The translations under genes and the position numbers were made by a program. Under the pieces are notes generated by a model. The model did no database searches. It was not told the DNA's origin and worked only from the letters and a program-made list of their open reading frames with translations. Below are positions 1 to 64,000 of a DNA stretch of 64,000 nt, piece by piece (the first letter of the stretch is position 1; every line of letters starts with the position of its first letter). Source of the DNA: Acidisoma cellulosilyticum (GTDB taxonomy: Bacteria; Pseudomonadota; Alphaproteobacteria; Acetobacterales; Acetobacteraceae); the NCBI RefSeq assembly GCF_020621385.1, contig NZ_JAESVA010000014.1:62001-126000 (forward strand). The letters run 5' to 3'.

Positions 1-27
1 TACGACAAGCTGGTAGTTCCCATCTGA
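1..27 (+). CDS. 3' end of an upstream CDS (partial)
   Basis: In frame 1 the window opens with eight sense codons (YDKLVVPI) and a TGA at 25-27. The 86 bases that follow carry no other convincing frame before the next gene. This is probably the C-terminus of a plus-strand gene that lies mostly outside the window. Eight residues are too few to name a family, and it may be chance. Confidence 0.3.
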   Translation, partial: YDKLVVPI

Positions 28-113
28 TCGGCGCTATCCTCCCGGCAAAAGAATGCGCCGCTCAGGCGTCGAACCGCTCGCGGGCTACCGCGAGCGACAG
101 GGAAGGGGTAGCC

Positions 114-2057
114 ATGCCAGGCCCACAGCCTGATCCGCAGGGCTTGCGACCGTTCAATATCCAGCACGGCAGTGCTGGCCGCGACACGATGTGCGCCTGG
201 GAAAGGTTCCTGACGGAAGACCCGCAAGGCACCGACCCCGTGCGCAACGTCGTCGTCTCCTCCTGGCTGCGCAGCCGGGAGCTCGGCATCAATCCTCGCG
301 GGCGTTCCGCGCCGCTCGCGGCCCGGGGCGATGCGATGGATCATCTCCGCGACCGCCATGCCGATCTTCTGGGCGCGGCCGCGGATGTTTTTGCCATGTC
401 GGCGCCGCTCCTCGGCGGCTCGCGCTCGCTCATGCTGCTCACCAATCCGGACGGCATCGTCCTGGATGCCATCGGCGACAATCAGACGCTGGATGCCGGG
501 CAGAGCATTCACCTGATGCAAGGCGGGGATTGGCGGGAGGATACGGTCGGCACCAACGGCATCGGCACGGCGCTCGCCACGCGCCGCCCGGCGCAGGTCC
601 ATGCGTCGGAGCATTTCTGCGAGGGTATCAAGGCCTGGACCTGCGCCGCCGCGCCGATATTCGAGCTGGGCACGGGGCAGGTTCTTGGCATCCTCGATAT
701 TTCCGGCCCGACCACCACCTATCAGCGCAATAATCTTAGCCTTGCGGTCTCGATCGCCCGGCAGATCGAGATGGTGCTGAACGAGCGGGCGAGCCGCGAA
801 AGGATGCGGCTGCTGGAAGTCTGTCTGGAGCGTCTGTCGGCCCGCGACGTCGCGGGACTGGTCGCGATCGATCGTGACGGGCGGCTGGTCCATAACAGCG
901 GGCGCCTGTCCAATCTGGTGCCATTGGGGCATCGGCTGCCGGGGCTGGATCGGCATGCCGCGGTCGAGGACTGGGCTTTGGCTTTGCCGGCGCCGCTCAG
1001 CGCCGATTGGTTCGATGTCATCAGGGTTGATGGGCGCGCCATCGGCGCGGTTCTCGTCATCCCCGAGCAACCTTCCCCGCGCTCTGCCCCAGTGGACTTG
1101 GCCGAGGCCGGTTTCGGCGCCATCATCGGCCGCAGCCCGGCCTTGGCACAGGCGCTGACCCGCGTCCGCCAGCTGCGCGGCAAGCGCGTGCCGATATTGA
1201 TCGAGGGCGAGACAGGCACCGGCAAGGAGCTTTTTGCTCGCGCTTTGCATGGTGAGGTGCGGGACAGCCATCCCTTCGTCGTCTTCAACTGCGGCGCCGT
1301 GGTCAAGGATCTGCTGGCGAGCGAATTGTTCGGCTATATCAGGGGCGCCTTTACCGGTGCGACGGCCGCAGGCGCCATCGGCCGTTTCGAACAGGCCCAT
1401 GGCGGCACGCTTTGTCTGGATGAAATCGGCGAGATGCCGCTCGACCTGCAATCCATCCTGCTGCGCGTGTTGGAGGACGGCATCATCTATCGCCTGGGCA
1501 GCGGTCAGCCGCATGTCGTCGATGTGCGTTTGGTCGCCATGACCAACCGCAATCTGTTGGAGGAGGTCGCGGCCGGGCGCTTCCGCCGTGATCTTTATCA
1601 TCGTCTGAGCGTGACCCGCATTCAGCCGCCACCCTTGCGGGACAGGACGGGCGATGTCGATCTGCTGATCGCGCATTTCAACCGGCTCTTGGCGGCCAGA
1701 CATGGCGTGTCAGAGCGTATGTTCGAGCAGCAGGCCATGCGGCTGCTGCGTGACTACGACTGGCCCGGCAATGTGCGGGAGCTGCGCAATCTAGTGGAAA
1801 GTCTGTTGCTGATGTCCGAGACCGCGTCGGTGACGGAGGAGGAATTGGTGCGGCTGCTTGAACCGGCGGCCATCCATTCGGACGGGCTTGGCGCCGCGCA
1901 ACATGGCAGTGCCAGCCTTGAGGATGCAGAACGCGTGGCCATCATCCAGGCGACGGGCCAATGCCACGGCAATCTCGCGGAAGCCGCCCGCGCGCTGCGC
2001 ATTTCCCGCAGCACGCTCTATCGCAAAATGGACCGTTACGGCCTGTCACATCGCTGA
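114..2057 (+). CDS. Sigma-54-dependent activator, AcoR type
   Basis: This is a 647-residue enhancer-binding transcription activator. It has an N-terminal region with the ILxSWxRSRxxG-like stretch typical of AcoR proteins, then a GAF sensor domain (about residues 70-230). A central AAA+ domain follows, with Walker A GETGTGKE (about 364-371) and the sigma-54 contact loop GAFTGA (about 411). A Fis-type helix-turn-helix closes the protein (about 610-645, ending [13 protein letters not shown]). The start at 114 is supported by a GGAAGGGG ribosome site just upstream; an internal ATG at 189 is a weaker alternative. AcoR relatives respond to small alcohols, diols or aldehydes. The target is probably the gene ending at position 27 or one outside the window. 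Confidence 0.93.
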
Positions 2058-2074
2058 CAGGTGGTCAGGCCTTG

Positions 2075-2467
2075 CTACTGATAGCGGCCGCCGCGCTGCA
2101 ATACTTCGATCTTGTAGCCGTCAGGGTCGGTGAGGAAAAAGAAGCGGGCCAAAGGCTTGCCGTCATGCTCCATGGATTTCAGCGGCGTCGGCGTCAGATC
2201 GGCGGCCAGCAGGCGCGCATGCAGACCCTCGATATCCTCGACCGACACCGCCAGATGGCCATAGCCGTCGCCGAGGGTATAGGCCTCGTCACGACCTTTA
2301 TTGACGGTCAGCTCCAGTTCGAAGCCGCTTTCGTCATCGGTCAGATAGATGAGGGAAAAGCTCGCGAAGTCATAACGGTCCTTCACCTTAAGCCCGAAGG
2401 CCTTGCCGTAAAAGGCGATCGATCTTGCATCGTCCAGCACACGGATCATGCTGTGGATGAGTTTCAT
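2075..2467 (-). CDS. gloA: Lactoylglutathione lyase / glyoxalase I family protein
   Basis: A 130-residue protein of the vicinal-oxygen-chelate fold, start MKLIHSMIRVLDD and end DPDGYKIEVLQRGGRY. Metal ligands expected of glyoxalase I are visible: His in the opening LIHSM, Glu in GFELELT, His in YGHLAVSV and Glu in YKIEV. Glyoxalase I isomerises the methylglyoxal-glutathione hemithioacetal to S-lactoylglutathione in the cytoplasm. The open frame runs 15 codons further upstream, but family alignment places the start at the ATG at 2467. It is convergent with the AcoR-type regulator and looks monocistronic. Confidence 0.9.
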   Translation of the reverse strand: MKLIHSMIRVLDDARSIAFYGKAFGLKVKDRYDFASFSLIYLTDDESGFELELTVNKGRDEAYTLGDGYGHLAVSVEDIEGLHARLLAADLTPTPLKSMEHDGKPLARFFFLTDPDGYKIEVLQRGGRYQ

Positions 2468-2601
2468 GAGATCAGGCTCCGTACCATCGAGACAGGAAAT
2501 TGCGGCGGACAAACGTCATCCCGCGTCAGCGATCCTACGCGACAATGAACCGGTCTCGATACTAATTCTCGTGGACCGGACAGGATATTCGGGGAATGTC
2601 G

Positions 2602-3987
2602 TTACCGGTCGGACCAGACGGGCAAAGCCGGTGGCGGCGTGATACCCGCTATCGTCTCGGCGAAGGCGAGCAAAGACGCGTCCTGACCGAAGCCCGCGAC
2701 CAGCTGAACGCCGATCGGCAGGCGTTCTTTTGATACAGCAACCGGAAGGCTGATGGCGGGAAGCCCGGCGAGATTGATCCAGCCGGTGAAGATCGCATGG
2801 TCGCGCGGGCCGGCCTCGCGGCCATCGATGCGGTCAGGGTAAGGGGTATCGGCTGCCCAGGGCAGCGCCGCCGCACTCGGTGTCAGAACCAGATCATACT
2901 GCGTGAAAAGATCAGCGAGGCGCAGGCGGAAGGCCGTCACCCATTCCAGGGCTTCGGTGTAATCGGCGCCGGTGATCGCGCGGCCCTCTTGCGCCATGGT
3001 CTGCACGGTGGTGCCGGCCTGAGCTTCGAAACCCGGACGCCAACCCATAAGATAGGCGACGCCGGCGCGCGAGATGACGAACCAGGTGCGATTGGCGGCC
3101 GTAAGGTCGAAGAAGACCGTACCGTCGAAGACCTCGGCGCCCTGGCCCGCCAGGGTCGCCGCGAAGGCCTGGGTTGCGGACGCTACCTCGGGGTCGACCG
3201 GCGCCGCGCCGAATTGCGGAATATAGAGCACGCGCGGTTTGCGGTTCGGCCAGGGCGCCGGTTTCGCGAAAAGGGAGCGGCGGTCACGCGGGTCCGGCCC
3301 CTGCAGGATGCTGTCGAGCAGCCGCGCATCGGCCAGGCTGCGGGTCAGCGTGCCGATGACTTCGAAGTCGCTCAGGATCGCGGGAAATCCCCAAAGCCGG
3401 GGCATATGCCCGGTCGAGGGTTTCCAGCCGACAAGCCCGGTATGGCTGGCCGGGCGGCGGATCGAGCCGCCGCCATCCGTGCCGATTGCGGCCGGCACAA
3501 GCCCGGCCGCGACACCGGCTGCCGCACCGCCGGACGACCCGCCGGGGGTCAGGTCGCGGTTCCATGGGTTGCGGGTGACACCGAAAAGATCGTTCCGCGT
3601 ATAGCCCTCCAGCGTCAGTTCCGGGACATTGGTCTTGCCGAGAATGACGGCACCGGCCGCGCGCAGACGGGCGACCGGAAGCTCATCCTGCTCCGGCATG
3701 AAATCGGCGAGAGCGCGGCTGCCCCAGGTCGCCGGCAGCCCGCGCACCAGGATATTGTCCTTGATCGACAGCGGCACGCCTTCCAATGGGGAGCGCGCGG
3801 CCCCTTGCGCCAATCTCGCGTCACTGTCGCGCGCGGCGGCCAGGGCGCTGTCCTTGTCGATGGCGACGAAGCTGTTAAGGCTCGGGTCGCGCTCGGCGAT
3901 CCGCGCCAGACAGCGGTCGAGCAAAGCCTCCGCCGTCAGGCTGCCCTCACGCAAGGCCGCGGCGATGTCACCCAGATCCTCGGGCAT
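2602..3987 (-). CDS. Amidase (amidase signature family)
   Basis: This 461-residue cytoplasmic hydrolase carries the amidase signature core: Lys76 in PLSIKDN, the Ser pair at 151-152 in GGSSGG, and Ser175 in DGGGSIRRPA, which together form the Ser-cisSer-Lys triad. The start at 3987 has a GGAGGAT ribosome site; the longer open frame upstream overlaps the permease and is rejected. It is the last gene of the minus-strand operon with the BMP importer and the ring-opening amidohydrolase. That context suggests it hydrolyses the ring-opened product, like ureidomalonase, or carboxybiuret hydrolase (AtzE). No AtzG-like small partner is seen next to it. The exact substrate cannot be read from the sequence. 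Confidence 0.9.
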   Translation of the reverse strand: MPEDLGDIAAALREGSLTAEALLDRCLARIAERDPSLNSFVAIDKDSALAAARDSDARLAQGAARSPLEGVPLSIKDNILVRGLPATWGSRALADFMPEQDELPVARLRAAGAVILGKTNVPELTLEGYTRNDLFGVTRNPWNRDLTPGGSSGGAAAGVAAGLVPAAIGTDGGGSIRRPASHTGLVGWKPSTGHMPRLWGFPAILSDFEVIGTLTRSLADARLLDSILQGPDPRDRRSLFAKPAPWPNRKPRVLYIPQFGAAPVDPEVASATQAFAATLAGQGAEVFDGTVFFDLTAANRTWFVISRAGVAYLMGWRPGFEAQAGTTVQTMAQEGRAITGADYTEALEWVTAFRLRLADLFTQYDLVLTPSAAALPWAADTPYPDRIDGREAGPRDHAIFTGWINLAGLPAISLPVAVSKERLPIGVQLVAGFGQDASLLAFAETIAGITPPPALPVWSDR

Positions 3988-4013
3988 GCGATCCTCCTTG
4001 GCCGGAACGAGTG

Positions 4014-4907
4014 TCACAGCGGCTTGCCGATGAAGGCAGGCAGTTTGGTCGATCGGCCGAGACCCGCCAGCACGGCGATCGCGATCAGATAGGGCATCAT
4101 CTGCACGACATAGGAGCTGACGGGGATGCCAAATCCCTGCAGCCGAAACTCCAGCGCCTCGGCCGCTCCAAAAACAAGGCAAGCGGCGGCGGCGCCCCAG
4201 GGGTGCCAGCGGCCGACGATGAGGGACGCGAGGGCAAGATAGCCGCGGCCGCCGGTCATGCCGTCCGTGAAGGTGCCGACCTGTTGCAGGGACAGCACGG
4301 CACCGCCCAATCCTGCGATGGCGCCGCAACTGATGACGGCGATCATGCGCAGGCGCTGCGGATCGGCCCCGGCCACGAAGACGGCTTCGGGGTTTTCACC
4401 GGTCGCGCGCAGCAGCAGGCCGGTCTGCGTGCGAAACAGCAGGACGGACAGGCCGGCGCAGCCAAGCACCGCCAGATAGGTCAAGGGCGGGTGGGAAAAC
4501 AGCAGCGGCCCCGCGACCGGAATGCGGGACAGGCCGGGGATGGGCCAAGGCCCCAGCGGATCGACCTGGATCGCGGCGGTCCCGGCCAGGATGTGCAAAA
4601 GATAGGTGGTCAGGCCGAGCGCCAGAATATTGGCGGTCAGGCCCGTCACCATATTATCGGCGCGGTATCGCACGGTGACGATGGCGACGATCAGGCCGAT
4701 CGCGCCCCCGCCCAGAACGGCGAGCAGAAGCCCGACGGCAGCGCTGGATGACGCCCAGGCGCCGATGACGGCGGAGAATGCGCCCATCAGCATCATGCCT
4801 TCCAGCCCGACCGCGAAAACCCCGGCGCGTTCGGACAGGATGCCGCCGAGGGCCGCGAAAATGAGCGGCGTCGCGATCCGGATGGCGGCGGCGAGGAAAT
4901 CGATCAT
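4014..4907 (-). CDS. BMP-type ABC importer permease (second subunit)
   Basis: A 297-residue integral membrane protein of the branched-chain/BMP permease family (YufQ/NupQ-like), with about eight hydrophobic segments and the typical opening GGILSERAGVFAVGLEGMML. It pairs with the permease encoded just upstream to form the membrane channel of a nucleoside- or base-type importer. The start ATG at 4907 overlaps the upstream gene's TGA (ATGA), so the two are probably translationally coupled. The longer open frame to 5372 is a shadow of the neighbouring permease gene. Confidence 0.93.
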   Translation of the reverse strand: MIDFLAAAIRIATPLIFAALGGILSERAGVFAVGLEGMMLMGAFSAVIGAWASSSAAVGLLLAVLGGGAIGLIVAIVTVRYRADNMVTGLTANILALGLTTYLLHILAGTAAIQVDPLGPWPIPGLSRIPVAGPLLFSHPPLTYLAVLGCAGLSVLLFRTQTGLLLRATGENPEAVFVAGADPQRLRMIAVISCGAIAGLGGAVLSLQQVGTFTDGMTGGRGYLALASLIVGRWHPWGAAAACLVFGAAEALEFRLQGFGIPVSSYVVQMMPYLIAIAVLAGLGRSTKLPAFIGKPL

Positions 4908-5944
4908 GCGCGGCGCACCGTGGCGGTGAGGATGAACAGCATGGTGATGCCTTCGATGACGACGACCAGCGCCGAAGGCACGCCGATCTGCCGCTGCATG
5001 GCAAGCGCGCCCGTCTCCAGCAATCCCACGAACAGCGCGGCGGGGATCACGGCCGCAGGTTCCAGGGCGCCGAGCAAAGCGACCGTCACCGCCTTGAAGC
5101 CGAAACCGGTCGAGAAGCCTTCGATCAGGCGGTGATGAAGGCCGAGGATTTCCACGCCGCCACCGAGCCCGGCAAGGCCGCCGGCGGTCAGCATGACGCC
5201 CCAGGTGACGGCGGCGGTCGAAAATCCGGCATAGGCGGCAGCCGCGCGGGATCGGCCGGTGACGCGGATCGCGAAACCCCAGGGCGTCTTCCAAAGCAGG
5301 AAGGACAAGGCGAGCGAAGCAAACACGCCGATCAGGATGCCGATGTGAAAATAAAAATGCGGCACGCGCCACAGCCAGACGGCGCGCGGCATGGCCGGGG
5401 ATTGCAGGAAGCCGGCGCCGGGCTGGCCGAGCGGACCCGAGAGGACGAGTTGCACGAACAGGAGAGCGACAAAGTTCAGCAGCAGCGTCACCAAAACCTC
5501 ATGGACGCGGCGGCCGAGATGGATGGCGGTCGCAACGGCCGCCCAAAGCCCGCCGCAGAGAATGGCCGCGATCAGGGCCGCGATGGCGGTGATGACGGTC
5601 GGCGGTCCGGGCCAGGCCAGCACCGTCGCGGCCGTGCCGATTCCGCCCATCGCGATTTGGCCGTCCGATCCCATATTGATGACGCCGGCGCGAAAGCAAA
5701 GCGCGAGCCCTGCACCCGCGAGAAGATAAGGGCAGGTGCGGTTGAGCACGGTGCCGATCTGATAGGGGGACCCCAGCGCCCCGGCGAGCATCGCCCGGAA
5801 AGCGGTCAGCGGGTTATGGCCGGCAAGCGCCACCAAAACGGCGGCGCAAAGCATGGACAGGCCGATCGCCACCAGAATGCGCGGAAACAGACCGTCCCGG
5901 CGCAGGCGAAAGGCAAGGCGCGGGGCGCCAGCGGTTTCGCTCAT
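4904..5944 (-). CDS. BMP-type ABC importer permease (first subunit)
   Basis: A 346-residue membrane protein with many hydrophobic helices, of the YufP/NupP-like permease family. The motif FRAGVINMGSDGQIAMGG at about residues 83-100 is characteristic. It forms the importer pore with the permease downstream. The start at 5944 overlaps the ATPase stop codon (ATGA), which fixes it over an upstream ATG seven codons earlier. It belongs to an operon running from the LysR side at about 11.2 kb to the amidase at 2.6 kb. Confidence 0.93.
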   Translation of the reverse strand: MSETAGAPRLAFRLRRDGLFPRILVAIGLSMLCAAVLVALAGHNPLTAFRAMLAGALGSPYQIGTVLNRTCPYLLAGAGLALCFRAGVINMGSDGQIAMGGIGTAATVLAWPGPPTVITAIAALIAAILCGGLWAAVATAIHLGRRVHEVLVTLLLNFVALLFVQLVLSGPLGQPGAGFLQSPAMPRAVWLWRVPHFYFHIGILIGVFASLALSFLLWKTPWGFAIRVTGRSRAAAAYAGFSTAAVTWGVMLTAGGLAGLGGGVEILGLHHRLIEGFSTGFGFKAVTVALLGALEPAAVIPAALFVGLLETGALAMQRQIGVPSALVVVIEGITMLFILTATVRRA

Positions 5945-7428
5945 GCGGCCCGTCCGGACATCCAAAGGCCAAGCTGCGGCATATCGATCGCCGCGCGGGC
6001 CATGATGCCGGCGATGGTGCCGCCGGCGATGACGGCGACGCGGTCGCTGATCGACAGCACTTCTTCAAGCTCCGATGAGATGTAGATCACGCAAGCGCCG
6101 GCGTCGCGCAAAGCGATCATGCGTTCCAGCACGAAATGCGTGGCCCCCGGATCCAGGCCCCAGGTCGGCTGATGCGCGATCAGCACGGCGGGATTGCGGT
6201 CCAATTCGCGGGCGATGACGATCTTCTGCTGATTGCCGCCGGACAGCCGGCTTGCCGGTGTCGCGGGGGAGGGGGCGCGGATATCGAAACGCTGCATAAG
6301 GGCTTTCGCCTTGGTAAGGCCGGCCCGGCCGGCGAGCAGACCGTGGCGGCGATAGGGCGCGCGCCGGCTGTCGCGCAGCATCAGATTATCCGCGATCGTC
6401 ATGCTGCGGACGAGGGCGGTGCTGCTGCGGTCGGCGGGCATATAAGCGAGGCCCGCTTGCATGCGCGCGTTCACGGTCGCGCGTGTAATCTCCTGCCCGT
6501 CGAGGCTGATGCGACCGGCCGTCGCGCGGCGCAACCCGGCCAGGGTTTCTGCCAGTTCCAGCTGTCCGTTCCCGTCGACGCCGGCGATGCCGAGGATTTC
6601 GCCGCCGCGCAGGGTGAGGTCGATCGGTCCCAGTCCTGGGCCGCTCAATCCCTGGATATCAAGCCGGATCGGGCCGGGCGCGATCTCGCCGAGGATTTGC
6701 GGTGCGGTGACATCGCGGCCGACCATCATGCCAGCAAGCCCGGCGCGGCTGGCCCCGGCAACCGGCGCGCGGCCTGACACCTTCCCCGCGCGCAGCACGG
6801 TCACGGTATCGCAGACCGCCATGACCTCCGGCAGCTTATGGGTGATGAAGACGATGCCCTTGCCGTCCTGCCGCAAGCGTCTGAGGATCGCGAGCAGTTC
6901 GGTGACCTCGGACGGGGCCAGGTTCGATGTCGGCTCATCCAGAATAAGCAGTTCGGCTTCGCGCAGCACCGCTTTCAGGATCTCGATCCGCTGCCGGCGG
7001 CCGAGGGGAAGATCGGCCACGCGGGCGAAAGGATCAAGCGCCAGTCCGAAACGTTCGCTGGTTTCGCGGATGCGCGCGGCCATGGCGTGGCGACCCAGCC
7101 ACCATCCGGATTCCTTCCAGCCGAGCATGACATTCTCGACGACTGTCATCGCCTCGACCAGCATGAAATGTTGATGGATCATGGCGATGCCGGCGGCCAT
7201 GGCATCGCCCGGGCGATGGCCGGCCAGTTCCTTGCCGCGAAACACGATGCCGCCGCCGTCGGGTGGCACCATGCCGAACAGCACTTTCATCAGCGTGCTT
7301 TTGCCGGACCCGTTCTCGCCGAGCAGGCCGACGATCTCGCCGGCATGGACATCGAGATCGATGCCGTCATTGGCGCGCAGCTTGCCGTAACAACGGACTA
7401 TTCCGCGCATTTCCAGAAGTGCGGCCAT
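5941..7428 (-). CDS. BMP-type ABC importer ATP-binding protein (two NBDs)
   Basis: A 495-residue protein with two tandem nucleotide-binding domains. NBD1 has Walker A GENGSGKST (37-45), a divergent signature LPLGRRQR and Walker B LLILDEPTSNL. NBD2 has a degenerate Walker A (GVDGNGQLE), an intact LSGGNQQK at 395, and His-Gln in place of the usual Asp-Glu after LIA (about 419-420), as is common in NupO/YufO-type proteins. It energises the importer formed with the two permeases downstream and the binding protein upstream. Confidence 0.94.
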   Translation of the reverse strand: MAALLEMRGIVRCYGKLRANDGIDLDVHAGEIVGLLGENGSGKSTLMKVLFGMVPPDGGGIVFRGKELAGHRPGDAMAAGIAMIHQHFMLVEAMTVVENVMLGWKESGWWLGRHAMAARIRETSERFGLALDPFARVADLPLGRRQRIEILKAVLREAELLILDEPTSNLAPSEVTELLAILRRLRQDGKGIVFITHKLPEVMAVCDTVTVLRAGKVSGRAPVAGASRAGLAGMMVGRDVTAPQILGEIAPGPIRLDIQGLSGPGLGPIDLTLRGGEILGIAGVDGNGQLELAETLAGLRRATAGRISLDGQEITRATVNARMQAGLAYMPADRSSTALVRSMTIADNLMLRDSRRAPYRRHGLLAGRAGLTKAKALMQRFDIRAPSPATPASRLSGGNQQKIVIARELDRNPAVLIAHQPTWGLDPGATHFVLERMIALRDAGACVIYISSELEEVLSISDRVAVIAGGTIAGIMARAAIDMPQLGLWMSGRAA

Positions 7429-7497
7429 CGGACCTCGACCGGATCTGGCAGCGGTCCGGTGATCTGGACCGCTGCCTTGACCTGTCTCTCTCTTGCC

Positions 7498-8517
7498 TCA
7501 GCTACCGGGGCGGGCGTCGTGGTCGGTCGGCACGACCTTGAGCTTGCCGGAGGCGAAATCCGTCCCCATCGCGTCGATCTCGGTAACGACGGCTGCCGGC
7601 ACCACAGGATTGAAGGCCTTGCCCGGCAGATAGCCGAAGGAAGCGCCGGTCACGGGGGCGGTGTTATAGCCATATTGCACGAAACTGCCGAGAAGCTTGC
7701 CCGCCTTCACCTGATCGGCGACATTGCCGATCATTGCCGGCCAGTCCTCCAGAATATTCGTCAGCACCAGATCGGGCGCGATCTTTGTCTGATCGAAGCC
7801 GCGCCCGGTGACATAGACATGCCGTTCCTTGGCGGCCTCGACCAGACCGGCTTCGGCGGCATTCAGCTTGCCGGTCAGGACGTCGGCCCCTTGATCGATC
7901 AAGGACAGGGCGGCCTCCTTTGCTTCGGCCGAATCTTCCATATCCTTGATATAGATGATCGAGACCTTGGCGCCGGCCTGGGTGGCGCAGATCCGGAACC
8001 CACCGGCCTGGGCGGTGATATTGGGCACGCCCTGCAGACCATAGACGCCCGCGACCTTATGGGTCTTGCTCATGCGCGCGGCCAGCAGGCCCAGCTGGCA
8101 GCCGAATTGCGCGTTGTTCCAGTCGATCGACATAACGTTCGGCGCCTGACCTTCGTTGCCGCTGACGGCAATGAATTCGACCTTCGGAAAATCGGGCGCG
8201 ACTTCCTCCATGGCCGAGACGAAACGCCCGGAATGGCCAAGGACGATGTTATAGCCCTGGCTTGCATAGTCGCGCAGCGCATCCGTCTCGTCGGCATCGG
8301 CGACATTCTCGGAATAGGCGATCGTGAAGCCGTGCGGCTCCAGGCTTTTGACGATCGCATAGCCGAGCGCGTTCCAGCTTTGATCGTTGATGCTGCCGGG
8401 CAGCAGAATGGCGGCTTTGTCGGCGGCCTGCGCGGGGGACAAGCAGGTGGCGCCGAGCAGGATGGCGGCACCGGCGGCCAGACCTTGGCAGCGACGGACC
8501 AGGCGTTTCGTCGTCAT
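7498..8517 (-). CDS. BMP family substrate-binding protein
   Basis: A 339-residue periplasmic protein with a Sec signal peptide (hydrophobic core about 12-27, likely cleavage after AQA at about 32). The body is a Bmp/PnrA-type binding fold: an early ILLPGSINDQSWN, then VEFIAVSGNE and GVYGLQGVPNITAQAGGF. BMP proteins bind nucleosides, purines, pyrimidines and related compounds. It sits 69 bases upstream of its ATPase gene and is followed by both permeases, giving a complete importer. Its position next to a ring-opening amidohydrolase points to an N-heterocyclic ligand. Confidence 0.93.
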   Translation of the reverse strand: MTTKRLVRRCQGLAAGAAILLGATCLSPAQAADKAAILLPGSINDQSWNALGYAIVKSLEPHGFTIAYSENVADADETDALRDYASQGYNIVLGHSGRFVSAMEEVAPDFPKVEFIAVSGNEGQAPNVMSIDWNNAQFGCQLGLLAARMSKTHKVAGVYGLQGVPNITAQAGGFRICATQAGAKVSIIYIKDMEDSAEAKEAALSLIDQGADVLTGKLNAAEAGLVEAAKERHVYVTGRGFDQTKIAPDLVLTNILEDWPAMIGNVADQVKAGKLLGSFVQYGYNTAPVTGASFGYLPGKAFNPVVPAAVVTEIDAMGTDFASGKLKVVPTDHDARPGS

Positions 8518-8612
8518 GACATTGACCCTCGGGTTGTGACGCTAGTCCGTTTGTGAGATCCGGCTTTGGTCAAGGCCAGTGCGGTCGCCGGACCCGCACC
8601 GCGTCTATTCCC

Positions 8613-9704
8613 TTATAGCTTGACGATGACGGCGATCGGCGCTTCGCCGGGCCGGCATTGATGCTCGGTCCCACCGGAGATGAAAATTGCCGAGTCTCCG
8701 GTGACCGAGGTCAGCACGGCGCCGAGTGCCGCGCGGGCGTGACGTTCGTAATGGATATCGGCATCCGACAGCATGGTGGTGCGCCGTCCACGCAATAGGC
8801 CATTGGCCGGGGCTTCGGCTTTGGCGAAGATGGCCTGGATACGGTCGATTTGGGGTTGGACGGCGGGGTCGCCCGCCGCGTCCCGTGCCGCCATGTGCAC
8901 GGCCTCGGCGTCGACGATATCGCGCAGCACGGCATGGCCGATGCGCAGATCGCCGCCGGCCTGGTCGGAATTGCCGAAGACGAGGATCTCGCAATTCCGC
9001 AACTCGCCGCCGGCCGAGGTATTCGCGACCGAGGAATAAAGGTCCATGCGCTGGGCGATGACGGTGTCGTCAAGCGCCGCCTCGTCAACCTCACCGAGTG
9101 CCAGGGCCACGCCGAGCGCGGTCGCCCCGCGGGCATAGGGTTTGGACCCGTTCGGATCGCGCGTCACCAGCGTCGCGCCGCGACGGTCCGCGTCGGCGAC
9201 AGCAGCCGGGGTCAGCAACGGCCCCTTGACTTGGACATAGTGGACGTCGCGCGGGTCGGTGATCGCGGCCTCCGCCTGGGCGGACCGCACGGCATCCGCG
9301 ACCAGGCGCACCTCGGCCATGGTGCCGACTTCCTCGGGCGCGAGGTCGCGGGTGACGGCGATACCCAGTGCCAGGCGCTTCTCGCCGTTGACCGGCGCCT
9401 CCGCCGCGCTGCGCGTGAAGATGGTGGCATGGGGGCTCAATACGCCTTCCGTGCCGCCGGACCAGACGAAGGCGATCCTGCGGCCGACCTCTTCCGCCGA
9501 TATCGCCAGATGGCGGGCGAGAGCCAGGGAAAAGGACAGGGTCGCGAATCCGCGCGTGAAGTCGTTGGCGCCGCCATTGCCTTCCGTCTTGCCGATGAGG
9601 GCGACGATTTCGCGCGGATCGACCGCGCCGCTGTCGATCAGACGCTCCAGACCCGAGACATCGCTCGGATTTGCCATCGCTACCTTATGGACGCCTATGC
9701 GCAA
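8613..9704 (-). CDS. Ring-opening amidohydrolase (cyanuric acid amidohydrolase / barbiturase family)
   Basis: This 363-residue protein matches the AtzD/TrzD/barbiturase family in length and motifs. The fold has three repeats, each giving a Lys-Ser pair. Candidates here are Lys39 with Ser82 (WSGGTEG), Lys160 (YVQVKGP) with Ser230 (ANTSAGGE), and Lys295 with Ser343 (FISGGTEH). The family hydrolytically opens cyanuric acid to carboxybiuret, or barbituric acid to ureidomalonate. Motifs alone do not settle which. Neighbours are an amidohydrolase 73 bases upstream, a BMP importer downstream and a terminal amidase, which fits degradation of an oxidised pyrimidine or an s-triazine. Confidence 0.9.
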   Translation of the reverse strand: MRIGVHKVAMANPSDVSGLERLIDSGAVDPREIVALIGKTEGNGGANDFTRGFATLSFSLALARHLAISAEEVGRRIAFVWSGGTEGVLSPHATIFTRSAAEAPVNGEKRLALGIAVTRDLAPEEVGTMAEVRLVADAVRSAQAEAAITDPRDVHYVQVKGPLLTPAAVADADRRGATLVTRDPNGSKPYARGATALGVALALGEVDEAALDDTVIAQRMDLYSSVANTSAGGELRNCEILVFGNSDQAGGDLRIGHAVLRDIVDAEAVHMAARDAAGDPAVQPQIDRIQAIFAKAEAPANGLLRGRRTTMLSDADIHYERHARAALGAVLTSVTGDSAIFISGGTEHQCRPGEAPIAVIVKL

Positions 9705-9777
9705 GGCAAGCTCCTTTATCCTCTAGGCAAGAGTGGACGTCCTTGCTGCGCTGCGCAACTGGGCTGGGGCCGATTTT

Positions 9778-11160
9778 CTACGCGGCACCCTGCGGCCAGC
9801 GGAGTTCCGCTAGGATGCGCTGGCCGGACCGGGCGAGCGCCGCGCGAATAGGCCCGAGGTCGAAGCCAAGCAGCCGTCCGCCGCGTTTATGCCAGCGGCC
9901 GGCGATCATCACGCTGTCGATGCTGCCCGTATGGGCATGCATGATGAGCGTGGCGACAGGGTCATGCACCGGCCAAAGATCCAGATCATCCGCCCGCACC
10001 AGGATGAGGTCGGCCTGTAACCCTGGCGCCAGACGCCCGATCCGGTCCTGTTGGCCCAGCATGCGCGCGCCGTCGCGCGTAATCCAGGAGAGGGCTTCGC
10101 CTGTGCGAATGGTCGTGGTGGGGGGAATGGCGCCGGTCGTTACGCGCGATGCCGCATTGTCGAGCGCCCGTTGATGGGACAGCGCCGCGCGCGCGACCGC
10201 GATCATACTGCCGCCGACGACGCTTTCAATATCGACGCCAAGCGACGGCGCGACACCGAGCGCGCGTAATCGTCCGGTGATGGGATGGCCATGACCTTGG
10301 ATCATCTCATTCTCGGGCGCGACCGAGAATGTCACGCCTTGGGCCGCGAACCGCGCGAGACGATCATCCGACAGGTCATTGCCGTGGACAATGTTGATCA
10401 GCGGCCCGAGGAGATTTTCGGCCTCCAGCACGTCCCAGCCTTCCGGCGTCTTGGCGGCACCGCCGCCCTGATGCATGGACGCGATGAGGCCGAACTCACG
10501 GGAGAGACGAAAGTCGGCAAGGGCGACCTCCAATGTCGCGTAATGCGGCCCAAGGATTGCCATGCCAAGGCTGAGCTTGCCGCTGCGCGACGAGAAGGGG
10601 CCGGCGAGCAGACGCTCGATCTCCCGGCGCGGATGGGGGATTTCGGAGAAATGCCGCTCGCCCGGTCGCGGGTCCGGTTTGGGCGAACCATGAAAGAAGG
10701 CCGCACGGATGCCAGATTCCTGCAGGGCCGCGACTGCCGCATCCGTATGGGCGGGCGTGGGGTTGTTATGGCACCAATCCACCAGGGTCGTCGTGCCGCT
10801 GTTGATTTGATTGAGGGCGCCGGCGAGCGTCGCGATGCCGATATCCTCGGGCGTGAAACGCGTCGCCAGTCCCGCATGCACCCATCGGAAATATTCGAGC
10901 AAGGTCCAATTGGCGGCGGCCGAGCGCAACCCCGTCTGCCAGGTATGCATATGGGCGTTGATAAAGCCGGGAGCGACGATCCAGCCTGGGGCTTCGACGA
11001 TCTCGGTATTGACGTCGGATAGGTCGAGAGAGGGGCCGATCGCGGCAATGCGATCCTCCTCGATCAGGATATCTCCGCTGGAAAATTCGCCAAGGTGCTC
11101 GTCCATCGTGACGATGACGGCGCCTCGTATCATGATCCGATGCATGGCTTTACCAGTCAT
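9778..11160 (-). CDS. Metal-dependent amidohydrolase, deaminase-like (AtzB/TrzN/SAH-deaminase group)
   Basis: A 460-residue TIM-barrel amidohydrolase with the metal and substrate residues of the cytosine-deaminase-like group: HMH in GFINAHMHTWQ (about 70-72), His in ASMHQGG, His in IVHGND and Asp in SLGVDIES. Such enzymes strip amino or alkylamino groups from N-heterocycles or deaminate nucleosides. It is the first structural gene after lysR in a minus-strand run. Start could be the ATG at 11160 or at 11145; no strong ribosome site separates them. It probably acts before the ring-opening enzyme, but the substrate is inferred only from context. Confidence 0.88.
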   Translation of the reverse strand: MTGKAMHRIMIRGAVIVTMDEHLGEFSSGDILIEEDRIAAIGPSLDLSDVNTEIVEAPGWIVAPGFINAHMHTWQTGLRSAAANWTLLEYFRWVHAGLATRFTPEDIGIATLAGALNQINSGTTTLVDWCHNNPTPAHTDAAVAALQESGIRAAFFHGSPKPDPRPGERHFSEIPHPRREIERLLAGPFSSRSGKLSLGMAILGPHYATLEVALADFRLSREFGLIASMHQGGGAAKTPEGWDVLEAENLLGPLINIVHGNDLSDDRLARFAAQGVTFSVAPENEMIQGHGHPITGRLRALGVAPSLGVDIESVVGGSMIAVARAALSHQRALDNAASRVTTGAIPPTTTIRTGEALSWITRDGARMLGQQDRIGRLAPGLQADLILVRADDLDLWPVHDPVATLIMHAHTGSIDSVMIAGRWHKRGGRLLGFDLGPIRAALARSGQRILAELRWPQGAA

Positions 11161-11171
11161 TTATATTGTGG

Positions 11172-11201
11172 AATTTGTTTTTGTTATTGCTTGATCAAAT
11201 T
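11172..11201. promoter_or_regulatory. AT-rich inverted repeat before the amidohydrolase operon
   Basis: The 56-base gap between lysR and the amidohydrolase is strikingly AT-rich. It holds AATTTG (11172-11177) and CAAATT (11196-11201) 18 bases apart, with an inner TTGATCAA palindrome at 11191-11198. It may be a LysR site or promoter for the catabolic genes. This is pattern evidence only. Confidence 0.3.
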
Positions 11202-11216
11202 ACCAGATGGCCGAAT

Positions 11217-12131
11217 TCAGGCGGTCCATTTGGACTCGTAGTTATTGTCTTTGAACCGGTTGAACAGAAACTCATTGAACAAGCGGACCTTGGCCGGCAC
11301 ATGTTCTCGCGTTGGAAAAGCGATATTCATTGTCAGGCGAGGCAGATCCCAATCGTCTAGTAGCCGGACAAGCTGACCCGATTCAAGCGCCGAATAAATA
11401 ATATAGGCGGGCTGCGCCAAAATCCCGAGACCGCCGATGGCCGCCGCCTGGATGACCTGCCCGTCATTCGCCGATAAAAGGCTCTCGACCCTGACTGTAA
11501 GCTTGGAATCACCCTTGGAAAACGCCAATTCGTTCGGACGATCTGCGAGCGTGTAGAGCAGCATCTTATGATCCGCAAGTTCACTCGGGTGCCGCGGTGT
11601 TCCATGCTGCGCGATATAATCCGGCGAGGCCGCCAGCAAGCGCCGCGTTTCCGCCAGGCGGCGGATTGTGACCGAGGAATCGGCTTCAACCCTTCTGGTG
11701 CGGATCGCCAGATCCACGCCATTCTCCAAAAGATCATAGTATCGGTTTGAGGCAACGACATCGACGGTGACGTTCGGATAGCGGCGCGTGAAGTCCAGCA
11801 CAATCGGGGTGAGATGTTCGATGCAGAAAGACAGCGATGCGCTGACGCGCAGTAAGCCGGTGGCGTTCAGCGCCTGTTCGGTCGCGGCCGCTTCCGCCTC
11901 ACGCATCGTCGCCAGAACGGTTTTGCTGCTCTGGAAAAACTGCTGACCGACCTCGGTGAGATAAAGCTTTCTCGTCGTCCTTTGAACCAGGCGAACGTTC
12001 AGCCTTGTCTCCAAAGCCATGAGGTGGCGGCTCGCGGCGGAGTTGGACAGGCCTAACGTCTCAGCGGCCCTGGAGAGGTTTCCGAGTTCAGCCGCCCGCA
12101 CGAAAAGCTCAATCTCCGCCCATCGATCCAT
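11217..12131 (-). CDS. LysR family transcriptional regulator
   Basis: This 304-residue protein has an N-terminal winged helix-turn-helix (NLSRAAETLGLSNSAASRHL, about 18-37) and a C-terminal periplasmic-binding-like effector domain from about residue 90. It lies 56 bases upstream of, and in the same direction as, the amidohydrolase/ring-opening/BMP operon, which it probably controls. It is divergent from the Dabb gene at 12357. The 225-base divergent region holds its own promoter. Confidence 0.93.
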   Translation of the reverse strand: MDRWAEIELFVRAAELGNLSRAAETLGLSNSAASRHLMALETRLNVRLVQRTTRKLYLTEVGQQFFQSSKTVLATMREAEAAATEQALNATGLLRVSASLSFCIEHLTPIVLDFTRRYPNVTVDVVASNRYYDLLENGVDLAIRTRRVEADSSVTIRRLAETRRLLAASPDYIAQHGTPRHPSELADHKMLLYTLADRPNELAFSKGDSKLTVRVESLLSANDGQVIQAAAIGGLGILAQPAYIIYSALESGQLVRLLDDWDLPRLTMNIAFPTREHVPAKVRLFNEFLFNRFKDNNYESKWTA

Positions 12132-12356
12132 GCCACCCTCATTCTTGCATCAATTGGGATAGTGTTTCCCTTTTTTGCGCTATTTCCCCGCCTTCATCAA
12201 GGGTAGTCTCCAAATCCAATGATAAGGGATGCAAGATCCCGGGGAGAAAGCGATCAATGATCCGACAACCTGCGCACGCGATAGCGGCGGCGAGGGACAG
12301 TGTGCTGTCCCACTAAAAGTTCAAGAATAAATCGATGAATTGCAGTGGAAGTTAGC

Positions 12357-12695
12357 ATGATAAAGCACATCGTCATGTGGAACCTGCTTGGGGATAGTCC
12401 AGAGGAGAAGCTGTCGGCCGCGATGCAAGTCAAAACGGGTTTCGAGGGGCTTATCGGTCAGATTCCAGGCTTGATGCATCTTGAAGTCGGCATCGATATC
12501 AGCCGCGTGTCCTATGCCTGCGACATGGTTCTTTATTCTGAGTTTACCGACGGCGACGCCCTGGCCTCCTACGCCAACCATCCCGCCCATCTCGACGTGC
12601 GCGACCGCATCGCGGGCCTGCGGATCGCGCGCTATCAGGTTGACTATCCGGCGCCTTCCGATTCCCCGTATCAATCAGCATCAGATTTTCGCTGA
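12357..12695 (+). CDS. Dabb (stress-responsive alpha/beta barrel) domain protein
   Basis: A 112-residue protein starting MIKHIVMWNL, the signature opening of the Dabb family (dimeric ferredoxin-like barrel). HPAHLDVRD near residue 78 contains the conserved His pair. Dabb proteins have varied roles; some are cyclases or isomerases acting on polyketide or phenolic substrates, others have none known. A GGAAG ribosome site precedes the ATG at 12357; a GTG at 12345 is a weaker start. It stands alone between lysR and the IclR-site-controlled operon. A role in the aromatic or cyclitol pathway downstream is possible but unproven. Confidence 0.85.
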   Translation: MIKHIVMWNLLGDSPEEKLSAAMQVKTGFEGLIGQIPGLMHLEVGIDISRVSYACDMVLYSEFTDGDALASYANHPAHLDVRDRIAGLRIARYQVDYPAPSDSPYQSASDFR

Positions 12696-12839
12696 TCATC
12701 ATAAAATTCAATTTATGAATAACGAAGACAAGGTCGGGCAGTATCGCATGTGAGGTCTCGTCGGGTAAACCGACAAAGTGCTGCACCGCAATAAGCCAGA
12801 TGAGGCCAAGCGCGACCGAAGCCAGGTAATGTCATGCGC

Positions 12840-12869
12840 TTGACGTCACGACCTGCTATCGCGTAACGA
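12840..12869 (+). promoter_or_regulatory. Candidate sigma-70 promoter of the first ABC operon
   Basis: TTGACG at 12840-12845 and TAACGA at 12864-12869 are 18 bases apart, followed by an A-rich run. The IclR-type operator at 12885 would then lie just downstream of the start of transcription, where a bound repressor could block it. Confidence 0.4.
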
Positions 12870-12884
12870 TTAAAAAAAGAACAC

Positions 12885-12903
12885 TTGTGCGGTTTACGCA
12901 CAA
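12885..12903. promoter_or_regulatory. IclR-type operator, site 1 (TTGTGCG-N5-CGCACAA)
   Basis: The perfect 7-5-7 inverted repeat TTGTGCGGTTTACGCACAA ends 15 bases before the TTG start of the first binding-protein gene. The same arms and spacing recur at 19826 and 30269, each ahead of another unit of the pathway. Confidence 0.8.
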
Positions 12904-12918
12904 TATCGGGAGGATAAA

Positions 12919-13944
12919 TTGACCTCTATCAACCTATCTCGGTCAGTCTTGCGTGCTGCCGCTCTGGGCCTCGGTCTCGTTGTCGCCGGGGGCCAGGCGC
13001 AGGCAGCCGAACCCGTTCTCGGCTATGCGGCGGGCTTCCTCACCGACCCGTTTCAGGCGGTCCTGGTGCAACAGGCATTGGCGACGGCGCGGGCTGAGGG
13101 ATTTCACACATTGCCGGCGACAAACGCCAATGGAGATGCCGGCAAGCAAATCTCGGACATCCACAATCTTATCGCGACCGGCGCCAAGGTTCTGATCATT
13201 AACCCCACGGATAGTGAGGCGATTATTCCGGCTCTTGCCTTCGCGGCCAAGAAGAAGGTTCCGGTGGTTGCGATCGATACGGCGCCGGCCGGCGGGTCGC
13301 TGGCCATGGTCGTGCGCGCCGACAATGCGGCCATGGGTGCGCAGGCTTGCCAGCAAATCGGCAAGGCGCTTGGCGGCCAAGGCATCGTGCTCTCGCTGAT
13401 GGGTGACCAGGCCACGACCAACGGGCGCGACCGCACGACCGGCTTCAATACATGCCTCAAGGCCAGCTATCGGAATATCAAGTTGATTCAGGAGCCGACC
13501 AACTGGAAGGCGGACCAGGCGACGGCCATTGCGCAGACAATCGTCACCTCGACACCGAAGCTTTCGGCGATTTATATGCAGAGCGACTCCGTCATGCTGG
13601 CCGGCGTCGTCAATGTGTTGAAGACGGCCCATAAGCTCAAACCCGTAGGGCAGCCGGGCCATATCGTGCTTGTCAGCATCGATGGAACGCCTTTGGCTTT
13701 GCAGGATATCCGCAAGGATCTGCTGGATTCGGTCGTCTCCCAGCCGCTCAATCTCTACATCAAATACGGCGTCTACTATGCCAAGGCCGCTCTGGCAGGA
13801 AAGACCTTCGCACCCGGCCCGACCGACCATGACAGCACAATCATCGCCAAGGGCAAGATCGAGATGGATCTGCTGACGGCGCCGATCGTGACGAAGGCGA
13901 ATGTCGATGACCCATCCCTGTGGGGCAATCAGACGAAAAGCTGA
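12919..13944 (+). CDS. Sugar-type ABC importer substrate-binding protein (system 1)
   Basis: A 341-residue RbsB-like periplasmic protein with a signal peptide (core about 10-23, cleavage after AQA at about 29). It uses a TTG start, supported by GGGAGG with five-base spacing. The body shows the type-1 periplasmic-binding pattern: ISDIHNLIATGAKVLIINPTD, then VPVVAIDTAP. Ribose-family proteins bind pentoses, hexoses, inositols and other polyols. It heads the operon 12919-18932, and the IclR operator lies immediately upstream. A single ATPase and a single permease gene follow, as for homodimeric permease systems. Confidence 0.92.
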   Translation: MTSINLSRSVLRAAALGLGLVVAGGQAQAAEPVLGYAAGFLTDPFQAVLVQQALATARAEGFHTLPATNANGDAGKQISDIHNLIATGAKVLIINPTDSEAIIPALAFAAKKKVPVVAIDTAPAGGSLAMVVRADNAAMGAQACQQIGKALGGQGIVLSLMGDQATTNGRDRTTGFNTCLKASYRNIKLIQEPTNWKADQATAIAQTIVTSTPKLSAIYMQSDSVMLAGVVNVLKTAHKLKPVGQPGHIVLVSIDGTPLALQDIRKDLLDSVVSQPLNLYIKYGVYYAKAALAGKTFAPGPTDHDSTIIAKGKIEMDLLTAPIVTKANVDDPSLWGNQTKS

Positions 13945-13969
13945 TGATCCTGGTTGAAGGGATAGGCTC

Positions 13970-15487
13970 ATGGTGAGCAGCGTTTTATCCTCCGCTCCGC
14001 GGGCGACCGATGGTGCGGCTGCTGCCTTCGCTTTGAAAACGGAGAAGGTCAGCCGCAGCTTTGGACCGACGCGCGTATTGCATGACGTGAGCTTTTCTGT
14101 TCCCGTCGGCGACTCGCGTGCTTTGGTCGGCCGCAACGGCGCTGGCAAATCAACCCTTGTGGCCATTGTCACCGGCATGCTGTCGCCGAGTGCGGGGGTG
14201 GTGGAACTGGCGGGATTGCCGGCCCCGGCCCTGGGTGACAGGGCGGCCTGGCGAGAGCGCGTAGCCTGCGTCTATCAGCGTTGGACGGTCATCCCCACGC
14301 TGACGGTGGCTGAAAATCTCTACCTCAACAGCCAGCCGCGCAATCGTCTCGGTTTGATCGGATGGAACCGGCTTCGCGAGCAGGCGCGTGCGACGCTCGC
14401 GGAATGGGGCCTTGACGTCGAGCCGGACCTCATGGCGTCGCGCCTGACGGTGGAGCAAAGACAGATCGTCGAAATCGGTCGTGCTCTGCTGCAGGGAAGC
14501 CGGTTGCTGATCTTGGATGAGCCGACGGCGGAATTGGAACGGCGCGAGGTGCATCGGCTCTTCGACCGTATCCGCCATCTGCAGCAGAGTGGCGTCACCT
14601 TCATCTATATTTCCCATCATCTCGAAGAAATCTATGAAATCTGCCGCAGCGTGACCGTCTTACGGGATGGTCTTCTGGTGGCCGATGCCCCGCTCGGTGA
14701 CATGCCGAAGGGCGCGCTGGTGCAGGCCATGGTGGGTGCGGCGGCGGGGGCGGCGCGTGCCGCACCGGTCGGCCGCGAGACGGTCGGGCCGGCTGCGCTC
14801 ACGGTCAAGGATTTGGCGATCGGCACCCTCGTCCAGGATGTCAGTTTCAATCTCCAGCCCGGCGAATGCATGGGGCTGGCAGGACTGGCGGGGTCCGGCA
14901 AGGAGGAGATCGGTGAGGCGATCATTGGCCTTCGCCGCTACAAGGGTCTTATCCAGACGGCACAGCCGGGCGACCGCATCGGCTATGTGCCGCGTGACAG
15001 GCATGAGCGCGGCATCCTGCCGCAGCTCTCCATTGCCGAGAATCTTACTGTCACCGTCACGGATAGTTTCGGGCGCTTCGGCTTCATCTCGCCGCGTCGG
15101 CAAAACGACCGCGCCAGCGCACTCGTGCGCAGCCTTGGAATCGTCAGCGCATCGCTGAAGCAGCCGATTTCGGAACTCAGCGGCGGCAATCAGCAAAAAG
15201 GGCTGATGGGCCGCGCGCTGGCTTCCGCGCCGAAGGTATTGGTTTTGGTCTCGCCGACACAAGGTGTCGACATCGCGTCCAAGGAGGCGTTGTTCGGGAT
15301 CGTCGCCAAGGCCCAGGCGGAGGGCGCGGCGGTGCTGATCATTTCCGATGATCTTGACGAGCTTGCCGTCTGTGATCGCGTGCAAGTCATATTCCGGGGC
15401 CGTCTGACAAGGCAATTCGGTCGAGATCGCAACGACGAGGATATCGTCGCTGCGATCGAAGGATTGGAGGAAGAACAGCATGGTTGA
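13970..15487 (+). CDS. Sugar-type ABC importer ATP-binding protein (system 1)
   Basis: A 505-residue RbsA/MglA-like protein with two NBDs. NBD1 has Walker A GRNGAGKST (54-62) and Walker B LLILDEPTAEL. NBD2 keeps the signature LSGGNQQK (403), but the Walker B acidic pair is replaced by Val-Ser (about 427-428, in LVSPTQGVD), so this site should not hydrolyse ATP. It lies 25 bases after the binding-protein gene and overlaps the permease gene by 8 bases. Confidence 0.93.
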   Translation: MVSSVLSSAPRATDGAAAAFALKTEKVSRSFGPTRVLHDVSFSVPVGDSRALVGRNGAGKSTLVAIVTGMLSPSAGVVELAGLPAPALGDRAAWRERVACVYQRWTVIPTLTVAENLYLNSQPRNRLGLIGWNRLREQARATLAEWGLDVEPDLMASRLTVEQRQIVEIGRALLQGSRLLILDEPTAELERREVHRLFDRIRHLQQSGVTFIYISHHLEEIYEICRSVTVLRDGLLVADAPLGDMPKGALVQAMVGAAAGAARAAPVGRETVGPAALTVKDLAIGTLVQDVSFNLQPGECMGLAGLAGSGKEEIGEAIIGLRRYKGLIQTAQPGDRIGYVPRDRHERGILPQLSIAENLTVTVTDSFGRFGFISPRRQNDRASALVRSLGIVSASLKQPISELSGGNQQKGLMGRALASAPKVLVLVSPTQGVDIASKEALFGIVAKAQAEGAAVLIISDDLDELAVCDRVQVIFRGRLTRQFGRDRNDEDIVAAIEGLEEEQHG

Positions 15488-16499
15488 TGTTGCTATCGCC
15501 GCGCCGCGCGGCCGAGGGAAAAGCAGGGCCTGGGTTTCCCGGTTGCAATTGCGTGAGCTTGTCCTATTGCCTGTGATCATTCTGGCAATGATCGCGGGCG
15601 CTATCGTCAATCCGTCATTTCTGACGGCAGACAATCTCATCAATATTCTGCAGCAGTGTTCGGAACTCTCGATTCTGGTCATCGCCGAGTCCTTGATTTT
15701 GATGTGCGGCATGTTCGATCTGTCGCTTGAATCCATTGTCGGCTTCTGCCCCATGCTCGCTGCCTGGCTGATCGTGGCCGATACCACGGAGGGCGGCTCC
15801 GGCTTCGGGCTGAACGGCTTCGTCGCGATCGCCCTCGTTCTTGTGGCCGGTGCGGTCATCGGCGCCTTCAACGGCTTTCTGGTTGTGCGCCTCAAACTCA
15901 ATGCCTTTATTGCGACACTCGCGATGCTGATCCTGCTGCGGGGCACCACAATCGGCATGACTAATGGGCGGACGTTGTTCGATCTGCCGCCGGAATTCCT
16001 CTATCTCGGCTCGGCGACCTGGTTCGGCATCCCGGTCTCCATCTGGATCGCCGGATTCCTGTACCTGATTTTCGGCCTGCTGCTGCGCTATCACCGGCTG
16101 GGTCGGGCGCTTTATGCGATCGGCGGCAATCCGGAAGCGGCAAGGATCGCGGGTATCCCTGTCGAGCGCATCACCTGGGGTGTTTTCGCTTTGGCCGGGC
16201 TATTGGCGGCGCTGGCCGGGCTTATGCTGACCGGCCGCATCGCCTCGGTGGTGGCAAGCCAAGGCCAGAACCTGATCTTCTATGTCTTCGCGGCAGCTGT
16301 TATTGGCGGCATCAGCCTGAACGGCGGACAAGGGCGACTGCTTGGCGCGCTGACGGGTGTCATTCTTCTCGGCATTCTGCAGAACGTCCTGACCTTGTCG
16401 CAGATCGCCGCTTTCTGGATCGACGCCGCCTATGGCGCCATCATCCTGCTGTCCCTGATCGTCACCCGCTTTACCGGTGAGGCGCCGCGCCGGGCCTGA
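15480..16499 (+). CDS. Sugar-type ABC importer permease (system 1)
   Basis: A 339-residue RbsC-like permease with about eight to ten hydrophobic segments. The family stretch RLGRALYAIGGNPEAARIAGI lies at about 200-220 and GGISLNGGQG near the C-terminal end. It probably acts as a homodimer, since only one permease gene is present. Its start lies inside the ATPase gene's last codons. The SDR gene follows 44 bases later in the same operon. Confidence 0.93.
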   Translation: MVDVAIAAPRGRGKSRAWVSRLQLRELVLLPVIILAMIAGAIVNPSFLTADNLINILQQCSELSILVIAESLILMCGMFDLSLESIVGFCPMLAAWLIVADTTEGGSGFGLNGFVAIALVLVAGAVIGAFNGFLVVRLKLNAFIATLAMLILLRGTTIGMTNGRTLFDLPPEFLYLGSATWFGIPVSIWIAGFLYLIFGLLLRYHRLGRALYAIGGNPEAARIAGIPVERITWGVFALAGLLAALAGLMLTGRIASVVASQGQNLIFYVFAAAVIGGISLNGGQGRLLGALTGVILLGILQNVLTLSQIAAFWIDAAYGAIILLSLIVTRFTGEAPRRA

Positions 16500-16543
16500 A
16501 GCCTGGGACGTGACGCCGCTTAACTCTCTCGTGCGAGGTTGAA

Positions 16544-17317
16544 ATGTCACTTGCTGATCTGATCCGGCTGGATGGTCGCGTTGCCTTGGTGACCGGTGCG
16601 GCGCGGGGCATGGGCGCTGCCATTGCCGAGGAGCTTCTCGCCTTGGGTGCGACCGTCGTCCTGTCCGATCAGTCGCCCGCCGTCCGCGACACAGCGGAAG
16701 CCCTGGGGCGTGGCGGCGGCAAGACGGACGCGATCGTGACGGACGTCACCGACAGCGCTTCCGTCGACAAGACGATTGCGGAGGTCGTCGCCCGCCATGG
16801 CAGCATCGACATTCTGGTCGCCAATGCCGGCATCGCCTATGAGGAGCCGACCACGACGCATTCCGATGAAAACTGGCGGCGTGTCATGGCCGTCAATGTC
16901 GACGGTGTGTTCTTCGCGGTTCGTGCGGCTGGCCGCCACATGGTCGCCGCGAAACGCGGTGCCATCGTCGCCATATCATCGATCGCGGGTGTCACCAGCG
17001 TGCGGCCGGAATTGCATATCGGCTATGACGTGTCGAAAGCGGCCGTCGCGCATCTTTGCCGGAATGTCGCGGTTGAATGGGCATCCTCCGGCGTTCGCGT
17101 CAATGCCGTCGGTCCGGCCTATGCGGATACGGAGATGCTGGCGGAGGTCGGTCGCACCCGGCCGGAAGTTATGCGCGCCTGGCTCGCGGATATGCCCATC
17201 GGACGGTTGATTGCACCGCGGGAAGTGGCCCAGACGGTCGCCTTCCTGGTCTCCGACGCGGCGTCCGGAATTACCGGGCAGAATCTGATGGTCGATGGCG
17301 GCTACTCCGCCGCCTAA
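16544..17317 (+). CDS. SDR family NAD(P)-dependent oxidoreductase
   Basis: This 257-residue classical short-chain dehydrogenase has the cofactor motif TGAARGMG (about 18-25), NAGIAYEE after strand 4, the YDVSK catalytic pair (about 164-168) and the C-terminal GQNLMVDGGYS. It would oxidise or reduce a hydroxyl/keto group on the imported compound. It is the fourth gene of the operon starting at 12919 and the first of four SDR genes in the IclR-site-linked region. The substrate is not readable from the sequence. Confidence 0.92.
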   Translation: MSLADLIRLDGRVALVTGAARGMGAAIAEELLALGATVVLSDQSPAVRDTAEALGRGGGKTDAIVTDVTDSASVDKTIAEVVARHGSIDILVANAGIAYEEPTTTHSDENWRRVMAVNVDGVFFAVRAAGRHMVAAKRGAIVAISSIAGVTSVRPELHIGYDVSKAAVAHLCRNVAVEWASSGVRVNAVGPAYADTEMLAEVGRTRPEVMRAWLADMPIGRLIAPREVAQTVAFLVSDAASGITGQNLMVDGGYSAA

Positions 17318-17341
17318 CACCCTTTGCAATCGAGAGAAGCT

Positions 17342-18193
17342 ATGATCAGCGACCAGCGTATTCTTGCCGCCTATTGGACCCTGGCCGGGGACTGCTTTCC
17401 GGGCGGAAAGACCGAGGTCAGCCCTTATGCGTTTGAAACGCGGGTGGCAGCGGCGGCCGCCGCCGGCTATGGCGGCATCGGCCTTGTGCATGCGGATATC
17501 CAGCACTTGCGTGACGCCCTCGGCTTCAGCCGGATGCGGGCCATATTGGATGCCCACGGCATGCGTGATCTTGAGGTGGAGATTTTCAGCGACTGGTTTG
17601 CCAATGGCGAGCGCCGCGCGAGATCGGATGTGATGCGCGCGGATCTTCTCATTGCCGCGCAAGAACTAGGGGCCAGCCATATCAAGATCAGCGGCGATAT
17701 GGACGGTGCCGACTGGCCGCTGCCGGTGATGGCGGATGCTTTTGGCACGCTCTGCGCGGAAGCCGCGCGGGCGGGCACGCGTGTCGGGATCGAGATCATG
17801 CCCTGGTCCAATCTCAGCACGATCGCGAATACCATGCCTGTGGTCAATGCGGCCAATGCGAAGAATGGCGGTGTATTGCTCGATGTTTGGCATATGGTAC
17901 GGGGTCATGTGCCGTTCGAGGATATCGGCCGCCTGCCGGCCGACAAAATCATCTCGATCGAGTTGGATGACGGGCCTGCTCAACCGGCGGCGGACCTCTG
18001 GCATGAGACGCTGCATGACCGCCTTCTGTGCGGCGAGGGCGCTTTCGATATTCCTGGCTTCCTGTCTCAGGTTGCGCGGACGGGCTATGACGGCCCTGTC
18101 GGCGTGGAGATATTGTCGAAAGATCACAGAATCCTGCCGCTGGACCAGATGGCGCAGCGTGCGTTTGATTCGGTCAAGAAAGTCCTGGCTTAA
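17342..18193 (+). CDS. Sugar phosphate isomerase/epimerase-type TIM-barrel protein
   Basis: A 283-residue AP-endonuclease-2/xylose-isomerase-like TIM barrel. Candidate metal ligands are Glu in VGIEIMPW (about 150), Asp in LLDVWHMV (about 183) and Glu in VGVEILS (about 261). The family includes isomerases, epimerases, inosose dehydratase (IolE) and 3-dehydroshikimate dehydratase, all acting on polyhydroxy ketones. Placed between an SDR and small cupin/YciI genes in a pathway ending in ring cleavage, a dehydratase that helps aromatise a ring is an attractive but unproven reading. The ATG at 17342 has GAGAGAAG upstream; a TTG six codons earlier is less likely. Confidence 0.87.
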   Translation: MISDQRILAAYWTLAGDCFPGGKTEVSPYAFETRVAAAAAAGYGGIGLVHADIQHLRDALGFSRMRAILDAHGMRDLEVEIFSDWFANGERRARSDVMRADLLIAAQELGASHIKISGDMDGADWPLPVMADAFGTLCAEAARAGTRVGIEIMPWSNLSTIANTMPVVNAANAKNGGVLLDVWHMVRGHVPFEDIGRLPADKIISIELDDGPAQPAADLWHETLHDRLLCGEGAFDIPGFLSQVARTGYDGPVGVEILSKDHRILPLDQMAQRAFDSVKKVLA

Positions 18194-18229
18194 AATCGGA
18201 CAGATTGACAATTCCTGGAGAAAGACAGC

Positions 18230-18517
18230 ATGCGCTTTGTGGTCCATTGCCTCGACAAATCGGGCGCACTCCCGCTGAGATTGCAGAATTATGAAGCGCA
18301 TAAAGCCTATCTTGCCTCGGGGGTCGTGCGGACAGTGGTATCCGGCCCATTGGTCGCGGATGACAGGGAAACCATGATCGGATCGATGTTCATCTTCGAA
18401 GCGGACAGCAAGGACGATGTCATCGCTTTCAACACGGCAGATCCCTTTAACAAGGCCGGCATATGGGGATCGGTCAGTATCAACGCCTTCCTGATGCGCG
18501 TCGACAATCGCGGATAG
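18230..18517 (+). CDS. YciI family protein
   Basis: A 95-residue ferredoxin-like small protein with the YciI features: early His-x-x-Asp (VVHCLDKSG), the central HKAYLASG stretch and the C-terminal DPFNKAGIW. YciI relatives resemble muconolactone isomerase and some act in aromatic or chlorophenol catabolism; most are uncharacterised. A GGAGA ribosome site precedes the ATG. It lies between the TIM-barrel and cupin genes and is probably co-transcribed with them. Confidence 0.87.
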   Translation: MRFVVHCLDKSGALPLRLQNYEAHKAYLASGVVRTVVSGPLVADDRETMIGSMFIFEADSKDDVIAFNTADPFNKAGIWGSVSINAFLMRVDNRG

Positions 18518-18533
18518 ATGAGGAGCACCGGCT

Positions 18534-18932
18534 ATGGACGTCATGAATGCGAATATCGAACCGACAGTAGAGCACGGTGGATCCTGTCACACCTATTTCA
18601 TGGTGCCGAAGGAGGCGATGAGGGCGGCGACAGAGAATTCCTACCTCGAATATATCTCTGAGTTCGAAATAGCGGCGGAGTCTCACCTTGAGCCGCATCG
18701 CCATAACACGCACGAATTTTACTACATTCTCAAAGGGCGTGGGATTATGCAGATCGAACGCGACAAGCGCGAGGTTGCGCCCGGCGATCTGATCCATATA
18801 CCGCCGAATGCCGTGCACAGCATCGCACCGATCAGCGGAACGGGGCCAATCAGGGCCTTGGCTTTCGCGGCGAGTTTCTTGCCGCCGGGCGGCGCCGGAA
18901 CCGAGGCTGATGCGGCTGAACTTCCGGCCTGA
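18534..18932 (+). CDS. Cupin domain protein
   Basis: A 132-residue single-domain cupin. Motif 1 is HRHNTHEFYYILKGRG (His55/His57, Glu61) and motif 2 is PPNAVHSI (His about 96), giving a likely mononuclear metal site. Small cupins serve as isomerases, dioxygenases or ligand sensors; its role here is unknown. It is the last gene of the 12919-18932 operon, with GAGGAG upstream, and ends 7 bases from the convergent IclR gene. Confidence 0.87.
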   Translation: MDVMNANIEPTVEHGGSCHTYFMVPKEAMRAATENSYLEYISEFEIAAESHLEPHRHNTHEFYYILKGRGIMQIERDKREVAPGDLIHIPPNAVHSIAPISGTGPIRALAFAASFLPPGGAGTEADAAELPA

Positions 18933-18939
18933 TAGCGTT

Positions 18940-19740
18940 TCAGTCCGGGGCATAGACCTGGCGCAGATCGGCCTGCAGATGCAGAAGATGCGGCAGAAAT
19001 GAGTCCCGCATCTTCTTCACGCTGACACGGGCGGCCTGAGCGCCGATGTTCAAAGCGGCGACGACATTGCCGCGATTATCGTATAAGGGCAAAGCGATGG
19101 AGCGCAGGCCAAGTTCCAACTCCTCGTCGATGATTGCATAACCTTGACGTTTGATCTTGGCGAGTTCGGCCATCAGCGGCAGGATTTCGGTTATCGTCTT
19201 TGCGGTCAGTGCAGGTCGGCTCGCTTTTTCGAGCAGCTTTCGCGCTTGGTCCGGCGGCATGAAAGCGAGCAGCGCGCGGCCCATTGAGGAGCAATAGGCG
19301 GGCAGCCGGCTGCCAACATTCAGATTGATCGACATGACGCGCTGTCGCGATGCCCTTGCGATGTACACGATGGATTGACCGTCCAATACTGAAACCGAGC
19401 AGCTTTCCTCCGTCTCGCGCGACATTTGTTCCAGCAGAGGCTGGACGATGCTCGGCAGCGAGGCTGTATGCAGATAGGAATAACCGAGCCGAAGAATGCG
19501 CGGCGTTAACTTGAAGAATTTACCGTCATGTTCCGCATAGCCGAGCGATACCAGCGTTAGCAAAAGACGGCGGCATGTTGCGCGATCCATGTCGGTTTCG
19601 CGGGCGACATCCGAAATGGCCAGGCGCGGGTGATCCCGGTCGAAGGTCTCGATAACGCGAAGTCCTTTGATAAGACCGCCGACCATATTGGAGTTGCGAT
19701 CTTTTGAGACCTTGCTGTCTTCATCGTGCAGATCTGACAT
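18940..19740 (-). CDS. IclR family transcriptional regulator
   Basis: This 266-residue protein has an N-terminal winged helix-turn-helix (about 22-80, with ISDVARETDMDRATCRRLL) and a C-terminal effector domain (GSRLPAYCSSMGRALLA at about 140). IclR proteins often control aromatic (PcaR, PobR) and glyoxylate pathways and bind short palindromes. It is divergent from the ADH operon, and one copy of TTGTGCG-N5-CGCACAA lies 86 bases upstream of its start. That makes it the best candidate to bind all three copies and to control its own gene. Confidence 0.93.
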   Translation of the reverse strand: MSDLHDEDSKVSKDRNSNMVGGLIKGLRVIETFDRDHPRLAISDVARETDMDRATCRRLLLTLVSLGYAEHDGKFFKLTPRILRLGYSYLHTASLPSIVQPLLEQMSRETEESCSVSVLDGQSIVYIARASRQRVMSINLNVGSRLPAYCSSMGRALLAFMPPDQARKLLEKASRPALTAKTITEILPLMAELAKIKRQGYAIIDEELELGLRSIALPLYDNRGNVVAALNIGAQAARVSVKKMRDSFLPHLLHLQADLRQVYAPD

Positions 19741-19825
19741 TGAAGCCCTTGCGGATATGACGTGCGATTAGCAACACAGATTGACAAAAACGGAAAGATG
19801 CGGTGATCTATCTGACAAGGAAACA

Positions 19826-19844
19826 TTGTGCGTATATCGCACAA
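19826..19844. promoter_or_regulatory. IclR-type operator, site 2
   Basis: TTGTGCGTATATCGCACAA is a perfect 7-5-7 inverted repeat in the divergent region between the IclR gene (start 19740) and the alcohol dehydrogenase (start 19997), so it could control both. A TTGACA at 19781-19786 is a possible -35 element. Arms and spacing are identical to site 1. Confidence 0.82.
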
Positions 19845-19996
19845 AATATTCAAGATCGCAATTCGCATCCGTCAAACAGGTTGCGCCAGAACGTCGCCGG
19901 TCAACGGGTCAATGGGTCAACGCCGACCGCTGCGGTCTCGCAACTGGCTGCGCCGTCAAATCGCACTGACGAACGGGAGGCTAAGGAGGAATTCGC

Positions 19997-21067
19997 ATGA
20001 AGGCTTTGAGATTCCACAAGGCGCAAGACCTGCGGTTGGATGAAGTCGCGGCGCCCCCGGCACCGACGGGGCAGGATGTGCTGGTACGCATAAGCCTTTG
20101 CGGTATCTGCGGATCCGACCTTCACGAATATCAAGCAGGCCCCATCATCGTCCCGACCAGCCCGCATCCTTTTACCGGTGCCATGGCACCGCTTATCCTG
20201 GGCCACGAATTATCGGCCTTGGTCGAGGCTGTGGGACCGGATGTAGCGACGATCGCGGTCGGCGACCGTGTCGCGGCCATGCCGCATCTCAACAAGCCGG
20301 GTGAGTATTTTGCCCGCCGGAATCTCGGCCATATCAGCGCGGAGACCGGCATCATTGGCCTGAGCGGCCCTTGGGGCGGATTCGGGGAATATGCTTTGAT
20401 CCCCGAGCAGAATCTCGTCCGCCTTCCCGCCGACGTGTCGGACGCACAAGGCGCCATCGTGGAGCCCGCATCGGTTGCCCTGCATGCGATAGATCGCGGC
20501 GGCGTATTCCCCGGTGCCTCCGTCCTCATCACCGGCGCCGGCCCGATCGGTGTGCTGGTGGCGCTCGCCGCGCGGGCTGCAGGTGCGACACGGATTTTTC
20601 TGTTCGAGCCCAATTCGCAACGCGCGGCACGCGTGCGGGGACTGCCGGGGATTTCCGTTTTCGACAGGCTGGGCGAGGATTTTGTCTATGCCGTGAAAAC
20701 CGGAACCGCCGCCGGGATCGGTGTCGATATCGCCATCGAATGCGCCGGGCATCGTGATGCGCTGGCACTTTGTCTTGATAAGGTCAGGCGGGACGGCACC
20801 ATCGTCCAGGTCGGTCTGTTCGTCAAGGAACCGACCTTCGACATGTACAAGCTTTGCGAGAAGGCGGTTCGGCTCATCGGCAATTGGGGCAATCCCATCA
20901 CCATCGGCCCGAGGGTGGTGGAACTGATCGCCAGCGGGCTCTATCCGGTGGAGATGATCATCAGCGGTCAAGTGCCTTTGGCGGAGGCGGTTACCGAAGG
21001 GTTCGACGTACTCTGCAGACCCGGCAATGACAAGCTGAAGATCCTTGTCGCGGTTGGCGCCGCGTGA
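19997..21067 (+). CDS. Zn-dependent alcohol/polyol dehydrogenase (2,3-butanediol dehydrogenase-like)
   Basis: A 356-residue medium-chain dehydrogenase. The catalytic zinc residues are Cys38 (CGICGSDLHEY) and His70-Glu71 (LGHE); the Rossmann motif is GAGPIG (about 178-183). Overall layout resembles BdhA-type 2,3-butanediol and sorbitol dehydrogenases, without the usual four-Cys structural zinc cluster. It would oxidise a secondary alcohol, presumably on the imported polyol. AGGAGG lies just before its ATG. It heads the second unit (19997-30078), and its last bases overlap the ATPase start (GTGA). Confidence 0.92.
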   Translation: MKALRFHKAQDLRLDEVAAPPAPTGQDVLVRISLCGICGSDLHEYQAGPIIVPTSPHPFTGAMAPLILGHELSALVEAVGPDVATIAVGDRVAAMPHLNKPGEYFARRNLGHISAETGIIGLSGPWGGFGEYALIPEQNLVRLPADVSDAQGAIVEPASVALHAIDRGGVFPGASVLITGAGPIGVLVALAARAAGATRIFLFEPNSQRAARVRGLPGISVFDRLGEDFVYAVKTGTAAGIGVDIAIECAGHRDALALCLDKVRRDGTIVQVGLFVKEPTFDMYKLCEKAVRLIGNWGNPITIGPRVVELIASGLYPVEMIISGQVPLAEAVTEGFDVLCRPGNDKLKILVAVGAA

Positions 21068-22602
21068 CCGCAGCATCCCTCTCCCACAAGCCCGCAACGC
21101 CCGTTCTGGCGGCGCGCGATCTCAGCAAGCGCTATGGCGGGATCATGGCCTTGCAGAGCGTCGGGCTTGATCTGGGCGCGGGAGAGATCCATGGCCTGTG
21201 CGGCGAGAACGGAGCGGGGAAAAGCACCTTCATCAAGATCCTCGGCGGTCTGGTGCGGCCGGACAGCGGTGAGATCAGCGTCGATGGCCGACCGCTGGCA
21301 CTCGGCCAACGTACGGATCCGCAGCTCATCTCGATCGTGCATCAAGAACTTGCCATCGTGCCGACGCTCTCCGTGCTCGACAATATCATGCTCGGCATGG
21401 GCGGCACTTCGCCGTTTTACTTCGCCCATCTTGTCCGCACGCAGGTTCGGCAAGGCTTGGACGAGGTCGGGCTTGCGCATATCCCCCTCGACAGGAAGGC
21501 GAGCGCGCTCAGTCTGGCCGAGCGTCAGCTCGTCGAAATCGCGCGCGGTGTCGCGCGTCGCGCCCGCGTTCTTCTGCTCGATGAACCGACAGCGACGTTG
21601 TCGGATGCGGAAATCAAACGTGTCTTCGATACGGCACGCCTGTTGCGGGATAAGGGCACGGCGCTTGTCTTTGTCAGCCACCGCTTGGACGAAGTCTTTG
21701 CGCTGACCGACCGCGTGACCGTCTTCCGCAACGGGCAGCATGTGCTGACGGAAAGAACCAGCGATCTGACGTCGCGTGATCTCGTGAAAGCGATGATCGG
21801 TCGCGACCTGGTGCGCGGAACGCAAAAGCCGCTGTCTGTCGCGGCAGACAGACCCGCGCGCCTCGCCATAGCGGGCTTGCGCTGTGGGGACGCGCTGAAA
21901 CCCATCGACCTTGCTCTGGCACCGGGGGAGATTGCCGGTGTCGTCGGTCAATTGGGGTCGGGCGCCGATGTTCTTGTCGAAGCGCTGGCGGGTCTGCGCG
22001 GTCTGGTCGATGGGCAGATCGCAATCGACGGCCGCGCCGTGGTGATCGGCAGCGTGCGCGATGCGATGAAGGCGGGCATTGCCTATGTTCCCGAAGATCG
22101 CGCCGGCAAAGGCATTTTTTTGGATGCGCCGGTCTGGATGAATCTCACCGCCTCGGTCATGGGCCGGTTCAGCCGCGGGGGCGTGATGCAGCGGGCGGCC
22201 GAGCGCGAGCGGGGCTTGGAATTGGCCGCCATGTTTCGCATCGATCCCGGTCGGTTGGGCAGTGAGGTCGCAACCTTGAGCGGTGGCAATCAACAGAAGG
22301 TCGCGCTCGGCAAGGCTGCGGCGCTGACGCCCCGCATTCTCATCCTGAATGAGCCGACCCGTGGGGTGGATATCGGTGCGCGCAGCGAGATTTACGCGAC
22401 CCTGCGGCGTCTGGCGGAACAGGGTCTCGCTATTCTTTTCTACTCGACCGATCTGGAGGAAGTCCTGGAACTCGCCGACCGCGTCGTGACGATCTTCCGC
22501 GGTGAGGTCGTTCGCAGCATCGGCCGCGACGCGCTGGACGGCGGGGAGATCCTGCATGATATCTTGAGGGGGCGAGACGACACTATCGTCTTGACGCAGT
22601 GA
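21064..22602 (+). CDS. Sugar-type ABC importer ATP-binding protein (system 2)
   Basis: A 512-residue RbsA/XylG-like double-NBD ATPase. NBD1 has Walker A GENGAGKST (about 44-52) and LLLDEPTATL. NBD2 has the signature LSGGNQQK and an intact acidic Walker B (LILNEPTRGVD), unlike the system 1 protein. The GTG start overlaps the preceding stop codon. The binding protein of this system is probably the one at 27446, four genes beyond the permeases. Confidence 0.93.
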   Translation: MTAASLSHKPATPVLAARDLSKRYGGIMALQSVGLDLGAGEIHGLCGENGAGKSTFIKILGGLVRPDSGEISVDGRPLALGQRTDPQLISIVHQELAIVPTLSVLDNIMLGMGGTSPFYFAHLVRTQVRQGLDEVGLAHIPLDRKASALSLAERQLVEIARGVARRARVLLLDEPTATLSDAEIKRVFDTARLLRDKGTALVFVSHRLDEVFALTDRVTVFRNGQHVLTERTSDLTSRDLVKAMIGRDLVRGTQKPLSVAADRPARLAIAGLRCGDALKPIDLALAPGEIAGVVGQLGSGADVLVEALAGLRGLVDGQIAIDGRAVVIGSVRDAMKAGIAYVPEDRAGKGIFLDAPVWMNLTASVMGRFSRGGVMQRAAERERGLELAAMFRIDPGRLGSEVATLSGGNQQKVALGKAAALTPRILILNEPTRGVDIGARSEIYATLRRLAEQGLAILFYSTDLEEVLELADRVVTIFRGEVVRSIGRDALDGGEILHDILRGRDDTIVLTQ

Positions 22603-23627
22603 TGGCCGAAGCAATGGCAGTCAAGACAACGGAGGGTTGGGTCAGCGAGCGCCTGCGTCGCATGGTCGCGACGCCGCATGAACTTCATGCGACCTCCATT
22701 CGCGGCGGCACACTTGTGCTGATCATTGTGGCTGTCCTCTTCGTTCCGCATTTCGCGGAATTCGGCAATCTCCAATCCATCATGTATTCCCTGGCGGCTG
22801 TCGGCATCGGGGCCGTCGGCATGGCGCTGGTGACCCTCAGCGGCAATCTTTTCATGCTGTCGATGGGCGCGACCGCCGCTTTCTCGACAGTTGTCTTTGC
22901 ATCGCTGATCAGCCTCGGCCTTCTGCCGACGATGCTTCTGGTGGTCGCAGCGGGAACATTGATCGGGCTCATCCAGGGCGTGCTCATCGGTGCGGCGGAT
23001 ACCAATCCCATCATCACGACGATCGCCGCCGCTTCCATGATCACCGGCTTTGGCGTGCTTTGGACCGGCGGCATCACCGTCGTCGGCCATGGACAAGCGA
23101 CCTGGCTGGGCTTTGGGCGCGTGTTCGGCCTCATTCCCAACCAGATCCTGGTCATGCTGATCTTTGCCGGCATCGCCGGTTTTGTGATGCAGAAGACCCG
23201 CCTTGGGCGCGAGATCCGGCTGATCGGCATGCAGCGGGACGTGGCGCGGGTCGCGGGTCTCAGGCTCATAGCCGCGACCATGTTCTGCTATGGTTTTGCG
23301 GGTGCGGCAGCGGCCCTTGCCGGCAGTCTCATCGCCTCGTCCTCGGCCCAGGGCAATCTGACCTACGGCATCGATCTCGACTTCAACGCGATTGCCGCTG
23401 TTCTGGTCGGCGGTGTCTCTATTCGCGGTGGGCGCGGTCGTGTCGGTGATGCGGTGGTCGGCGCCATGTTTCTCAGCATCATCGGCAATGTCCTGTTGGT
23501 CAGTGGCGTCAGTTACGAATACCAGCTGGTCGTGAAAGGCGCGGTCGTATTGGCATCGGTGATCATTGGCGCATTGCTTGGGCAATGGGCGCCAAGGTTG
23601 CGTCGTCGCGTGGGAGCAGCGAGATGA
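22599..23627 (+). CDS. Sugar-type ABC importer permease A (system 2)
   Basis: A 342-residue RbsC-like membrane protein with about nine hydrophobic segments. The conserved AVLVGGVSIRGGRGRVGDAV stretch is at about 266-285. The start is the GTG at 22599 (overlapping the ATPase TGA) or the ATG at 22602. It is paired with a second permease whose start overlaps its stop (ATGA), so this importer probably has a heterodimeric pore. Confidence 0.92.
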   Translation: MMAEAMAVKTTEGWVSERLRRMVATPHELHATSIRGGTLVLIIVAVLFVPHFAEFGNLQSIMYSLAAVGIGAVGMALVTLSGNLFMLSMGATAAFSTVVFASLISLGLLPTMLLVVAAGTLIGLIQGVLIGAADTNPIITTIAAASMITGFGVLWTGGITVVGHGQATWLGFGRVFGLIPNQILVMLIFAGIAGFVMQKTRLGREIRLIGMQRDVARVAGLRLIAATMFCYGFAGAAAALAGSLIASSSAQGNLTYGIDLDFNAIAAVLVGGVSIRGGRGRVGDAVVGAMFLSIIGNVLLVSGVSYEYQLVVKGAVVLASVIIGALLGQWAPRLRRRVGAAR

Positions 23628-24610
23628 GCGGTGCTGCCTGGCTGACCCGATCGATCAGGCTGGTTCTGCTCGTCGCGCTGCCCTTGGGCTTTGCGCTGAC
23701 CGTGAAACACTTTCTGTCGCTCGACAATCTTTACGCCATCTTCCAGTCCTTCGCATTCCTCGGCCTTTTGGCTCTTGGCCTCTCCGTCACGATGATTGCA
23801 GGTGAGTTTGATTTGAGCGTCGCGGCGATGGCGACGGTCGCCGGCCTCGTCACGATCAAGCTAGTCGTGCTTGGTCCGGTCGCCGCGGTGCTTTGCGCGG
23901 TCATGGTCGGCACCGTCATCGGCATCGGCAATGCGGTCTTGCTGCCTTGGCTGCAAATCTCCTCCCTCGTCACGACCGTCGGCACGATGATCCTGCTCAA
24001 CGGCGTCGGCTTCTGGCTCGCTGGCGGGCGGGTGCTGAGTTACGACAATTTCGACGTCAGCGACGCCTTGGATCAGACGCTGCTGGGCATATTTTCACCC
24101 CGCAGCCTCATCACCATCCTGTGCTTCCTGCTGATCGCGGCCTTTCTCCAGTTCACCAAACTGGGGCGCGATATCTATGCCAGCGGCGGCCATCGCCGTG
24201 CGGCCATTCAGAGCGGCGCCCGGGTGGGTCTGGCCCTTGTCGTGTGCTTTGCGATCTCAGGCGCTTTCGCGGCCCTGGCGGGGTCCTTGATCTCGCTCAG
24301 CCTGGCGACGGCCTCGGCGACGCTGGACAGCACGACGCTGCTTCAGGCGGCGGCTGCGGCCATCATCGGCGGGGTGGCGCTCGGCGGCGGCATCGGGTCG
24401 CCGGCCAGTGTGGCCACGGGTGTGCTGATCCTGACCATCCTGAACAATGGACTTGGTCTTCTCAGTGCCAGCTCGACGGAACTGCTTCTGGTGAACGGCG
24501 CGCTTCTGCTCATCGTCGTGCTGTTGGACGGCAAAGCGGGACAGGCGCTGATGGATCTGCGTCGCAAGACAGCGCAAACAAAACGGAGGAACGTGACATG
24601 GCAAGGTTGA
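23624..24610 (+). CDS. Sugar-type ABC importer permease B (system 2)
   Basis: A 328-residue RbsC-like permease with the opening TM followed by MIAGEFDLSVAAMATVAG and a late GGVALGGGIGSPASVATG. The ATG at 23624 overlaps the TGA of permease A and has GGGAG upstream; an in-frame ATG at 23585 would force a 43-base overlap and is less likely. Its 3' end overlaps the following SDR gene by 13 bases. Confidence 0.91.
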   Translation: MSGAAWLTRSIRLVLLVALPLGFALTVKHFLSLDNLYAIFQSFAFLGLLALGLSVTMIAGEFDLSVAAMATVAGLVTIKLVVLGPVAAVLCAVMVGTVIGIGNAVLLPWLQISSLVTTVGTMILLNGVGFWLAGGRVLSYDNFDVSDALDQTLLGIFSPRSLITILCFLLIAAFLQFTKLGRDIYASGGHRRAAIQSGARVGLALVVCFAISGAFAALAGSLISLSLATASATLDSTTLLQAAAAAIIGGVALGGGIGSPASVATGVLILTILNNGLGLLSASSTELLLVNGALLLIVVLLDGKAGQALMDLRRKTAQTKRRNVTWQG

Positions 24611-25317
24611 CAGGTAAGGTGGTGATCGTCACCGGTGCCGCGCAAGGCATCGGCGCCGCTGTCGCCGAACTCTTTGCCCAGGAAGGTGCGACGGTCATCG
24701 CCGGTGACGTCAGGGACGTCGCGGCACAGACCGGTATCACGCCGGTCGCGCTGGATGTGTCGTCGCCGGCCGATTGGCAGCGGGTGACGGAGGAGATCAT
24801 CGCACGGCACGGCCGGATCGACGTACTGGTCAATAATGCGGGCATCGTGGAAGCCTACGGGCCTATTCATGAGACTGACCTCGCAAGCTGGAACCGGGTC
24901 ATTGCCGTCAACCAGACCGGAAGTTTCCTGGGCATTCAGTCCGTGCTGCCAACGATGCGACAGGCGCGGCGCGGGTCGATTGTCAATTTCTCGTCGATCT
25001 GGGGGAATGTCGGCGTGCCCGGGGCGGCCGCGTATAATGCCGCCAAGGGCGCCGTCCGCAATATGACCAAGAATGCGGCCGTGACCTACGCGCCTGAGAA
25101 TATCCGCGTCAATTCCGTCCATCCTGGCCTTATTCGCACGCCGTTGGTGGAGGCACAGTCGGACGCGATGAACCAGGGCATCATCGGTCAGACGCCGATG
25201 GGGCGGATGGGAACACCGCTGGAGGTAGCCTATGGCTGCCTTTTTCTCGCCAGTGACGAGTCGAGTTTTGTGACCGGCAGTGAGCTGATCATAGACGGTG
25301 GATATCTCGCGCAATAG
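24598..25317 (+). CDS. SDR family NAD(P)-dependent oxidoreductase
   Basis: This 239-residue classical short-chain dehydrogenase has TGAAQGIG (about 13-20), NNAGIVEAY, the catalytic YNAAK (about 144-148) and a C-terminal GSELIIDGGY. The ATG at 24598 has CGGAGGA upstream; a longer open frame to 23893 only shadows the permease. It lies between the importer and the maleylacetate reductase gene and probably oxidises a hydroxyl on a ring or polyol intermediate. Confidence 0.92.
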   Translation: MARLTGKVVIVTGAAQGIGAAVAELFAQEGATVIAGDVRDVAAQTGITPVALDVSSPADWQRVTEEIIARHGRIDVLVNNAGIVEAYGPIHETDLASWNRVIAVNQTGSFLGIQSVLPTMRQARRGSIVNFSSIWGNVGVPGAAAYNAAKGAVRNMTKNAAVTYAPENIRVNSVHPGLIRTPLVEAQSDAMNQGIIGQTPMGRMGTPLEVAYGCLFLASDESSFVTGSELIIDGGYLAQ

Positions 25318-25354
25318 CAAGCCCTCTAACGGCGGCGCCATGGAGCCCTCCCCG

Positions 25355-26416
25355 ATGACCGGATTTGTCTACACATCCCATCCTGCGCGCGTGATCTTTG
25401 GGTCAGGGACCTTGGCGCGGCTGCCCGAGGAGGTTGAGCGGCTGGATCTGCACCGTGTCCTGGTTCTGGCGGCACCGCAGCAGGCCGATGACGCCCAGCA
25501 GATCGCGGCCAGGATCGGGCCTAGGGCGGCGGCAGTTTTTTCGGGTGCGACCATGCATACGCCGGTCTCGGTCACGGAGGAGGCGATGCGCCTTGTCCAG
25601 ACCGAGAGGATCGACGGGCTTGTCGCCGTCGGCGGCGGCTCTACCACCGGTCTCGGCAAGGCCATCGCTTTGCGAACGGACCTGCCGCAGATCGTGGCGC
25701 CCACAACCTATGCCGGCTCGGAAATGACGCCGATCCTGGGGGAGACCCGCGACGGGCAGAAAGTCACGCAGAAAAGCCCGCGCGTGTTGCCCGAGACCGT
25801 CATCTACGATGTTGACCTGACACTCAATCTGCCCGTCGCCTTGTCGGGGACCAGCGGCATCAATGCCATCGCCCATGCCGTGGAAGCGCTCTATGCGCAG
25901 GATCGCAATCCCATCATGTCTTTGATGGCGCTGGAGGGGATTCGCGCCATGGCGCGCGCGCTGCCGGTCATCGTGCAGTCGCCGGGGGATCGGGCGGCGC
26001 GATCGGATGCCCTCTACGGCGCCTGGCTATGCGGGTTGTGTTTAGGAACCGTCGGCATGGCGCTGCACCATAAGCTTTGTCATACTTTGGGCGGCACCTT
26101 CGATCTGCCGCATGCCGAGACGCATACGGCGGTTTTGCCTCATGCCGTCGCCTATAACGCGCCGGCGTTGCCGGATGAGATGGCGGCATTGGCGGCAGCC
26201 CTCGGGGCCACCGACGCAGCGCAGGGGCTTTTTGATCTGGCAGATGCCGTCGGTGCTCAGCATGCGTTGAAACATCTTGGCATGCCGGAGGCGGGTATCG
26301 AGCGCACCGCCGATATGGCCGTCGCCAATCCCTATTGGAACCCTCGTCCGTTGGAACGCCAGGCCATTCGGGATTTGATCGCACATGCCTATGCGGGAGA
26401 GCGCCCGCAGATCTGA
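25355..26416 (+). CDS. Maleylacetate reductase (iron-containing ADH superfamily)
   Basis: A 353-residue protein of the maleylacetate reductase group: the opening PARVIFGSGTLARLPEEVE, GGGSTTGLGKAIAL (about 78-91) and PTTYAGSEMTPILGET are characteristic. The enzyme reduces maleylacetate to 3-oxoadipate with NAD(P)H. It lies directly before an intradiol dioxygenase that would make maleylacetate from hydroxyquinol, and the same region encodes PcaI/J/F to use the product. The ATG at 25355 gives the family length and has GGAG upstream; the ATG at 25340 is an alternative. Confidence 0.92.
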   Translation: MTGFVYTSHPARVIFGSGTLARLPEEVERLDLHRVLVLAAPQQADDAQQIAARIGPRAAAVFSGATMHTPVSVTEEAMRLVQTERIDGLVAVGGGSTTGLGKAIALRTDLPQIVAPTTYAGSEMTPILGETRDGQKVTQKSPRVLPETVIYDVDLTLNLPVALSGTSGINAIAHAVEALYAQDRNPIMSLMALEGIRAMARALPVIVQSPGDRAARSDALYGAWLCGLCLGTVGMALHHKLCHTLGGTFDLPHAETHTAVLPHAVAYNAPALPDEMAALAAALGATDAAQGLFDLADAVGAQHALKHLGMPEAGIERTADMAVANPYWNPRPLERQAIRDLIAHAYAGERPQI

Positions 26417-26461
26417 CCGGTGACTTGTCTAGGATCTGCGCGAGAAGAGGAAAAAAGACAG

Positions 26462-27397
26462 ATGGCCAAGGATGATCAGGAAAAAGCGGGAACACCGCGC
26501 TATCCCTATTTCACGGAGGAGAATTCTGAACAGGTCGTCAATGCCCGCATGACGGCGGATACCGATCCGCGGCTGCGTGAGATCATGACGATTCTGGTGA
26601 AACACATGCATGCGGCGGTGAAGGAAATCAAACCGTCGCATGATGAATGGCTGAAAGGCATAGAGTTTCTGACCAGGATCGGTCACATGTGTACCGATTG
26701 GCGCCAGGAATTCATTTTGCTGTCTGACACGCTTGGCGTGTCGATGCTGGTGGATGCGATCAACCATCACCGGCCGGCTGGCACGACACCGAACACCATC
26801 CTTGGTCCGTTTCATGTCGACCATGCGCCGCATTATGACAATGGGGCCAATATCTGCCTGGACGGCAAGGGGGAGCCCATGGTCGTGCGCGGTCGTGTTC
26901 TGGATGAGCAGGGGGCGCCAGTCGCGGGCGCAACCCTGGATGTCTGGCAGACGAATGATGACGGATTCTACGATGTGCAGCAGAAGGGGCTGCAGCCGGA
27001 TTGGAATTTGCGCGGCGTCTTTACCTCGGATGCCGAGGGTCAGTATTGGCTGCGCACGGTGAAACCGCGCTTCTATCCGATCCCGGACGACGGTCCAGTG
27101 GGGCAGATGCTGGCAGCACTCGGCCGTCATCCGAACCGTGCCGCCCATATCCATTTCATCGTGACAGCACCGAAATTCGATCCGGTGATTACGCATATAT
27201 TTTCGCCCGACTGCCAATACCTCGCCGAGGACGCGGTCTTCGGCGTTAAGAATGAGCTGATCGGTGAGCTTCAGCGCATCACGGACCCTGAGGTCGCGGC
27301 GCGGCTGGGGGTCGCCGCACCGGCTTGGCTCGTCGAATGGGATTTCGTTCTGGCTCCACAAACCACAGGATCGGTGGAAAAAGCCGAACGCGTCTGA
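26462..27397 (+). CDS. Intradiol ring-cleavage dioxygenase, hydroxyquinol 1,2-dioxygenase type
   Basis: A 311-residue non-haem Fe(III) intradiol dioxygenase with an N-terminal helical dimerisation domain (about 20-110) and a beta-sandwich catalytic core. All four iron ligands are visible: Tyr170 (NDDGFYDVQ), Tyr205 (RFYPIPDDG), His229 and His231 (AAHIHF). With maleylacetate reductase next door, the likely reaction is 1,2,4-trihydroxybenzene to maleylacetate; catechol 1,2-dioxygenase activity is the alternative. The ATG at 26462 follows GAGGAAAAA. Flanks are maleylacetate reductase and an ABC binding protein. Confidence 0.92.
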   Translation: MAKDDQEKAGTPRYPYFTEENSEQVVNARMTADTDPRLREIMTILVKHMHAAVKEIKPSHDEWLKGIEFLTRIGHMCTDWRQEFILLSDTLGVSMLVDAINHHRPAGTTPNTILGPFHVDHAPHYDNGANICLDGKGEPMVVRGRVLDEQGAPVAGATLDVWQTNDDGFYDVQQKGLQPDWNLRGVFTSDAEGQYWLRTVKPRFYPIPDDGPVGQMLAALGRHPNRAAHIHFIVTAPKFDPVITHIFSPDCQYLAEDAVFGVKNELIGELQRITDPEVAARLGVAAPAWLVEWDFVLAPQTTGSVEKAERV

Positions 27398-27445
27398 CTG
27401 CGTCATCGTAATCCGCCGCATGAAGCGGCCAAAGGGAATAAGAAA

Positions 27446-28447
27446 ATGAGCCAAGGGCATAAACGGCAAAACTATCTGCGCAATCTGATGCTGGGTACGG
27501 TCGCGGCAGGCCTGCTCGGCATCTTCGGTGGCGCGGCACCGGCATGGGCCGCGGCCAAAGGGTCCAAGGTCATCCTTCTGACCGTGAGCCAATCCTGCGA
27601 ATATTGCGCACTGCATGAACGCGCCTTCCTCAAGGCAGCGGCGGCCGACGGCATCAACGTCGAAGTCAAGATCAACAATTTCGATGCCGGCCAGCAGGCA
27701 AGCCAGGTTGATCAGGCGGTCGCTGAGCATCCGGATGCTATCGTGGTTTGGCCTGCGGATGCCAGCGCCATTGTCCCATCGCTCAGGCGGATAAAAAAGG
27801 CCGGTATTCCCTTGGTGGTGACCAATTCCATGCCTAACCCGAAATATCAAAGCCTTTGGAACATCTACACCGGCCCGGACGATCTGGGGAATGGTCAACA
27901 GGCCGGTGAGGCGATGATCCAGGGATTGAAGGCCAAGGGCTATACCGGGAATACGGATATTTTCGTCATTCTCGGCGTTCTGGGCACGCCCCCGCAAATC
28001 AATCGTCTCGACGGTTTCACCGGTGTTCTGAAGGCAAAGGCGCCGATGGTGAAAATCGACGGCAGCCAGCCAGGCAATTGGGATCAGACGCAGGCGACGG
28101 ACGCGGCGGCAGCTTTGTTTACGCAATATGGCGCCCATATCAAAGGGGTCTATGCGGAGGCCGATAACATGCTGGCCGGGGTTATAGTGGCCGCCCAGCG
28201 CGCCGGTCTTGATCCGAAAACGCTCGTTCTGGTCGGCAGCAATTGCAGCGTGGAAGGTGTCAATGCAATCACCGCCGGCACGCAATACGCGACCGTCCTG
28301 CAGTCGCCCATTGATGACGGCAATTACGCGGCGCAAGCCGTCGCCGATCTGCTGGACGGCAAATCGGTTCCGAAGACGCGCTTTCTGCCGCATCCCACGA
28401 TCACGGCAGAGAATGTCGCCATGTGCAATGCCGCGATCGGCCGCTGA
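27446..28447 (+). CDS. Sugar-type ABC importer substrate-binding protein (system 2)
   Basis: A 333-residue RbsB-like periplasmic protein with a Sec signal (core about 15-30, cleavage near AWA at about 36). A CEYCALHE stretch just after the mature N-terminus carries a Cys pair, unusual for this family. The ligand-binding core follows (VDQAVAEHPDAIVVWPADAS). It is presumably the receptor for the ATPase/permease set at 21064-24610, from which it is separated by three enzyme genes of the same operon. Confidence 0.91.
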   Translation: MSQGHKRQNYLRNLMLGTVAAGLLGIFGGAAPAWAAAKGSKVILLTVSQSCEYCALHERAFLKAAAADGINVEVKINNFDAGQQASQVDQAVAEHPDAIVVWPADASAIVPSLRRIKKAGIPLVVTNSMPNPKYQSLWNIYTGPDDLGNGQQAGEAMIQGLKAKGYTGNTDIFVILGVLGTPPQINRLDGFTGVLKAKAPMVKIDGSQPGNWDQTQATDAAAALFTQYGAHIKGVYAEADNMLAGVIVAAQRAGLDPKTLVLVGSNCSVEGVNAITAGTQYATVLQSPIDDGNYAAQAVADLLDGKSVPKTRFLPHPTITAENVAMCNAAIGR

Positions 28448-28456
28448 GGGAGACGG

Positions 28457-29254
28457 ATGATGACAAGCGCTTTCTCCTTCGCTTTGCCCGGTGCGGTCGC
28501 CGTCTCGGGCGCATCTTCGGGTCTTGGTCACGCTGTCTGCCGTCTTCTGGCGGAAGCGGGTGTTCTGACAATCGGCGTGGATCGCGCGCCGGCCTTGAGC
28601 GATCTCCTGGAAACGGATGGCTATCGTCATATTCAGGGTGACGTGACACGCGATGAGACATGGGAAGCTGTCGCGCAAGCCCTGTCGGCCAGCGGGCGGG
28701 GGTCATATGGTCTCGTCACCGCCGCGGCCATGCTGGATGTCGGAACAATCATTGAAACCGGGCGAGACGATCTGCTGCGGACATTTGACGTCAATGTCGT
28801 GGGCACCGCGCTCGCCTTTCGCGCCATCCTGCCGCTCATGATTGCGCATGGTGCCGGCAGCATCGTCGCGGTCGCGAGCGTCGACGCGAGTTTTGCCGAG
28901 CAGCAACTCGCGGTCTATGCAGCGTCCAAGGCCGCGGTGCGACAGCTTGCCCGCACGGTCGCGATGGATCACGCGCGTCAGGGAGTTCGCGTCAATGTGC
29001 TCAGTCCCGGTCCGATGATGGCAGGGCTGTTCAAGCGCCATCTGGAATCGGCGGCCGATAGCGCTGCCTTCCTGGCCACGCGGTCGGCGCGCCAACCGGG
29101 GGGCCGCATTCTGGAGGCGGAGGAGGTTGCGCGCGCAGCCTTGTTCCTGCTGTCGGACGGTGCCGCCGCGCTCAATGGCGCCGATCTCATCGCCGATGGC
29201 GGCTTGACGACAAGCTTCGATTTCCGCACGGGCGCCGAAGGCGCTTCAGTCTGA
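28457..29254 (+). CDS. SDR family NAD(P)-dependent oxidoreductase
   Basis: A 265-residue short-chain dehydrogenase: SGASSGLG (about 16-23), catalytic YAASK (about 154-158), and C-terminal NGADLIADGGLT. It follows the binding-protein gene by 9 bases with a GAGGGAGA ribosome site and is followed 20 bases later by another SDR, so the two may act in sequence on the same molecule. Specific substrate unknown. Confidence 0.91.
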   Translation: MMTSAFSFALPGAVAVSGASSGLGHAVCRLLAEAGVLTIGVDRAPALSDLLETDGYRHIQGDVTRDETWEAVAQALSASGRGSYGLVTAAAMLDVGTIIETGRDDLLRTFDVNVVGTALAFRAILPLMIAHGAGSIVAVASVDASFAEQQLAVYAASKAAVRQLARTVAMDHARQGVRVNVLSPGPMMAGLFKRHLESAADSAAFLATRSARQPGGRILEAEEVARAALFLLSDGAAALNGADLIADGGLTTSFDFRTGAEGASV

Positions 29255-29274
29255 GAAACAAAGGGTAAGCGCAA

Positions 29275-30078
29275 ATGGAATCGGGATTAAAGGGACAGAT
29301 CGTCCTCATCACCGGGGCGGCCAAGGGCATTGGCAAGGCAACGGCACTCGCCTTCGCGCGTGAAGGCGCGCAACTGGCTTTGCTGGATATCGATGAAGCT
29401 GGTCTGGCCGAGGTCAAGGCGGAAGCCGAAGCGATCGGCGTCTCCGTGGCAATCGCCAAGACGGACCTGTCGACGGAGCAGGGGATCAACCGCGGTATTG
29501 ATGCGGTGCTGTCCGCCACGGGCGGGCAGGTCGATATACTCGTCAATAATGTCGGTTCCGGCTCCGTTCGGCGCTTTGAAGAACTCACTGACAGCGACTG
29601 GGACGCGACGATGCAGCTCAATTTCATGAGCTATGTGCGCACCTGCCGAAAACTGCTGCCGGTGCTGCGGCAGAGAGCGAAGCCGGTCATCATCAACAAT
29701 GCCTCCGATCTTGCCCGCCAGCCGGAGCCGGTGCCGGTGGACTATTCGGCATCCAAGGCGGCGGTACTGGCGCTGACCAAGGGCCTCGCCCGCGCGGAAG
29801 GGCCGCTGATCCGCGTCAATGCCGTCGCACCGGGCCCGATCTGGACGCCGTTCTGGACCAAGCCCGGCGGGTTCGCCGATACCATGAGCACCTTCCATGG
29901 ACGGCCGCCGCAGGAAGCCGTGGAATATGAAATGTCCTTGCGCCAGCTTCCCCTCGGTCGCCTTGGCAAGCCTGAGGAAGTGGCCAATGTCATCGTCTTT
30001 CTGGCCTCCGATCTGGCCAGTTTCGTGACCTCGGCTGTCTGGGGTGTCGACGGCGGCAGTATTCGCAGCATCGTGTGA
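29275..30078 (+). CDS. SDR family NAD(P)-dependent oxidoreductase
   Basis: This 267-residue short-chain dehydrogenase has TGAAKGIG (about 13-20), NNVGSGSV, catalytic YSASK (about 157-161), and ends WGVDGGSIRSI. It is the last gene of the 19997-30078 unit and is followed by a strong hairpin at 30149. Together with the genes at 16544, 24598 and 28457 and the MDR enzyme at 19997, it makes five dehydrogenases in the region. That suggests successive oxidation of several hydroxyls. Confidence 0.91.
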   Translation: MESGLKGQIVLITGAAKGIGKATALAFAREGAQLALLDIDEAGLAEVKAEAEAIGVSVAIAKTDLSTEQGINRGIDAVLSATGGQVDILVNNVGSGSVRRFEELTDSDWDATMQLNFMSYVRTCRKLLPVLRQRAKPVIINNASDLARQPEPVPVDYSASKAAVLALTKGLARAEGPLIRVNAVAPGPIWTPFWTKPGGFADTMSTFHGRPPQEAVEYEMSLRQLPLGRLGKPEEVANVIVFLASDLASFVTSAVWGVDGGSIRSIV

Positions 30079-30148
30079 TCCAGGCGCTGTCAATACTGCT
30101 AGGGATGTCAGGTCTTCCGGTCCCGCAACAACGCAGATTTGGCGATGT

Positions 30149-30176
30149 ATTGGCCGATACTTCGGTATCGGCCAAT
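30149..30176. terminator. 12-bp stem with TTCG loop after the SDR operon
   Basis: ATTGGCCGATAC (30149-30160) and GTATCGGCCAAT (30165-30176) pair perfectly around a TTCG tetraloop. No T-run follows on either strand, so it may end the operon with Rho's help, or protect the 3' end of the mRNA. It lies between the last SDR gene and the pcaIJF operator. Confidence 0.55.
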
Positions 30177-30268
30177 AACCGGCCCCGCAATGTGCCTGCG
30201 GGTCGTTGCAAAGAATCCTCATTGATTTTCGGTGCGGCCATGTCCACACTCACCATCAATATGAACAC

Positions 30269-30287
30269 CTGTGCGGTATACGCACAA
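30269..30287. promoter_or_regulatory. IclR-type operator, site 3
   Basis: CTGTGCGGTATACGCACAA has the same 7-5-7 layout as sites 1 and 2 with one mismatch in the outermost base. It lies 54 bases before the pcaI-like start and links the lower pathway to the same regulator. Confidence 0.78.
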
Positions 30288-30341
30288 TTTACATCGCCGG
30301 TTCAGTATCGGCGTGAAGCCTGGGATAGGAGATAGGTCGGC

Positions 30342-31022
30342 ATGATCGACAAGATCGTCGGCGATATTGCCGCCGCGCTGGATGGTGTGCGCGATGGCTC
30401 GACAATACTGGTCGGTGGTTTCGGCGCGGTGGGGCAGCCGGACGCCTTGATCGAAGGGCTGATCGAGCAAGGCGCGCGCGATCTGACCGTCGTCGCGAAT
30501 AATGCCGGTGCAGGTCTTGTCGGGCTGGCGAAGCTGCTCGCCGCCGGCCGTGTGCGGAAGATCATCTGTTCCTTTCCGCGATCGGCAGGCTCGGTCGTCT
30601 TTGAGGAATTGTTCAAGGCGGGCAGGCTTGAGCTTGAGATTGTGCCCCAGGGCACCTTGGCGGAACGCATTCGTGCGGCCGGGGCCGGCGTCGGCGCCTT
30701 CTATACGCCGACGGCCTATGGCACGAAGCTCGCTGACGGCAAGGAGAGCCGCATGATCGCGGGGCGCAATCATGTGCTGGAATTTGCATTGCCGGGTGAC
30801 GTCGCACTCGTCGAGGCTTGGCGAGCGGATCGTTGGGGCAACTGCGTCTTTCGGGAAAGTGGCCGGAATTTTAACCCGGTCATGGCGACGGCGGCGGGTC
30901 TGACCGTCGTGCAGACCCAGCATGTCGCAGCACTCGGCGATCTGGACCCCGAGGCCATCGTGACCCCCGGTATTTTCGTCCAGCGCGTTGTGCATGTGCC
31001 GTACGGCGATCCGCGCGGTTAG
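30342..31022 (+). CDS. pcaI: 3-oxoacid CoA-transferase subunit A (3-oxoadipate CoA-transferase, PcaI-like)
   Basis: A 226-residue class I CoA-transferase alpha subunit: GGFGAVGQPDALIEGL (about 26-41), NNAGAGLVGLA, and ARRA-type C-terminal regions are recognisable. With subunit B it moves CoA from succinyl-CoA to 3-oxoadipate. The thiolase two genes on and the maleylacetate-forming enzymes upstream support 3-oxoadipate over acetoacetate. Its stop codon overlaps the AGGAG ribosome site of the subunit B gene. Confidence 0.88.
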   Translation: MIDKIVGDIAAALDGVRDGSTILVGGFGAVGQPDALIEGLIEQGARDLTVVANNAGAGLVGLAKLLAAGRVRKIICSFPRSAGSVVFEELFKAGRLELEIVPQGTLAERIRAAGAGVGAFYTPTAYGTKLADGKESRMIAGRNHVLEFALPGDVALVEAWRADRWGNCVFRESGRNFNPVMATAAGLTVVQTQHVAALGDLDPEAIVTPGIFVQRVVHVPYGDPRG

Positions 31023-31033
31023 GAGACAGACCC

Positions 31034-31696
31034 ATGACCGATGTGACGGTTTTGACCCGCCATGAAATGGCCCGTCGTGTGGCGCAGGACATTCCCGAAG
31101 GATGGTATGTCAATCTTGGGATCGGAATCCCCACCATGGTCGCGGATTGCATTCCCGACGGGCGTGAGGTGCTGCTCCATTCCGAGAACGGTATTCTTGG
31201 CATGGGCGCCGCTCCCGCTCCGGATCAGATCAATCCTTGGCTGATCAATGCCGGCAAGCAGCATGTGACATTGCGGCAGGGCGGCGCGTTTTTTCATCAC
31301 GCCGATAGTTTCGCCATGATCCGTGGCGGCCATATCGATCTTTGCGTGCTGGGTGCTTTCGAGGTCGCGGAGAACGGGGATATCGCGAATTGGGCGACGT
31401 CTGCGGCGGATGCCGCACCGGCCGTCGGCGGCGCGATGGATTTGGCCGTCGGCGCCAAACGCATTTGGGTGGTGACCGAGCATACGACGAAGCAGGGCGC
31501 ACCGAAACTGGTCGAGCGTTGCGCCTATCCTTTAACGGCACTGGGGGCCGTCAGCCGCATTTACACCAATCTGGCGGTGATCGATGTGACGAGGGAAGGC
31601 TTCGTGGTTCTTGAGATGGTACCAGGGCTGACGCTGGAGGCGCTGCAGGCGCAAACCGGCGCGGCTTTGCGACTGAAGGATAAGCAGGATGTCTGA
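31034..31696 (+). CDS. pcaJ: 3-oxoacid CoA-transferase subunit B (PcaJ-like)
   Basis: A 220-residue class I CoA-transferase beta subunit. The catalytic Glu51 lies in the classic SENGILGMG motif, and NLGIGIPTMVADCI precedes it. It forms the active enzyme with the product of the gene 11 bases upstream. It overlaps the thiolase gene by 8 bases, so the three genes form a tight pcaIJF-type operon. Confidence 0.89.
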   Translation: MTDVTVLTRHEMARRVAQDIPEGWYVNLGIGIPTMVADCIPDGREVLLHSENGILGMGAAPAPDQINPWLINAGKQHVTLRQGGAFFHHADSFAMIRGGHIDLCVLGAFEVAENGDIANWATSAADAAPAVGGAMDLAVGAKRIWVVTEHTTKQGAPKLVERCAYPLTALGAVSRIYTNLAVIDVTREGFVVLEMVPGLTLEALQAQTGAALRLKDKQDV

Positions 31697-32894
31697 GGCC
31701 TTTATCTGCGACTTTACGCGCACGCCGATCGGCCGCTATGGCGGTGCGCTGAAAGATATGCGCGCGGATGATCTGGCGGCGCATCCTCTGCGGGTGTTGC
31801 GCGAACGAAACCCGAGTGTCGATTGGGATGCGGTCGATGATTGCTATCTCGGCTGTGCCAATCAGGCGGGGGAGGATAATCGCGATGTCGCCAGGATGGC
31901 CGTCCTGCTGGCCGGTTATCCTGTCGGCACGCCGGGGGGCACCATCAACCGCTTATGCGGATCGGGGCTCGACGCGGTCGGCACGGCAGCGCGGATGATC
32001 AGGCTCGGCGAAGGCGATCTGGTGCTGGCGGGCGGCGTCGAAAGCATGACGCGCGCGCCCTTCGTGATGGGGAAGGCGCCTGAAGCCTTTTCCCGACAGG
32101 CGGCCCTTCAGGACACGACCATCGGCTGGCGATTCATCAACCCCGCCATGAAGGCGATCTATGGCGTGGATAGCATGCCGGAAACGGGTGAGAATGTCGC
32201 GGAGCGGTTCGGCGTTTCGCGGGCTGACCAGGACGCCTTTGCCTTCCGGTCGCAACAGCGCGCGGCCGCGGCCCGGCAAGCGGGATATTTCGCCCGAGAG
32301 ATATCACCGGTCACGGTCAAGGACCGCAAAAGCGAGCTTGTCGTGGCGGAGGACGAGCATCCGCGTCCTGATACCAGCCTGGAGGGGCTCGCCAAGCTGA
32401 AGGCGCCTTTCCGCCGCGAGGGCGGGACAGTGACGGCGGGCAATGCGGCCGGCGTCAATGACGGTGCGGCGGCGCTGATTCTGGCAAGTGAGGCCGGCAT
32501 CCGCCGTCATGGCCTGACGCCACGCGCCCGCATCCTCGCGATGGCGACGGCGGGGGTCGAGCCGGCCATCATGGGGATCGGCCCGGCGCCGGCGGTCGAG
32601 AAACTGCTTGCGCAGACAGGACAGTCCTTGCACGGCATCGAGCTCATCGAATTGAACGAGGCTTTCGCGAGCCAGGCTCTTGCGGTGCTGCGCCGTCTTG
32701 GCCTGCCGGATGATTCCGGACTGGTCAATCCCTACGGCGGCGCCATCGCTTTGGGCCATCCGCTCGGCATGTCCGGCGCCCGTCTTGCCATGACGGCGGT
32801 CAATGGGCTTGAAACGCAAGGCATGAAGCGCGCGGTGGCGACGATGTGCATCGGGGTGGGGCAGGGGATTGCGATGCTGATCGAGCGGGTTTGA
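31689..32894 (+). CDS. pcaF: 3-oxoadipyl-CoA thiolase (PcaF-like)
   Basis: A 401-residue thiolase that opens exactly like PcaF proteins (FICDFTRTPIGRYGGAL). The nucleophile Cys90 is in NRLCGSGLDA, the His in GGAIALGHPLGMSG (about 356) and the second Cys in CIGVGQG (about 387). It cleaves 3-oxoadipyl-CoA with CoA to succinyl-CoA and acetyl-CoA, the end of the pathway fed by the dioxygenase and maleylacetate reductase. It is the last gene of the operon under operator site 3. Confidence 0.92.
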   Translation: MSEAFICDFTRTPIGRYGGALKDMRADDLAAHPLRVLRERNPSVDWDAVDDCYLGCANQAGEDNRDVARMAVLLAGYPVGTPGGTINRLCGSGLDAVGTAARMIRLGEGDLVLAGGVESMTRAPFVMGKAPEAFSRQAALQDTTIGWRFINPAMKAIYGVDSMPETGENVAERFGVSRADQDAFAFRSQQRAAAARQAGYFAREISPVTVKDRKSELVVAEDEHPRPDTSLEGLAKLKAPFRREGGTVTAGNAAGVNDGAAALILASEAGIRRHGLTPRARILAMATAGVEPAIMGIGPAPAVEKLLAQTGQSLHGIELIELNEAFASQALAVLRRLGLPDDSGLVNPYGGAIALGHPLGMSGARLAMTAVNGLETQGMKRAVATMCIGVGQGIAMLIERV

Positions 32895-33014
32895 AATCGG
32901 CGCGCTAACGTTTGATCGCCTGTCCGATGCTGTCTTCTTAATCACAAAGCATTATTTGATCGGGCGCAGGGCAAGTTTTCCCTGCTGTCCAAGCGCTGCA
33001 ATTGAAATATGGTA

Positions 33015-33028
33015 TTGGAACGCTCCAA
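33015..33028. promoter_or_regulatory. LacI-type operator-like palindrome before a small orphan gene
   Basis: TTGGAACGCTCCAA is a near-perfect palindrome with a central CG (one mismatched pair). It closely resembles the operator at 39843-39856, and it lies 24 bases before the small gene's ATG. The same LacI regulator is the likely binder. Confidence 0.55.
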
Positions 33029-33052
33029 ACTTCAGTGTATGGCGTGAAAATC

Positions 33053-33268
33053 ATGCAATTGCTTTTTGACAACCCAGTGACGGAATTCATGAACCTGAAG
33101 AAAGGAGACCAAACCTTCTTGACGGGTGTTTGGACGATCAAGGCCGTGATCATTGAAGTGCTGACCCCGACCAGGGCCCTCGTCAGGGTGATGGAAGGGA
33201 CGCTTGCGGGCGATGAGATTGAGGCGGATTTCGATAAAGGCGTGCTGGATTATGCGCAGCCTCACTAA
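33053..33268 (+). CDS. Hypothetical small protein (71 residues)
   Basis: A 71-residue soluble protein of unknown family. No signal peptide or membrane segment is visible. A beta-rich middle (VWTIKAVIIEVLTPTRALVR) precedes an acidic C-terminal part. ATG at 33053 is taken as the start, with a GTG at 33044 and an inner ATG at 33089 possible. Coding is supported by codon bias and by a LacI-type palindrome placed as in the neighbouring operon. It lies alone between pcaF and the convergent permease gene. Function unknown. Confidence 0.6.
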   Translation: MQLLFDNPVTEFMNLKKGDQTFLTGVWTIKAVIIEVLTPTRALVRVMEGTLAGDEIEADFDKGVLDYAQPH

Positions 33269-33367
33269 TCATCCTGATTGACGCTCGGCCCCTGCCGTAT
33301 CGCTGTCATCAATGTGATTTATGCAATCATAAAGTAATGCCGCGGTTTCTCGCCGGTTTCCGCGCGC

Positions 33368-34168
33368 TCAGCCCTTCACCGCGCCGCCCATCAGAAAGCC
33401 GCCCGAGAAGCTTCGCGCGAGCAGAAGATACAGAATGACGACGGGCAAGGAATAGATGATGGAAAAGGCAGCAATATCGCCGTAGCGGACATTGGCGGCG
33501 GCGATCAGGCCGTAGATCGTCAGCGGACCGGTCTGCTGATCGGGATCGCTGACCAGAACCAAGGGCACGATGAACGAGCCCCAGGCATTGATGAAGCTGA
33601 AGATCGCGGCTGAGGCGATGCCGGGCAGCGAAGCCGGCACGACGACATGGATGATCGTCTGCAGAAGGCTGGCGCGTTCCATCAGCGCTGCTTCCTCCAT
33701 TTCGCGCGGCACGGCGTCCATCGCAGTCTTGATAAGCCAAAGCGCGAAGGGCAGGCTGTTCGCGCCCAGGAAAATGCCGGTGGGCAGAAGGCTGAGCCAG
33801 CCGCAGGCCGCGAAGATCTGGAAGACCGGAATGATCATGATACCAACGGGAATCCCAGTCAGAAACAGCACCGTGATCATCAGCCCGTCACGCAGCGGTA
33901 TGCGTCGCCGCGACAAGGCATAGGCACCGAAAATGCCGGGCAAGACCGCGACAATGGTCGCGACCAGCGCCAGCAGCGTCGTGTTCCAGAGCGAGAGCAG
34001 GTAATCGCCGGCGGTCACGTTGCGGAAATGCGCCAAGGTCAGGCTCGGCCAGGTCAGCGCCCAGCTGGCATGAGCGTCGAGCGACGCGACCGCAAGCCAG
34101 AGCATGGGGGCGAAGAACAGCAGGGCGATGACGGCGAGCAGCGCGGTCGCCAGGGGATGAGGGCGCAT
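33368..34168 (-). CDS. CUT1 sugar ABC importer permease, MalG-like
   Basis: A 266-residue permease with six hydrophobic segments and the EAA-loop region EMEEAALMERASLLQTIIHV (about 150-170) that contacts the ATPase. The ATG at 34168 is right for family length; the longer frame to 34819 shadows the neighbouring permease gene. It is the last gene of the LacI-linked operon, 5 bases after the MalF-like gene. Confidence 0.92.
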   Translation of the reverse strand: MRPHPLATALLAVIALLFFAPMLWLAVASLDAHASWALTWPSLTLAHFRNVTAGDYLLSLWNTTLLALVATIVAVLPGIFGAYALSRRRIPLRDGLMITVLFLTGIPVGIMIIPVFQIFAACGWLSLLPTGIFLGANSLPFALWLIKTAMDAVPREMEEAALMERASLLQTIIHVVVPASLPGIASAAIFSFINAWGSFIVPLVLVSDPDQQTGPLTIYGLIAAANVRYGDIAAFSIIYSLPVVILYLLLARSFSGGFLMGGAVKG

Positions 34169-34173
34169 CGCTG

Positions 34174-35034
34174 TCAGCCTTGCCGTACGGCGCGAACATA
34201 AAGATAAGCGAAGCCTGTCGCGATCAGCACCAGAACATCCCCGATCAGCGCGCCATAGCCGAGATTGCTGAAGGTAAAGCCCTGCTGATAGGCATAGATC
34301 GGCAGGATCGCCGTCGCATCGTTCGGGCCGCCCGCCGTCATGATATAAGTCAGCGCGTAATTGGCCAGGATGATGAGCGTAACGAGCAGGAGATTGGTCA
34401 CCAGGCTGCGCCGCATCAGCGGCAGGGTGACGAACAGAAAGGTCTGGATGCGGGAGGCATTCTCCATCCGCGCTGCCTCCAGCACCTCGCGCGATATGCC
34501 GCGCAGGCCGCCGCCCAGCACCATCATGGAAAACCCCGCCGTCGCCCAGATATTGGCCAGGATGACGATCAGCATGGGATGATCGTCGAGCGGATCGGCC
34601 TGGCCGCCGAACAGCAGGCTGAGTGTGCCGCCCGTGGTGCTGAAAGCGTACCAGATCAGCGCGGCGGTGACGGGCGGCAGCATCCAGGCGAGAATGGCCA
34701 GCGCTCCGGCCAACCTTTGCCAGAAGACATGGGCATGCTGCATCAGCATCGCAAGCGCGAGGCCGACGACCGTGACGCCGACGACGGCGGAGCCGAACAG
34801 GAAGACGGCCGTCAACCACAGCGAATGCCAGAAGCTATTGTCCTGCGAGAGTCGGCGCAGATTGGCGGCACCCGTGAACCAGTAATGCTGCGCGTGGATG
34901 CCGGCGAGCGAGATATTGGTAAGACCGAGATAGAAGGCAAAGGCGACCGGCGCGAGGAACAGCAGAAGCAACAGAAGTCCGGCCGGGGCCAGCAGCAGAA
35001 GTCCGACCCCGTCCACACCTTTGCGCGGCACCAT
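34174..35034 (-). CDS. CUT1 sugar ABC importer permease, MalF-like
   Basis: A 286-residue permease with six hydrophobic segments and the EAA-type loop VLEAARMENASRIQTFLFVT (about 178-197). It pairs with the MalG-like subunit. It follows the binding-protein gene by 27 bases. The family transports mono- and disaccharides, polyols and glycerol phosphates. Confidence 0.92.
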   Translation of the reverse strand: MVPRKGVDGVGLLLLAPAGLLLLLLFLAPVAFAFYLGLTNISLAGIHAQHYWFTGAANLRRLSQDNSFWHSLWLTAVFLFGSAVVGVTVVGLALAMLMQHAHVFWQRLAGALAILAWMLPPVTAALIWYAFSTTGGTLSLLFGGQADPLDDHPMLIVILANIWATAGFSMMVLGGGLRGISREVLEAARMENASRIQTFLFVTLPLMRRSLVTNLLLVTLIILANYALTYIMTAGGPNDATAILPIYAYQQGFTFSNLGYGALIGDVLVLIATGFAYLYVRAVRQG

Positions 35035-35061
35035 TCTGTCTGCTCCCCGCCGGCCGGCTGT

Positions 35062-36426
35062 TCAGCGCGTCGCGATCTGATCGGCGCCAAGCTGGTTCGA
35101 CACATAGGACTTCATGGCGTCGATTGCCTGATCAACCGTCATATCCGTGTGCTGCGCCAGATTGCCGGTCGCCTGCTGCAGCGCATGCGACCAGACTTCG
35201 TATTCCGCCTTGGCCGGCGTCAGCTTGCCGAAGGGCAGAACCTGCGCGGAGACCGCGTTATAGGGCGGCGCAAAATCGACGAAGGACGCAGCCTTGGTAT
35301 AGCTCTGCGCTGCCGGCACGAAACCCGCCCAATTCGCGGCATCGATCTGGTTCTGCTGCTCTTCCATCACATCGAGCAGCTTCCAGGCATAGTCCTTATG
35401 CGTCGTCGCGGCCCCGATCGCGAGATCCCAGCCGCCGAGGGTGGTGGCAGCCCCCGGCGCCGCGCCCTGCACGGTCGGGATTGCGACCACACCGATCGTC
35501 TGCGGCGCTTCGGCCCAGCAGGGCGAGCAGATGGTCTTCGTCCAGTTGCCGCCGTAGTAGTTGGAACCGACGGCGATAGCGAGCTTGCCTTTCTGGAACA
35601 GCGCCAGCGGCACGGTGACGGCGGAGGGCGAGAAAAGATCGCTCAGGCTATCGCCCAGGCCTTCGTTATACATCGTCTTGACGAAGGTCAGCACCTCGCG
35701 CAGGCCCTTGCTGTCCACGACCCATTTGCCGTTGGCGTCCTGGATGGTGGCGTCGCTGGACCCGTTGAGCAGGTTTCCGGTGCCCTGCAGCAGCCCGTTG
35801 TCACCCGAACTGGTCCCGACATTCAGCCAAAGCGGTACCACACCCGGCACCTTCGCCTTGATCGCGCGTGCGGCCGTCAGGATGTCGTCCCAGGTCTTGG
35901 GCTGCCAGTCATCGGGCAGGCCGGCCTGCTTGAACATGGCCTTGTTGTAATAGAGTTGGCTGTCGTTCTCGCCGGTGCTGACGGCATAGACCTTGCCGTC
36001 GAATTGGCCCTCCGCCTTGATCGCGTCAGGGAATTCTTTCCACCAGCCGGCGGTCGCAAGCTGGTCATCCATCGGCAGCAACCAGCCCGAGGACTGGAAC
36101 TGGCCCAGGGCCGGCGTCGGCAATTGCGCGACATCGGGCGCCGTGCTGCGGGATCGGTATAACAGGCTGAGCTTGTTGATGATATCGGGATAGCCGCCGG
36201 GGATCGGAACAAGTTTGACCTCGGCGTCCGGGTATTTCTTTTCGAACGCCGCCTTGACGTTGTCGTACCATTTCTTGGCGAAGTCGTTGGTATCGAAGAC
36301 ATATTCGGACCCATAGGCCAGGGTCACGATCGTCTTGGTCTGCGCCTGCGCGCGATAGCCGGTGGCGATGAAGGCGCAGCTGGCGAGCAGGGCGAGAGCC
36401 AGTCGACGCGGTCCGGTCTTTGGCAT
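35062..36426 (-). CDS. CUT1 extracellular sugar-binding protein (family 1)
   Basis: A 454-residue periplasmic binding protein with a signal peptide (core about 9-22, cleavage near AQA at about 28). Typical features are VYAVSTGENDSQLYYNK at about 143-159, LFQKGKLAIAVGS, and GGWDLAIGA. The fold binds sugars, glycerol-phosphates or polyols. The ATG at 36426 is supported by the signal peptide; the frame to 36666 is not needed. It stands after the ATPase gene in the operon. Confidence 0.92.
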   Translation of the reverse strand: MPKTGPRRLALALLASCAFIATGYRAQAQTKTIVTLAYGSEYVFDTNDFAKKWYDNVKAAFEKKYPDAEVKLVPIPGGYPDIINKLSLLYRSRSTAPDVAQLPTPALGQFQSSGWLLPMDDQLATAGWWKEFPDAIKAEGQFDGKVYAVSTGENDSQLYYNKAMFKQAGLPDDWQPKTWDDILTAARAIKAKVPGVVPLWLNVGTSSGDNGLLQGTGNLLNGSSDATIQDANGKWVVDSKGLREVLTFVKTMYNEGLGDSLSDLFSPSAVTVPLALFQKGKLAIAVGSNYYGGNWTKTICSPCWAEAPQTIGVVAIPTVQGAAPGAATTLGGWDLAIGAATTHKDYAWKLLDVMEEQQNQIDAANWAGFVPAAQSYTKAASFVDFAPPYNAVSAQVLPFGKLTPAKAEYEVWSHALQQATGNLAQHTDMTVDQAIDAMKSYVSNQLGADQIATR

Positions 36427-36482
36427 GTCACGGTGACTCCAGAGGGTGAAAGGGTGTGTGATCGGTTGTTTGGTCAAGCAGC

Positions 36483-37619
36483 TCAGGCAGGTAGTCGGCG
36501 CGCGGCAAGATCCGCGAGCCCGAAACGGGATCTGTCGATAAGCGCGCGGCCGTCCTCGGCATCGAAGGCGTAGGTGAAACGGCCGTCGAGATAGAGGGTC
36601 ACGCGCTCGCCCAATCGCAGCGGCGTTCGGCCCGGCGCACGGACCACAACGGTCTCGCGGCCGCAACGCATGGTCGCGAAGGTTTCGCTACCCATGGGTT
36701 CGAGAAATTCGACCGCGCCGCTGAAACCCGCCGCACCGGGGTGGGGCGGGCTGAAGGCAATGTCGCCCGGCCGAATGCCGATCCTGACAGGGCTTCCGGC
36801 TGGCGCGCGGAGAACAAGCCCCTCGGCCGGGCGGCAGGTCGTGCCGAGACAGGCCAGCATCGTCACGCCGTCGGCCTGTAGCACCTGACCGTCGACGATA
36901 TTCATCTGCGGTGCGCCGATGAAGGTCGCGACGCGCAGACTTGCGGGATCATCGAAGATCGCGGCCGGCTTGCCGGCCTGATGCAGCCGCCCTTCGAACA
37001 TGATGGCGATGCGCGTCGCCATCGTCATGGCCTCCACCTGATCATGCGTGACATAGGCGGTGGTGATGCCAAGCCGCCGATGCAGCGAAACGATCTCGGC
37101 CCGCATCTGGCCGCGCAGGGCCGCGTCGAGATTCGACAGCGGTTCGTCCATCAGAAACAGCTTCGGCTCCCGCAGAAGGGCGCGGCCAAGGGCCACGCGC
37201 TGCCGCTGGCCGCCGGACAGCTCGGCCGGGCGGCGGCCCAGCAGGGGCGTCAGCTCCAGCGTCTGCGCGACCTCGGCGATCCTGGCGCGGGTCGCTGCCT
37301 TGTTCTCGCGCCGCATGCGCGGACCGAAGGTGAGGTTGCCCTCCACTGTCATATGCGGAAAAAGCGCGTAGGATTGAAAGACCATGGCGACGTCGCGCTC
37401 GCCGGGGGGCACCTTGTTGACGACACGCCCATCGATCCTGATCTCGCCCTCGGACGGCTCATCCAGCCCGGCCAGCATGCGCAGGCTGGTCGTCTTGCCG
37501 CAGCCCGATGCGCCGAGCAGGACAAGGAAATCGCCGTCGGCAATATCAAGGCAAAGGTCGGCGACGGCGGTGTGTGGGCCAAAGCGTCGCCAAACATGAT
37601 CGAAGGAAACGCTTGCCAT
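36483..37619 (-). CDS. CUT1 importer ATP-binding protein, MalK/UgpC-like
   Basis: A 378-residue ATPase with one NBD: Walker A GASGCGKTT (about 35-43), signature LSGGQRQRVALGRAL (about 134-148), Walker B LFLMDEPLSNLD, then a C-terminal OB-type (TOBE) regulatory domain from about residue 240. It energises the MalFG-like pore. A 147-base gap containing a palindromic element separates it from the upstream TIM-barrel gene. Confidence 0.94.
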   Translation of the reverse strand: MASVSFDHVWRRFGPHTAVADLCLDIADGDFLVLLGASGCGKTTSLRMLAGLDEPSEGEIRIDGRVVNKVPPGERDVAMVFQSYALFPHMTVEGNLTFGPRMRRENKAATRARIAEVAQTLELTPLLGRRPAELSGGQRQRVALGRALLREPKLFLMDEPLSNLDAALRGQMRAEIVSLHRRLGITTAYVTHDQVEAMTMATRIAIMFEGRLHQAGKPAAIFDDPASLRVATFIGAPQMNIVDGQVLQADGVTMLACLGTTCRPAEGLVLRAPAGSPVRIGIRPGDIAFSPPHPGAAGFSGAVEFLEPMGSETFATMRCGRETVVVRAPGRTPLRLGERVTLYLDGRFTYAFDAEDGRALIDRSRFGLADLAARRLPA

Positions 37620-37661
37620 TTCTGCCTCCCCTTTGCGGCTCGTCTTCCGGCCGTCGACGTT

Positions 37662-37771
37662 TCTAGAGCAGATACCGGTCAGATAGAATCATCAGACCGG
37701 GTGAAGATGCTCGCAAAAACAATAACCTAGAGCAGCACCTGTGAGCGTAAGCGAACAGGAAACGCTCTAGA
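37662..37771. repeat. 110-bp palindromic element with TCTAGAGC terminal repeats
   Basis: The element begins TCTAGAGC (37662-37669) and ends GCTCTAGA (37764-37771), an 8-bp perfect inverted repeat. An inner CTAGAGC recurs at 37727-37733, and 37727-37770 forms its own partial palindrome. It fills most of the gap within the operon, and its right end supplies the stop codon of the TIM-barrel gene. It looks like a dispersed non-coding intergenic repeat. Confidence 0.6.
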
Positions 37772-38702
37772 ACCCGCGCGCGCGAAGAAAGGCAAGATTG
37801 GCGTGCTGGTCGGCTGCCGGTGTCGCGATGCCGGACGGATCCGGCAGGATATCCTGTTCCACCACAAGCCAGCCGGTGAACTGTTCCAAGATCAAAGCCA
37901 ATACGGCATCGAGCGGGACATCGCCCTGGCCGAGCGCGCAGAAGGCGCCCCTGTCCCAGATCGCCTCGGCCGGTGCCGCATCGCGCACGATATCGGCAAT
38001 GACCGCCCGCCGCGCATCTTTCAAGTGAAGATGATTGATGCGGGGACCCCAATCCCGCAAGGCCGATACGGGGTCGCCGCCGCCGATGATGAGATGGCCG
38101 GTATCGAGACAAAGACCGACGCTCGTATGCTCCAGCATACGCTCGATCTCCCAGGGGGCTTCGATGAAAGTCCCCGTTTCATTGTGAAAGGTCGGCTCAT
38201 AGCCACGTCCGCGACAGTAATCGGCGGTTCGTTCGATGCCCGAGACGAAGCGGGCGAAGCCTGCCGCGTCAAGCCCCAGGCTAAGATCCTTGACCGCTTG
38301 GCCCGGCCGCGCGCGACGGGCGAGCGTGCTGAAATCGCCAAGCGTCGGCCGCGGCGGCAGAAGGCCGATATCCTTGACGGCATCAAGCGCGTCGAGAAGG
38401 CTATCAAGTTCGGGCTGCATCGCCTGCAAGGCCGCCGGCTCGCTATAGGGCAGTTCCAGATAGGCGCCGGAGAGGCCCAGACCGCGCGCGGCGAGGCGGT
38501 CTGCCAGCGCCGCGCCCTCCCCGAAATAGCCGACAGGGCCGAGATCGATGCCGCGATAGCCGGCGTCGGCGACGCTATCCAGCACCGCCAGCGCGTCGGG
38601 CGTATGGGGATCAATCCCGACGGTCACCTCGAAAGCACCGAAACTGACCGGCGCATTGGCAATGACGATGCGCGGCGCTGGGTTGGGCGGAAGCGTCATC
38701 AT
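37767..38702 (-). CDS. IolE-like TIM-barrel protein (sugar isomerase/dehydratase family)
   Basis: A 311-residue AP-endonuclease-2-type TIM barrel that resembles inosose dehydratase: NAPVSFGAFE opening, HNETGTFIEAPWE (about 173-185), CLDTGHLIIGG (about 198-208), HLHLKDA and a late VVEQD, which supply Glu, Asp, His and Glu metal ligands. Reactions in the family are dehydration, epimerisation or isomerisation of keto-sugars or inososes. Its ATG overlaps the stop of the Gfo/Idh gene (ATGA), so the two enzymes probably act in sequence. Confidence 0.87.
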   Translation of the reverse strand: MMTLPPNPAPRIVIANAPVSFGAFEVTVGIDPHTPDALAVLDSVADAGYRGIDLGPVGYFGEGAALADRLAARGLGLSGAYLELPYSEPAALQAMQPELDSLLDALDAVKDIGLLPPRPTLGDFSTLARRARPGQAVKDLSLGLDAAGFARFVSGIERTADYCRGRGYEPTFHNETGTFIEAPWEIERMLEHTSVGLCLDTGHLIIGGGDPVSALRDWGPRINHLHLKDARRAVIADIVRDAAPAEAIWDRGAFCALGQGDVPLDAVLALILEQFTGWLVVEQDILPDPSGIATPAADQHANLAFLRARGF

Positions 38703-39820
38703 GTCCGGTCTCCCGCGTCGTCGGACAGAATGACCGGACGCCGGCTGCGATGGCTTTCAAGAATGGCGGCGCAGAGGCTGATATCCTGCAATCCCTCGGT
38801 CACCGGCGTGCGCGCCTTGGCACCCTGTGTGACGCAGTCGTGGAAATGCACAAGCTCGGCTTTGAAACTCGCCTCGTGCGACAGAATGCGCTGTGTCGCC
38901 TGGGATTGAACGCTGCCCGCGATGCCGGTTTCCTCGGTCAGCTCGGCCGCCGCATTGCGCAGATAGGGGGACGGGAAGGACAAGGTCAGCCGCCGGTCGG
39001 GTGCGAAGAAGGCGAATTCCATGCCGTAGCGCGCGATGCCGGGCAGGTCGATCCAGGTCAGCACGGCGCGGGTTTCGCCGAAGCGCAGAATGATCGTCGC
39101 GCCATGGCGTCCGAGATCGGCATAGTCCACGCGGTCCGGCGGGCCGAGCAGCGCGCGCAGGGCATTCAGTTCATGCACCATGCTGTCGAGAAGAATGGCA
39201 TGGTAAAGCCGCTGGCCTTCGGCATCGCCGCCCACCGCCTGTTCCAGCCGTTCGGCATTATCCTGCCGCAACCGGGCCAGAAGCTCTGGCGCCAGGGGCT
39301 GGCCGCGCAGCATCGGCAGATGGGCGATATAGGGTTCGAAGGGCGATTCGAAGGTCGTCACCCGCACCAGCCGCACATCCTGCGTTTCCGCAAGCGACGC
39401 CTGCAACGCTTCGAAGGCGGGGTCGTAACGCTTGTTATAGCCAAGCATCATGGTCACGCCCGTGCGCGCCGCCGTCGCCAGCACGGCCTCGGCCTCGGCG
39501 ACCGAGAAAGCGAGCGGCTTTTCGATGAAGACATGCTTCCCCGCTTCCGCCGCGGCAATCGCGATCGGGGCGTGGCTGCCCGGGGTCAGCACCATGATGG
39601 CGTCGAGCGGCAGATCCAGCAGCTTCCGCCAGTCGGTGGCGCTGTGGGCCACCTGATACCGGGCGGCGCAGGCGGCGGCGAGGTCGGCGGAAACATCGCA
39701 GACCGCCGCTATGACGAAGCGGTCCGACAGCTCGGCCAGGAAGGGCAGATGCATCACCTGGGCGATGACGCCGCAGCCGACTAGCCCGATCCTGAGGCGC
39801 CGCTCACTGGTTTCAGTCAC
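38699..39820 (-). CDS. Gfo/Idh/MocA family oxidoreductase
   Basis: A 373-residue NAD(P)-dependent sugar/polyol dehydrogenase with an N-terminal Rossmann fold (GLVGCGVIAQVMHLP), the EKP motif in VFIEKPLAFS (about 95-104) and a C-terminal alpha/beta domain. Members oxidise inositols, glucose or other polyols. The start is set at the GTG at 39820, preceded by GGAG. The ATG at 39856 would lie inside the LacI-type operator and is rejected. It is the first gene of the operon that ends at 33368. Confidence 0.88.
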   Translation of the reverse strand: MTETSERRLRIGLVGCGVIAQVMHLPFLAELSDRFVIAAVCDVSADLAAACAARYQVAHSATDWRKLLDLPLDAIMVLTPGSHAPIAIAAAEAGKHVFIEKPLAFSVAEAEAVLATAARTGVTMMLGYNKRYDPAFEALQASLAETQDVRLVRVTTFESPFEPYIAHLPMLRGQPLAPELLARLRQDNAERLEQAVGGDAEGQRLYHAILLDSMVHELNALRALLGPPDRVDYADLGRHGATIILRFGETRAVLTWIDLPGIARYGMEFAFFAPDRRLTLSFPSPYLRNAAAELTEETGIAGSVQSQATQRILSHEASFKAELVHFHDCVTQGAKARTPVTEGLQDISLCAAILESHRSRRPVILSDDAGDRT

Positions 39821-39842
39821 GAAAACTCGCTCCGATGGACAA

Positions 39843-39856
39843 TTGGAACGTTCCAT
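39843..39856. promoter_or_regulatory. LacI-type operator before the Gfo/Idh operon
   Basis: The 14 bases TTGGAACGTTCCAT contain the perfect 12-bp palindrome TGGAACGTTCCA (39844-39855) with a central CG, typical of LacI-family operators. It lies between lacI and the first operon gene. A close relative is at 33015. Confidence 0.72.
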
Positions 39857-39907
39857 ATGACCAATTTCGCGTCAACAAAAAGATTCGACATCGGTTGGAT
39901 CGAATCG

Positions 39908-40951
39908 CTAGGGAGCGGGGCTGGGACCTGTCGTGCGGCGCTGCAGCAGGGTGAAGGGCAAGCTGTGGCGCTGATGCGCGCCCTGCACCTTGCCGCCGAT
40001 CCGCCCGACGATCAGATCGACCGCAAGGCGGGCCAGCGCCTCCTTGGGCTGGGCAATCGTGGTGAGATTGATGCGCGCGATGCGGCTGATCGCAATATCG
40101 TCGAAACCGACGACGGAGAGGTCCTCAGGCACGCGAAGGCTGGCCTGGTCGGCAGCGTCCAGGATATCGACCGCGTGCAGATCATTGGCGGCAAAGATCG
40201 CGGTCGGCCGCTCGGGTGCCGTCAGGGCCGTTTGGATCGTGCAGATGCTGCCCCCCGCCTCCACAAGCTGAGGCCGGTCATGCCAGCGCAGAATGCTGGG
40301 CGTCAGACCCGCTTCCTGAAGGGCCAGGGCATAGCCGCCCTGGCGCGCGCGCTCGGCCCGCGCCTCATGCACCGTATCGGCGAAATAGGCGATGCGCCGA
40401 TGGCCAAGGTCGATCAGGTGCTGCGTCCCTGCCCGCGCGGCGGCAAAATCGTCGACCGCCACGACATCGCCCCAACCGGCATCGCAGGTCAGGAAGACAA
40501 TCGGCAATTGCTCTCCCACCGCCTGGCGCGCGCTTTCGGCGTCGCCGGCATAGGCCAGGAACAACAGCCCAGCGACACGATGCTCGATCAAGCTCCGAAT
40601 GCCGTCCAATTCGGTATTCTCATCGACCTGCGTATTGCAGAACATGAGCTGATAGCCGTGCGCCGCCGCGAAGCTTTCGACGAATTTCGCCATCTCGGCA
40701 TAAAAAGGATTGCTGAGATCGCCGATGACGATGCCGAGCAGCGTGGTGCGCTGCTGCACCAATTGGCGCGCCACCACATTGGGCCGGTATTCGAGGGTGC
40801 GGATGGCCTCCTGCACGCGCTCGCGCGTCTCCGGATTGACCCCAGGCACGTCGCGGATGACGTTGGACACGGTCGACTTGGAGACGCGGGCCAGCCGCGC
40901 CACGTCATGGATCGTGGCTGGCTTCTGCCGGGCGCGGCGACTGCGCTCCAT
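39908..40951 (-). CDS. LacI family transcriptional regulator
   Basis: This 347-residue protein has an N-terminal helix-turn-helix (TIHDVARLARVSKSTVSNVI, about 13-32), the hinge LEYRPNVVARQL and a periplasmic-binding-like effector domain. It lies directly upstream of the CUT1/Gfo-Idh operon in the same direction and probably represses it through the palindrome at 39843, with an imported sugar or polyol as inducer. Its ATG shares a base with the stop of a short upstream frame (TGATG), suggesting coupled translation. Confidence 0.93.
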   Translation of the reverse strand: MERSRRARQKPATIHDVARLARVSKSTVSNVIRDVPGVNPETRERVQEAIRTLEYRPNVVARQLVQQRTTLLGIVIGDLSNPFYAEMAKFVESFAAAHGYQLMFCNTQVDENTELDGIRSLIEHRVAGLLFLAYAGDAESARQAVGEQLPIVFLTCDAGWGDVVAVDDFAAARAGTQHLIDLGHRRIAYFADTVHEARAERARQGGYALALQEAGLTPSILRWHDRPQLVEAGGSICTIQTALTAPERPTAIFAANDLHAVDILDAADQASLRVPEDLSVVGFDDIAISRIARINLTTIAQPKEALARLAVDLIVGRIGGKVQGAHQRHSLPFTLLQRRTTGPSPAP

Positions 40952-41049
40952 CAGCCTGCAACCCAGCCTGCGACCTTGACGTCATGGGGTGAAAGCACGA
41001 CCGTCACTGCCTCCTCGGCTTCCGCCACGACGCTGGCCAAAGGCAGCAT
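40951..41049 (-). CDS. Short frame or gene remnant coupled to lacI
   Basis: A 32-codon frame from ATG 41049 (open back to 41118) ends in TGATG, with the lacI ATG overlapping the stop by one base. Its residues (AEAEEAVTVVLSPHDVKVAG) look like protein-coding composition, but no ribosome site or family is recognisable. It may be the C-terminal remnant of a lost gene or a leader peptide. Confidence 0.3.
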   Translation of the reverse strand: MLPLASVVAEAEEAVTVVLSPHDVKVAGWVAG

Positions 41050-41370
41050 GCGCGCGACGATGCAGGGTATCGGGTCCTGGGCCGCCTGTCGCCTCCCGCG
41101 CTTTCGCCGGCTGCTGCGCTATCGCCCTTGCCACTGACCCTCGTTCAATGTCGCCGTACCGGCAATGTTGCGAATCATTCGCAATCTGATAGTCTGTTCG
41201 CGGGCGGTCGTCCGCCGCAGGCCCTGGGCCTTGGTCTTCCTCGAATGGCTTGAACGGGCGGCCAGTGGCCGAGCAGCAAGGGCTTGTGGTTTAAGTGATA
41301 TGACCGGCCCATCCGTCAAGACAGCAGCAATCCAGGCCGCGACCCTGGCCCGCCACCGCATCGATCCGGC
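41050..41370. other. Gap between lacI and fecI
   Basis: This stretch of about 320 bases holds a Fur-type palindrome at 41168, the presumed fecI promoter around it, and possible short leader frames ending at 41374. No substantial gene is seen on either strand. Confidence 0.6.
41168..41184. promoter_or_regulatory. Fur box upstream of the fec-type operon
   Basis: TTGCGAATCATTCGCAA is a perfect 8-1-8 inverted repeat, matching the alphaproteobacterial Fur box pattern (TGCNANTNATTNGCA-like). It lies 187 bases before the sigma-factor start and predicts iron repression of the whole uptake cluster 41371-48513. Confidence 0.78.
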
Positions 41371-41374
41371 ATGA
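41300..41374 (+). CDS. Possible leader peptide overlapping fecI
   Basis: A 24-codon frame from ATG 41300 ends in TGA at 41372-41374, overlapping the sigma-factor ATG (ATGA). The same frame is open back to ATG 41165, but that start would sit at the Fur box. The sigma-factor gene lacks a clear ribosome site of its own, so coupling through this frame is plausible. Confidence 0.3.
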   Translation: MTGPSVKTAAIQAATLARHRIDPA

Positions 41375-41901
41375 CGTCTTGGGCTGATCGGCTCTCGCGG
41401 CTTTTTGCCGCCCATCAGACGCGGCTTGAGAGTTTCGTCCGTCGCCGCACCGGTGACGCGCAGATTGCAGCCGATCTGACGCAGGAGGCCTTCGTTCGGT
41501 TCGCGCGAATGCCGGACGGCGAGACGCTGGACAACCCGTCCGGCTATCTCTTCACGATCGCCGGCAATCTCGCTCAGGACCATAACCGGCGGGTCAGCCG
41601 CTGGCGTCGCCTCGACGGCGGCCAGGTCGATGACCACCATCCTTCACCGGCCTTGGATGCCGAAGCGGTCGTCGCGGCGCGGGAGCGCGATCAGCTATTG
41701 CAGAACGCGATCCTGGCGCTGCCCGAGAGGTCGCGCATCATGTTCCTGCATTTTCATGTCGATGGCTTGTCCTATCAGGAAATCGCCCTGCGGCTGCAGA
41801 CCACGCCGCGGAGTGTCGAATACCATCTCACGCGGGCATTGGCGCTTTGCCGTGCTCATGTGCAGCAAGCTATGAGCGGCGGACGCCGCCCTCAAAATTA
41901 G
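41371..41901 (+). CDS. ECF RNA polymerase sigma factor, FecI type
   Basis: A 176-residue ECF sigma factor with region 2 (RTGDAQIAADLTQEAFVRF, about 27-45) and region 4 (LSYQEIALRLQTTPRSVEYH, about 134-153). FecI-type factors are activated by a FecR anti-sigma protein when a TonB receptor binds its ferric siderophore, and they transcribe the receptor gene. FecR and receptor genes follow, with a Fur box upstream, which makes the regulatory trio complete. Confidence 0.93.
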   Translation: MTSWADRLSRLFAAHQTRLESFVRRRTGDAQIAADLTQEAFVRFARMPDGETLDNPSGYLFTIAGNLAQDHNRRVSRWRRLDGGQVDDHHPSPALDAEAVVAARERDQLLQNAILALPERSRIMFLHFHVDGLSYQEIALRLQTTPRSVEYHLTRALALCRAHVQQAMSGGRRPQN

Positions 41902-41988
41902 CATCAGGATAATCGCCGGCTCGTTCGTCTTTATCAGCGCGGGGCTTTCGGGTCGTACCGCGGGTGGAGGAGCCATCTGGGAGTGGGG

Positions 41989-42975
41989 ATGACGGCAAGG
42001 GAAGACGACCGGTTGTTTGCGGAGGCCAATGGCTGGTTCCATCGGCTGCGGGCCGATGACGTGACCGACGCAGACCGTGCGGCGTTTGACCTTTGGCTGT
42101 CGCAAGGGCCCGCTCAGCGAAGCGCCTGGGATGAGGTGCAAGCTCTGGTCTCGGCCGTGAGAGTGCCGGCCGGCGCCGTGCGTGACGCGCTGACCCTGCA
42201 TGCCTATTCGCAGATGTCGGGCCGGCAAACCGCAGGGCTCGGTCGGGCGAGGTGGGGGCGACGCATCGGTTTGGCCCTGGCGGCTGCGGTCGCGCTGGTC
42301 GCGATCGTGGGCGGTGTCACCGAAGCGCCTGTCTTCTACGATCGCCTGACGGCCGATTATGCGACCGGCATCGGTGACCGGCGGACGGTGACCTTGGCCG
42401 ACGGTTCGCAGATTGAGTTGAACACGGATACCGCGCTCAGGGTCAATCTGCGCGACGGCCACCGATCTCTGACACTGCTGCGGGGGGAGGCATGGTTCGA
42501 CGTGATGCATGATTCGGCACATCCCTTTACCGTCACGGCCGCCGGCGGCCAGACGCGTGACATCGGCACGCGCTTCAGCGTCGCCATGCGGGGCGGTGTG
42601 ACGGCCGTGGAGGTCGATGCGGGGCTTGTCGCGGTGACGGATGCCGGCGCGCGGGACAAGGCGCAGGTGGCAGCGGATCAGGCGGTCGATTACAGCGCGG
42701 CCGGTATCTCCGGCGTCTATGCCATCGACCCGACCGTCGCCTTCGCCTGGCGGCAAGGGCAGATCGTCTTCCGGCAGCAACCCTTGTCCAAGGTCGTGGC
42801 GGAGCTGAACCGCTACCGGGTCGGCCGCATCGTGATCCTCGATTCTCGCGCCGCGAACCGCGTGGTGTCAGGCACGTTCGAGATCGACCAGCCGGCCGCC
42901 ATCCTGGACGCCCTGCAGAAGACATTGGGGATCCGGGTGACCGCGATCACGCCCTATCTCGTTCTTCTCCACTAA
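41989..42975 (+). CDS. FecR family anti-sigma regulator
   Basis: A 328-residue inner-membrane protein. The N-terminal cytoplasmic domain (DUF4880-like, WFHRLRADDVTDADRAAFDL) is followed by one transmembrane helix (about 88-110) and a periplasmic FecR domain ending in a Secretin/TonB-like part (FRQQPLSKVVAELNRYRVG). It relays the receptor's ligand-bound state to the sigma factor. The ATG at 41989 with GGGAG upstream is preferred over the GTG at 41983. Confidence 0.92.
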   Translation: MTAREDDRLFAEANGWFHRLRADDVTDADRAAFDLWLSQGPAQRSAWDEVQALVSAVRVPAGAVRDALTLHAYSQMSGRQTAGLGRARWGRRIGLALAAAVALVAIVGGVTEAPVFYDRLTADYATGIGDRRTVTLADGSQIELNTDTALRVNLRDGHRSLTLLRGEAWFDVMHDSAHPFTVTAAGGQTRDIGTRFSVAMRGGVTAVEVDAGLVAVTDAGARDKAQVAADQAVDYSAAGISGVYAIDPTVAFAWRQGQIVFRQQPLSKVVAELNRYRVGRIVILDSRAANRVVSGTFEIDQPAAILDALQKTLGIRVTAITPYLVLLH

Positions 42976-43110
42976 GGCCGCAAAATTTTTTTACAATTTT
43001 ACGGGGAAAGGCCGCGCCCGGACGTCCTGATCATCGAACTGCGACTGCATCGCAAACGCATTTGATGCGAATGCGGCAGTCGGATGGGATGGATTGAGAG
43101 GAAGCCTGCG

Positions 43111-45591
43111 GTGACGGACGTGAACAGCCTATCGAAGACAGGTCGCAGCATTGCCCTGGAACGGCGGTGGATCGGTCGATTGATGGCGACCACGATGCTG
43201 GTGATGGCGGGGGTGAGCGCCGCCTCGGCACAGACGGCCCAATCGGGCCTGGCCAATGCGACGACAGAAGCGCCATCCGCGCGCTTGTCGTTTGCGATCC
43301 CACGGCAATCGCTTGATGCCGCACTCGCCGCCTATTCGCAGGCGACCCATCTGCAGGTGCTGGTCCCGGGTGAGTTGACGCGCGGAGTTTTGTCACCGGG
43401 CGTGACGGGTAGCATGTCGGCGCAGGACGGCTTGCGGCACCTCCTCGCCGGCACTGGCCTGATGCCGACGGTCGTCAATGCGCAAACGATCTCGGTCGAG
43501 AAAATTCCAACGGATGATCCAAGCGCCATCAACCTGCCGCCGGTGCAGGTGACAGGTCATGAGGGGGTGGGTAACGGAGGCTATGGCCGCGTCTCGGGCT
43601 TTGTCGCGCATAGCAGCTCGACCGCGACCAAGACCAATACGCCGCTGATCGAGACGCCGCAGTCGGTCGTCGTCATCACCCGCGACCAGATGAATTCTCA
43701 AGGCAATGTGCAGGATATTCGGGGAATCCTGCGCTATGCGCCGGGCACCTATATCAGCGACGACAATGACGAACGCATCGAGACATTGTTGGTGCGCGGA
43801 TTTCAGCCCGACCAATATCTGGACGGGCTCAAGCTGCTGTCGGGGACCTTCTCCAGTCTGAAGGTCGATCCCTATATGCTGCAGGAAGCCGATCTTCTCG
43901 AAGGTCCGTCCTCGGTCCTGTACGGAGAGGGCTCGCCAGGCGGTCTTCTCAATATGGTCAGCAAACGCCCCACCGACGAACCCCTGCATGATGTCCAGAT
44001 TCAGGCGGGCACCGGCAATCGCTTCGAAGGGGCTTTCGATCTCAGCGGACCGCTGAACGACAGTGGCACCTTGCTCTATCGCCTGACGGGTCTGGCGCGC
44101 ACCGAGCAGCCTGACGTCAATCATATGACCGAGCAGCGCATTGACATCTCGCCGGCGCTGACCTGGCGGCCCGACGCCGATACCTCGCTGACGATATTGA
44201 CGAATTACCTGCATGATCCGAAGGGCGGCTTCTATGATCTGCTGCCCTATGAAGGCACGCTGATCCCGACCCCGACCGGCACGATTTCACAAAGCCTTTA
44301 TCCCGGCCAGCCGGATTTCTACAATCTGGACCGCGAGCAGTTTTCGGTCGGCTACGACTTTGAGCATCGCTTCAACAGCATCTGGAAAGTCAGCCAGAAC
44401 GCCCGCTACATCTACCAGAATCTTGCCTATTCGGAAGTTCAGCCGATCAGCCTGCAGGCGAACGGCCAAACGCTGAACACGGTGCCTTACGTCGATAACG
44501 AGCATGACGGCGCCTTCACTGTCGACAACGAAGCTCAGGCCAGATTCTCGACCGGCCCTCTGGCGCATACCCTGCTGCTGGGGGTCGATTATCAGCGGCA
44601 GATGCTGGATACGATGAGCCGCTACAGCAGCGCGTCGCAATACGTCATCCCGCTGGATATCAACGACCCTGACTATAACCAGACGGTTCTGGTGCCGCCC
44701 GTCAGCACCGACAACTATCAACAGCTCAATCAGATCGGGGCCTATGCGCAGGACCAGATCAAATTCGGGCGCTGGTCCTTCCTGATGGCGGGCCGAGAGG
44801 ATTGGGCCAGCACGCAGACCCAGAACTATCTGACGGGCGTGACGACCAATCAATTCGCCCGGGCCTTCACCGGCCATCTGGGTTTGACCTATCTCTTCGA
44901 CAACGGCTTCGCGCCCTATGTCAGCTATTCGACATCCTTCCAGCCGACCTCGGGCACGGATTATTCCGGTGCGGCCTTCAAGCCGACGACCGGCAAGCAG
45001 GAGGAGGTCGGCGTCAAATACCACCCGCCTGGTATCAATGCGCTCATCACCGTGGCAGCCTTCAATCTGCTGGAGGACAATGTTCTCACCACCGATCCCG
45101 ACCATGCGAATTATAATGTGCAAACCGGGCAAGTGCGGTCGCGGGGGCTGGAGATTTCCGGCGTCACCAGCCTGACCAGCGGTCTCAGCCTGCGCGCGTC
45201 CTATACGCATCTCGACAGTGACATCACCTCGGCAAATAACGGCACGCAGGGCAATCAGCTGGCGGATACGCCCAATAACATGGCCTCGATCTGGTCGGAC
45301 TATACCATCCAGAGTCACCGCTTCGCCGGTTTTGGTTTCGGTGGCGGGGTCAAATACATGGGCACAAGCTATGCCGCGAACACCAATACCTACAAAATCC
45401 CGGACTATTTTATCGTCGATACGGTCCTGCATTATGACCTGAGCGGTCTGGGCTCCGATCTCAAAGGCGCGAAACTCGCGCTCAATGCCTATAATCTTTT
45501 CAACAACCAGTATGTGTCCTACTGCTCGGCGGTGGGTTGCCGTTGGGGTGTCGGGCGCAGCGTTCTCGTGACGCTCGACTATCAGTGGTGA
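43111..45591 (+). CDS. TonB-dependent siderophore receptor with N-terminal signalling domain
   Basis: An 826-residue outer-membrane receptor. After a signal peptide (cleavage near ASAQ at about 41) comes an STN signalling domain (about 55-125), the plug domain (ETPQSVVVITRDQMNSQG) and a 22-strand beta-barrel ending in a terminal Trp. The STN domain is what FecR-type systems read. The GTG at 43111 with GAGAGGAAG upstream is preferred over the ATG at 43084. The siderophore is unknown. Its stop overlaps the next gene's GTG. Confidence 0.93.
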   Translation: MTDVNSLSKTGRSIALERRWIGRLMATTMLVMAGVSAASAQTAQSGLANATTEAPSARLSFAIPRQSLDAALAAYSQATHLQVLVPGELTRGVLSPGVTGSMSAQDGLRHLLAGTGLMPTVVNAQTISVEKIPTDDPSAINLPPVQVTGHEGVGNGGYGRVSGFVAHSSSTATKTNTPLIETPQSVVVITRDQMNSQGNVQDIRGILRYAPGTYISDDNDERIETLLVRGFQPDQYLDGLKLLSGTFSSLKVDPYMLQEADLLEGPSSVLYGEGSPGGLLNMVSKRPTDEPLHDVQIQAGTGNRFEGAFDLSGPLNDSGTLLYRLTGLARTEQPDVNHMTEQRIDISPALTWRPDADTSLTILTNYLHDPKGGFYDLLPYEGTLIPTPTGTISQSLYPGQPDFYNLDREQFSVGYDFEHRFNSIWKVSQNARYIYQNLAYSEVQPISLQANGQTLNTVPYVDNEHDGAFTVDNEAQARFSTGPLAHTLLLGVDYQRQMLDTMSRYSSASQYVIPLDINDPDYNQTVLVPPVSTDNYQQLNQIGAYAQDQIKFGRWSFLMAGREDWASTQTQNYLTGVTTNQFARAFTGHLGLTYLFDNGFAPYVSYSTSFQPTSGTDYSGAAFKPTTGKQEEVGVKYHPPGINALITVAAFNLLEDNVLTTDPDHANYNVQTGQVRSRGLEISGVTSLTSGLSLRASYTHLDSDITSANNGTQGNQLADTPNNMASIWSDYTIQSHRFAGFGFGGGVKYMGTSYAANTNTYKIPDYFIVDTVLHYDLSGLGSDLKGAKLALNAYNLFNNQYVSYCSAVGCRWGVGRSVLVTLDYQW

Positions 45592-46508
45592 GGGCTATCG
45601 GCGGGCGGCAGAGGGGCAGGGCAGGACAAGTCACCCGCCGCGATTGCCTGGCCGTCGCCGCCGTCTGGACCGTCAGCGGGGTCTGCGCGTCGGCCGCGCA
45701 GGCGGCAGTCCCCCACAGGCTTGCGGTTCTCGATTGGGGTCTGGCCGCGACGGTGCTGAGCCTGGGCGTCACACCCATCGCTGTGCCCGCCATCGCCTTC
45801 TATGATCGCAATCTGGTCGATCCCGTCATGCCGCCGGGCGTGGTCGATGTCGGATTGCTCTTCACGCCCAATTTCGAACTTCTGTTCGAACTGGCGCCGG
45901 ATCTCATTCTGATCCCGCCCGGTCTGGTGTCGGCGCGGAGTGCTCTCGCCCGTACGGGACCGGTCGCCGTCTTCAACCTCAATCCTTTCGGTGGTGAGCC
46001 CTACACGCAGGCGCGCGCGGAAACCATTCGTCTGGCGGGTGCGCTGGGCCGCGCAAGCAGTGCCACCGCATTGCTGGCGCAAACGGAAGTCAGGATCGAT
46101 CAGGCCAAAGCAAGCCTGCACGGTTACGATCGGCGACCGGTCTATGTCATCAACATGCTGGACGGTCAGCATATCCGGATATTCGGAAAGCATACGCTGT
46201 ATCAGGATGTTCTCGATCTGATGGGGGTGCGCAACGCTTGGTCGCGGCCCAGCACTTTCCTGCCGGTCGGGATAGAGGCGCTGACGGAAGTGCCGGACGC
46301 GCGGATCGTGATCGTCGCGTCCGTCGGCGATATGACAACGCCCGCGCAACTGGCGGCCAGTCCGTTCTGGTCGGCCTTGCCCAGCGTTCGCGCCGGACGC
46401 GTCCATCGGATCGGCAGCGTCTTTCCCATGGGCGGGGTCCCCTCCGCGGCGCGTTTTGCGACATTGCTTTCCGCCGCATTGCTTCAGCGAGAAACAGCCC
46501 ATGCTTGA
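45588..46508 (+). CDS. Fe-siderophore ABC substrate-binding protein (FhuD/FecB-like)
   Basis: A 306-residue periplasmic binding protein of the helical-backbone type (TroA/FecB fold). The N-terminal VTRRDCLAV resembles a Tat signal, with cleavage near AQA. The fold features PHRLAVLDWGLAATVLSLGV and the late DARIVIVASVGDM. The GTG at 45588 overlaps the receptor's TGA (GTGA); a TTG at 45537 would run inside the receptor gene. It delivers the ferric complex to the permease gene that overlaps its end. Confidence 0.88.
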   Translation: MRAIGGRQRGRAGQVTRRDCLAVAAVWTVSGVCASAAQAAVPHRLAVLDWGLAATVLSLGVTPIAVPAIAFYDRNLVDPVMPPGVVDVGLLFTPNFELLFELAPDLILIPPGLVSARSALARTGPVAVFNLNPFGGEPYTQARAETIRLAGALGRASSATALLAQTEVRIDQAKASLHGYDRRPVYVINMLDGQHIRIFGKHTLYQDVLDLMGVRNAWSRPSTFLPVGIEALTEVPDARIVIVASVGDMTTPAQLAASPFWSALPSVRAGRVHRIGSVFPMGGVPSAARFATLLSAALLQRETAHA

Positions 46509-48513
46509 TCGTCAGGCCGTGAACGGGCGTCGCTCTTTTCCGATGCGGCCGCATTATCTCGCTTTGGTCCTGGCCGGCGCCGCCGCGTTCATGACCCTGT
46601 GGATAGTGCAGCATCTCCTGCCGCCCGCCCAATGGTGGCAGGCGGTCTTTCATCCCGCGCGCCAGGACCTGGCGCAGATTGACGTGCATTTCGCGGTCAT
46701 GCCGCGTCTCTGCCTGGCTTTGCTGGCCGGTGGGGCTTTGGGGCTTGCGGGCGTCATCTTTCAGCAGGTGCTTCGCAACCCGATGGCCGAGCCTGCGACA
46801 TTGGGCGTATCGGCCGGCGCCTATCTCGCCCTCAGCCTCGCGGCGATTTGGCTGCCCGGCCTGTCCGGCAGCAGCCGGCAGGCGGTCGCCCTCCTGGGCG
46901 CGGTCGCGGCCATGGCCATCGTTCTCGGCCTGTCCTGGCGAAAAGGATTGTCGCCGCTGGCCCTTATCCTCGCGGGGCTGATCGTCGGCCTTTATTGCGG
47001 CGCCTTCAATACGGCTCTGATCCTCTTCCAGGACAAGCTGCGCACTCTCACCTTATGGGGCAGCGGCTCCTTGGACGGTCAGGATTGGCTGGGGGTGAGG
47101 GACCTCGCCTCGCAATCCGCGCTTGTCGTTGTCTTGCTTTTTGTCTTGCGAAGACCCCTCAACCTTCTGGGTCTGGAGGATGCCGGTGCCAGCAGCCTCG
47201 GTCTCTCCCTGCAGCGCGCGCGCATGATCGTGCTTGCTTTGGCGGTCATTCTCAGCGCGGCCGTCGTCAGCACGGTCGGTGTCATCAGTTTCATCGGCAT
47301 CGGCGCCCCCATGCTGGCCCGCATGGCGGGCGCGCGGACCCTGGGACAGCGTCTGCTATGGTCCGCGCTGATCGGTGCCACGCTTCTGTGGTTTGCCGAT
47401 GATTGTCTGCAAGTCATCGACGGCGCGCTGCATGTCTCCATCCCGACCGGCGCGGCGGCGGCCTTGTTCGGCGGGCCGATCCTTCTGTTCCTCCTGCCGC
47501 GGATGCGCCAAATGTCGCGCCCGGTGCTGTCCGGCGGCGGCCGTGGTTTTGACCGGCGCACCCGCGCGCCTTTGCGCGGCATTCTCGTGCTGGTTGCTTG
47601 TCTGGTCGGCGCGGTTCTGGTCTCGCTCGCATTCGGCAAGGGGATTTCCGGCTGGCAGTGGAGCGGTTGGCGGCAGATGCAGGCTCTGTCGTTCTGGAGA
47701 GGACCGCCGATGGTCGCGGCTGCCGCCGCCGGGGCCATGCTGGCCGTGGCGGGCAGCCTGCTGCAGAGGCTCACCGGCAATCCCATGGCAAGCCCGGAAG
47801 TGCTCGGCGTCAGCACGGGCGCGGCGCTCGGCGTCATCGCCCTTGTCCTGATCGCGCCAGGCTTCGGCCGTCCCGTCCAAATCCTCGCGTCCGGCGGCGG
47901 CGCGACCGTCGCGCTCGGGCTCATGCTATTATGGGGTCGACGATCCGGCTTCGCGCCGGATCAGATGCTCCTCGGCGGCGTGACGCTGGCCATGGCCTTT
48001 ACCGGCATCCTGGCCGTGCTGCTGGCCAGCGGCGATCCACGGATGATCGGTCTGCTCGCTTGGATATCGGGATCGACCTACCTCGTCCGCTGGCCGGACG
48101 CCCTCTCGGCCTGCCTCATCGGCGGCGTCCTGGCCTTGGCGGTGCCGGTGCAACGCCGCTGGCTGGAGATCCTACCGCTCGGTGACGGTCTCGCCCGCTC
48201 GCTGGGCACGCCTTTGGCGTCCAGCCGCCTGGCGATCCTCCTCGTCGCGTCCTGCTTCACCGGTATCGCGACGCTTGTCGTGGGGCCGCTGAGTTTCGTC
48301 GGTCTGATGGCCCCGCATATGGCGCGGTCGTTTTGTCAAAGCCGCCCGCTGCCGCAACTTGTCGCCAGTGCAATTCTCGGTGCCCTCATCATGGTCCTGG
48401 CGAATTGGGCGGGGCGGGTTCTCCTCTTTCCCAATCAGATGCCGGCAGGATTGGTCGCGACATTGCTCGGTGGCACCTATCTCATGATCCAGCTTGCGCG
48501 ACGCCCAAGGTGA
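46501..48513 (+). CDS. fhuB: Fused double FecCD permease, FhuB type
   Basis: A 670-residue protein made of two FecCD permease halves (about 15-335 and 355-668), each with its own copy of the conserved GGALGLAGVIFQQVLRNPMA-like motif (second: GSLLQRLTGNPMASPEVLGV). About 18-20 transmembrane helices are expected. This layout is that of FhuB, which moves hydroxamate siderophores. It overlaps the binding-protein gene by 8 bases. No ATPase gene follows: the next gene runs in the opposite direction. Confidence 0.92.
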   Translation: MLDRQAVNGRRSFPMRPHYLALVLAGAAAFMTLWIVQHLLPPAQWWQAVFHPARQDLAQIDVHFAVMPRLCLALLAGGALGLAGVIFQQVLRNPMAEPATLGVSAGAYLALSLAAIWLPGLSGSSRQAVALLGAVAAMAIVLGLSWRKGLSPLALILAGLIVGLYCGAFNTALILFQDKLRTLTLWGSGSLDGQDWLGVRDLASQSALVVVLLFVLRRPLNLLGLEDAGASSLGLSLQRARMIVLALAVILSAAVVSTVGVISFIGIGAPMLARMAGARTLGQRLLWSALIGATLLWFADDCLQVIDGALHVSIPTGAAAALFGGPILLFLLPRMRQMSRPVLSGGGRGFDRRTRAPLRGILVLVACLVGAVLVSLAFGKGISGWQWSGWRQMQALSFWRGPPMVAAAAAGAMLAVAGSLLQRLTGNPMASPEVLGVSTGAALGVIALVLIAPGFGRPVQILASGGGATVALGLMLLWGRRSGFAPDQMLLGGVTLAMAFTGILAVLLASGDPRMIGLLAWISGSTYLVRWPDALSACLIGGVLALAVPVQRRWLEILPLGDGLARSLGTPLASSRLAILLVASCFTGIATLVVGPLSFVGLMAPHMARSFCQSRPLPQLVASAILGALIMVLANWAGRVLLFPNQMPAGLVATLLGGTYLMIQLARRPR

Positions 48514-48530
48514 CGGAGCAGCGTCTGGCG

Positions 48531-49784
48531 TCAGGACAGCGGCTCGACCCCTTGGCCGCCTTTCAAAATGAAACTTGGGCGTTGCAGAACGGCAATATCG
48601 TCCAGCGGATTGCCCGCGACCGCGATGATATCGGCAAGTTTTCTGACCTCGATCGATCCCGTCTGTTCGGCAATGCCCAAGGCCTCGGCTGCGATGGTCG
48701 TGCCGGCCTTTATCGCATCCGCTGGCCGCATGCCCCAGGCGACCGCCAGTTCGAACTCCTTCGCAGCGACCGCCAGGGGATGGGTCGGTTCGCCGACAAG
48801 ATCGGTGCCGAGCGCGTAACGGATGCCGGCGGCATAGCCCAGCGTGAAGTCATGCCGCATCGCGGCCCAATGCCGCTCATAGGCGTCGATTTCCCATTGC
48901 GGGTAATGGAACGGCGCATAGGCCGCGCGGTGGAAGAACAGTTGCGCGATCGTCGTGACGACGATCTTGCCGCTATCGACCAGCCTCTGCCGCGTCTCCG
49001 CCGTGATGCCGTAACCGTGTTCGATGATATCCACACCACCGTCCAGCGCCAGTCTGACGGGCGCATCGCCAATGCAATGCGCGCTGACCTTCAGGCCATT
49101 GCGATGCGCTTCGTCGGTCGCGGCCTGAACCTCCTCCAGACTATAGGCGGTGACTTGCCGATAGGGATCGTCGCCCCAGGCGTGATAGCGATCCCCCACA
49201 CCGCCTTTCGACAGGCCGAGCTTGATGAAGTCGGCGCCTACGCGCACCCGCGTGCGGACAGCGTTGCGGACACCGTCAATACCATCGGCGACCAGCCCGC
49301 GTTCCTTAGCCAGGCTGAGCGGCGTCGGTCCGCTGTCCCAGGTGCCGGAGGTCGAGCAGATGAATTCTCCGGCGGCGACAAGACGCGGCCCCGGCACATG
49401 CCCTTCCGCGATGGCGCGGCGCAGATCCGGCCCGATTGATGAGCCAAGGCAGCGGGCGGAGGTGAAGCCCGCCTGCAGCAGCCGGCGCAACTCCCCGGCG
49501 GCGCGCAGCGCGCGATAGGCCTCGCGCTCGATCAGCAAAGCGCCGAGGCCGGTGCTGGGCAGGCCGAATGTATGCATATGCGCGTCGATCAGGCCCGGCA
49601 GCAAGGTTGCGTCGCCAAGGTCGATCACCTGCTGTCCGTCGGACGGCGGCAGGTCAGCGTCAGGCCCGACGGCAAGGATCCGGTCACCGTCGATCAGGAC
49701 AGCGGCATTCAGCAGCAGGTCGCTGCCCTTGCCATCAAGCAGACGCGCGGCACGAAGACGAAGCATGGGTTTTGTCTCGGACAT
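48531..49784 (-). CDS. Amidohydrolase family protein (imidazolonepropionase/prolidase-like)
   Basis: A 417-residue TIM-barrel amidohydrolase with HMH in GLIDAHMHTFG (about 62-64), a likely carboxylated Lys in FIKLGLSKGG (about 183), His in SAHCIGD, His in IEHGYG and Asp in LGTDLVG, so a binuclear metal site is likely. Relatives cleave dipeptides or N-acyl and lactam substrates. The ATG at 49784 is chosen over 49802. It is divergent from the ROK regulator and ends 17 bases from fhuB (convergent). Substrate unknown. Confidence 0.87.
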   Translation of the reverse strand: MSETKPMLRLRAARLLDGKGSDLLLNAAVLIDGDRILAVGPDADLPPSDGQQVIDLGDATLLPGLIDAHMHTFGLPSTGLGALLIEREAYRALRAAGELRRLLQAGFTSARCLGSSIGPDLRRAIAEGHVPGPRLVAAGEFICSTSGTWDSGPTPLSLAKERGLVADGIDGVRNAVRTRVRVGADFIKLGLSKGGVGDRYHAWGDDPYRQVTAYSLEEVQAATDEAHRNGLKVSAHCIGDAPVRLALDGGVDIIEHGYGITAETRQRLVDSGKIVVTTIAQLFFHRAAYAPFHYPQWEIDAYERHWAAMRHDFTLGYAAGIRYALGTDLVGEPTHPLAVAAKEFELAVAWGMRPADAIKAGTTIAAEALGIAEQTGSIEVRKLADIIAVAGNPLDDIAVLQRPSFILKGGQGVEPLS

Positions 49785-49790
49785 TTGTTT

Positions 49791-49810
49791 AAAATAAAAC
49801 AAACTATTTT
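49791..49810. promoter_or_regulatory. AT-rich inverted repeat between amidohydrolase and ROK genes
   Basis: AAAATA (49791-49796) and TATTTT (49805-49810) face each other across eight bases in a very AT-rich divergent region, just upstream of the amidohydrolase start. ROK repressors often bind such A/T palindromes, so it is a candidate operator for the regulator at 49891. Confidence 0.35.
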
Positions 49811-49890
49811 GTGGTTATGTTTATAGTTGACTGAATTCTTGCCCCCATGGCAAGAGGCTGATCAAGAATTGATGGGGAGACGGACGTCGA

Positions 49891-51099
49891 ATGACGTCGC
49901 CGAAATTGCGCTTAAGGGCGCGGGTTCTTGATGCATTGCAGCAATTCGGACCGCGGTCCCGTGCTGATCTGGCAAGGGAGCTGGGGATTTCGCGCGCGAC
50001 GGCGGCGGCGGCGGTCAAGGATCTATTGGCCGCGCAACTGGTGGAAGACGGGATGGACGCAGACGCCCAGCCCGTGCGGATCGGCCGCCCCGGTTCGCCG
50101 GTTCGTATCAGGACCGAGGCCGCTTATCTGATCGGGATCGATTTCGGCCGCTTGACCTTGCGGATCGGCATCTTTGATCTGGCCTATCAGGCGATACGCG
50201 AAGAAGCTTGGGCTTTCGATATCGATGCGCCGGCCGAGGCAGCGCTTGACCGTGCGGCCGAACATGTCGAAGCGATGATCACCGCGGCCGGCATCGCGCG
50301 TGACAAAATCCGCGCTGTCGGCGTCGGCGTGCCCGGGCCGGTCGATGCCGCCACCGGCATGCTGCATGCGGGCTCCATCCTGGCCAGTTGGGTCGGCACG
50401 GATGTGCCCGGTGGTCTCGCAAGGCGTTTGGATCTCCCCGTCTATATGGATAATGACGCCAATCTCGGTGCCTTGGCTGAGATGACCTTCGGCGGCGCGA
50501 AAACCGCCAAGGTCGCGCTGTATGTGCTGCTCTCGGTCGGCGTCGGCCTCGGTATCGTCATCAACGGCCGCGTGTTCCGCGGTGCCAGCGGTATCGCCGG
50601 CGAACTCGGCCATGTCGTGACGGATGAGCGCGGCGCGATCTGTCGCTGCGGCAGTCGCGGCTGTCTGGAAGCGCAGGTCTCGGTCAATGCTTTGCGCAAT
50701 GCGCTGCAGGTGTCGCTCGGTCAGATCACGACCGATGACATGCTGCGTCTGGCGGCGGAAGGTCATATCGGCGCCGGCCGTGTGGTGGCGGATGCCGGCG
50801 CCATGGTCGGACGTGCGGTCGGCGATCTTTGCAACTATTTCAATCCGGATGTCGTTCTTGTTGGCGGCGAATTGATGCGCGCCGGGTCAGTGCTGCTCAA
50901 TCCGCTGCGCGACGCCATGCAACGCTTTTCGATCGCGCGCGCGACCGAGCATGTGCGGATCGCACCCGGCGCTTTGGGCGAACGCGCGGAGCTTCTGGGC
51001 ACGCTGCTGTTCGCGAGCGAGAAGGCGAGGCAAAATCCGTCTAGGCCGACGGCACGCCCAGCTCAGACCGAAAATCCGTCATGCGAAAGAACCATCTGA
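49891..51099 (+). CDS. ROK family transcriptional regulator
   Basis: A 402-residue NagC/Mlc-type protein with an N-terminal winged helix (SRADLARELGISRATAAAAV, about 23-42) and a ROK domain. The zinc motif is CRCGSRGCLEAQ (about 251-262), and GHVVTDERG precedes it. Such regulators sense sugars or their phosphates. It heads the permease/binding-protein/ATPase operon, and its TGA overlaps the permease ATG (TGATG). It probably controls that importer and the divergent amidohydrolase gene. Confidence 0.92.
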   Translation: MTSPKLRLRARVLDALQQFGPRSRADLARELGISRATAAAAVKDLLAAQLVEDGMDADAQPVRIGRPGSPVRIRTEAAYLIGIDFGRLTLRIGIFDLAYQAIREEAWAFDIDAPAEAALDRAAEHVEAMITAAGIARDKIRAVGVGVPGPVDAATGMLHAGSILASWVGTDVPGGLARRLDLPVYMDNDANLGALAEMTFGGAKTAKVALYVLLSVGVGLGIVINGRVFRGASGIAGELGHVVTDERGAICRCGSRGCLEAQVSVNALRNALQVSLGQITTDDMLRLAAEGHIGAGRVVADAGAMVGRAVGDLCNYFNPDVVLVGGELMRAGSVLLNPLRDAMQRFSIARATEHVRIAPGALGERAELLGTLLFASEKARQNPSRPTARPAQTENPSCERTI

Positions 51100-52082
51100 T
51101 GGCGTCAGTAACAGTCGAAAGATCCGGGGTCCTTGGGACGATGCGCGCGGCCTGGGCGGCGATGGGCAATTTTGCGCTGCTCGGCATCTTCGTGGGGCTG
51201 CTGGTGGTATTCTCGCTCACCGTTCCGCATTTCGCGACCCTGGCCAATCTATCTAATGTGCTGCAGCGCAACTCCATCATCGGTATCGTCGCCTGCGGCA
51301 TGCTGCTGATGATCATCCTGGCGGGGTTCGATCTCTCGGTTGGCGCGGTCGGTGCCATGTCATCCGTCGTCGCAGCCGCGCTGATCGTCCATGTCTCCAT
51401 GGTCGCGGGCATCGCCGCCGGCTTGGTGCTTGGCCTCATCGTCGGTCTTTTCAACGGATTCTGCATCGCCAAGATCGGCATCAATGCCTTTGTCGCGACA
51501 TTGGCGACGCAGGTTCTCGTCACCGGTTTTCTGTTCGTGGCGACGGCCGCGCAGCCGGTCTACGGCGTGCCGGAGGCATTTACCTTTGTCGGGCTGGGCA
51601 AGATCGGGCCGCTGCCCGTGCCGACGCTGATCTTCGCGGTGGTCGCTGTTCTGATCTGGGCGCTTCTGCGTTTCACGACCTTCGGCCATTACATCTATAT
51701 CGTCGGCGGCAATCGCACGGCGGCGCGCCTTGCCGGCATCAATGTCGATCGGGTGACGATCGCGACCTATGGCATCGGCGGTCTTCTGGCCGGTGTTGCC
51801 GGCATCGTCCTGCTGGGTGAGACGACGATCGGCCAGCCGGCGAGCGCGACCGACTGGCCGTTGAGCGCCATCGCCGCCGTCGTCGTAGGCGGCGTGCCGC
51901 TTAGCGGCGGTGTCGGGCGTGTCGGCGGCGCGGTTCTGGGCACGCTGCTGCTCGGCATCATCGCGAATGCGCTCAATCTTCTGGGCATTTCGCCTTTCTG
52001 GCAGCCGGCGGTGACAGGCGCTGTCATCCTCGTCGCTGTCGGCCTCGATTCCTACCAACGTCGCCAGCGTGAGCGGCGGTAA
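51099..52082 (+). CDS. Sugar-type ABC importer permease (system 3)
   Basis: A 327-residue RbsC-like permease with about eight to ten hydrophobic segments, MIILAGFDLSVGAVGAMSSV at about 68-87 and the late VGGVPLSGGVGRVGGAVLG. The start is ATG 51099 (coupled to the ROK stop) or 51081. It is the only permease gene of this importer, so a homodimer is likely. Confidence 0.92.
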   Translation: MASVTVERSGVLGTMRAAWAAMGNFALLGIFVGLLVVFSLTVPHFATLANLSNVLQRNSIIGIVACGMLLMIILAGFDLSVGAVGAMSSVVAAALIVHVSMVAGIAAGLVLGLIVGLFNGFCIAKIGINAFVATLATQVLVTGFLFVATAAQPVYGVPEAFTFVGLGKIGPLPVPTLIFAVVAVLIWALLRFTTFGHYIYIVGGNRTAARLAGINVDRVTIATYGIGGLLAGVAGIVLLGETTIGQPASATDWPLSAIAAVVVGGVPLSGGVGRVGGAVLGTLLLGIIANALNLLGISPFWQPAVTGAVILVAVGLDSYQRRQRERR

Positions 52083-52110
52083 CGTCAAACAACCCAAACT
52101 GGAGGAAACC

Positions 52111-53067
52111 ATGACAAACGTACAGCGGCGTGTCGTGCTCGGCGGTCTGGCGGCCACGGGTATTCTGGGGCTGAGCGGGCGCGCTTTCGCGGCCAAGCGC
52201 CATATCGGCTTCATGATCTGGAACACCTCGGTTCCGTTCTATTCGAACCTGATCAAGCTGGCGAAGGAGACGGCGGCCGCGAATAATGTGGCGCTTGATA
52301 TCCAAAGCGGCAACGGCGATCTATCCGCGCAGATCTCGGTCGTTGAGCAGTTCATCGCCCAGCAAGTCGATTTGATCCTGATCGCGCCGAGCGATCCGCG
52401 CGGCATCGTGCCCGTCATCCGGCAGGCCAATGCCGCCAATATCCCGGTGATGGCGGTCAATACCAAGGCGGATACCAGCACGGGCGCCAAAGTCATCACC
52501 TATATCGGGGTGGATGATTATGTCTTCGGTCAGCGGCAGGGTGATCTTCTGGCCCAGGCCGTGGGGGAGAAGGCCAAGGTTGCCTATATCCTCGGCAAGC
52601 TTGGCACATCCGCGCAGCTGGCGCGCGAGGCCGGGTTGATGGATACGTTGAAGAAGCATCCCGGCATTACCATCGTCGGGCGTCAGGCGGCCGATTGGGA
52701 CAATGCCAAAGCGCTCGGCATCACGCAGGATTTCCTCAGCCGCTATCCGCAGGGAACGCTGGATGCGATCATCGACCAAGGGCCGGAAGGCGTGAACGGC
52801 GCGGTCTTCGCCGCGCGCAGCGGTCGCACGGATGTGAAATTCATCATGGGCGATTATCCGGCCGATGTGCGCAATGCCATTATGCAAGGCACTGTCTACG
52901 GCACGGTCGATCAGGATCCCGCGCCGCAGGGAAAGTTCGCCATTCTCGATGCGGTCGCCTGGCTGGACGGCAAACAGTCCCAGGTGCCGCAGCCCAATCA
53001 CTATCTGCCGCTGCCGATCATCACCAAATCCAATGTCGCCTCCATGCCCGCGGCCTGGGGCGGCTAA
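52111..53067 (+). CDS. Sugar-type ABC importer substrate-binding protein (system 3)
   Basis: A 318-residue RbsB-like periplasmic protein. The N-terminus has a twin-arginine-like signal (QRRVVLGGLAATG, cleavage after AFA at about 29). Core features are FMIWNTSVPFYSNLIKLAKE and ILIAPSDPRGIVPVIRQA-type strands. The ATG at 52111 has GGAGGA upstream. Order permease, binding protein, ATPase is unusual compared with the two systems at 12.9-27.4 kb. The ligand is unknown. Confidence 0.92.
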   Translation: MTNVQRRVVLGGLAATGILGLSGRAFAAKRHIGFMIWNTSVPFYSNLIKLAKETAAANNVALDIQSGNGDLSAQISVVEQFIAQQVDLILIAPSDPRGIVPVIRQANAANIPVMAVNTKADTSTGAKVITYIGVDDYVFGQRQGDLLAQAVGEKAKVAYILGKLGTSAQLAREAGLMDTLKKHPGITIVGRQAADWDNAKALGITQDFLSRYPQGTLDAIIDQGPEGVNGAVFAARSGRTDVKFIMGDYPADVRNAIMQGTVYGTVDQDPAPQGKFAILDAVAWLDGKQSQVPQPNHYLPLPIITKSNVASMPAAWGG

Positions 53068-53098
53068 GCGCAGGCGTCAGGGTTTAAAGGATAGCGCC

Positions 53099-54613
53099 AT
53101 GCTTCTGGAGATGCGGGACATCCGCAAAAGCTTTACCGCCGGCCCGGTGCTGCACGGGGTCGATTTCTCGGTCGAGGCTGGCGAAATTCACGCTCTTATC
53201 GGCCATAACGGGGCCGGTAAGAGCACCCTGATGAAAACCCTCGCCGGTAATTTCGCTGATTACAGCGGCCAGATCGTCATCGAAGGGCGGGACTGCGTCC
53301 TGCATACCCCGGCCGAGGCGCTCGGCCAGGGTGTGGCCATCATCTATCAGGATTTCGCCCTCGTCCCCGATCTGTCGGTCGCGGCCAATATCGCCCTGGG
53401 GCGAGAGCCAAAAGGCGCCTTCCCGGGGTTGATGCCGCATCGTGCGCTGCGCACGCGTTCGGCGCGGGAGGCAGCCTTGCTCGGCATCGATCTGCCGATG
53501 GATACGCCGATCCGCCGGCTTGGCGTCGCGGCACAGCAATTGACGGAGATCGTGCGCGCCTGCTCGCAGGATGTGCGCATTCTGGTGATGGATGAGCCGA
53601 CGGCGCGCCTGGCACCGGCGGAACGCGCCCATCTTTTTGCCGTCATGCGCCGCATGGGGCGGGAACGTGGCGTCGGCATCATCTATATCAGCCATTTTCT
53701 GGACGAGGTTCGCGATATCGCCGACCGCGTCACGGTCATGCGCGACGGCCGCGTGGTGGAAACGAATGCCGCCAGCCGCTACACCGTGGATGATCTGGCA
53801 CAGTTGCTCGTCGGCCATACCGATATCGTGCTCGACCAGGCGCCGGATCGGCGCGTGGCGAAGCAGAAGCCCCTCGGCCCTACCATGCTCGAACTTGATC
53901 AGCTTGCCGTCGCCGGTCGGCCCGGCGTGACGCTGAGCGTCGCGGCCGGAGAGATCGTCGGGCTCGCGGGGCTGGTCGGTTCCGGCCGCACGCGCTTAGC
54001 GCGGGCGATGGTAGGCGATGTGGTGAGCGAGGGGGTGTTGCGCGTCGACGGTCGCGCGGTCACACGCCGTTCGCCGCAGCGTTCGGCCGCCGCCGGTCTT
54101 GTCATGGTGCCGGAGGACCGCAAGATATCCGGCCTCGCGCTGGCCGCGAGTATCGAAGCGAATATGGAGGCGACGGCGCTGGGCACATCGCTGTCGCGCA
54201 TGGGCATCGTCAGGCGCGCCAGACAGCGGCAAGTGGTGGACGGGTTGATCCGCAGCTTCCGCATCCATCCGCCGGTGCGCGAAAAGCCGGTCGGCACGCT
54301 CAGCGGCGGCAATGCGCAGAAGGTGCTGCTGGCACGCGCCGTGGCGGCGCGGCCGCGTGCAATGATCCTGGATCAGCCCACGGCGGGCGTCGATATCGGT
54401 GCCAAGGCGGAACTGCACAAGCTCATCGTGTTGGCGGCGGCGGAGGGCGCGGCCGTCGTGCTTATCTCGGACGATCTCGACGAAATCCTGGGCCTGGCAG
54501 ACCGTGTCGTGGTCATGACCGAAGGTGTCGCGGGCCCGCCCATCGCGCGCGCCGATCTGGACCGCGCCAAGTTGCTATCCGCGATCAGCCGCGTCTCCCA
54601 GACCGCCGCCTGA
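53099..54613 (+). CDS. Sugar-type ABC importer ATP-binding protein (system 3)
   Basis: A 504-residue RbsA-like double-NBD ATPase. NBD1 has Walker A GHNGAGKST (about 37-45) and VMDEPTARLAP. NBD2 has LSGGNAQK (401) and DQPT in place of DEPT (425-428), so the catalytic Glu of site 2 is Gln. The start ATG at 53099 lies 32 bases after the binding-protein gene. It ends the ROK-headed operon and is convergent with the hypothetical gene at 54620. Confidence 0.92.
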   Translation: MLLEMRDIRKSFTAGPVLHGVDFSVEAGEIHALIGHNGAGKSTLMKTLAGNFADYSGQIVIEGRDCVLHTPAEALGQGVAIIYQDFALVPDLSVAANIALGREPKGAFPGLMPHRALRTRSAREAALLGIDLPMDTPIRRLGVAAQQLTEIVRACSQDVRILVMDEPTARLAPAERAHLFAVMRRMGRERGVGIIYISHFLDEVRDIADRVTVMRDGRVVETNAASRYTVDDLAQLLVGHTDIVLDQAPDRRVAKQKPLGPTMLELDQLAVAGRPGVTLSVAAGEIVGLAGLVGSGRTRLARAMVGDVVSEGVLRVDGRAVTRRSPQRSAAAGLVMVPEDRKISGLALAASIEANMEATALGTSLSRMGIVRRARQRQVVDGLIRSFRIHPPVREKPVGTLSGGNAQKVLLARAVAARPRAMILDQPTAGVDIGAKAELHKLIVLAAAEGAAVVLISDDLDEILGLADRVVVMTEGVAGPPIARADLDRAKLLSAISRVSQTAA

Positions 54614-54619
54614 TCAGCG

Positions 54620-55747
54620 TCACAGACGGAAGCGCCGGAGATGCGCCAGCATCTCCTGGCCCTGCGCCTCATCCCGCATGTCGAGCAGGTCGGTGAAGGT
54701 GAAGACGCAAACGCCTTGCACGGGGCTGGCTGCGATACCGTCCAGGCAGGCCCCGAAATCCTCGGCCGTGATCTCCGTCGCGCGGCCGCGCCCGGCGTGC
54801 TGGCCGTCCAGATAAAGGGCGCGCGCCTGAATGGTGCAGATGGCGGCGCTTTGGCTGCGGCCGAGGATATCGGCGGCGATCCGTCCCGGCCAGTCGGCCG
54901 GCTGCCGCAGGATCTGGTGATAGGCCATGACCTCGAAAATATCGACGACCGGGCTCAGCGCCGCGATATCCTGCCCGAAGACCGTTTCCACCGCGCCCTC
55001 GAACTCATCGCGAAAGAAGGGCAAGGTATTGATGGCGATCGGCAGGTCAGGCCGCACGCCGGCAATGGCCTGGCGGATGGCCGCGATCTGGCTGACCGTC
55101 TGCTGGCACTTCCATGCCGTCCAGGCGGCGCGATAGTCGGCCTCCGCCAGGGCAGCGGCCGGATCATCGGTCGGCAGCCGGATGCCGGTGCTGGCCGTGA
55201 ACGCAGCCAAGGTCTCGGCGGAAAAGCAGTAATGCGGCTTCCCGGCCGGGTCGTCGCCCGCCAGCCAGGTTTCCCAGAAGCCGGGCCAGCGAACGAAGCC
55301 GAGGTGAACGCCGTCGGGCGCAAGCTCGGCCACCGCGCGCGTCAGCAGGCCGATCTTGTGGTCGGTATTGGCCTGGCGATTGGGTGGCAGGCCAATATAC
55401 CAATCCTCCCGCTGGGCACGCTGGCCATGCTGGTCGATCGGCAGCAGGTCAGGGTGCGCGGCCGCGAACACCGGATCGAAGCCGATATTGAGCACGGCGA
55501 TATAGGCGATGCCGCGCGCGGCCAGGGCGCGGCGGAAGGCAAGATCGTCCAGTGCGGCGTAGCGGGCTTGCTGTGCGGCGGTGACGGCGCTGGTGACAGC
55601 GGAATCCTGCATCGGCAGCCACCGGCTTTGCGCGATGACATAGGTAACGTTCCAGTGCACCAGCAGGTCGGCGGCTTCCTCCGGCTCCAGCTGATGGCGG
55701 ATGAACCAGTCATTGTCGTAAATCTTGACGCCGCTCCGCAGATCCAT
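54620..55747 (-). CDS. Hypothetical TIM-barrel glycoside-hydrolase-like protein
   Basis: A 375-residue cytoplasmic-looking protein (no signal peptide). Repeating beta/alpha pattern and stretches such as GVHLGFVRWPGFWETWL (about 187-203) and VVDIFEVMAYHQI (about 303-315) resemble the hypothetical glycoside-hydrolase-like families, with acidic residues at strand ends as possible catalysts. I cannot name the family. The ATG at 55747 is chosen; 62 further upstream codons overlap the SDR remnant and read as non-coding. It may act on the glycoside imported by system 3. Confidence 0.7.
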   Translation of the reverse strand: MDLRSGVKIYDNDWFIRHQLEPEEAADLLVHWNVTYVIAQSRWLPMQDSAVTSAVTAAQQARYAALDDLAFRRALAARGIAYIAVLNIGFDPVFAAAHPDLLPIDQHGQRAQREDWYIGLPPNRQANTDHKIGLLTRAVAELAPDGVHLGFVRWPGFWETWLAGDDPAGKPHYCFSAETLAAFTASTGIRLPTDDPAAALAEADYRAAWTAWKCQQTVSQIAAIRQAIAGVRPDLPIAINTLPFFRDEFEGAVETVFGQDIAALSPVVDIFEVMAYHQILRQPADWPGRIAADILGRSQSAAICTIQARALYLDGQHAGRGRATEITAEDFGACLDGIAASPVQGVCVFTFTDLLDMRDEAQGQEMLAHLRRFRL

Positions 55748-55770
55748 CTGCCGCACTCCATCGACTTGGC

Positions 55771-55883
55771 CTAGCTGCCCAGGCCGCCGTCGACGACATG
55801 GGTTTGCCCGGTGGTATAGCGGCTCACGGAGGAAGCGAGAAACAGCGCGGCCTTGGCGACCTCGTCCGGCCGCGCGTGGCGCT
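55771..55883 (-). pseudogene. C-terminal remnant of an SDR gene
   Basis: Thirty-seven codons ending in TAG encode an unmistakable SDR tail: [18 protein letters not shown], then [15 protein letters not shown]. The N-terminal 200 or so residues, including the cofactor and YxxxK motifs, are missing. Homology stops exactly where dinB ends, so a deletion or rearrangement joined the two. It lies 23 bases upstream of the GH-like gene, in the same direction, and was probably once part of an operon with it. Confidence 0.8.
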
Positions 55884-56987
55884 TCAGCCGGACTGGAGGT
55901 CGAACAAACTGGCCTCCTGCCTGGGCGGCGCATGGCCGGCTTCGGTGGCAGTGCCGAAGTTTGAGACGGTGACGCCGACCAGCCGAATGGGCAAGCGCAG
56001 CGGATAGGTCGATCGGATCAGAGCGAGGCTCATCTGGCGAAGATTGTCCTGGGATGAAATCGCTTCGGCAGCGGTCTTGCTGCGGGTCGCGATGCGGAAA
56101 TCGCGCCACTTGATCTTGACGGTTGCGGTCATGCCGCGGGCACCGGTTTTGTCGCACCAGGCCCAGACGTCGTCCGCCATGGCCAGGACGCCGGCTTCGA
56201 TGGCAGCGGGGTCGATCAAGTCGGTTTGAAATGTCGTCTCGGCGCCGGAGGATTTGCGCGCCCGATTGGGATTGACGCTGCGGTCATCCTGGCCGCGGGC
56301 GATGCCGTAATACCAGGGCCCCGCGCGCCCGAAATGCTGGGTCAGGAAGCCGAGGGACTTGGCCCGCAGGTCCGCCCCGGTCGCAATGCCCAGGCGCTCC
56401 ATCTTTGCCGCCGTCACGGGGCCGACGCCATGGAATTTGGCAATCGGCAGCGGCTCCACCCAGGTCTCTCCCATCTCCGGCGTCACCGCGAATTGCCCAT
56501 TGGGTTTGCGGTGATCGGAGGCGAGCTTGGCCAGAAACTTGTTGTAGGAGATTCCGGCCGAGGCCGTCAGGCCGGTCTCCTCCAGGATGCGGCGCCGGAT
56601 CTCCCTGGCCGTCACCCAGGCCGTAGGCAGGTTTCGTTGATTGGCGGTGACGTCCAGATAGGCCTCGTCAAGGGACAGCGGCTCGATCAGCGGGGTATAG
56701 GCGGCAAAGATCGCGTGGATCTGCTGCGATACGGCGCGGTAGACGTCAAAGCGCGGCGGCACGAAGATCAGGTCTTCACATCGGCGCATGGCGATGGTCG
56801 AGGGCATGGCAGAGCGCACCCCGAAGACACGCGCCTCGTAGCTGGCGGCGGCGACCACGCCGCGTTGCGCGCCGTAGCCGACGGCGACCGGGCGCCCTCT
56901 CAGCTCCGGATTGTCGCGCTGTTCGACGGACGCATAGAAAGCGTCCATGTCGACATGGATAATTTTCCGGATCTGCGCGGCCGTCAT
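55884..56987 (-). CDS. dinB: DNA polymerase IV
   Basis: A 367-residue Y-family polymerase: [14 protein letters not shown] (about 10-23) and SLDEAYLDV (about 101-109) carry the catalytic acidic residues; the helix-hairpin-helix and little-finger regions follow. The C-terminus [11 protein letters not shown] has a weak clamp-binding (QxxSLF-like) motif. It performs translesion synthesis. The ATG at 56987 is supported by alignment. Its stop codon overlaps the first codon of the SDR remnant, so the original C-terminus may have been altered. Confidence 0.93.
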
Positions 56988-57152
56988 AATCCGCAGGTTA
57001 GCATGAACCGAACAAACAAGGAACATCGTGGCGATCGGCGGCGATAGCCTCGATCGCCTACCTGGCCCTGACGCTCGGCAGGGCGCCGGAAACACCACCC
57101 GTCACCCGCGCAGCGCGCCAAGCCTGGCACCCTGCGCGCATGACGGACGGGG

Positions 57153-57482
57153 TTACTTCGACCCCTTCATGACGAAAAGGCCGGCCCAGCTCTGAAGTTT
57201 GCCGTTGTTGATGCGGAATTTATAGCCGATGGGCTGATGGGCGCCGGTCGACAGCGTTGCGATGGCGATGCAGGCGATGCCGCTGTCGCTCTGCTTATCC
57301 GTCGTGATGCCGGCCAGACCGGTGACGGTAAAGGGCGCATTGGATTTTTTGAGCGCCAGGTCGATGCCGCTGCGTGCCTCGGGGCTGTCGCAGGCAGGCA
57401 GGCTGGGGGTCGCCATCGCGGTGCCCGCACCCATCAGCATCAGTGTGGTGACGATACCGCACAAAGACAAACCGGTTTTCAT
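57153..57482 (-). CDS. Small secreted protein of unknown function
   Basis: A 109-residue protein with a clear signal peptide (hydrophobic core about 9-20, cleavage after AMA at about 24). The mature part has two Cys residues (in PACDSPEARSG and GIACIAIAT) that could form a disulphide, and ends YKFRINNGKLQSWAGLFV. No named family is recognised. GGAGAGACGGA precedes the ATG at 57482. It lies downstream of the cold-shock gene but beyond its terminator. Confidence 0.75.
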   Translation of the reverse strand: MKTGLSLCGIVTTLMLMGAGTAMATPSLPACDSPEARSGIDLALKKSNAPFTVTGLAGITTDKQSDSGIACIAIATLSTGAHQPIGYKFRINNGKLQSWAGLFVMKGSK

Positions 57483-57545
57483 TCCGTCTCTCCGTTGAGG
57501 ATGGGCGGATGACAGTCCGCCCGCAGGGGAAGTGGCGGCGGATCG

Positions 57546-57585
57546 CAAAAAGAAAACCGCCCTTGGGGTTTCCCCCAGGGCGGTT
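57546..57585 (-). terminator. Rho-independent terminator of the cold-shock gene
   Basis: On the minus strand a GC-rich stem (AACCGCCCT ... AGGGCGGTT with an inner CCCC/GGGG part, 57555-57585) is followed by a T-rich run (57554 down to about 57546). It begins 8 bases after the cold-shock stop codon. Confidence 0.85.
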
Positions 57586-57592
57586 GGCTCAG

Positions 57593-57796
57593 TCAGAGCT
57601 TTTCGAGGTTGGAAGCAGCCTGCTTGCCGCGCTCGGTAATGATGTCGTAGCTGACCCGGTCACCCTCGGTCACGCTCTTGAGGCCGGCCACCTGGACCGC
57701 CGTGATATGAAGGAACACATCCTTGCCGCCTTCGTTGGGCGTAATGAAGCCGTAGCCCTTCTCCATATTGAACCACTTAACCGTACCACTCGACAT
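57593..57796 (-). CDS. Cold-shock protein, CspA family
   Basis: A 67-residue single cold-shock domain with RNP1 (KGYGFITP, about 13-20) and RNP2 (DVFLHITAV, about 26-34). It binds single-stranded RNA and DNA and acts as an RNA chaperone. A long 5' leader up to the divergent gene is typical of cold-regulated csp genes. It is a single-gene unit with its own terminator. Confidence 0.95.
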   Translation of the reverse strand: MSSGTVKWFNMEKGYGFITPNEGGKDVFLHITAVQVAGLKSVTEGDRVSYDIITERGKQAASNLEKL

Positions 57797-58032
57797 GACA
57801 GCCTACTCTCAGAGTTGCAGAAACGAAGAAATAACCTCGCCTTGCGCGGACGGCTACCCCAGTTTTGAGGGCGATACGTAATAGATGCCTCATGAACGCG
57901 GACCTCCCCCGTCACAAAAGTGAGCTTCCACTCTGGTTTAGACAGTGTAAGAAGCGGCACGCACGAAAACCGACGACTGCAAGGCTCCGGTTGTTGTGAC
58001 CAGGACCTTTGTTGGCGCTAGAGAGAGAGAGT

Positions 58033-58401
58033 ATGGCTGGCTTCAAGACAAATAGCTTTAATGACCGTCGCGACGCGGCTCTGAAGGCCAAAGAGTCCCT
58101 GTTGGAAAAATTCAAGGCGCGGCCCGCCGCCGACCATCCCCGGTTGGTCGCCCTTGCCGACGAGCGCAAGCAGATCGCCGAGGCGCGCGCCATCCGCGAT
58201 GCCGAGCGCGAAGTTCGCCGCCAGGAAAGACTGGCCCGCGAAGCCGAGGAAGAGCTCCGTCGTGTGGCTGAGGAAGTCGAGCGCCTGGAAGCTGAGCGGC
58301 TGGCGGCCGAAGCGGCTATTTTGGCCGAGGAAGAGCTGAAGACGAAGCAGAAGGAAGCGCGCGACGCCCGCTACGCCGCCCGTAAGCTGCGTCGCCGCTA
58401 A
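58033..58401 (+). CDS. DUF6481-like charged coiled-coil protein
   Basis: A 122-residue highly charged protein, start MAGFKTNSFNDRRDAALKAK. Residues about 45-110 are a long Glu/Arg/Ala-rich helix likely to be a coiled coil, ending in a basic KLRRR tail. The opening matches what I recall of the alphaproteobacterial DUF6481 family, of unknown function. GAGAGAGAG precedes the ATG at 58033. It is often found near cold-shock genes; here it is divergent from one. Confidence 0.8.
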   Translation: MAGFKTNSFNDRRDAALKAKESLLEKFKARPAADHPRLVALADERKQIAEARAIRDAEREVRRQERLAREAEEELRRVAEEVERLEAERLAAEAAILAEEELKTKQKEARDARYAARKLRRR

Positions 58402-58556
58402 CCTTGCCGGTCTGTGGATAAGGGTTGCGCTCGCGCGGCCCTCCCCGGACCATCCATATGAAGAAAATCCCTTAGCTATCTGTTTTTTCAAGATAGCGAC
58501 GGGATCCATTCTCTAAAGCCTCGTCATTACTTGGCTGTGTATGATACTATTTCGTA

Positions 58557-59903
58557 ATGAAATTGTATCTGCCTGCCTTTTGGCCCGGTCTGGCTTGCCT
58601 CTCCGCGCTGGCCGGACTGGTGCTGGCCTGGTTCACACCGCAAATCCTCCTCCCCGCGCTTTTGCCGACCGCCCCGGTCGTGCTGCTGCTTGCGCTCGCC
58701 GCGCGCTTTCCCGCCCAGGCGGTGGCGCTATGGCTGGCGGCACTCGCCACCTGCCCGGACATGTGGCTGGGCGATATCATCGGCGCCGGGTCGGCGATCA
58801 TCGCCAGCGACAAGGCGGCCGGGCTTCTCCTTCTGGTCTTTTGTCTGTTTCGCTACGGTGCGCGGTGGGACCGCTACAATCCTGCCTTGGCTTTCCCGGT
58901 CATGTGGGCGGCGGGCTATGCGCATGGTGTCTGGCCGGGACTGATCTGGACCGATTCGCTGCGCAGCCTTATCGGCTCGGTCGCGCCCTTTGCCTTTTCC
59001 TTCGCGCGGCTTCCGCCTCTCTGGTGCCGACTGGTCATCCGCACCGTCATCGCCAGCCCCTTCATCATTCTGGGCTTCGGTTGCTGTCTGGCGGGCGCCG
59101 GCCTGCGGCCGCTTTATAGCGTCGAGGACGGCGCGCTGCGCCTGGGCGCCTCCACCCATCCGGCCTTCCTCGCCGGCTTCACGCTGATCAGCCTCTATGC
59201 CCTGCTGGTGGAACAGGCGCGCCGGCCCCGGCGTGGCCTTCTGGTGCTGCTGGCGGTCGATATCCTGGTGATGCTGGCGACGGGCGCGCGGGCACCGCTG
59301 GCGATCGCGCTGGGGCTGATCCTGCTCGTGACCCTCACCTTGCCACAGCCGGCCTGGCGCTGGTCGAGCCGCGTTCCGGTGCTGCTGCTGATCCTGCTCG
59401 CGCCGGCGGCGGCCGTGCTGGCCGCGCCCATGCTCGGCTTCGTGCGGCTGCTGTCGCTCGCCCGCCAGGGCGATATGATCGGCCTCAGCCATCGCATGCT
59501 CATCTGGCCGGTCTATGAGGCGGCTTTCCTGCGCTCGCCCTGGCTGGGCTGGGGCACCGGCACCGGCAAGATCCTGGTGCCGCTCGGCACGCTGCTATGG
59601 CGGCTGCTCGGCACCAACGCCGCCCATGACGAATATCTGCGCATCGCGGTGGAGGGTGGGGCGCTGGGCCTGACACTGCTCGTCTTGCTGTTCATCCTCT
59701 GGCTGAGGCAGGCGGCGCAGCGTATCGGGCGGCCGGAGGCCTGGGTCATGCGCCTCGTCTTCCTGGCCTTCGCGCTGCATTCGGCGACCGACAATACCCT
59801 GATCGCGACGACGGCGAGCCTTATGTTCGCCTGGGTCTCGGCGGTCTTCGCGCGGGGCGAGGACTGGCAAAACGGCCTGGTCTCAGGCAGAAGAAAAATA
59901 TGA
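58557..59903 (+). CDS. O-antigen ligase/polymerase family membrane protein
   Basis: A 448-residue protein with about ten to twelve hydrophobic segments. The Wzy_C-type periplasmic loop is visible: GLSHRMLIWPVYEAAFLRSPWLG at about 306-328 and NAAHDEYLRIAVEGG (about 352-366). Members ligate or polymerise surface polysaccharide. It overlaps the following GNAT gene (ATGA) and has no other polysaccharide genes nearby. Confidence 0.85.
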   Translation: MKLYLPAFWPGLACLSALAGLVLAWFTPQILLPALLPTAPVVLLLALAARFPAQAVALWLAALATCPDMWLGDIIGAGSAIIASDKAAGLLLLVFCLFRYGARWDRYNPALAFPVMWAAGYAHGVWPGLIWTDSLRSLIGSVAPFAFSFARLPPLWCRLVIRTVIASPFIILGFGCCLAGAGLRPLYSVEDGALRLGASTHPAFLAGFTLISLYALLVEQARRPRRGLLVLLAVDILVMLATGARAPLAIALGLILLVTLTLPQPAWRWSSRVPVLLLILLAPAAAVLAAPMLGFVRLLSLARQGDMIGLSHRMLIWPVYEAAFLRSPWLGWGTGTGKILVPLGTLLWRLLGTNAAHDEYLRIAVEGGALGLTLLVLLFILWLRQAAQRIGRPEAWVMRLVFLAFALHSATDNTLIATTASLMFAWVSAVFARGEDWQNGLVSGRRKI

Positions 59904-60781
59904 TCACATCGCGCATCACCCGTATCGATCAGCCGACCGAGGGCCACCGCCAGGCCATCCTGGACCCCTTGGATGCGTTCAGCGACCCGCGCGCCGGGGA
60001 TCGGCATTGGCCGGAGGAAAAACTCTGCCTTGCCATTCGCGGGCCGGATGGGGCAGTGCGCGGCGGGCTTTGGGGCCGGTTCTATTACGATTGGCTGTTC
60101 ATCGAACTGATCTTTATCCCGTCCGATCTGCGCGGCCAGGATTTGGGTTCGGTGCTGCTCGCCATGGCGGAAGCGCGCGCGCGGTCATGGGGCGCGGTCG
60201 GCGTCTGGCTGGACACGTTCAGCTTTCAGGCGCGCGGCTTCTACGAAAAGCGCGGCTATGTGGTGTTCGGAGAGATCGCCGACTACCCGGTGGGGCATCA
60301 GCGCTTCTTCCTCCAGAAGCGCCTCGACGATACAGCGCCACCGCCGATTGCATCGCACCCGCTGGTGGAGGACATCCCCAACCCCTCGCTGCACGACCGC
60401 GAGGCCATCGGCACGGCGCTCAACGCCTTCAACGACAGCCAACTGGGCGGCGGCGAATGGCCCGAGCGTCGGCATGCCTTTGTGTTGACGAATGAGGCGG
60501 AGACCGTCATCGGCGGACTTTGGGCGCGCAGCTATTACGACTGGCTCTATGTCGGGTTGCTGTTTGTACCCGATAGTCTGCGCGGCCAAGGCATCGGCAC
60601 GCAGCTTCTGGCGCTGGCCGAGGATGAGGCGCGCTCCATCGGCGCGCGGGGCATCTGGCTCGACACCTTCAGCTTCCAGGCGCCGGATTTCTACCCGCGT
60701 CACGGTTTTGTGCCCTTCGGGCGGCTCGAATCCTACCCGAACCACCATGACCGGACGTTCTTCACGAAGACGATCGGCTAG
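59900..60781 (+). CDS. Tandem GNAT acetyltransferase (two domains)
   Basis: A 293-residue protein made of two related GNAT domains (about 10-140 and 155-290). Each has the motif-A acetyl-CoA loop (DLRGQDLGSVLL and SLRGQGIGTQLL) and the same WLDTFSFQA stretch afterwards, so it arose by an internal duplication. Substrate unknown. Its ATG overlaps the ligase-like gene's TGA. Confidence 0.9.
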   Translation: MITSRITRIDQPTEGHRQAILDPLDAFSDPRAGDRHWPEEKLCLAIRGPDGAVRGGLWGRFYYDWLFIELIFIPSDLRGQDLGSVLLAMAEARARSWGAVGVWLDTFSFQARGFYEKRGYVVFGEIADYPVGHQRFFLQKRLDDTAPPPIASHPLVEDIPNPSLHDREAIGTALNAFNDSQLGGGEWPERRHAFVLTNEAETVIGGLWARSYYDWLYVGLLFVPDSLRGQGIGTQLLALAEDEARSIGARGIWLDTFSFQAPDFYPRHGFVPFGRLESYPNHHDRTFFTKTIG

Positions 60782-60956
60782 GATCTGTTAGATTTAATCG
60801 GAAACGCTGCCAAAACCTGTGGTGCGCGGCTTCATGCCGCGCATCTACCCGGCAGAGCAAGCGATCAGCCGGCCGGGCGTCGAATCGGGTAGGTCCGCGC
60901 AGGGATTATATTTCAACCCGACAATCTCTAAGCTTCCTCGGAAGAAGGGAGAGCCA

Positions 60957-61583
60957 ATGGCCGAGACGAGCCAAGACCCCGCACCGCTGTTTCGCGCCGC
61001 CATCCAGGCGCTGGCGAAAGGCGACCCGGCGGCCGCGAGGTTGCTGCCCGCCCTGGACGCTTTTCCGGACTTCGCGCCCGGCTGGCTGGCTTTGGCGTCC
61101 GTGCTGCGGGACCGTGGGCAGTCTCAGGCCGCGGCGCTGACATTGCTGCGCGCGGTCCGCGCGGCTTCCGCGACCCCGGCCATGCTGCATCAGGGCGGCC
61201 AGGCGTTCGCCCAACTCGGCCAGCGGGACGCGGCGATGTCAGCGTTCCGTCGCGCGGTGGCGCAGGACCCCGGTTTCGCCCCGGCCTGGTATAGCCTCGG
61301 CCTCGCGCTCCAGGATTGTGCCGCATGCGCGGAGGCTGCTGCGGCTTTCGAACGGGCTTTTGCCCTCAAGCCTGATTTCCATGAGGCCGCCTTCAATGCC
61401 GGTGTGGCCTGGCAGGGGGCGGGGGAGATGGCGCCTGCGATGGATGCCTATGCGGCTTCCTATCGCCTGCGGCCTGACAGTTTCGGCCGTATCGCCCAGG
61501 CGCTGATCGCGGCCCCCACGGGCGCGCTGTGGCTGCGCCCCTCAGCCCTCCGCGCTGTCCTCGACAGCCGTGCCGCCGCCTGA
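60957..61583 (+). CDS. TPR repeat protein
   Basis: A 208-residue protein with about four tetratricopeptide-like repeats (residues about 10-185), for example AFRRAVAQDPGFAPAWYSLG and AFERAFALKPDFHEAAFNAG. It probably mediates protein contacts. No signal peptide is seen. GAAGGGAGAG precedes the ATG at 60957. The last 42 bases overlap the 3' end of the convergent gene at 61542. Confidence 0.85.
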   Translation: MAETSQDPAPLFRAAIQALAKGDPAAARLLPALDAFPDFAPGWLALASVLRDRGQSQAAALTLLRAVRAASATPAMLHQGGQAFAQLGQRDAAMSAFRRAVAQDPGFAPAWYSLGLALQDCAACAEAAAAFERAFALKPDFHEAAFNAGVAWQGAGEMAPAMDAYAASYRLRPDSFGRIAQALIAAPTGALWLRPSALRAVLDSRAAA

Positions 61584-62279
61584 TCGGGCGGCCCGGAAAT
61601 CTTTCCGATAGACCCCGCTCTGCGTCAAAAGCTTCTGCGCTGTCTCATCATACTGGGCTGTCTCGGCCTTGGTCATCGGCGCGTAGTCGAGACTGAAAGC
61701 CTCCCGCTGCACGGGGATGCATTGGGCGATGGGCGTGCCGCGCGGCAGGGTTCCGGAAAAATCCGGGTCCAGCCAGACGGCGGGGAACAGGATGCCGACA
61801 TCATGAAAGCGGTCGGCATCGACCAGGCCCGACAGCAGCCGAAAGGGCAGATCGGCGCGGTTCGCCGGGTGCATGGCGAACAGTGAAAATTTGTCCGGCA
61901 GTTCGACGGTCCAGAAACTGTTGAATTTGACGATGACCTGATCGGGCGACCAAAGCGGTGTGCCCTCAACCTGGGCCGGGTGGTGAAAGCTGATCGGGCT
62001 TTTGGGGTGATGCTGGGCGGCCAGCCCCGGCAGATCCCAATGCCAGGTCATCTGCCCTTGTTCGACCATGACATCGCAAGGCAGCGGGATGGTGAAGCCA
62101 TGGCTCATCGCGTCAACGAAAGGCGGGCAGTGTTTGACGGTGCGCACCGCCTCGCCATGCATGTCCGAAACCGCATGGCGCGGCATTGTTTTCAGCCAAT
62201 CGGGCAAGGACTGTCGGGCCGGCACGGGGCGCGGCAGATGGTCGATCAGCGCCGGATCGCAGCGGAATAGGACCCGCAT
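61542..62279 (-). CDS. DUF6065-like protein of unknown function
   Basis: A 245-residue soluble protein beginning MRVLFRCDPALIDHLPRP, with LPDWLKTMP, CPPFVDAMSHGFTIPLPCDV and FPAVWLDPDFSGTLPRGTPI. This looks like the DUF6065 family as I recall it; function unknown. It lies 7 bases after glpK in the same direction and may be co-transcribed. Its 3' end overlaps the convergent TPR gene by 42 bases. Confidence 0.78.
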   Translation of the reverse strand: MRVLFRCDPALIDHLPRPVPARQSLPDWLKTMPRHAVSDMHGEAVRTVKHCPPFVDAMSHGFTIPLPCDVMVEQGQMTWHWDLPGLAAQHHPKSPISFHHPAQVEGTPLWSPDQVIVKFNSFWTVELPDKFSLFAMHPANRADLPFRLLSGLVDADRFHDVGILFPAVWLDPDFSGTLPRGTPIAQCIPVQREAFSLDYAPMTKAETAQYDETAQKLLTQSGVYRKDFRAARSGGGTAVEDSAEG

Positions 62280-62286
62280 GGGCGGC

Positions 62287-63786
62287 TCAGCCGTCTTCGG
62301 GCAAGGTGGCAAGCTTCACGGCATGCAGCCAGCCACGATATTTCGCGGCCCGCGTCGCCTCGTCCAGACCGGGCGTAAAGCGGCGGTCCACCGCGCGGCT
62401 GCGGGCGAATTCCGCCGGTTCGGGATAAAGCCCGGCATCCAGACCGGCCAGATAGGCCGCCCCCATGGCCGTCGTTTCCCGAAATTCCGGGCGTTCCACC
62501 GCATGGCCCAGCATGTCCGCCAGGAACTGCATCGTCCAGTCGCTGGCCGACATGCCGCCGTCGACGCGGAAGGCCAGATCCTCGATCGGCTCGCCGTAAT
62601 CGGCCAGCATCGCCTGCAGCAGATCGCGCGTCTGATAGCCGATGCTTTCCAGCACGGCGCGCGCCAGTTCCCGCTTCGTCGTGCCGCGGCTGATGCCGCT
62701 GACAAGGGCGCGCGCGTGGCTGTTCCAATGCGGCGCGCCGAGGCCGGTGAAGGCCGGCACCAGATAGACGGATTGTCCGGGGTCGGCGGCCTCGGCCAGC
62801 CGTCCGGTCTCGGCCGAGTTCTCGACCAGGCCCAGCCCGTCGCGCAGCCATTGCACGCTGGCCCCGGCCGAAAAGATGGAGCCCTCCAGCGCATAGGCGC
62901 GCTCCCCACCGCGGGCCCAGGCAATGGTCGTCAGCAACCGGTGGCGGGATTGTTTGGGCTTGTCGCCGATATTGAGCAGCACGAAACCGCCGGTGCCATA
63001 GGTCGCCTTCACCGTGCCGGGCGTGAAGCAGCCTTGGCCGATCAAGGCCGCCTGCTGGTCGCCGGCAATGCCGCGAATGGCGATGGGACCGCCGAAGAAA
63101 TCTGGCTGCGTGGTGCCGAAATGGCCGGCGCAATCGCGGATCTCCGGCAGCAGACTGCCAGGGATATTGAATAGTTTCAGCAGGTCCTGGTCCCAAATGC
63201 CGGTGCGGATATCACACAGCAGCGTGCGGGATGCATTGGTTGCGTCGGTCGCATGAACCTGCCCGCCGGTCAGGCGCCAGAGCAGAAAGGTATCGACCGT
63301 GCCGAAGGCAAGCTTGCCGTCCTCCGCCTGGGCGCGGGCGCCCGGCACATGATCCAGCAACCAGGCGATTTTGGTGGCCGAGAAATAAGGGTCCAGACGC
63401 AGCCCGGTGCGTTCGGCCACCAGCGGGCCGGCGCCGTCCGTCTCCAACTGCTCGCAGAACTCCGCCGTGCGGCGGTCCTGCCAGACGATGGCATTGGCGA
63501 TGGGGCGGCCGGTTGCGCGGTCCCAGATCAACGCCGTCTCGCGCTGATTGGCGATGCCGAGGCCGGCGATATCGCTGGCCGTCAGGCCCGCTTCGGCGAT
63601 GGCCGCGCGCGCGGTGCCAAGCGTCGTCGCCCATAGCGTCTCGGGATTGTGCTCAACCCAGCCGGGATGAGGGAAAATCTGTGGGAATTCTTCCTGCGCG
63701 CTCGCGACGGGCTTCATGGCCGCATCGAAGACGATGGCGCGGGTCGAGGTGGTGCCTTGGTCGATGACCAATATGTGCGATGGCAT
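62287..63786 (-). CDS. glpK: Glycerol kinase
   Basis: A 499-residue FGGY-family sugar kinase of the length of GlpK. The N-terminal phosphate loop is [10 protein letters not shown] (about 8-17); [15 protein letters not shown] and the C-terminal [20 protein letters not shown] are characteristic of glycerol kinase. It phosphorylates glycerol to sn-glycerol-3-phosphate with ATP. The ATG at 63786 is chosen by family alignment. No glpF or glpD is seen in the window. Confidence 0.94.
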
Positions 63787-63844
63787 GGGCGGCATCCGTC
63801 TCCAGAGTCTGTCAACACCAGCCCAAATCATCGCCCAAAAACAG

Positions 63845-63924
63845 GTCATCCCCGGCCTTGTGCCGGGGATCCATAGGTATAGGCGCCGCGAGAACTGGAT
63901 CCCCGGCACAAGGCCCGGGATGAC
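63845..63924. repeat. Intergenic inverted repeat (REP-like)
   Basis: Two 29-base arms (63845-63873 and 63896-63924), starting GTCATCCCCGG and ending CCGGGATGAC, face each other around 22 bases; each arm also contains an inner CCCCGG/CCGGGG palindrome. The form is that of the dispersed repeats common between genes in alphaproteobacteria. It lies upstream of glpK. Confidence 0.7.
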
Positions 63925-64000
63925 GAAAATCAGATGCCTTCATCTGACCGGGATCTACTCAAACGTCAGGTGGGAAGGGGTGTTCGGCCCCTTCCCGGTT

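Follow-up and report, generated by a model that had tools for sequence, protein, structure and literature searches.

PcaR (Agrobacterium, Pseudomonas putida) and PcaU (Acinetobacter) are IclR-family regulators of the β-ketoadipate pathway and belong to the same subfamily, represented by the model TIGR02431. The effector of PcaU is protocatechuate, the compound to which the quinate/shikimate route leads through a dehydrogenase and then dehydration by the TIM-barrel enzyme QuiC, supplying an intradiol dioxygenase with an aromatic ring. In the resorcinol or γ-resorcylate routes a hydroxylase yields hydroxyquinol from a phenol, and γ-resorcylate catabolism passes through this compound. In Agrobacterium, PcaR is an activator of pcaIJF that responds to β-ketoadipate (PMC12288460). 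Operators of the group have a 7-5-7 bp architecture with the consensus GTNCG-N5-6-CGNAC, the PcaU motif being TTTGTTCGATWATCGMACAMA; a third half-site is reported for PcaU, PobR and HmgR, PcaR not being among those named in that account, and this third repeat is required for PcaU binding (PMC8222616). TsdR of Rhodococcus jostii RHA1 is likewise an IclR-family protein, which regulates γ-resorcylate use and has a motif of another type, GTGTGRYTSSMRTCAYAC (PMC8222616).

We examined a locus of Acidisoma cellulosilyticum that resembles the PcaR and PcaU systems in its 7-5-7 bp operator architecture, its predicted pcaIJF target and a nearby iclR gene, and differs from them in that the predicted regulon adds two CUT2 importers, dehydrogenases, a TIM-barrel gene and hydroxyquinol genes. 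Its features (Table 1) lie in a window, the whole stretch of DNA analysed, of 64,000 nucleotides.

Table 1. Coordinates of putative operators and genes of the locus, by position in the window.
Feature	Coordinates	Strand	Remarks
Amidohydrolase	9778-11160		
LysR-type regulator	11217..12131	-	
Dabb (A/B barrel) small protein	12357..12695	+	
Putative operator 1	12885..12903	.	exact TTGTGCG-N5-CGCACAA
CUT2-type periplasmic binding protein 1 (RbsB-like)	12919..13944	+	
ABC ATPase 1	13970..15487	+	
ABC permease 1	15480..16499	+	
Short-chain dehydrogenase 1	16544..17317	+	
TIM-barrel (AP_endonuc_2) protein	17324..18193	+	related to QuiC 3-dehydroshikimate dehydratase domain and IolI
YCII-family small protein	18230..18517	+	
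Cupin	18534..18932	+	
IclR-type regulator, PcaR/PcaU/PobR subfamily	18940..19740	-	TIGR02431, 334.2 bits (cut-off 284.75)
Putative operator 2	19826..19844	.	exact; between divergent iclR and Zn-ADH
Zinc alcohol dehydrogenase (Zn-ADH; butanediol/sorbitol/threonine dehydrogenase type)	19997..21067	+	
ABC ATPase 2	21064..22602	+	
ABC permease 2a	22599..23627	+	
ABC permease 2b	23585..24610	+	
Short-chain dehydrogenase 2	24598..25317	+	
Maleylacetate reductase	25298..26416	+	best solved match 3w5s, E 2.4e-130
Hydroxyquinol-type 1,2-dioxygenase	26420..27397	+	best solved match 8r2x, E 8.2e-92
CUT2-type periplasmic binding protein 2	27446..28447	+	
Short-chain dehydrogenase 3	28457..29254	+	
Short-chain dehydrogenase 4 (SDR4)	29275..30078	+	
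Putative operator 3	30269..30287	.	one mismatch (C replaces first T); before pcaI
pcaI-type CoA-transferase subunit A	30342..31022	+	TIGR02429, over cut-off
pcaJ-type CoA-transferase subunit B	31034..31696	+	TIGR02428, over cut-off
pcaF, 3-oxoadipyl-CoA thiolase	31689..32894	+	TIGR02430, over cut-off

The first-pass annotation had placed the inverted repeat TTGTGCG-N5-CGCACAA at these three sites, each upstream of a transcription unit and the second also upstream of the iclR gene, and a pattern search of the window bore this out. All three sites are intergenic: the first lies 15 bp before the TTG start of the first binding-protein gene, the second is separated from the divergent starts of iclR and Zn-ADH by 85 and 152 bp, respectively, and the third lies 54 bp before pcaI. 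The scan that the annotation had proposed showed that the motif is not common in the genome: across the assembly (6,004,381 bases in 59 contigs, completeness 98.52, contamination 3.53) exact copies occur in two places, both in the window, and copies with at most one mismatch in four, three of which are the window sites. The fourth (C3:517234) was set aside, as it falls inside a 348-aa open frame that is MoaA-like by eye. The reversed control pattern gave no exact match across the assembly, and at up to two mismatches the motif occurs in 29 places vs 12 for the control; from the base composition of the window alone, 0.023 exact copies and 1.04 with at most one mismatch would be expected in 6.0 Mb. 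At up to three mismatches the window holds 8 matches vs 4.38 expected, a number reached by 8 of 100 dinucleotide shuffles and thus not significant, and therefore only strict sites were counted; a two-mismatch place at 21809, within an ABC ATPase gene, was also set aside. The looser published consensus has 8 matches in the window, among them the three repeat sites, which accordingly carry the operator pattern of the subfamily near the presumed target genes. Scans at each of the three sites found no sigma-70-like promoter.

The IclR-type protein contains both the HTH_IclR and IclR_C domains and passes the NCBIfam cut-off for TIGR02431. It is the sole match at E <= 1e-40 in its own genome, and a search of the genome_contigs set with this protein gave four distant relatives with 29-30% identity (L041-L044). 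Eleven plasmid loci carry orthologues with 50-60% identity by tblastn (ten fetched from the best 30 among 2206 matching records, with L055 added via its dioxygenase), and in 10 of these the pattern TTGTKCG-N5-CGCACAA is found with 0-2 mismatches just upstream of iclR, where 0-2 of 500 shuffles do as well. The eleventh has three mismatches, equalled by 19 of 500 shuffles, and the strict motif of the window itself is found with at most two mismatches in 8 of the 11. Every one of these loci has a pcaF match, split in two pieces in L062, and a third half-site 18 bp upstream (ten exact, one with a single mismatch). Unlike PcaU and these plasmid loci, the window sites have no third, direct half-site nearby, the best candidate at each having at least three mismatches; nor do they match the TsdR motif when compared by eye with its published form. 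Within the same family (29 loci, IclR proteins 38-50% identical) a place with at most two mismatches is present in 5 loci, and in only two of the five with pcaI in reach; a shuffle test on 8 of the 29 found such a site in four and not in the other four. Around 29 dioxygenase loci of the order, approximately 1.5 kb each side, a two-mismatch place occurs in one (L092).

Because of the subfamily score, the published operator architecture and the near-motifs upstream of orthologues with pcaF nearby, this locus is very probably a PcaR regulon. The joint claim that the three repeats form such a regulon, that the IclR protein binds them and that β-ketoadipate is the effector appears likely to us. Counting against it are the absence of a third half-site at the window sites, the patchy occurrence of the motif among the same-family loci and in the six plasmid clusters described below, and the lack of sigma-70-like promoters at the three sites. 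The protein would bind the repeats as operators and control its own gene, the operon of importer 1, short-chain dehydrogenase and TIM-barrel protein, the operon of Zn-ADH, importer 2, maleylacetate reductase and hydroxyquinol dioxygenase, and pcaIJF. The proposed effector, by analogy with Agrobacterium PcaR, is the product of the maleylacetate reductase, so that a compound made by the pathway itself would induce import, formation of the ring and the last, thiolytic step in concert. The assembly also contains another pcaIJF set with 74-75% identity, which lacks an operator of this kind.

Ring cleavage is predicted to follow the hydroxyquinol/maleylacetate branch of the β-ketoadipate pathway. 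The best solved match of the dioxygenase (8r2x) is a 6-chlorohydroxyquinol dioxygenase, three of its five best solved matches are named (chloro)hydroxyquinol dioxygenase, the best catechol enzyme follows at E 5.7e-37, and the protein scores below the cut-off of the catechol model TIGR02439. Similarly, of the reductase's three best solved matches, two are named maleylacetate reductase, and the two genes are adjacent, 3 bp apart, as befits this branch. Unlike in the γ-resorcylate system of TsdR, a family scan of the 24 cluster proteins (9778-32894) found no hydroxylase that would make hydroxyquinol.

The TIM-barrel protein has the dehydroshikimate dehydratase family and IolI as its best functionally named relatives (profile matches 5hmq, E 1.2e-19, and AsbF, 0.0016). 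Unlike QuiC, it stands alone without an HPPD-like half and scores 83 bits against the QuiC equivalog cut-off of 1200, a model that spans a fusion of 635 positions; the ring enzyme of this locus likewise differs from the quinate/shikimate route in being of the hydroxyquinol type. Quinate/shikimate-type genes occur in the same assembly on contig C4, beside a CUT2-like importer. An AlphaFold model built from the single sequence had a mean pLDDT of 54 and was set aside. At E <= 1e-40 the protein is found in its own genome only among 395 in the order, and in its own and one more among 385 in the class; plasmid loci were therefore used for comparison. Five were fetched by the TIM protein (H1, H2, H3, H5, H16; from the best 30 among 453 records), four with a dioxygenase match, and five by the dioxygenase (H78, H84, H91, H96, H97; from the best 40 among 434 records), two with a TIM gene. 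Six clusters with both genes (L046, L047, L048, L055, L057, L060) were retained, excluding L049 (TIM, no dioxygenase), L054 (3.8 kb only) and L056, L058 and L059 (dioxygenase, no TIM). These Rhizobiaceae clusters (R. leguminosarum pRL11, S. fredii, Shinella, Agrobacterium, R. gallicum and Rhizobium sp. T1473) share with the window the YCII and SDR4 genes in all six, in addition to the two genes by which they were selected, the maleylacetate reductase, Dabb, LysR and Zn-ADH genes in five each, and the importer-1 set in three. They differ in having a PcaR-type IclR in one of six and pcaIJF in two, and none contains an operator copy with 0-1 mismatch; the sole cluster with an IclR/pcaIJF neighbour has a site with three mismatches, and L046 has one two-mismatch place, inside an annotated gene.

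The presence of dehydrogenases and the TIM-barrel protein suggests that what the importers take up is the precursor of the ring. This would be a polyhydroxylated compound that these enzymes convert to hydroxyquinol, which the dioxygenase would open to maleylacetate. As a tentative proposal, the precursor may be a quercitol, a deoxyinositol-type cyclitol, aromatised to hydroxyquinol and passed into the β-ketoadipate pathway, with PcaR tying import and route to the end product. A quercitol (C6H12O5) would be oxidised to a ketone (C6H10O5), from which the QuiC-like TIM-barrel protein, acting as a dehydratase, would remove two waters to give hydroxyquinol (C6H6O3). Among the open-access papers listed in literature searches we found none on a cyclitol, inositol or quercitol route to hydroxyquinol or on such an aromatisation, which is no proof of absence. 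Two other substrates are compatible with the same regulon. A hydroxyquinol glycoside, or one of a related phenol, with the dehydrogenases oxidising the sugar and the TIM-barrel protein eliminating it to free the ring, is a rather doubtful candidate: CUT2 importers recognise sugar-like ligands, the protein may be linked to keto-glycoside-splitting TIM barrels, and in Sphingobium (L049) a 42% identical protein is encoded between two annotated FAD-binding protein genes in a 36.9-kb locus with no dioxygenase match, but the best named relatives given above point elsewhere, and no glycosidase, Gfo/Idh/MocA protein or FAD oxidase is among the 24 cluster proteins scanned. It also seems rather unlikely that an ordinary aromatic enters and that the hydroxylase or decarboxylase making hydroxyquinol is encoded elsewhere. 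Three of the five loci fetched by the dioxygenase lack the TIM gene, and that of Agrobacterium (L056) combines Dabb, YCII, maleylacetate reductase, dioxygenase and SDR4 without it, adjoining an annotated amidohydrolase and benzaldehyde dehydrogenase; an annotated P450 (L046) and an LLM-class flavin oxidoreductase (L055) lie some kb away from their clusters, and the window has its own amidohydrolase. The missing hydroxylase in the 24 proteins scanned, and the two sugar-type importers and TIM-barrel protein in operator-bearing operons, argue against this substrate.

The first-pass annotation had further held that the shared operator ties sugar-type importers to aromatic ring cleavage under one regulator. 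Motif rarity, subfamily and orthologous loci support the operator link; the single regulator is not established, because a LysR gene lies beside operon 1 and related LysR genes accompany similar clusters elsewhere, and this LysR may be a second regulator. It is considerably less probable that LysR is the real pathway regulator, with IclR acting only on itself and pcaIJF and operators 1 and 2 mattering little for the catabolic operons. LysR relatives with 56-65% identity are indeed present in five of the six plasmid clusters, vs one with an IclR/pcaIJF neighbour, and operator 2, being also upstream of iclR, could be autoregulatory, but autoregulation does not explain operator 1, an exact copy directly before the importer-1 operon and 6.9 kb from operator 2. 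It is highly improbable that the repeats terminate transcription or are palindromes that arose by chance: a stem-loop scan flagged the first two sites, but not site 3, as resembling minus-strand terminators, the genes that come next on that strand, lysR and iclR, start only past these two sites, so that such terminators would precede genes, and neither the near copies upstream of PcaR orthologues nor the exact copies so rarely expected from composition fit this explanation.

The PcaR-type regulon proposed here, comprising three named sites and a single regulator, is testable and would extend a classic regulator of aromatic pathways to sugar-type importers, with sugar-like uptake, conversion to an aromatic ring and ring breakdown probably switched on together. 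If the quercitol proposal is true, it would define a route from cyclic polyols via an aromatic intermediate, present also on rhizobial plasmids, and would provide functions for genes whose present annotation goes no further than sugar isomerase, YciI or Dabb protein.

A motif scan of the window recovered the inverted repeat TTGTGCG-N5-CGCACAA where the first-pass annotation had placed it, as exact copies at 12885 and 19826 (operators 1 and 2) and with one mismatch at 30269 (operator 3). The genome-wide scan that the annotation had called for confined the exact pattern to 12885 and 19826 in the 6.0-Mb assembly, in which a reversed control pattern had no exact place and the base composition of the window predicts 0.023 exact places and 1.04 with <=1 mismatch. 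At this latter tolerance the whole assembly holds four places, three being the window sites and the fourth lying on another contig within an open frame. The signal is lost at greater looseness, with 29 places genome-wide at <=2 mismatches versus 12 for the reversed control, and 8 matches in the window at <=3 mismatches versus 4.38 expected.

The associated operons have limits inferred from gene spacing. A LysR gene and the Dabb gene precede operon 1 upstream, with an amidohydrolase gene further out. Another group, at 5941-9704, perhaps serves a route of its own for a cyclic amide or nucleobase; in it a PnrA-like binding protein and ABC ATPase lie next to a ring-opening AtzD/TrzD-family amidohydrolase (8613-9704).

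Transcription units near the three operators (window coordinates)
Unit	Position	Strand	Content
Operon 1	12919-18932	+	importer-1 binding protein, ATPase, permease (CUT2-type); SDR (short-chain dehydrogenase); TIM-barrel protein; YCII; cupin
iclR	18940-19740	-	opposite orientation to operons 1 and 2
Operon 2, first genes	19997-30078 (whole operon)	+	Zn-ADH; importer-2 ATPase and two permeases; SDR
Operon 2, later genes	within 19997-30078	+	maleylacetate reductase; hydroxyquinol-type dioxygenase; binding protein; two SDRs
Operon 3	30342-32894	+	pcaIJF

Very probably this is a real PcaR-type regulon, of known type and with an enlarged target set. The IclR protein scores 334.2 bits, above the curated PcaR/PcaU/PobR cut-off of 284.75, and is the sole match at E <= 1e-40 among the proteins of its own genome. 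According to PMC8222616, the PcaU, PcaR and PobR motifs share the consensus GTNCG-N5-6-CGNAC, to which the window's three sites conform; that paper also records AraH-MglA-RbsB (CUT2) genes and aromatic genes across IclR-family regulons at large, so control of CUT2 import by an IclR protein has precedent. In Agrobacterium, PcaR activates pcaIJF with β-ketoadipate as inducer (PMC12288460), but this literature is not uniform, because PMC12285266 terms PcaR LysR-type and remarks that its assignment rests on homology.

Relatives of the regulator were footprinted at 11 plasmid loci, ten from the 30 best-listed IclR matches (of 2206 records) and one (L055) entered through a dioxygenase match; all carry a pcaF match. 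TTGTKCG-N5-CGCACAA lies upstream of iclR with 0-2 mismatches in ten loci (equalled by 0-2 of 500 shuffles) and with three in the remaining one (19 of 500), while the strict window motif occurs with <=2 mismatches in eight. Each of these 11 PcaR loci also carries a third half-site, TTGTGCG, whose start lies 18 bp out from the palindrome on the upstream side (ten exact, one with 1 mismatch; L050-L053, L055, L061-L066), making a three-box operator that the window lacks; the half-site is absent at all three window sites and at same-family loci L014 and L016. Among 29 same-family loci, with IclR proteins 38-50% identical, <=2-mismatch places were found in L012, L014, L016, L022 and L037, and a pcaI match is in reach in L012, L021, L023, L031 and L037, two of these five having such a place. 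Eight of these loci were shuffle-tested, giving a site in L012, L014, L015 and L016 and none in L013, L017, L018 and L031. A looser class motif occurs in 18 of the 29 (22 places in 105.5 kb versus 8 in the 64-kb window, three being the operators), a modest enrichment that carries no shuffle control. At L079 (G011:C2), an exact operator copy (9733-9751) is separated by 6 bp from the start codon (ATG, 9758) of an IclR gene with 47% identity; the window cluster's proteins have a single weak SDR match (36%) within 20 kb.

A route from hydroxyquinol through maleylacetate and β-ketoadipate to PcaIJF is well supported as a prediction, because the dioxygenase is nearest to hydroxyquinol enzymes and the Fe-ADH to maleylacetate reductases; any proposed entry step is not well supported. 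Six plasmid clusters encode both the TIM-barrel protein (42-47% identical) and the dioxygenase (52-70%). All six have YCII and SDR4 (short-chain dehydrogenase 4, 29275-30078 in the window), and five, Shinella being the exception, have maleylacetate reductase, Dabb, Zn-ADH and the LysR gene; the importer-1 set occurs in three, pcaIJF in two, IclR in one, and an operator with 0-1 mismatch in none. From these gene and operator counts, the chemistry is a recurrent module, tied to PcaR operators, among the clusters examined, in this genome only. Three of five loci fetched by dioxygenase match lack the TIM-barrel gene, and the Dabb/YCII/maleylacetate reductase/SDR4 core may serve further aromatic sources too, since one such locus (L056) lacks that gene yet keeps the core. 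The clusters of R. leguminosarum and Rhizobium sp. T1473 retain importer-2-like fragments (ATPase, binding protein) between Dabb and YCII (L047 13074-13778, L057 14134-14500), as if the second importer had decayed there. The dioxygenase's best relatives in its own order (299 sampled genomes) are <=59% identical, versus 66-70% for the best plasmid matches listed (mostly Rhizobium/Agrobacterium, also Sphingobium and Azospirillum), which suggests transfer between lineages.

The TIM-barrel protein matches, in order, Lmo2234 (listed with no function), 5hmq (listed as 4-hydroxyphenylpyruvate dioxygenase) and IolI; the 5hmq chain is a QuiC fusion, in agreement with the protein's own QuiC match. At C4:528000-568000 (L075, L076), on a contig assumed to be of the same organism, one CUT2-like importer has as neighbours a shikimate-dehydrogenase-like gene, pcaH and a QuiC-like fusion; another lies by a second hydroxyquinol-type dioxygenase/maleylacetate reductase set with pcaIJF (74-75%); a second dioxygenase is also present, and no operator with <=2 mismatches was found at these groups. 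Mainly on the strength of this parallel, in which a dehydrogenase, a TIM barrel and an intradiol dioxygenase accompany an importer of sugar type, we tentatively suggest that a C6H12O5 precursor of deoxyinositol type might be aromatised to hydroxyquinol; by our own arithmetic, C6H12O5 - 2 H - 2 H2O = C6H6O3, a balance that suits deoxyinositol and not inositol itself. Import of a glycoside is a real alternative, only slightly less probable, and so, to about the same degree, is import of an ordinary aromatic whose hydroxylase gene lies elsewhere in the genome; the 24 proteins scanned (9778-32894) include no flavin hydroxylase or glycosidase family.
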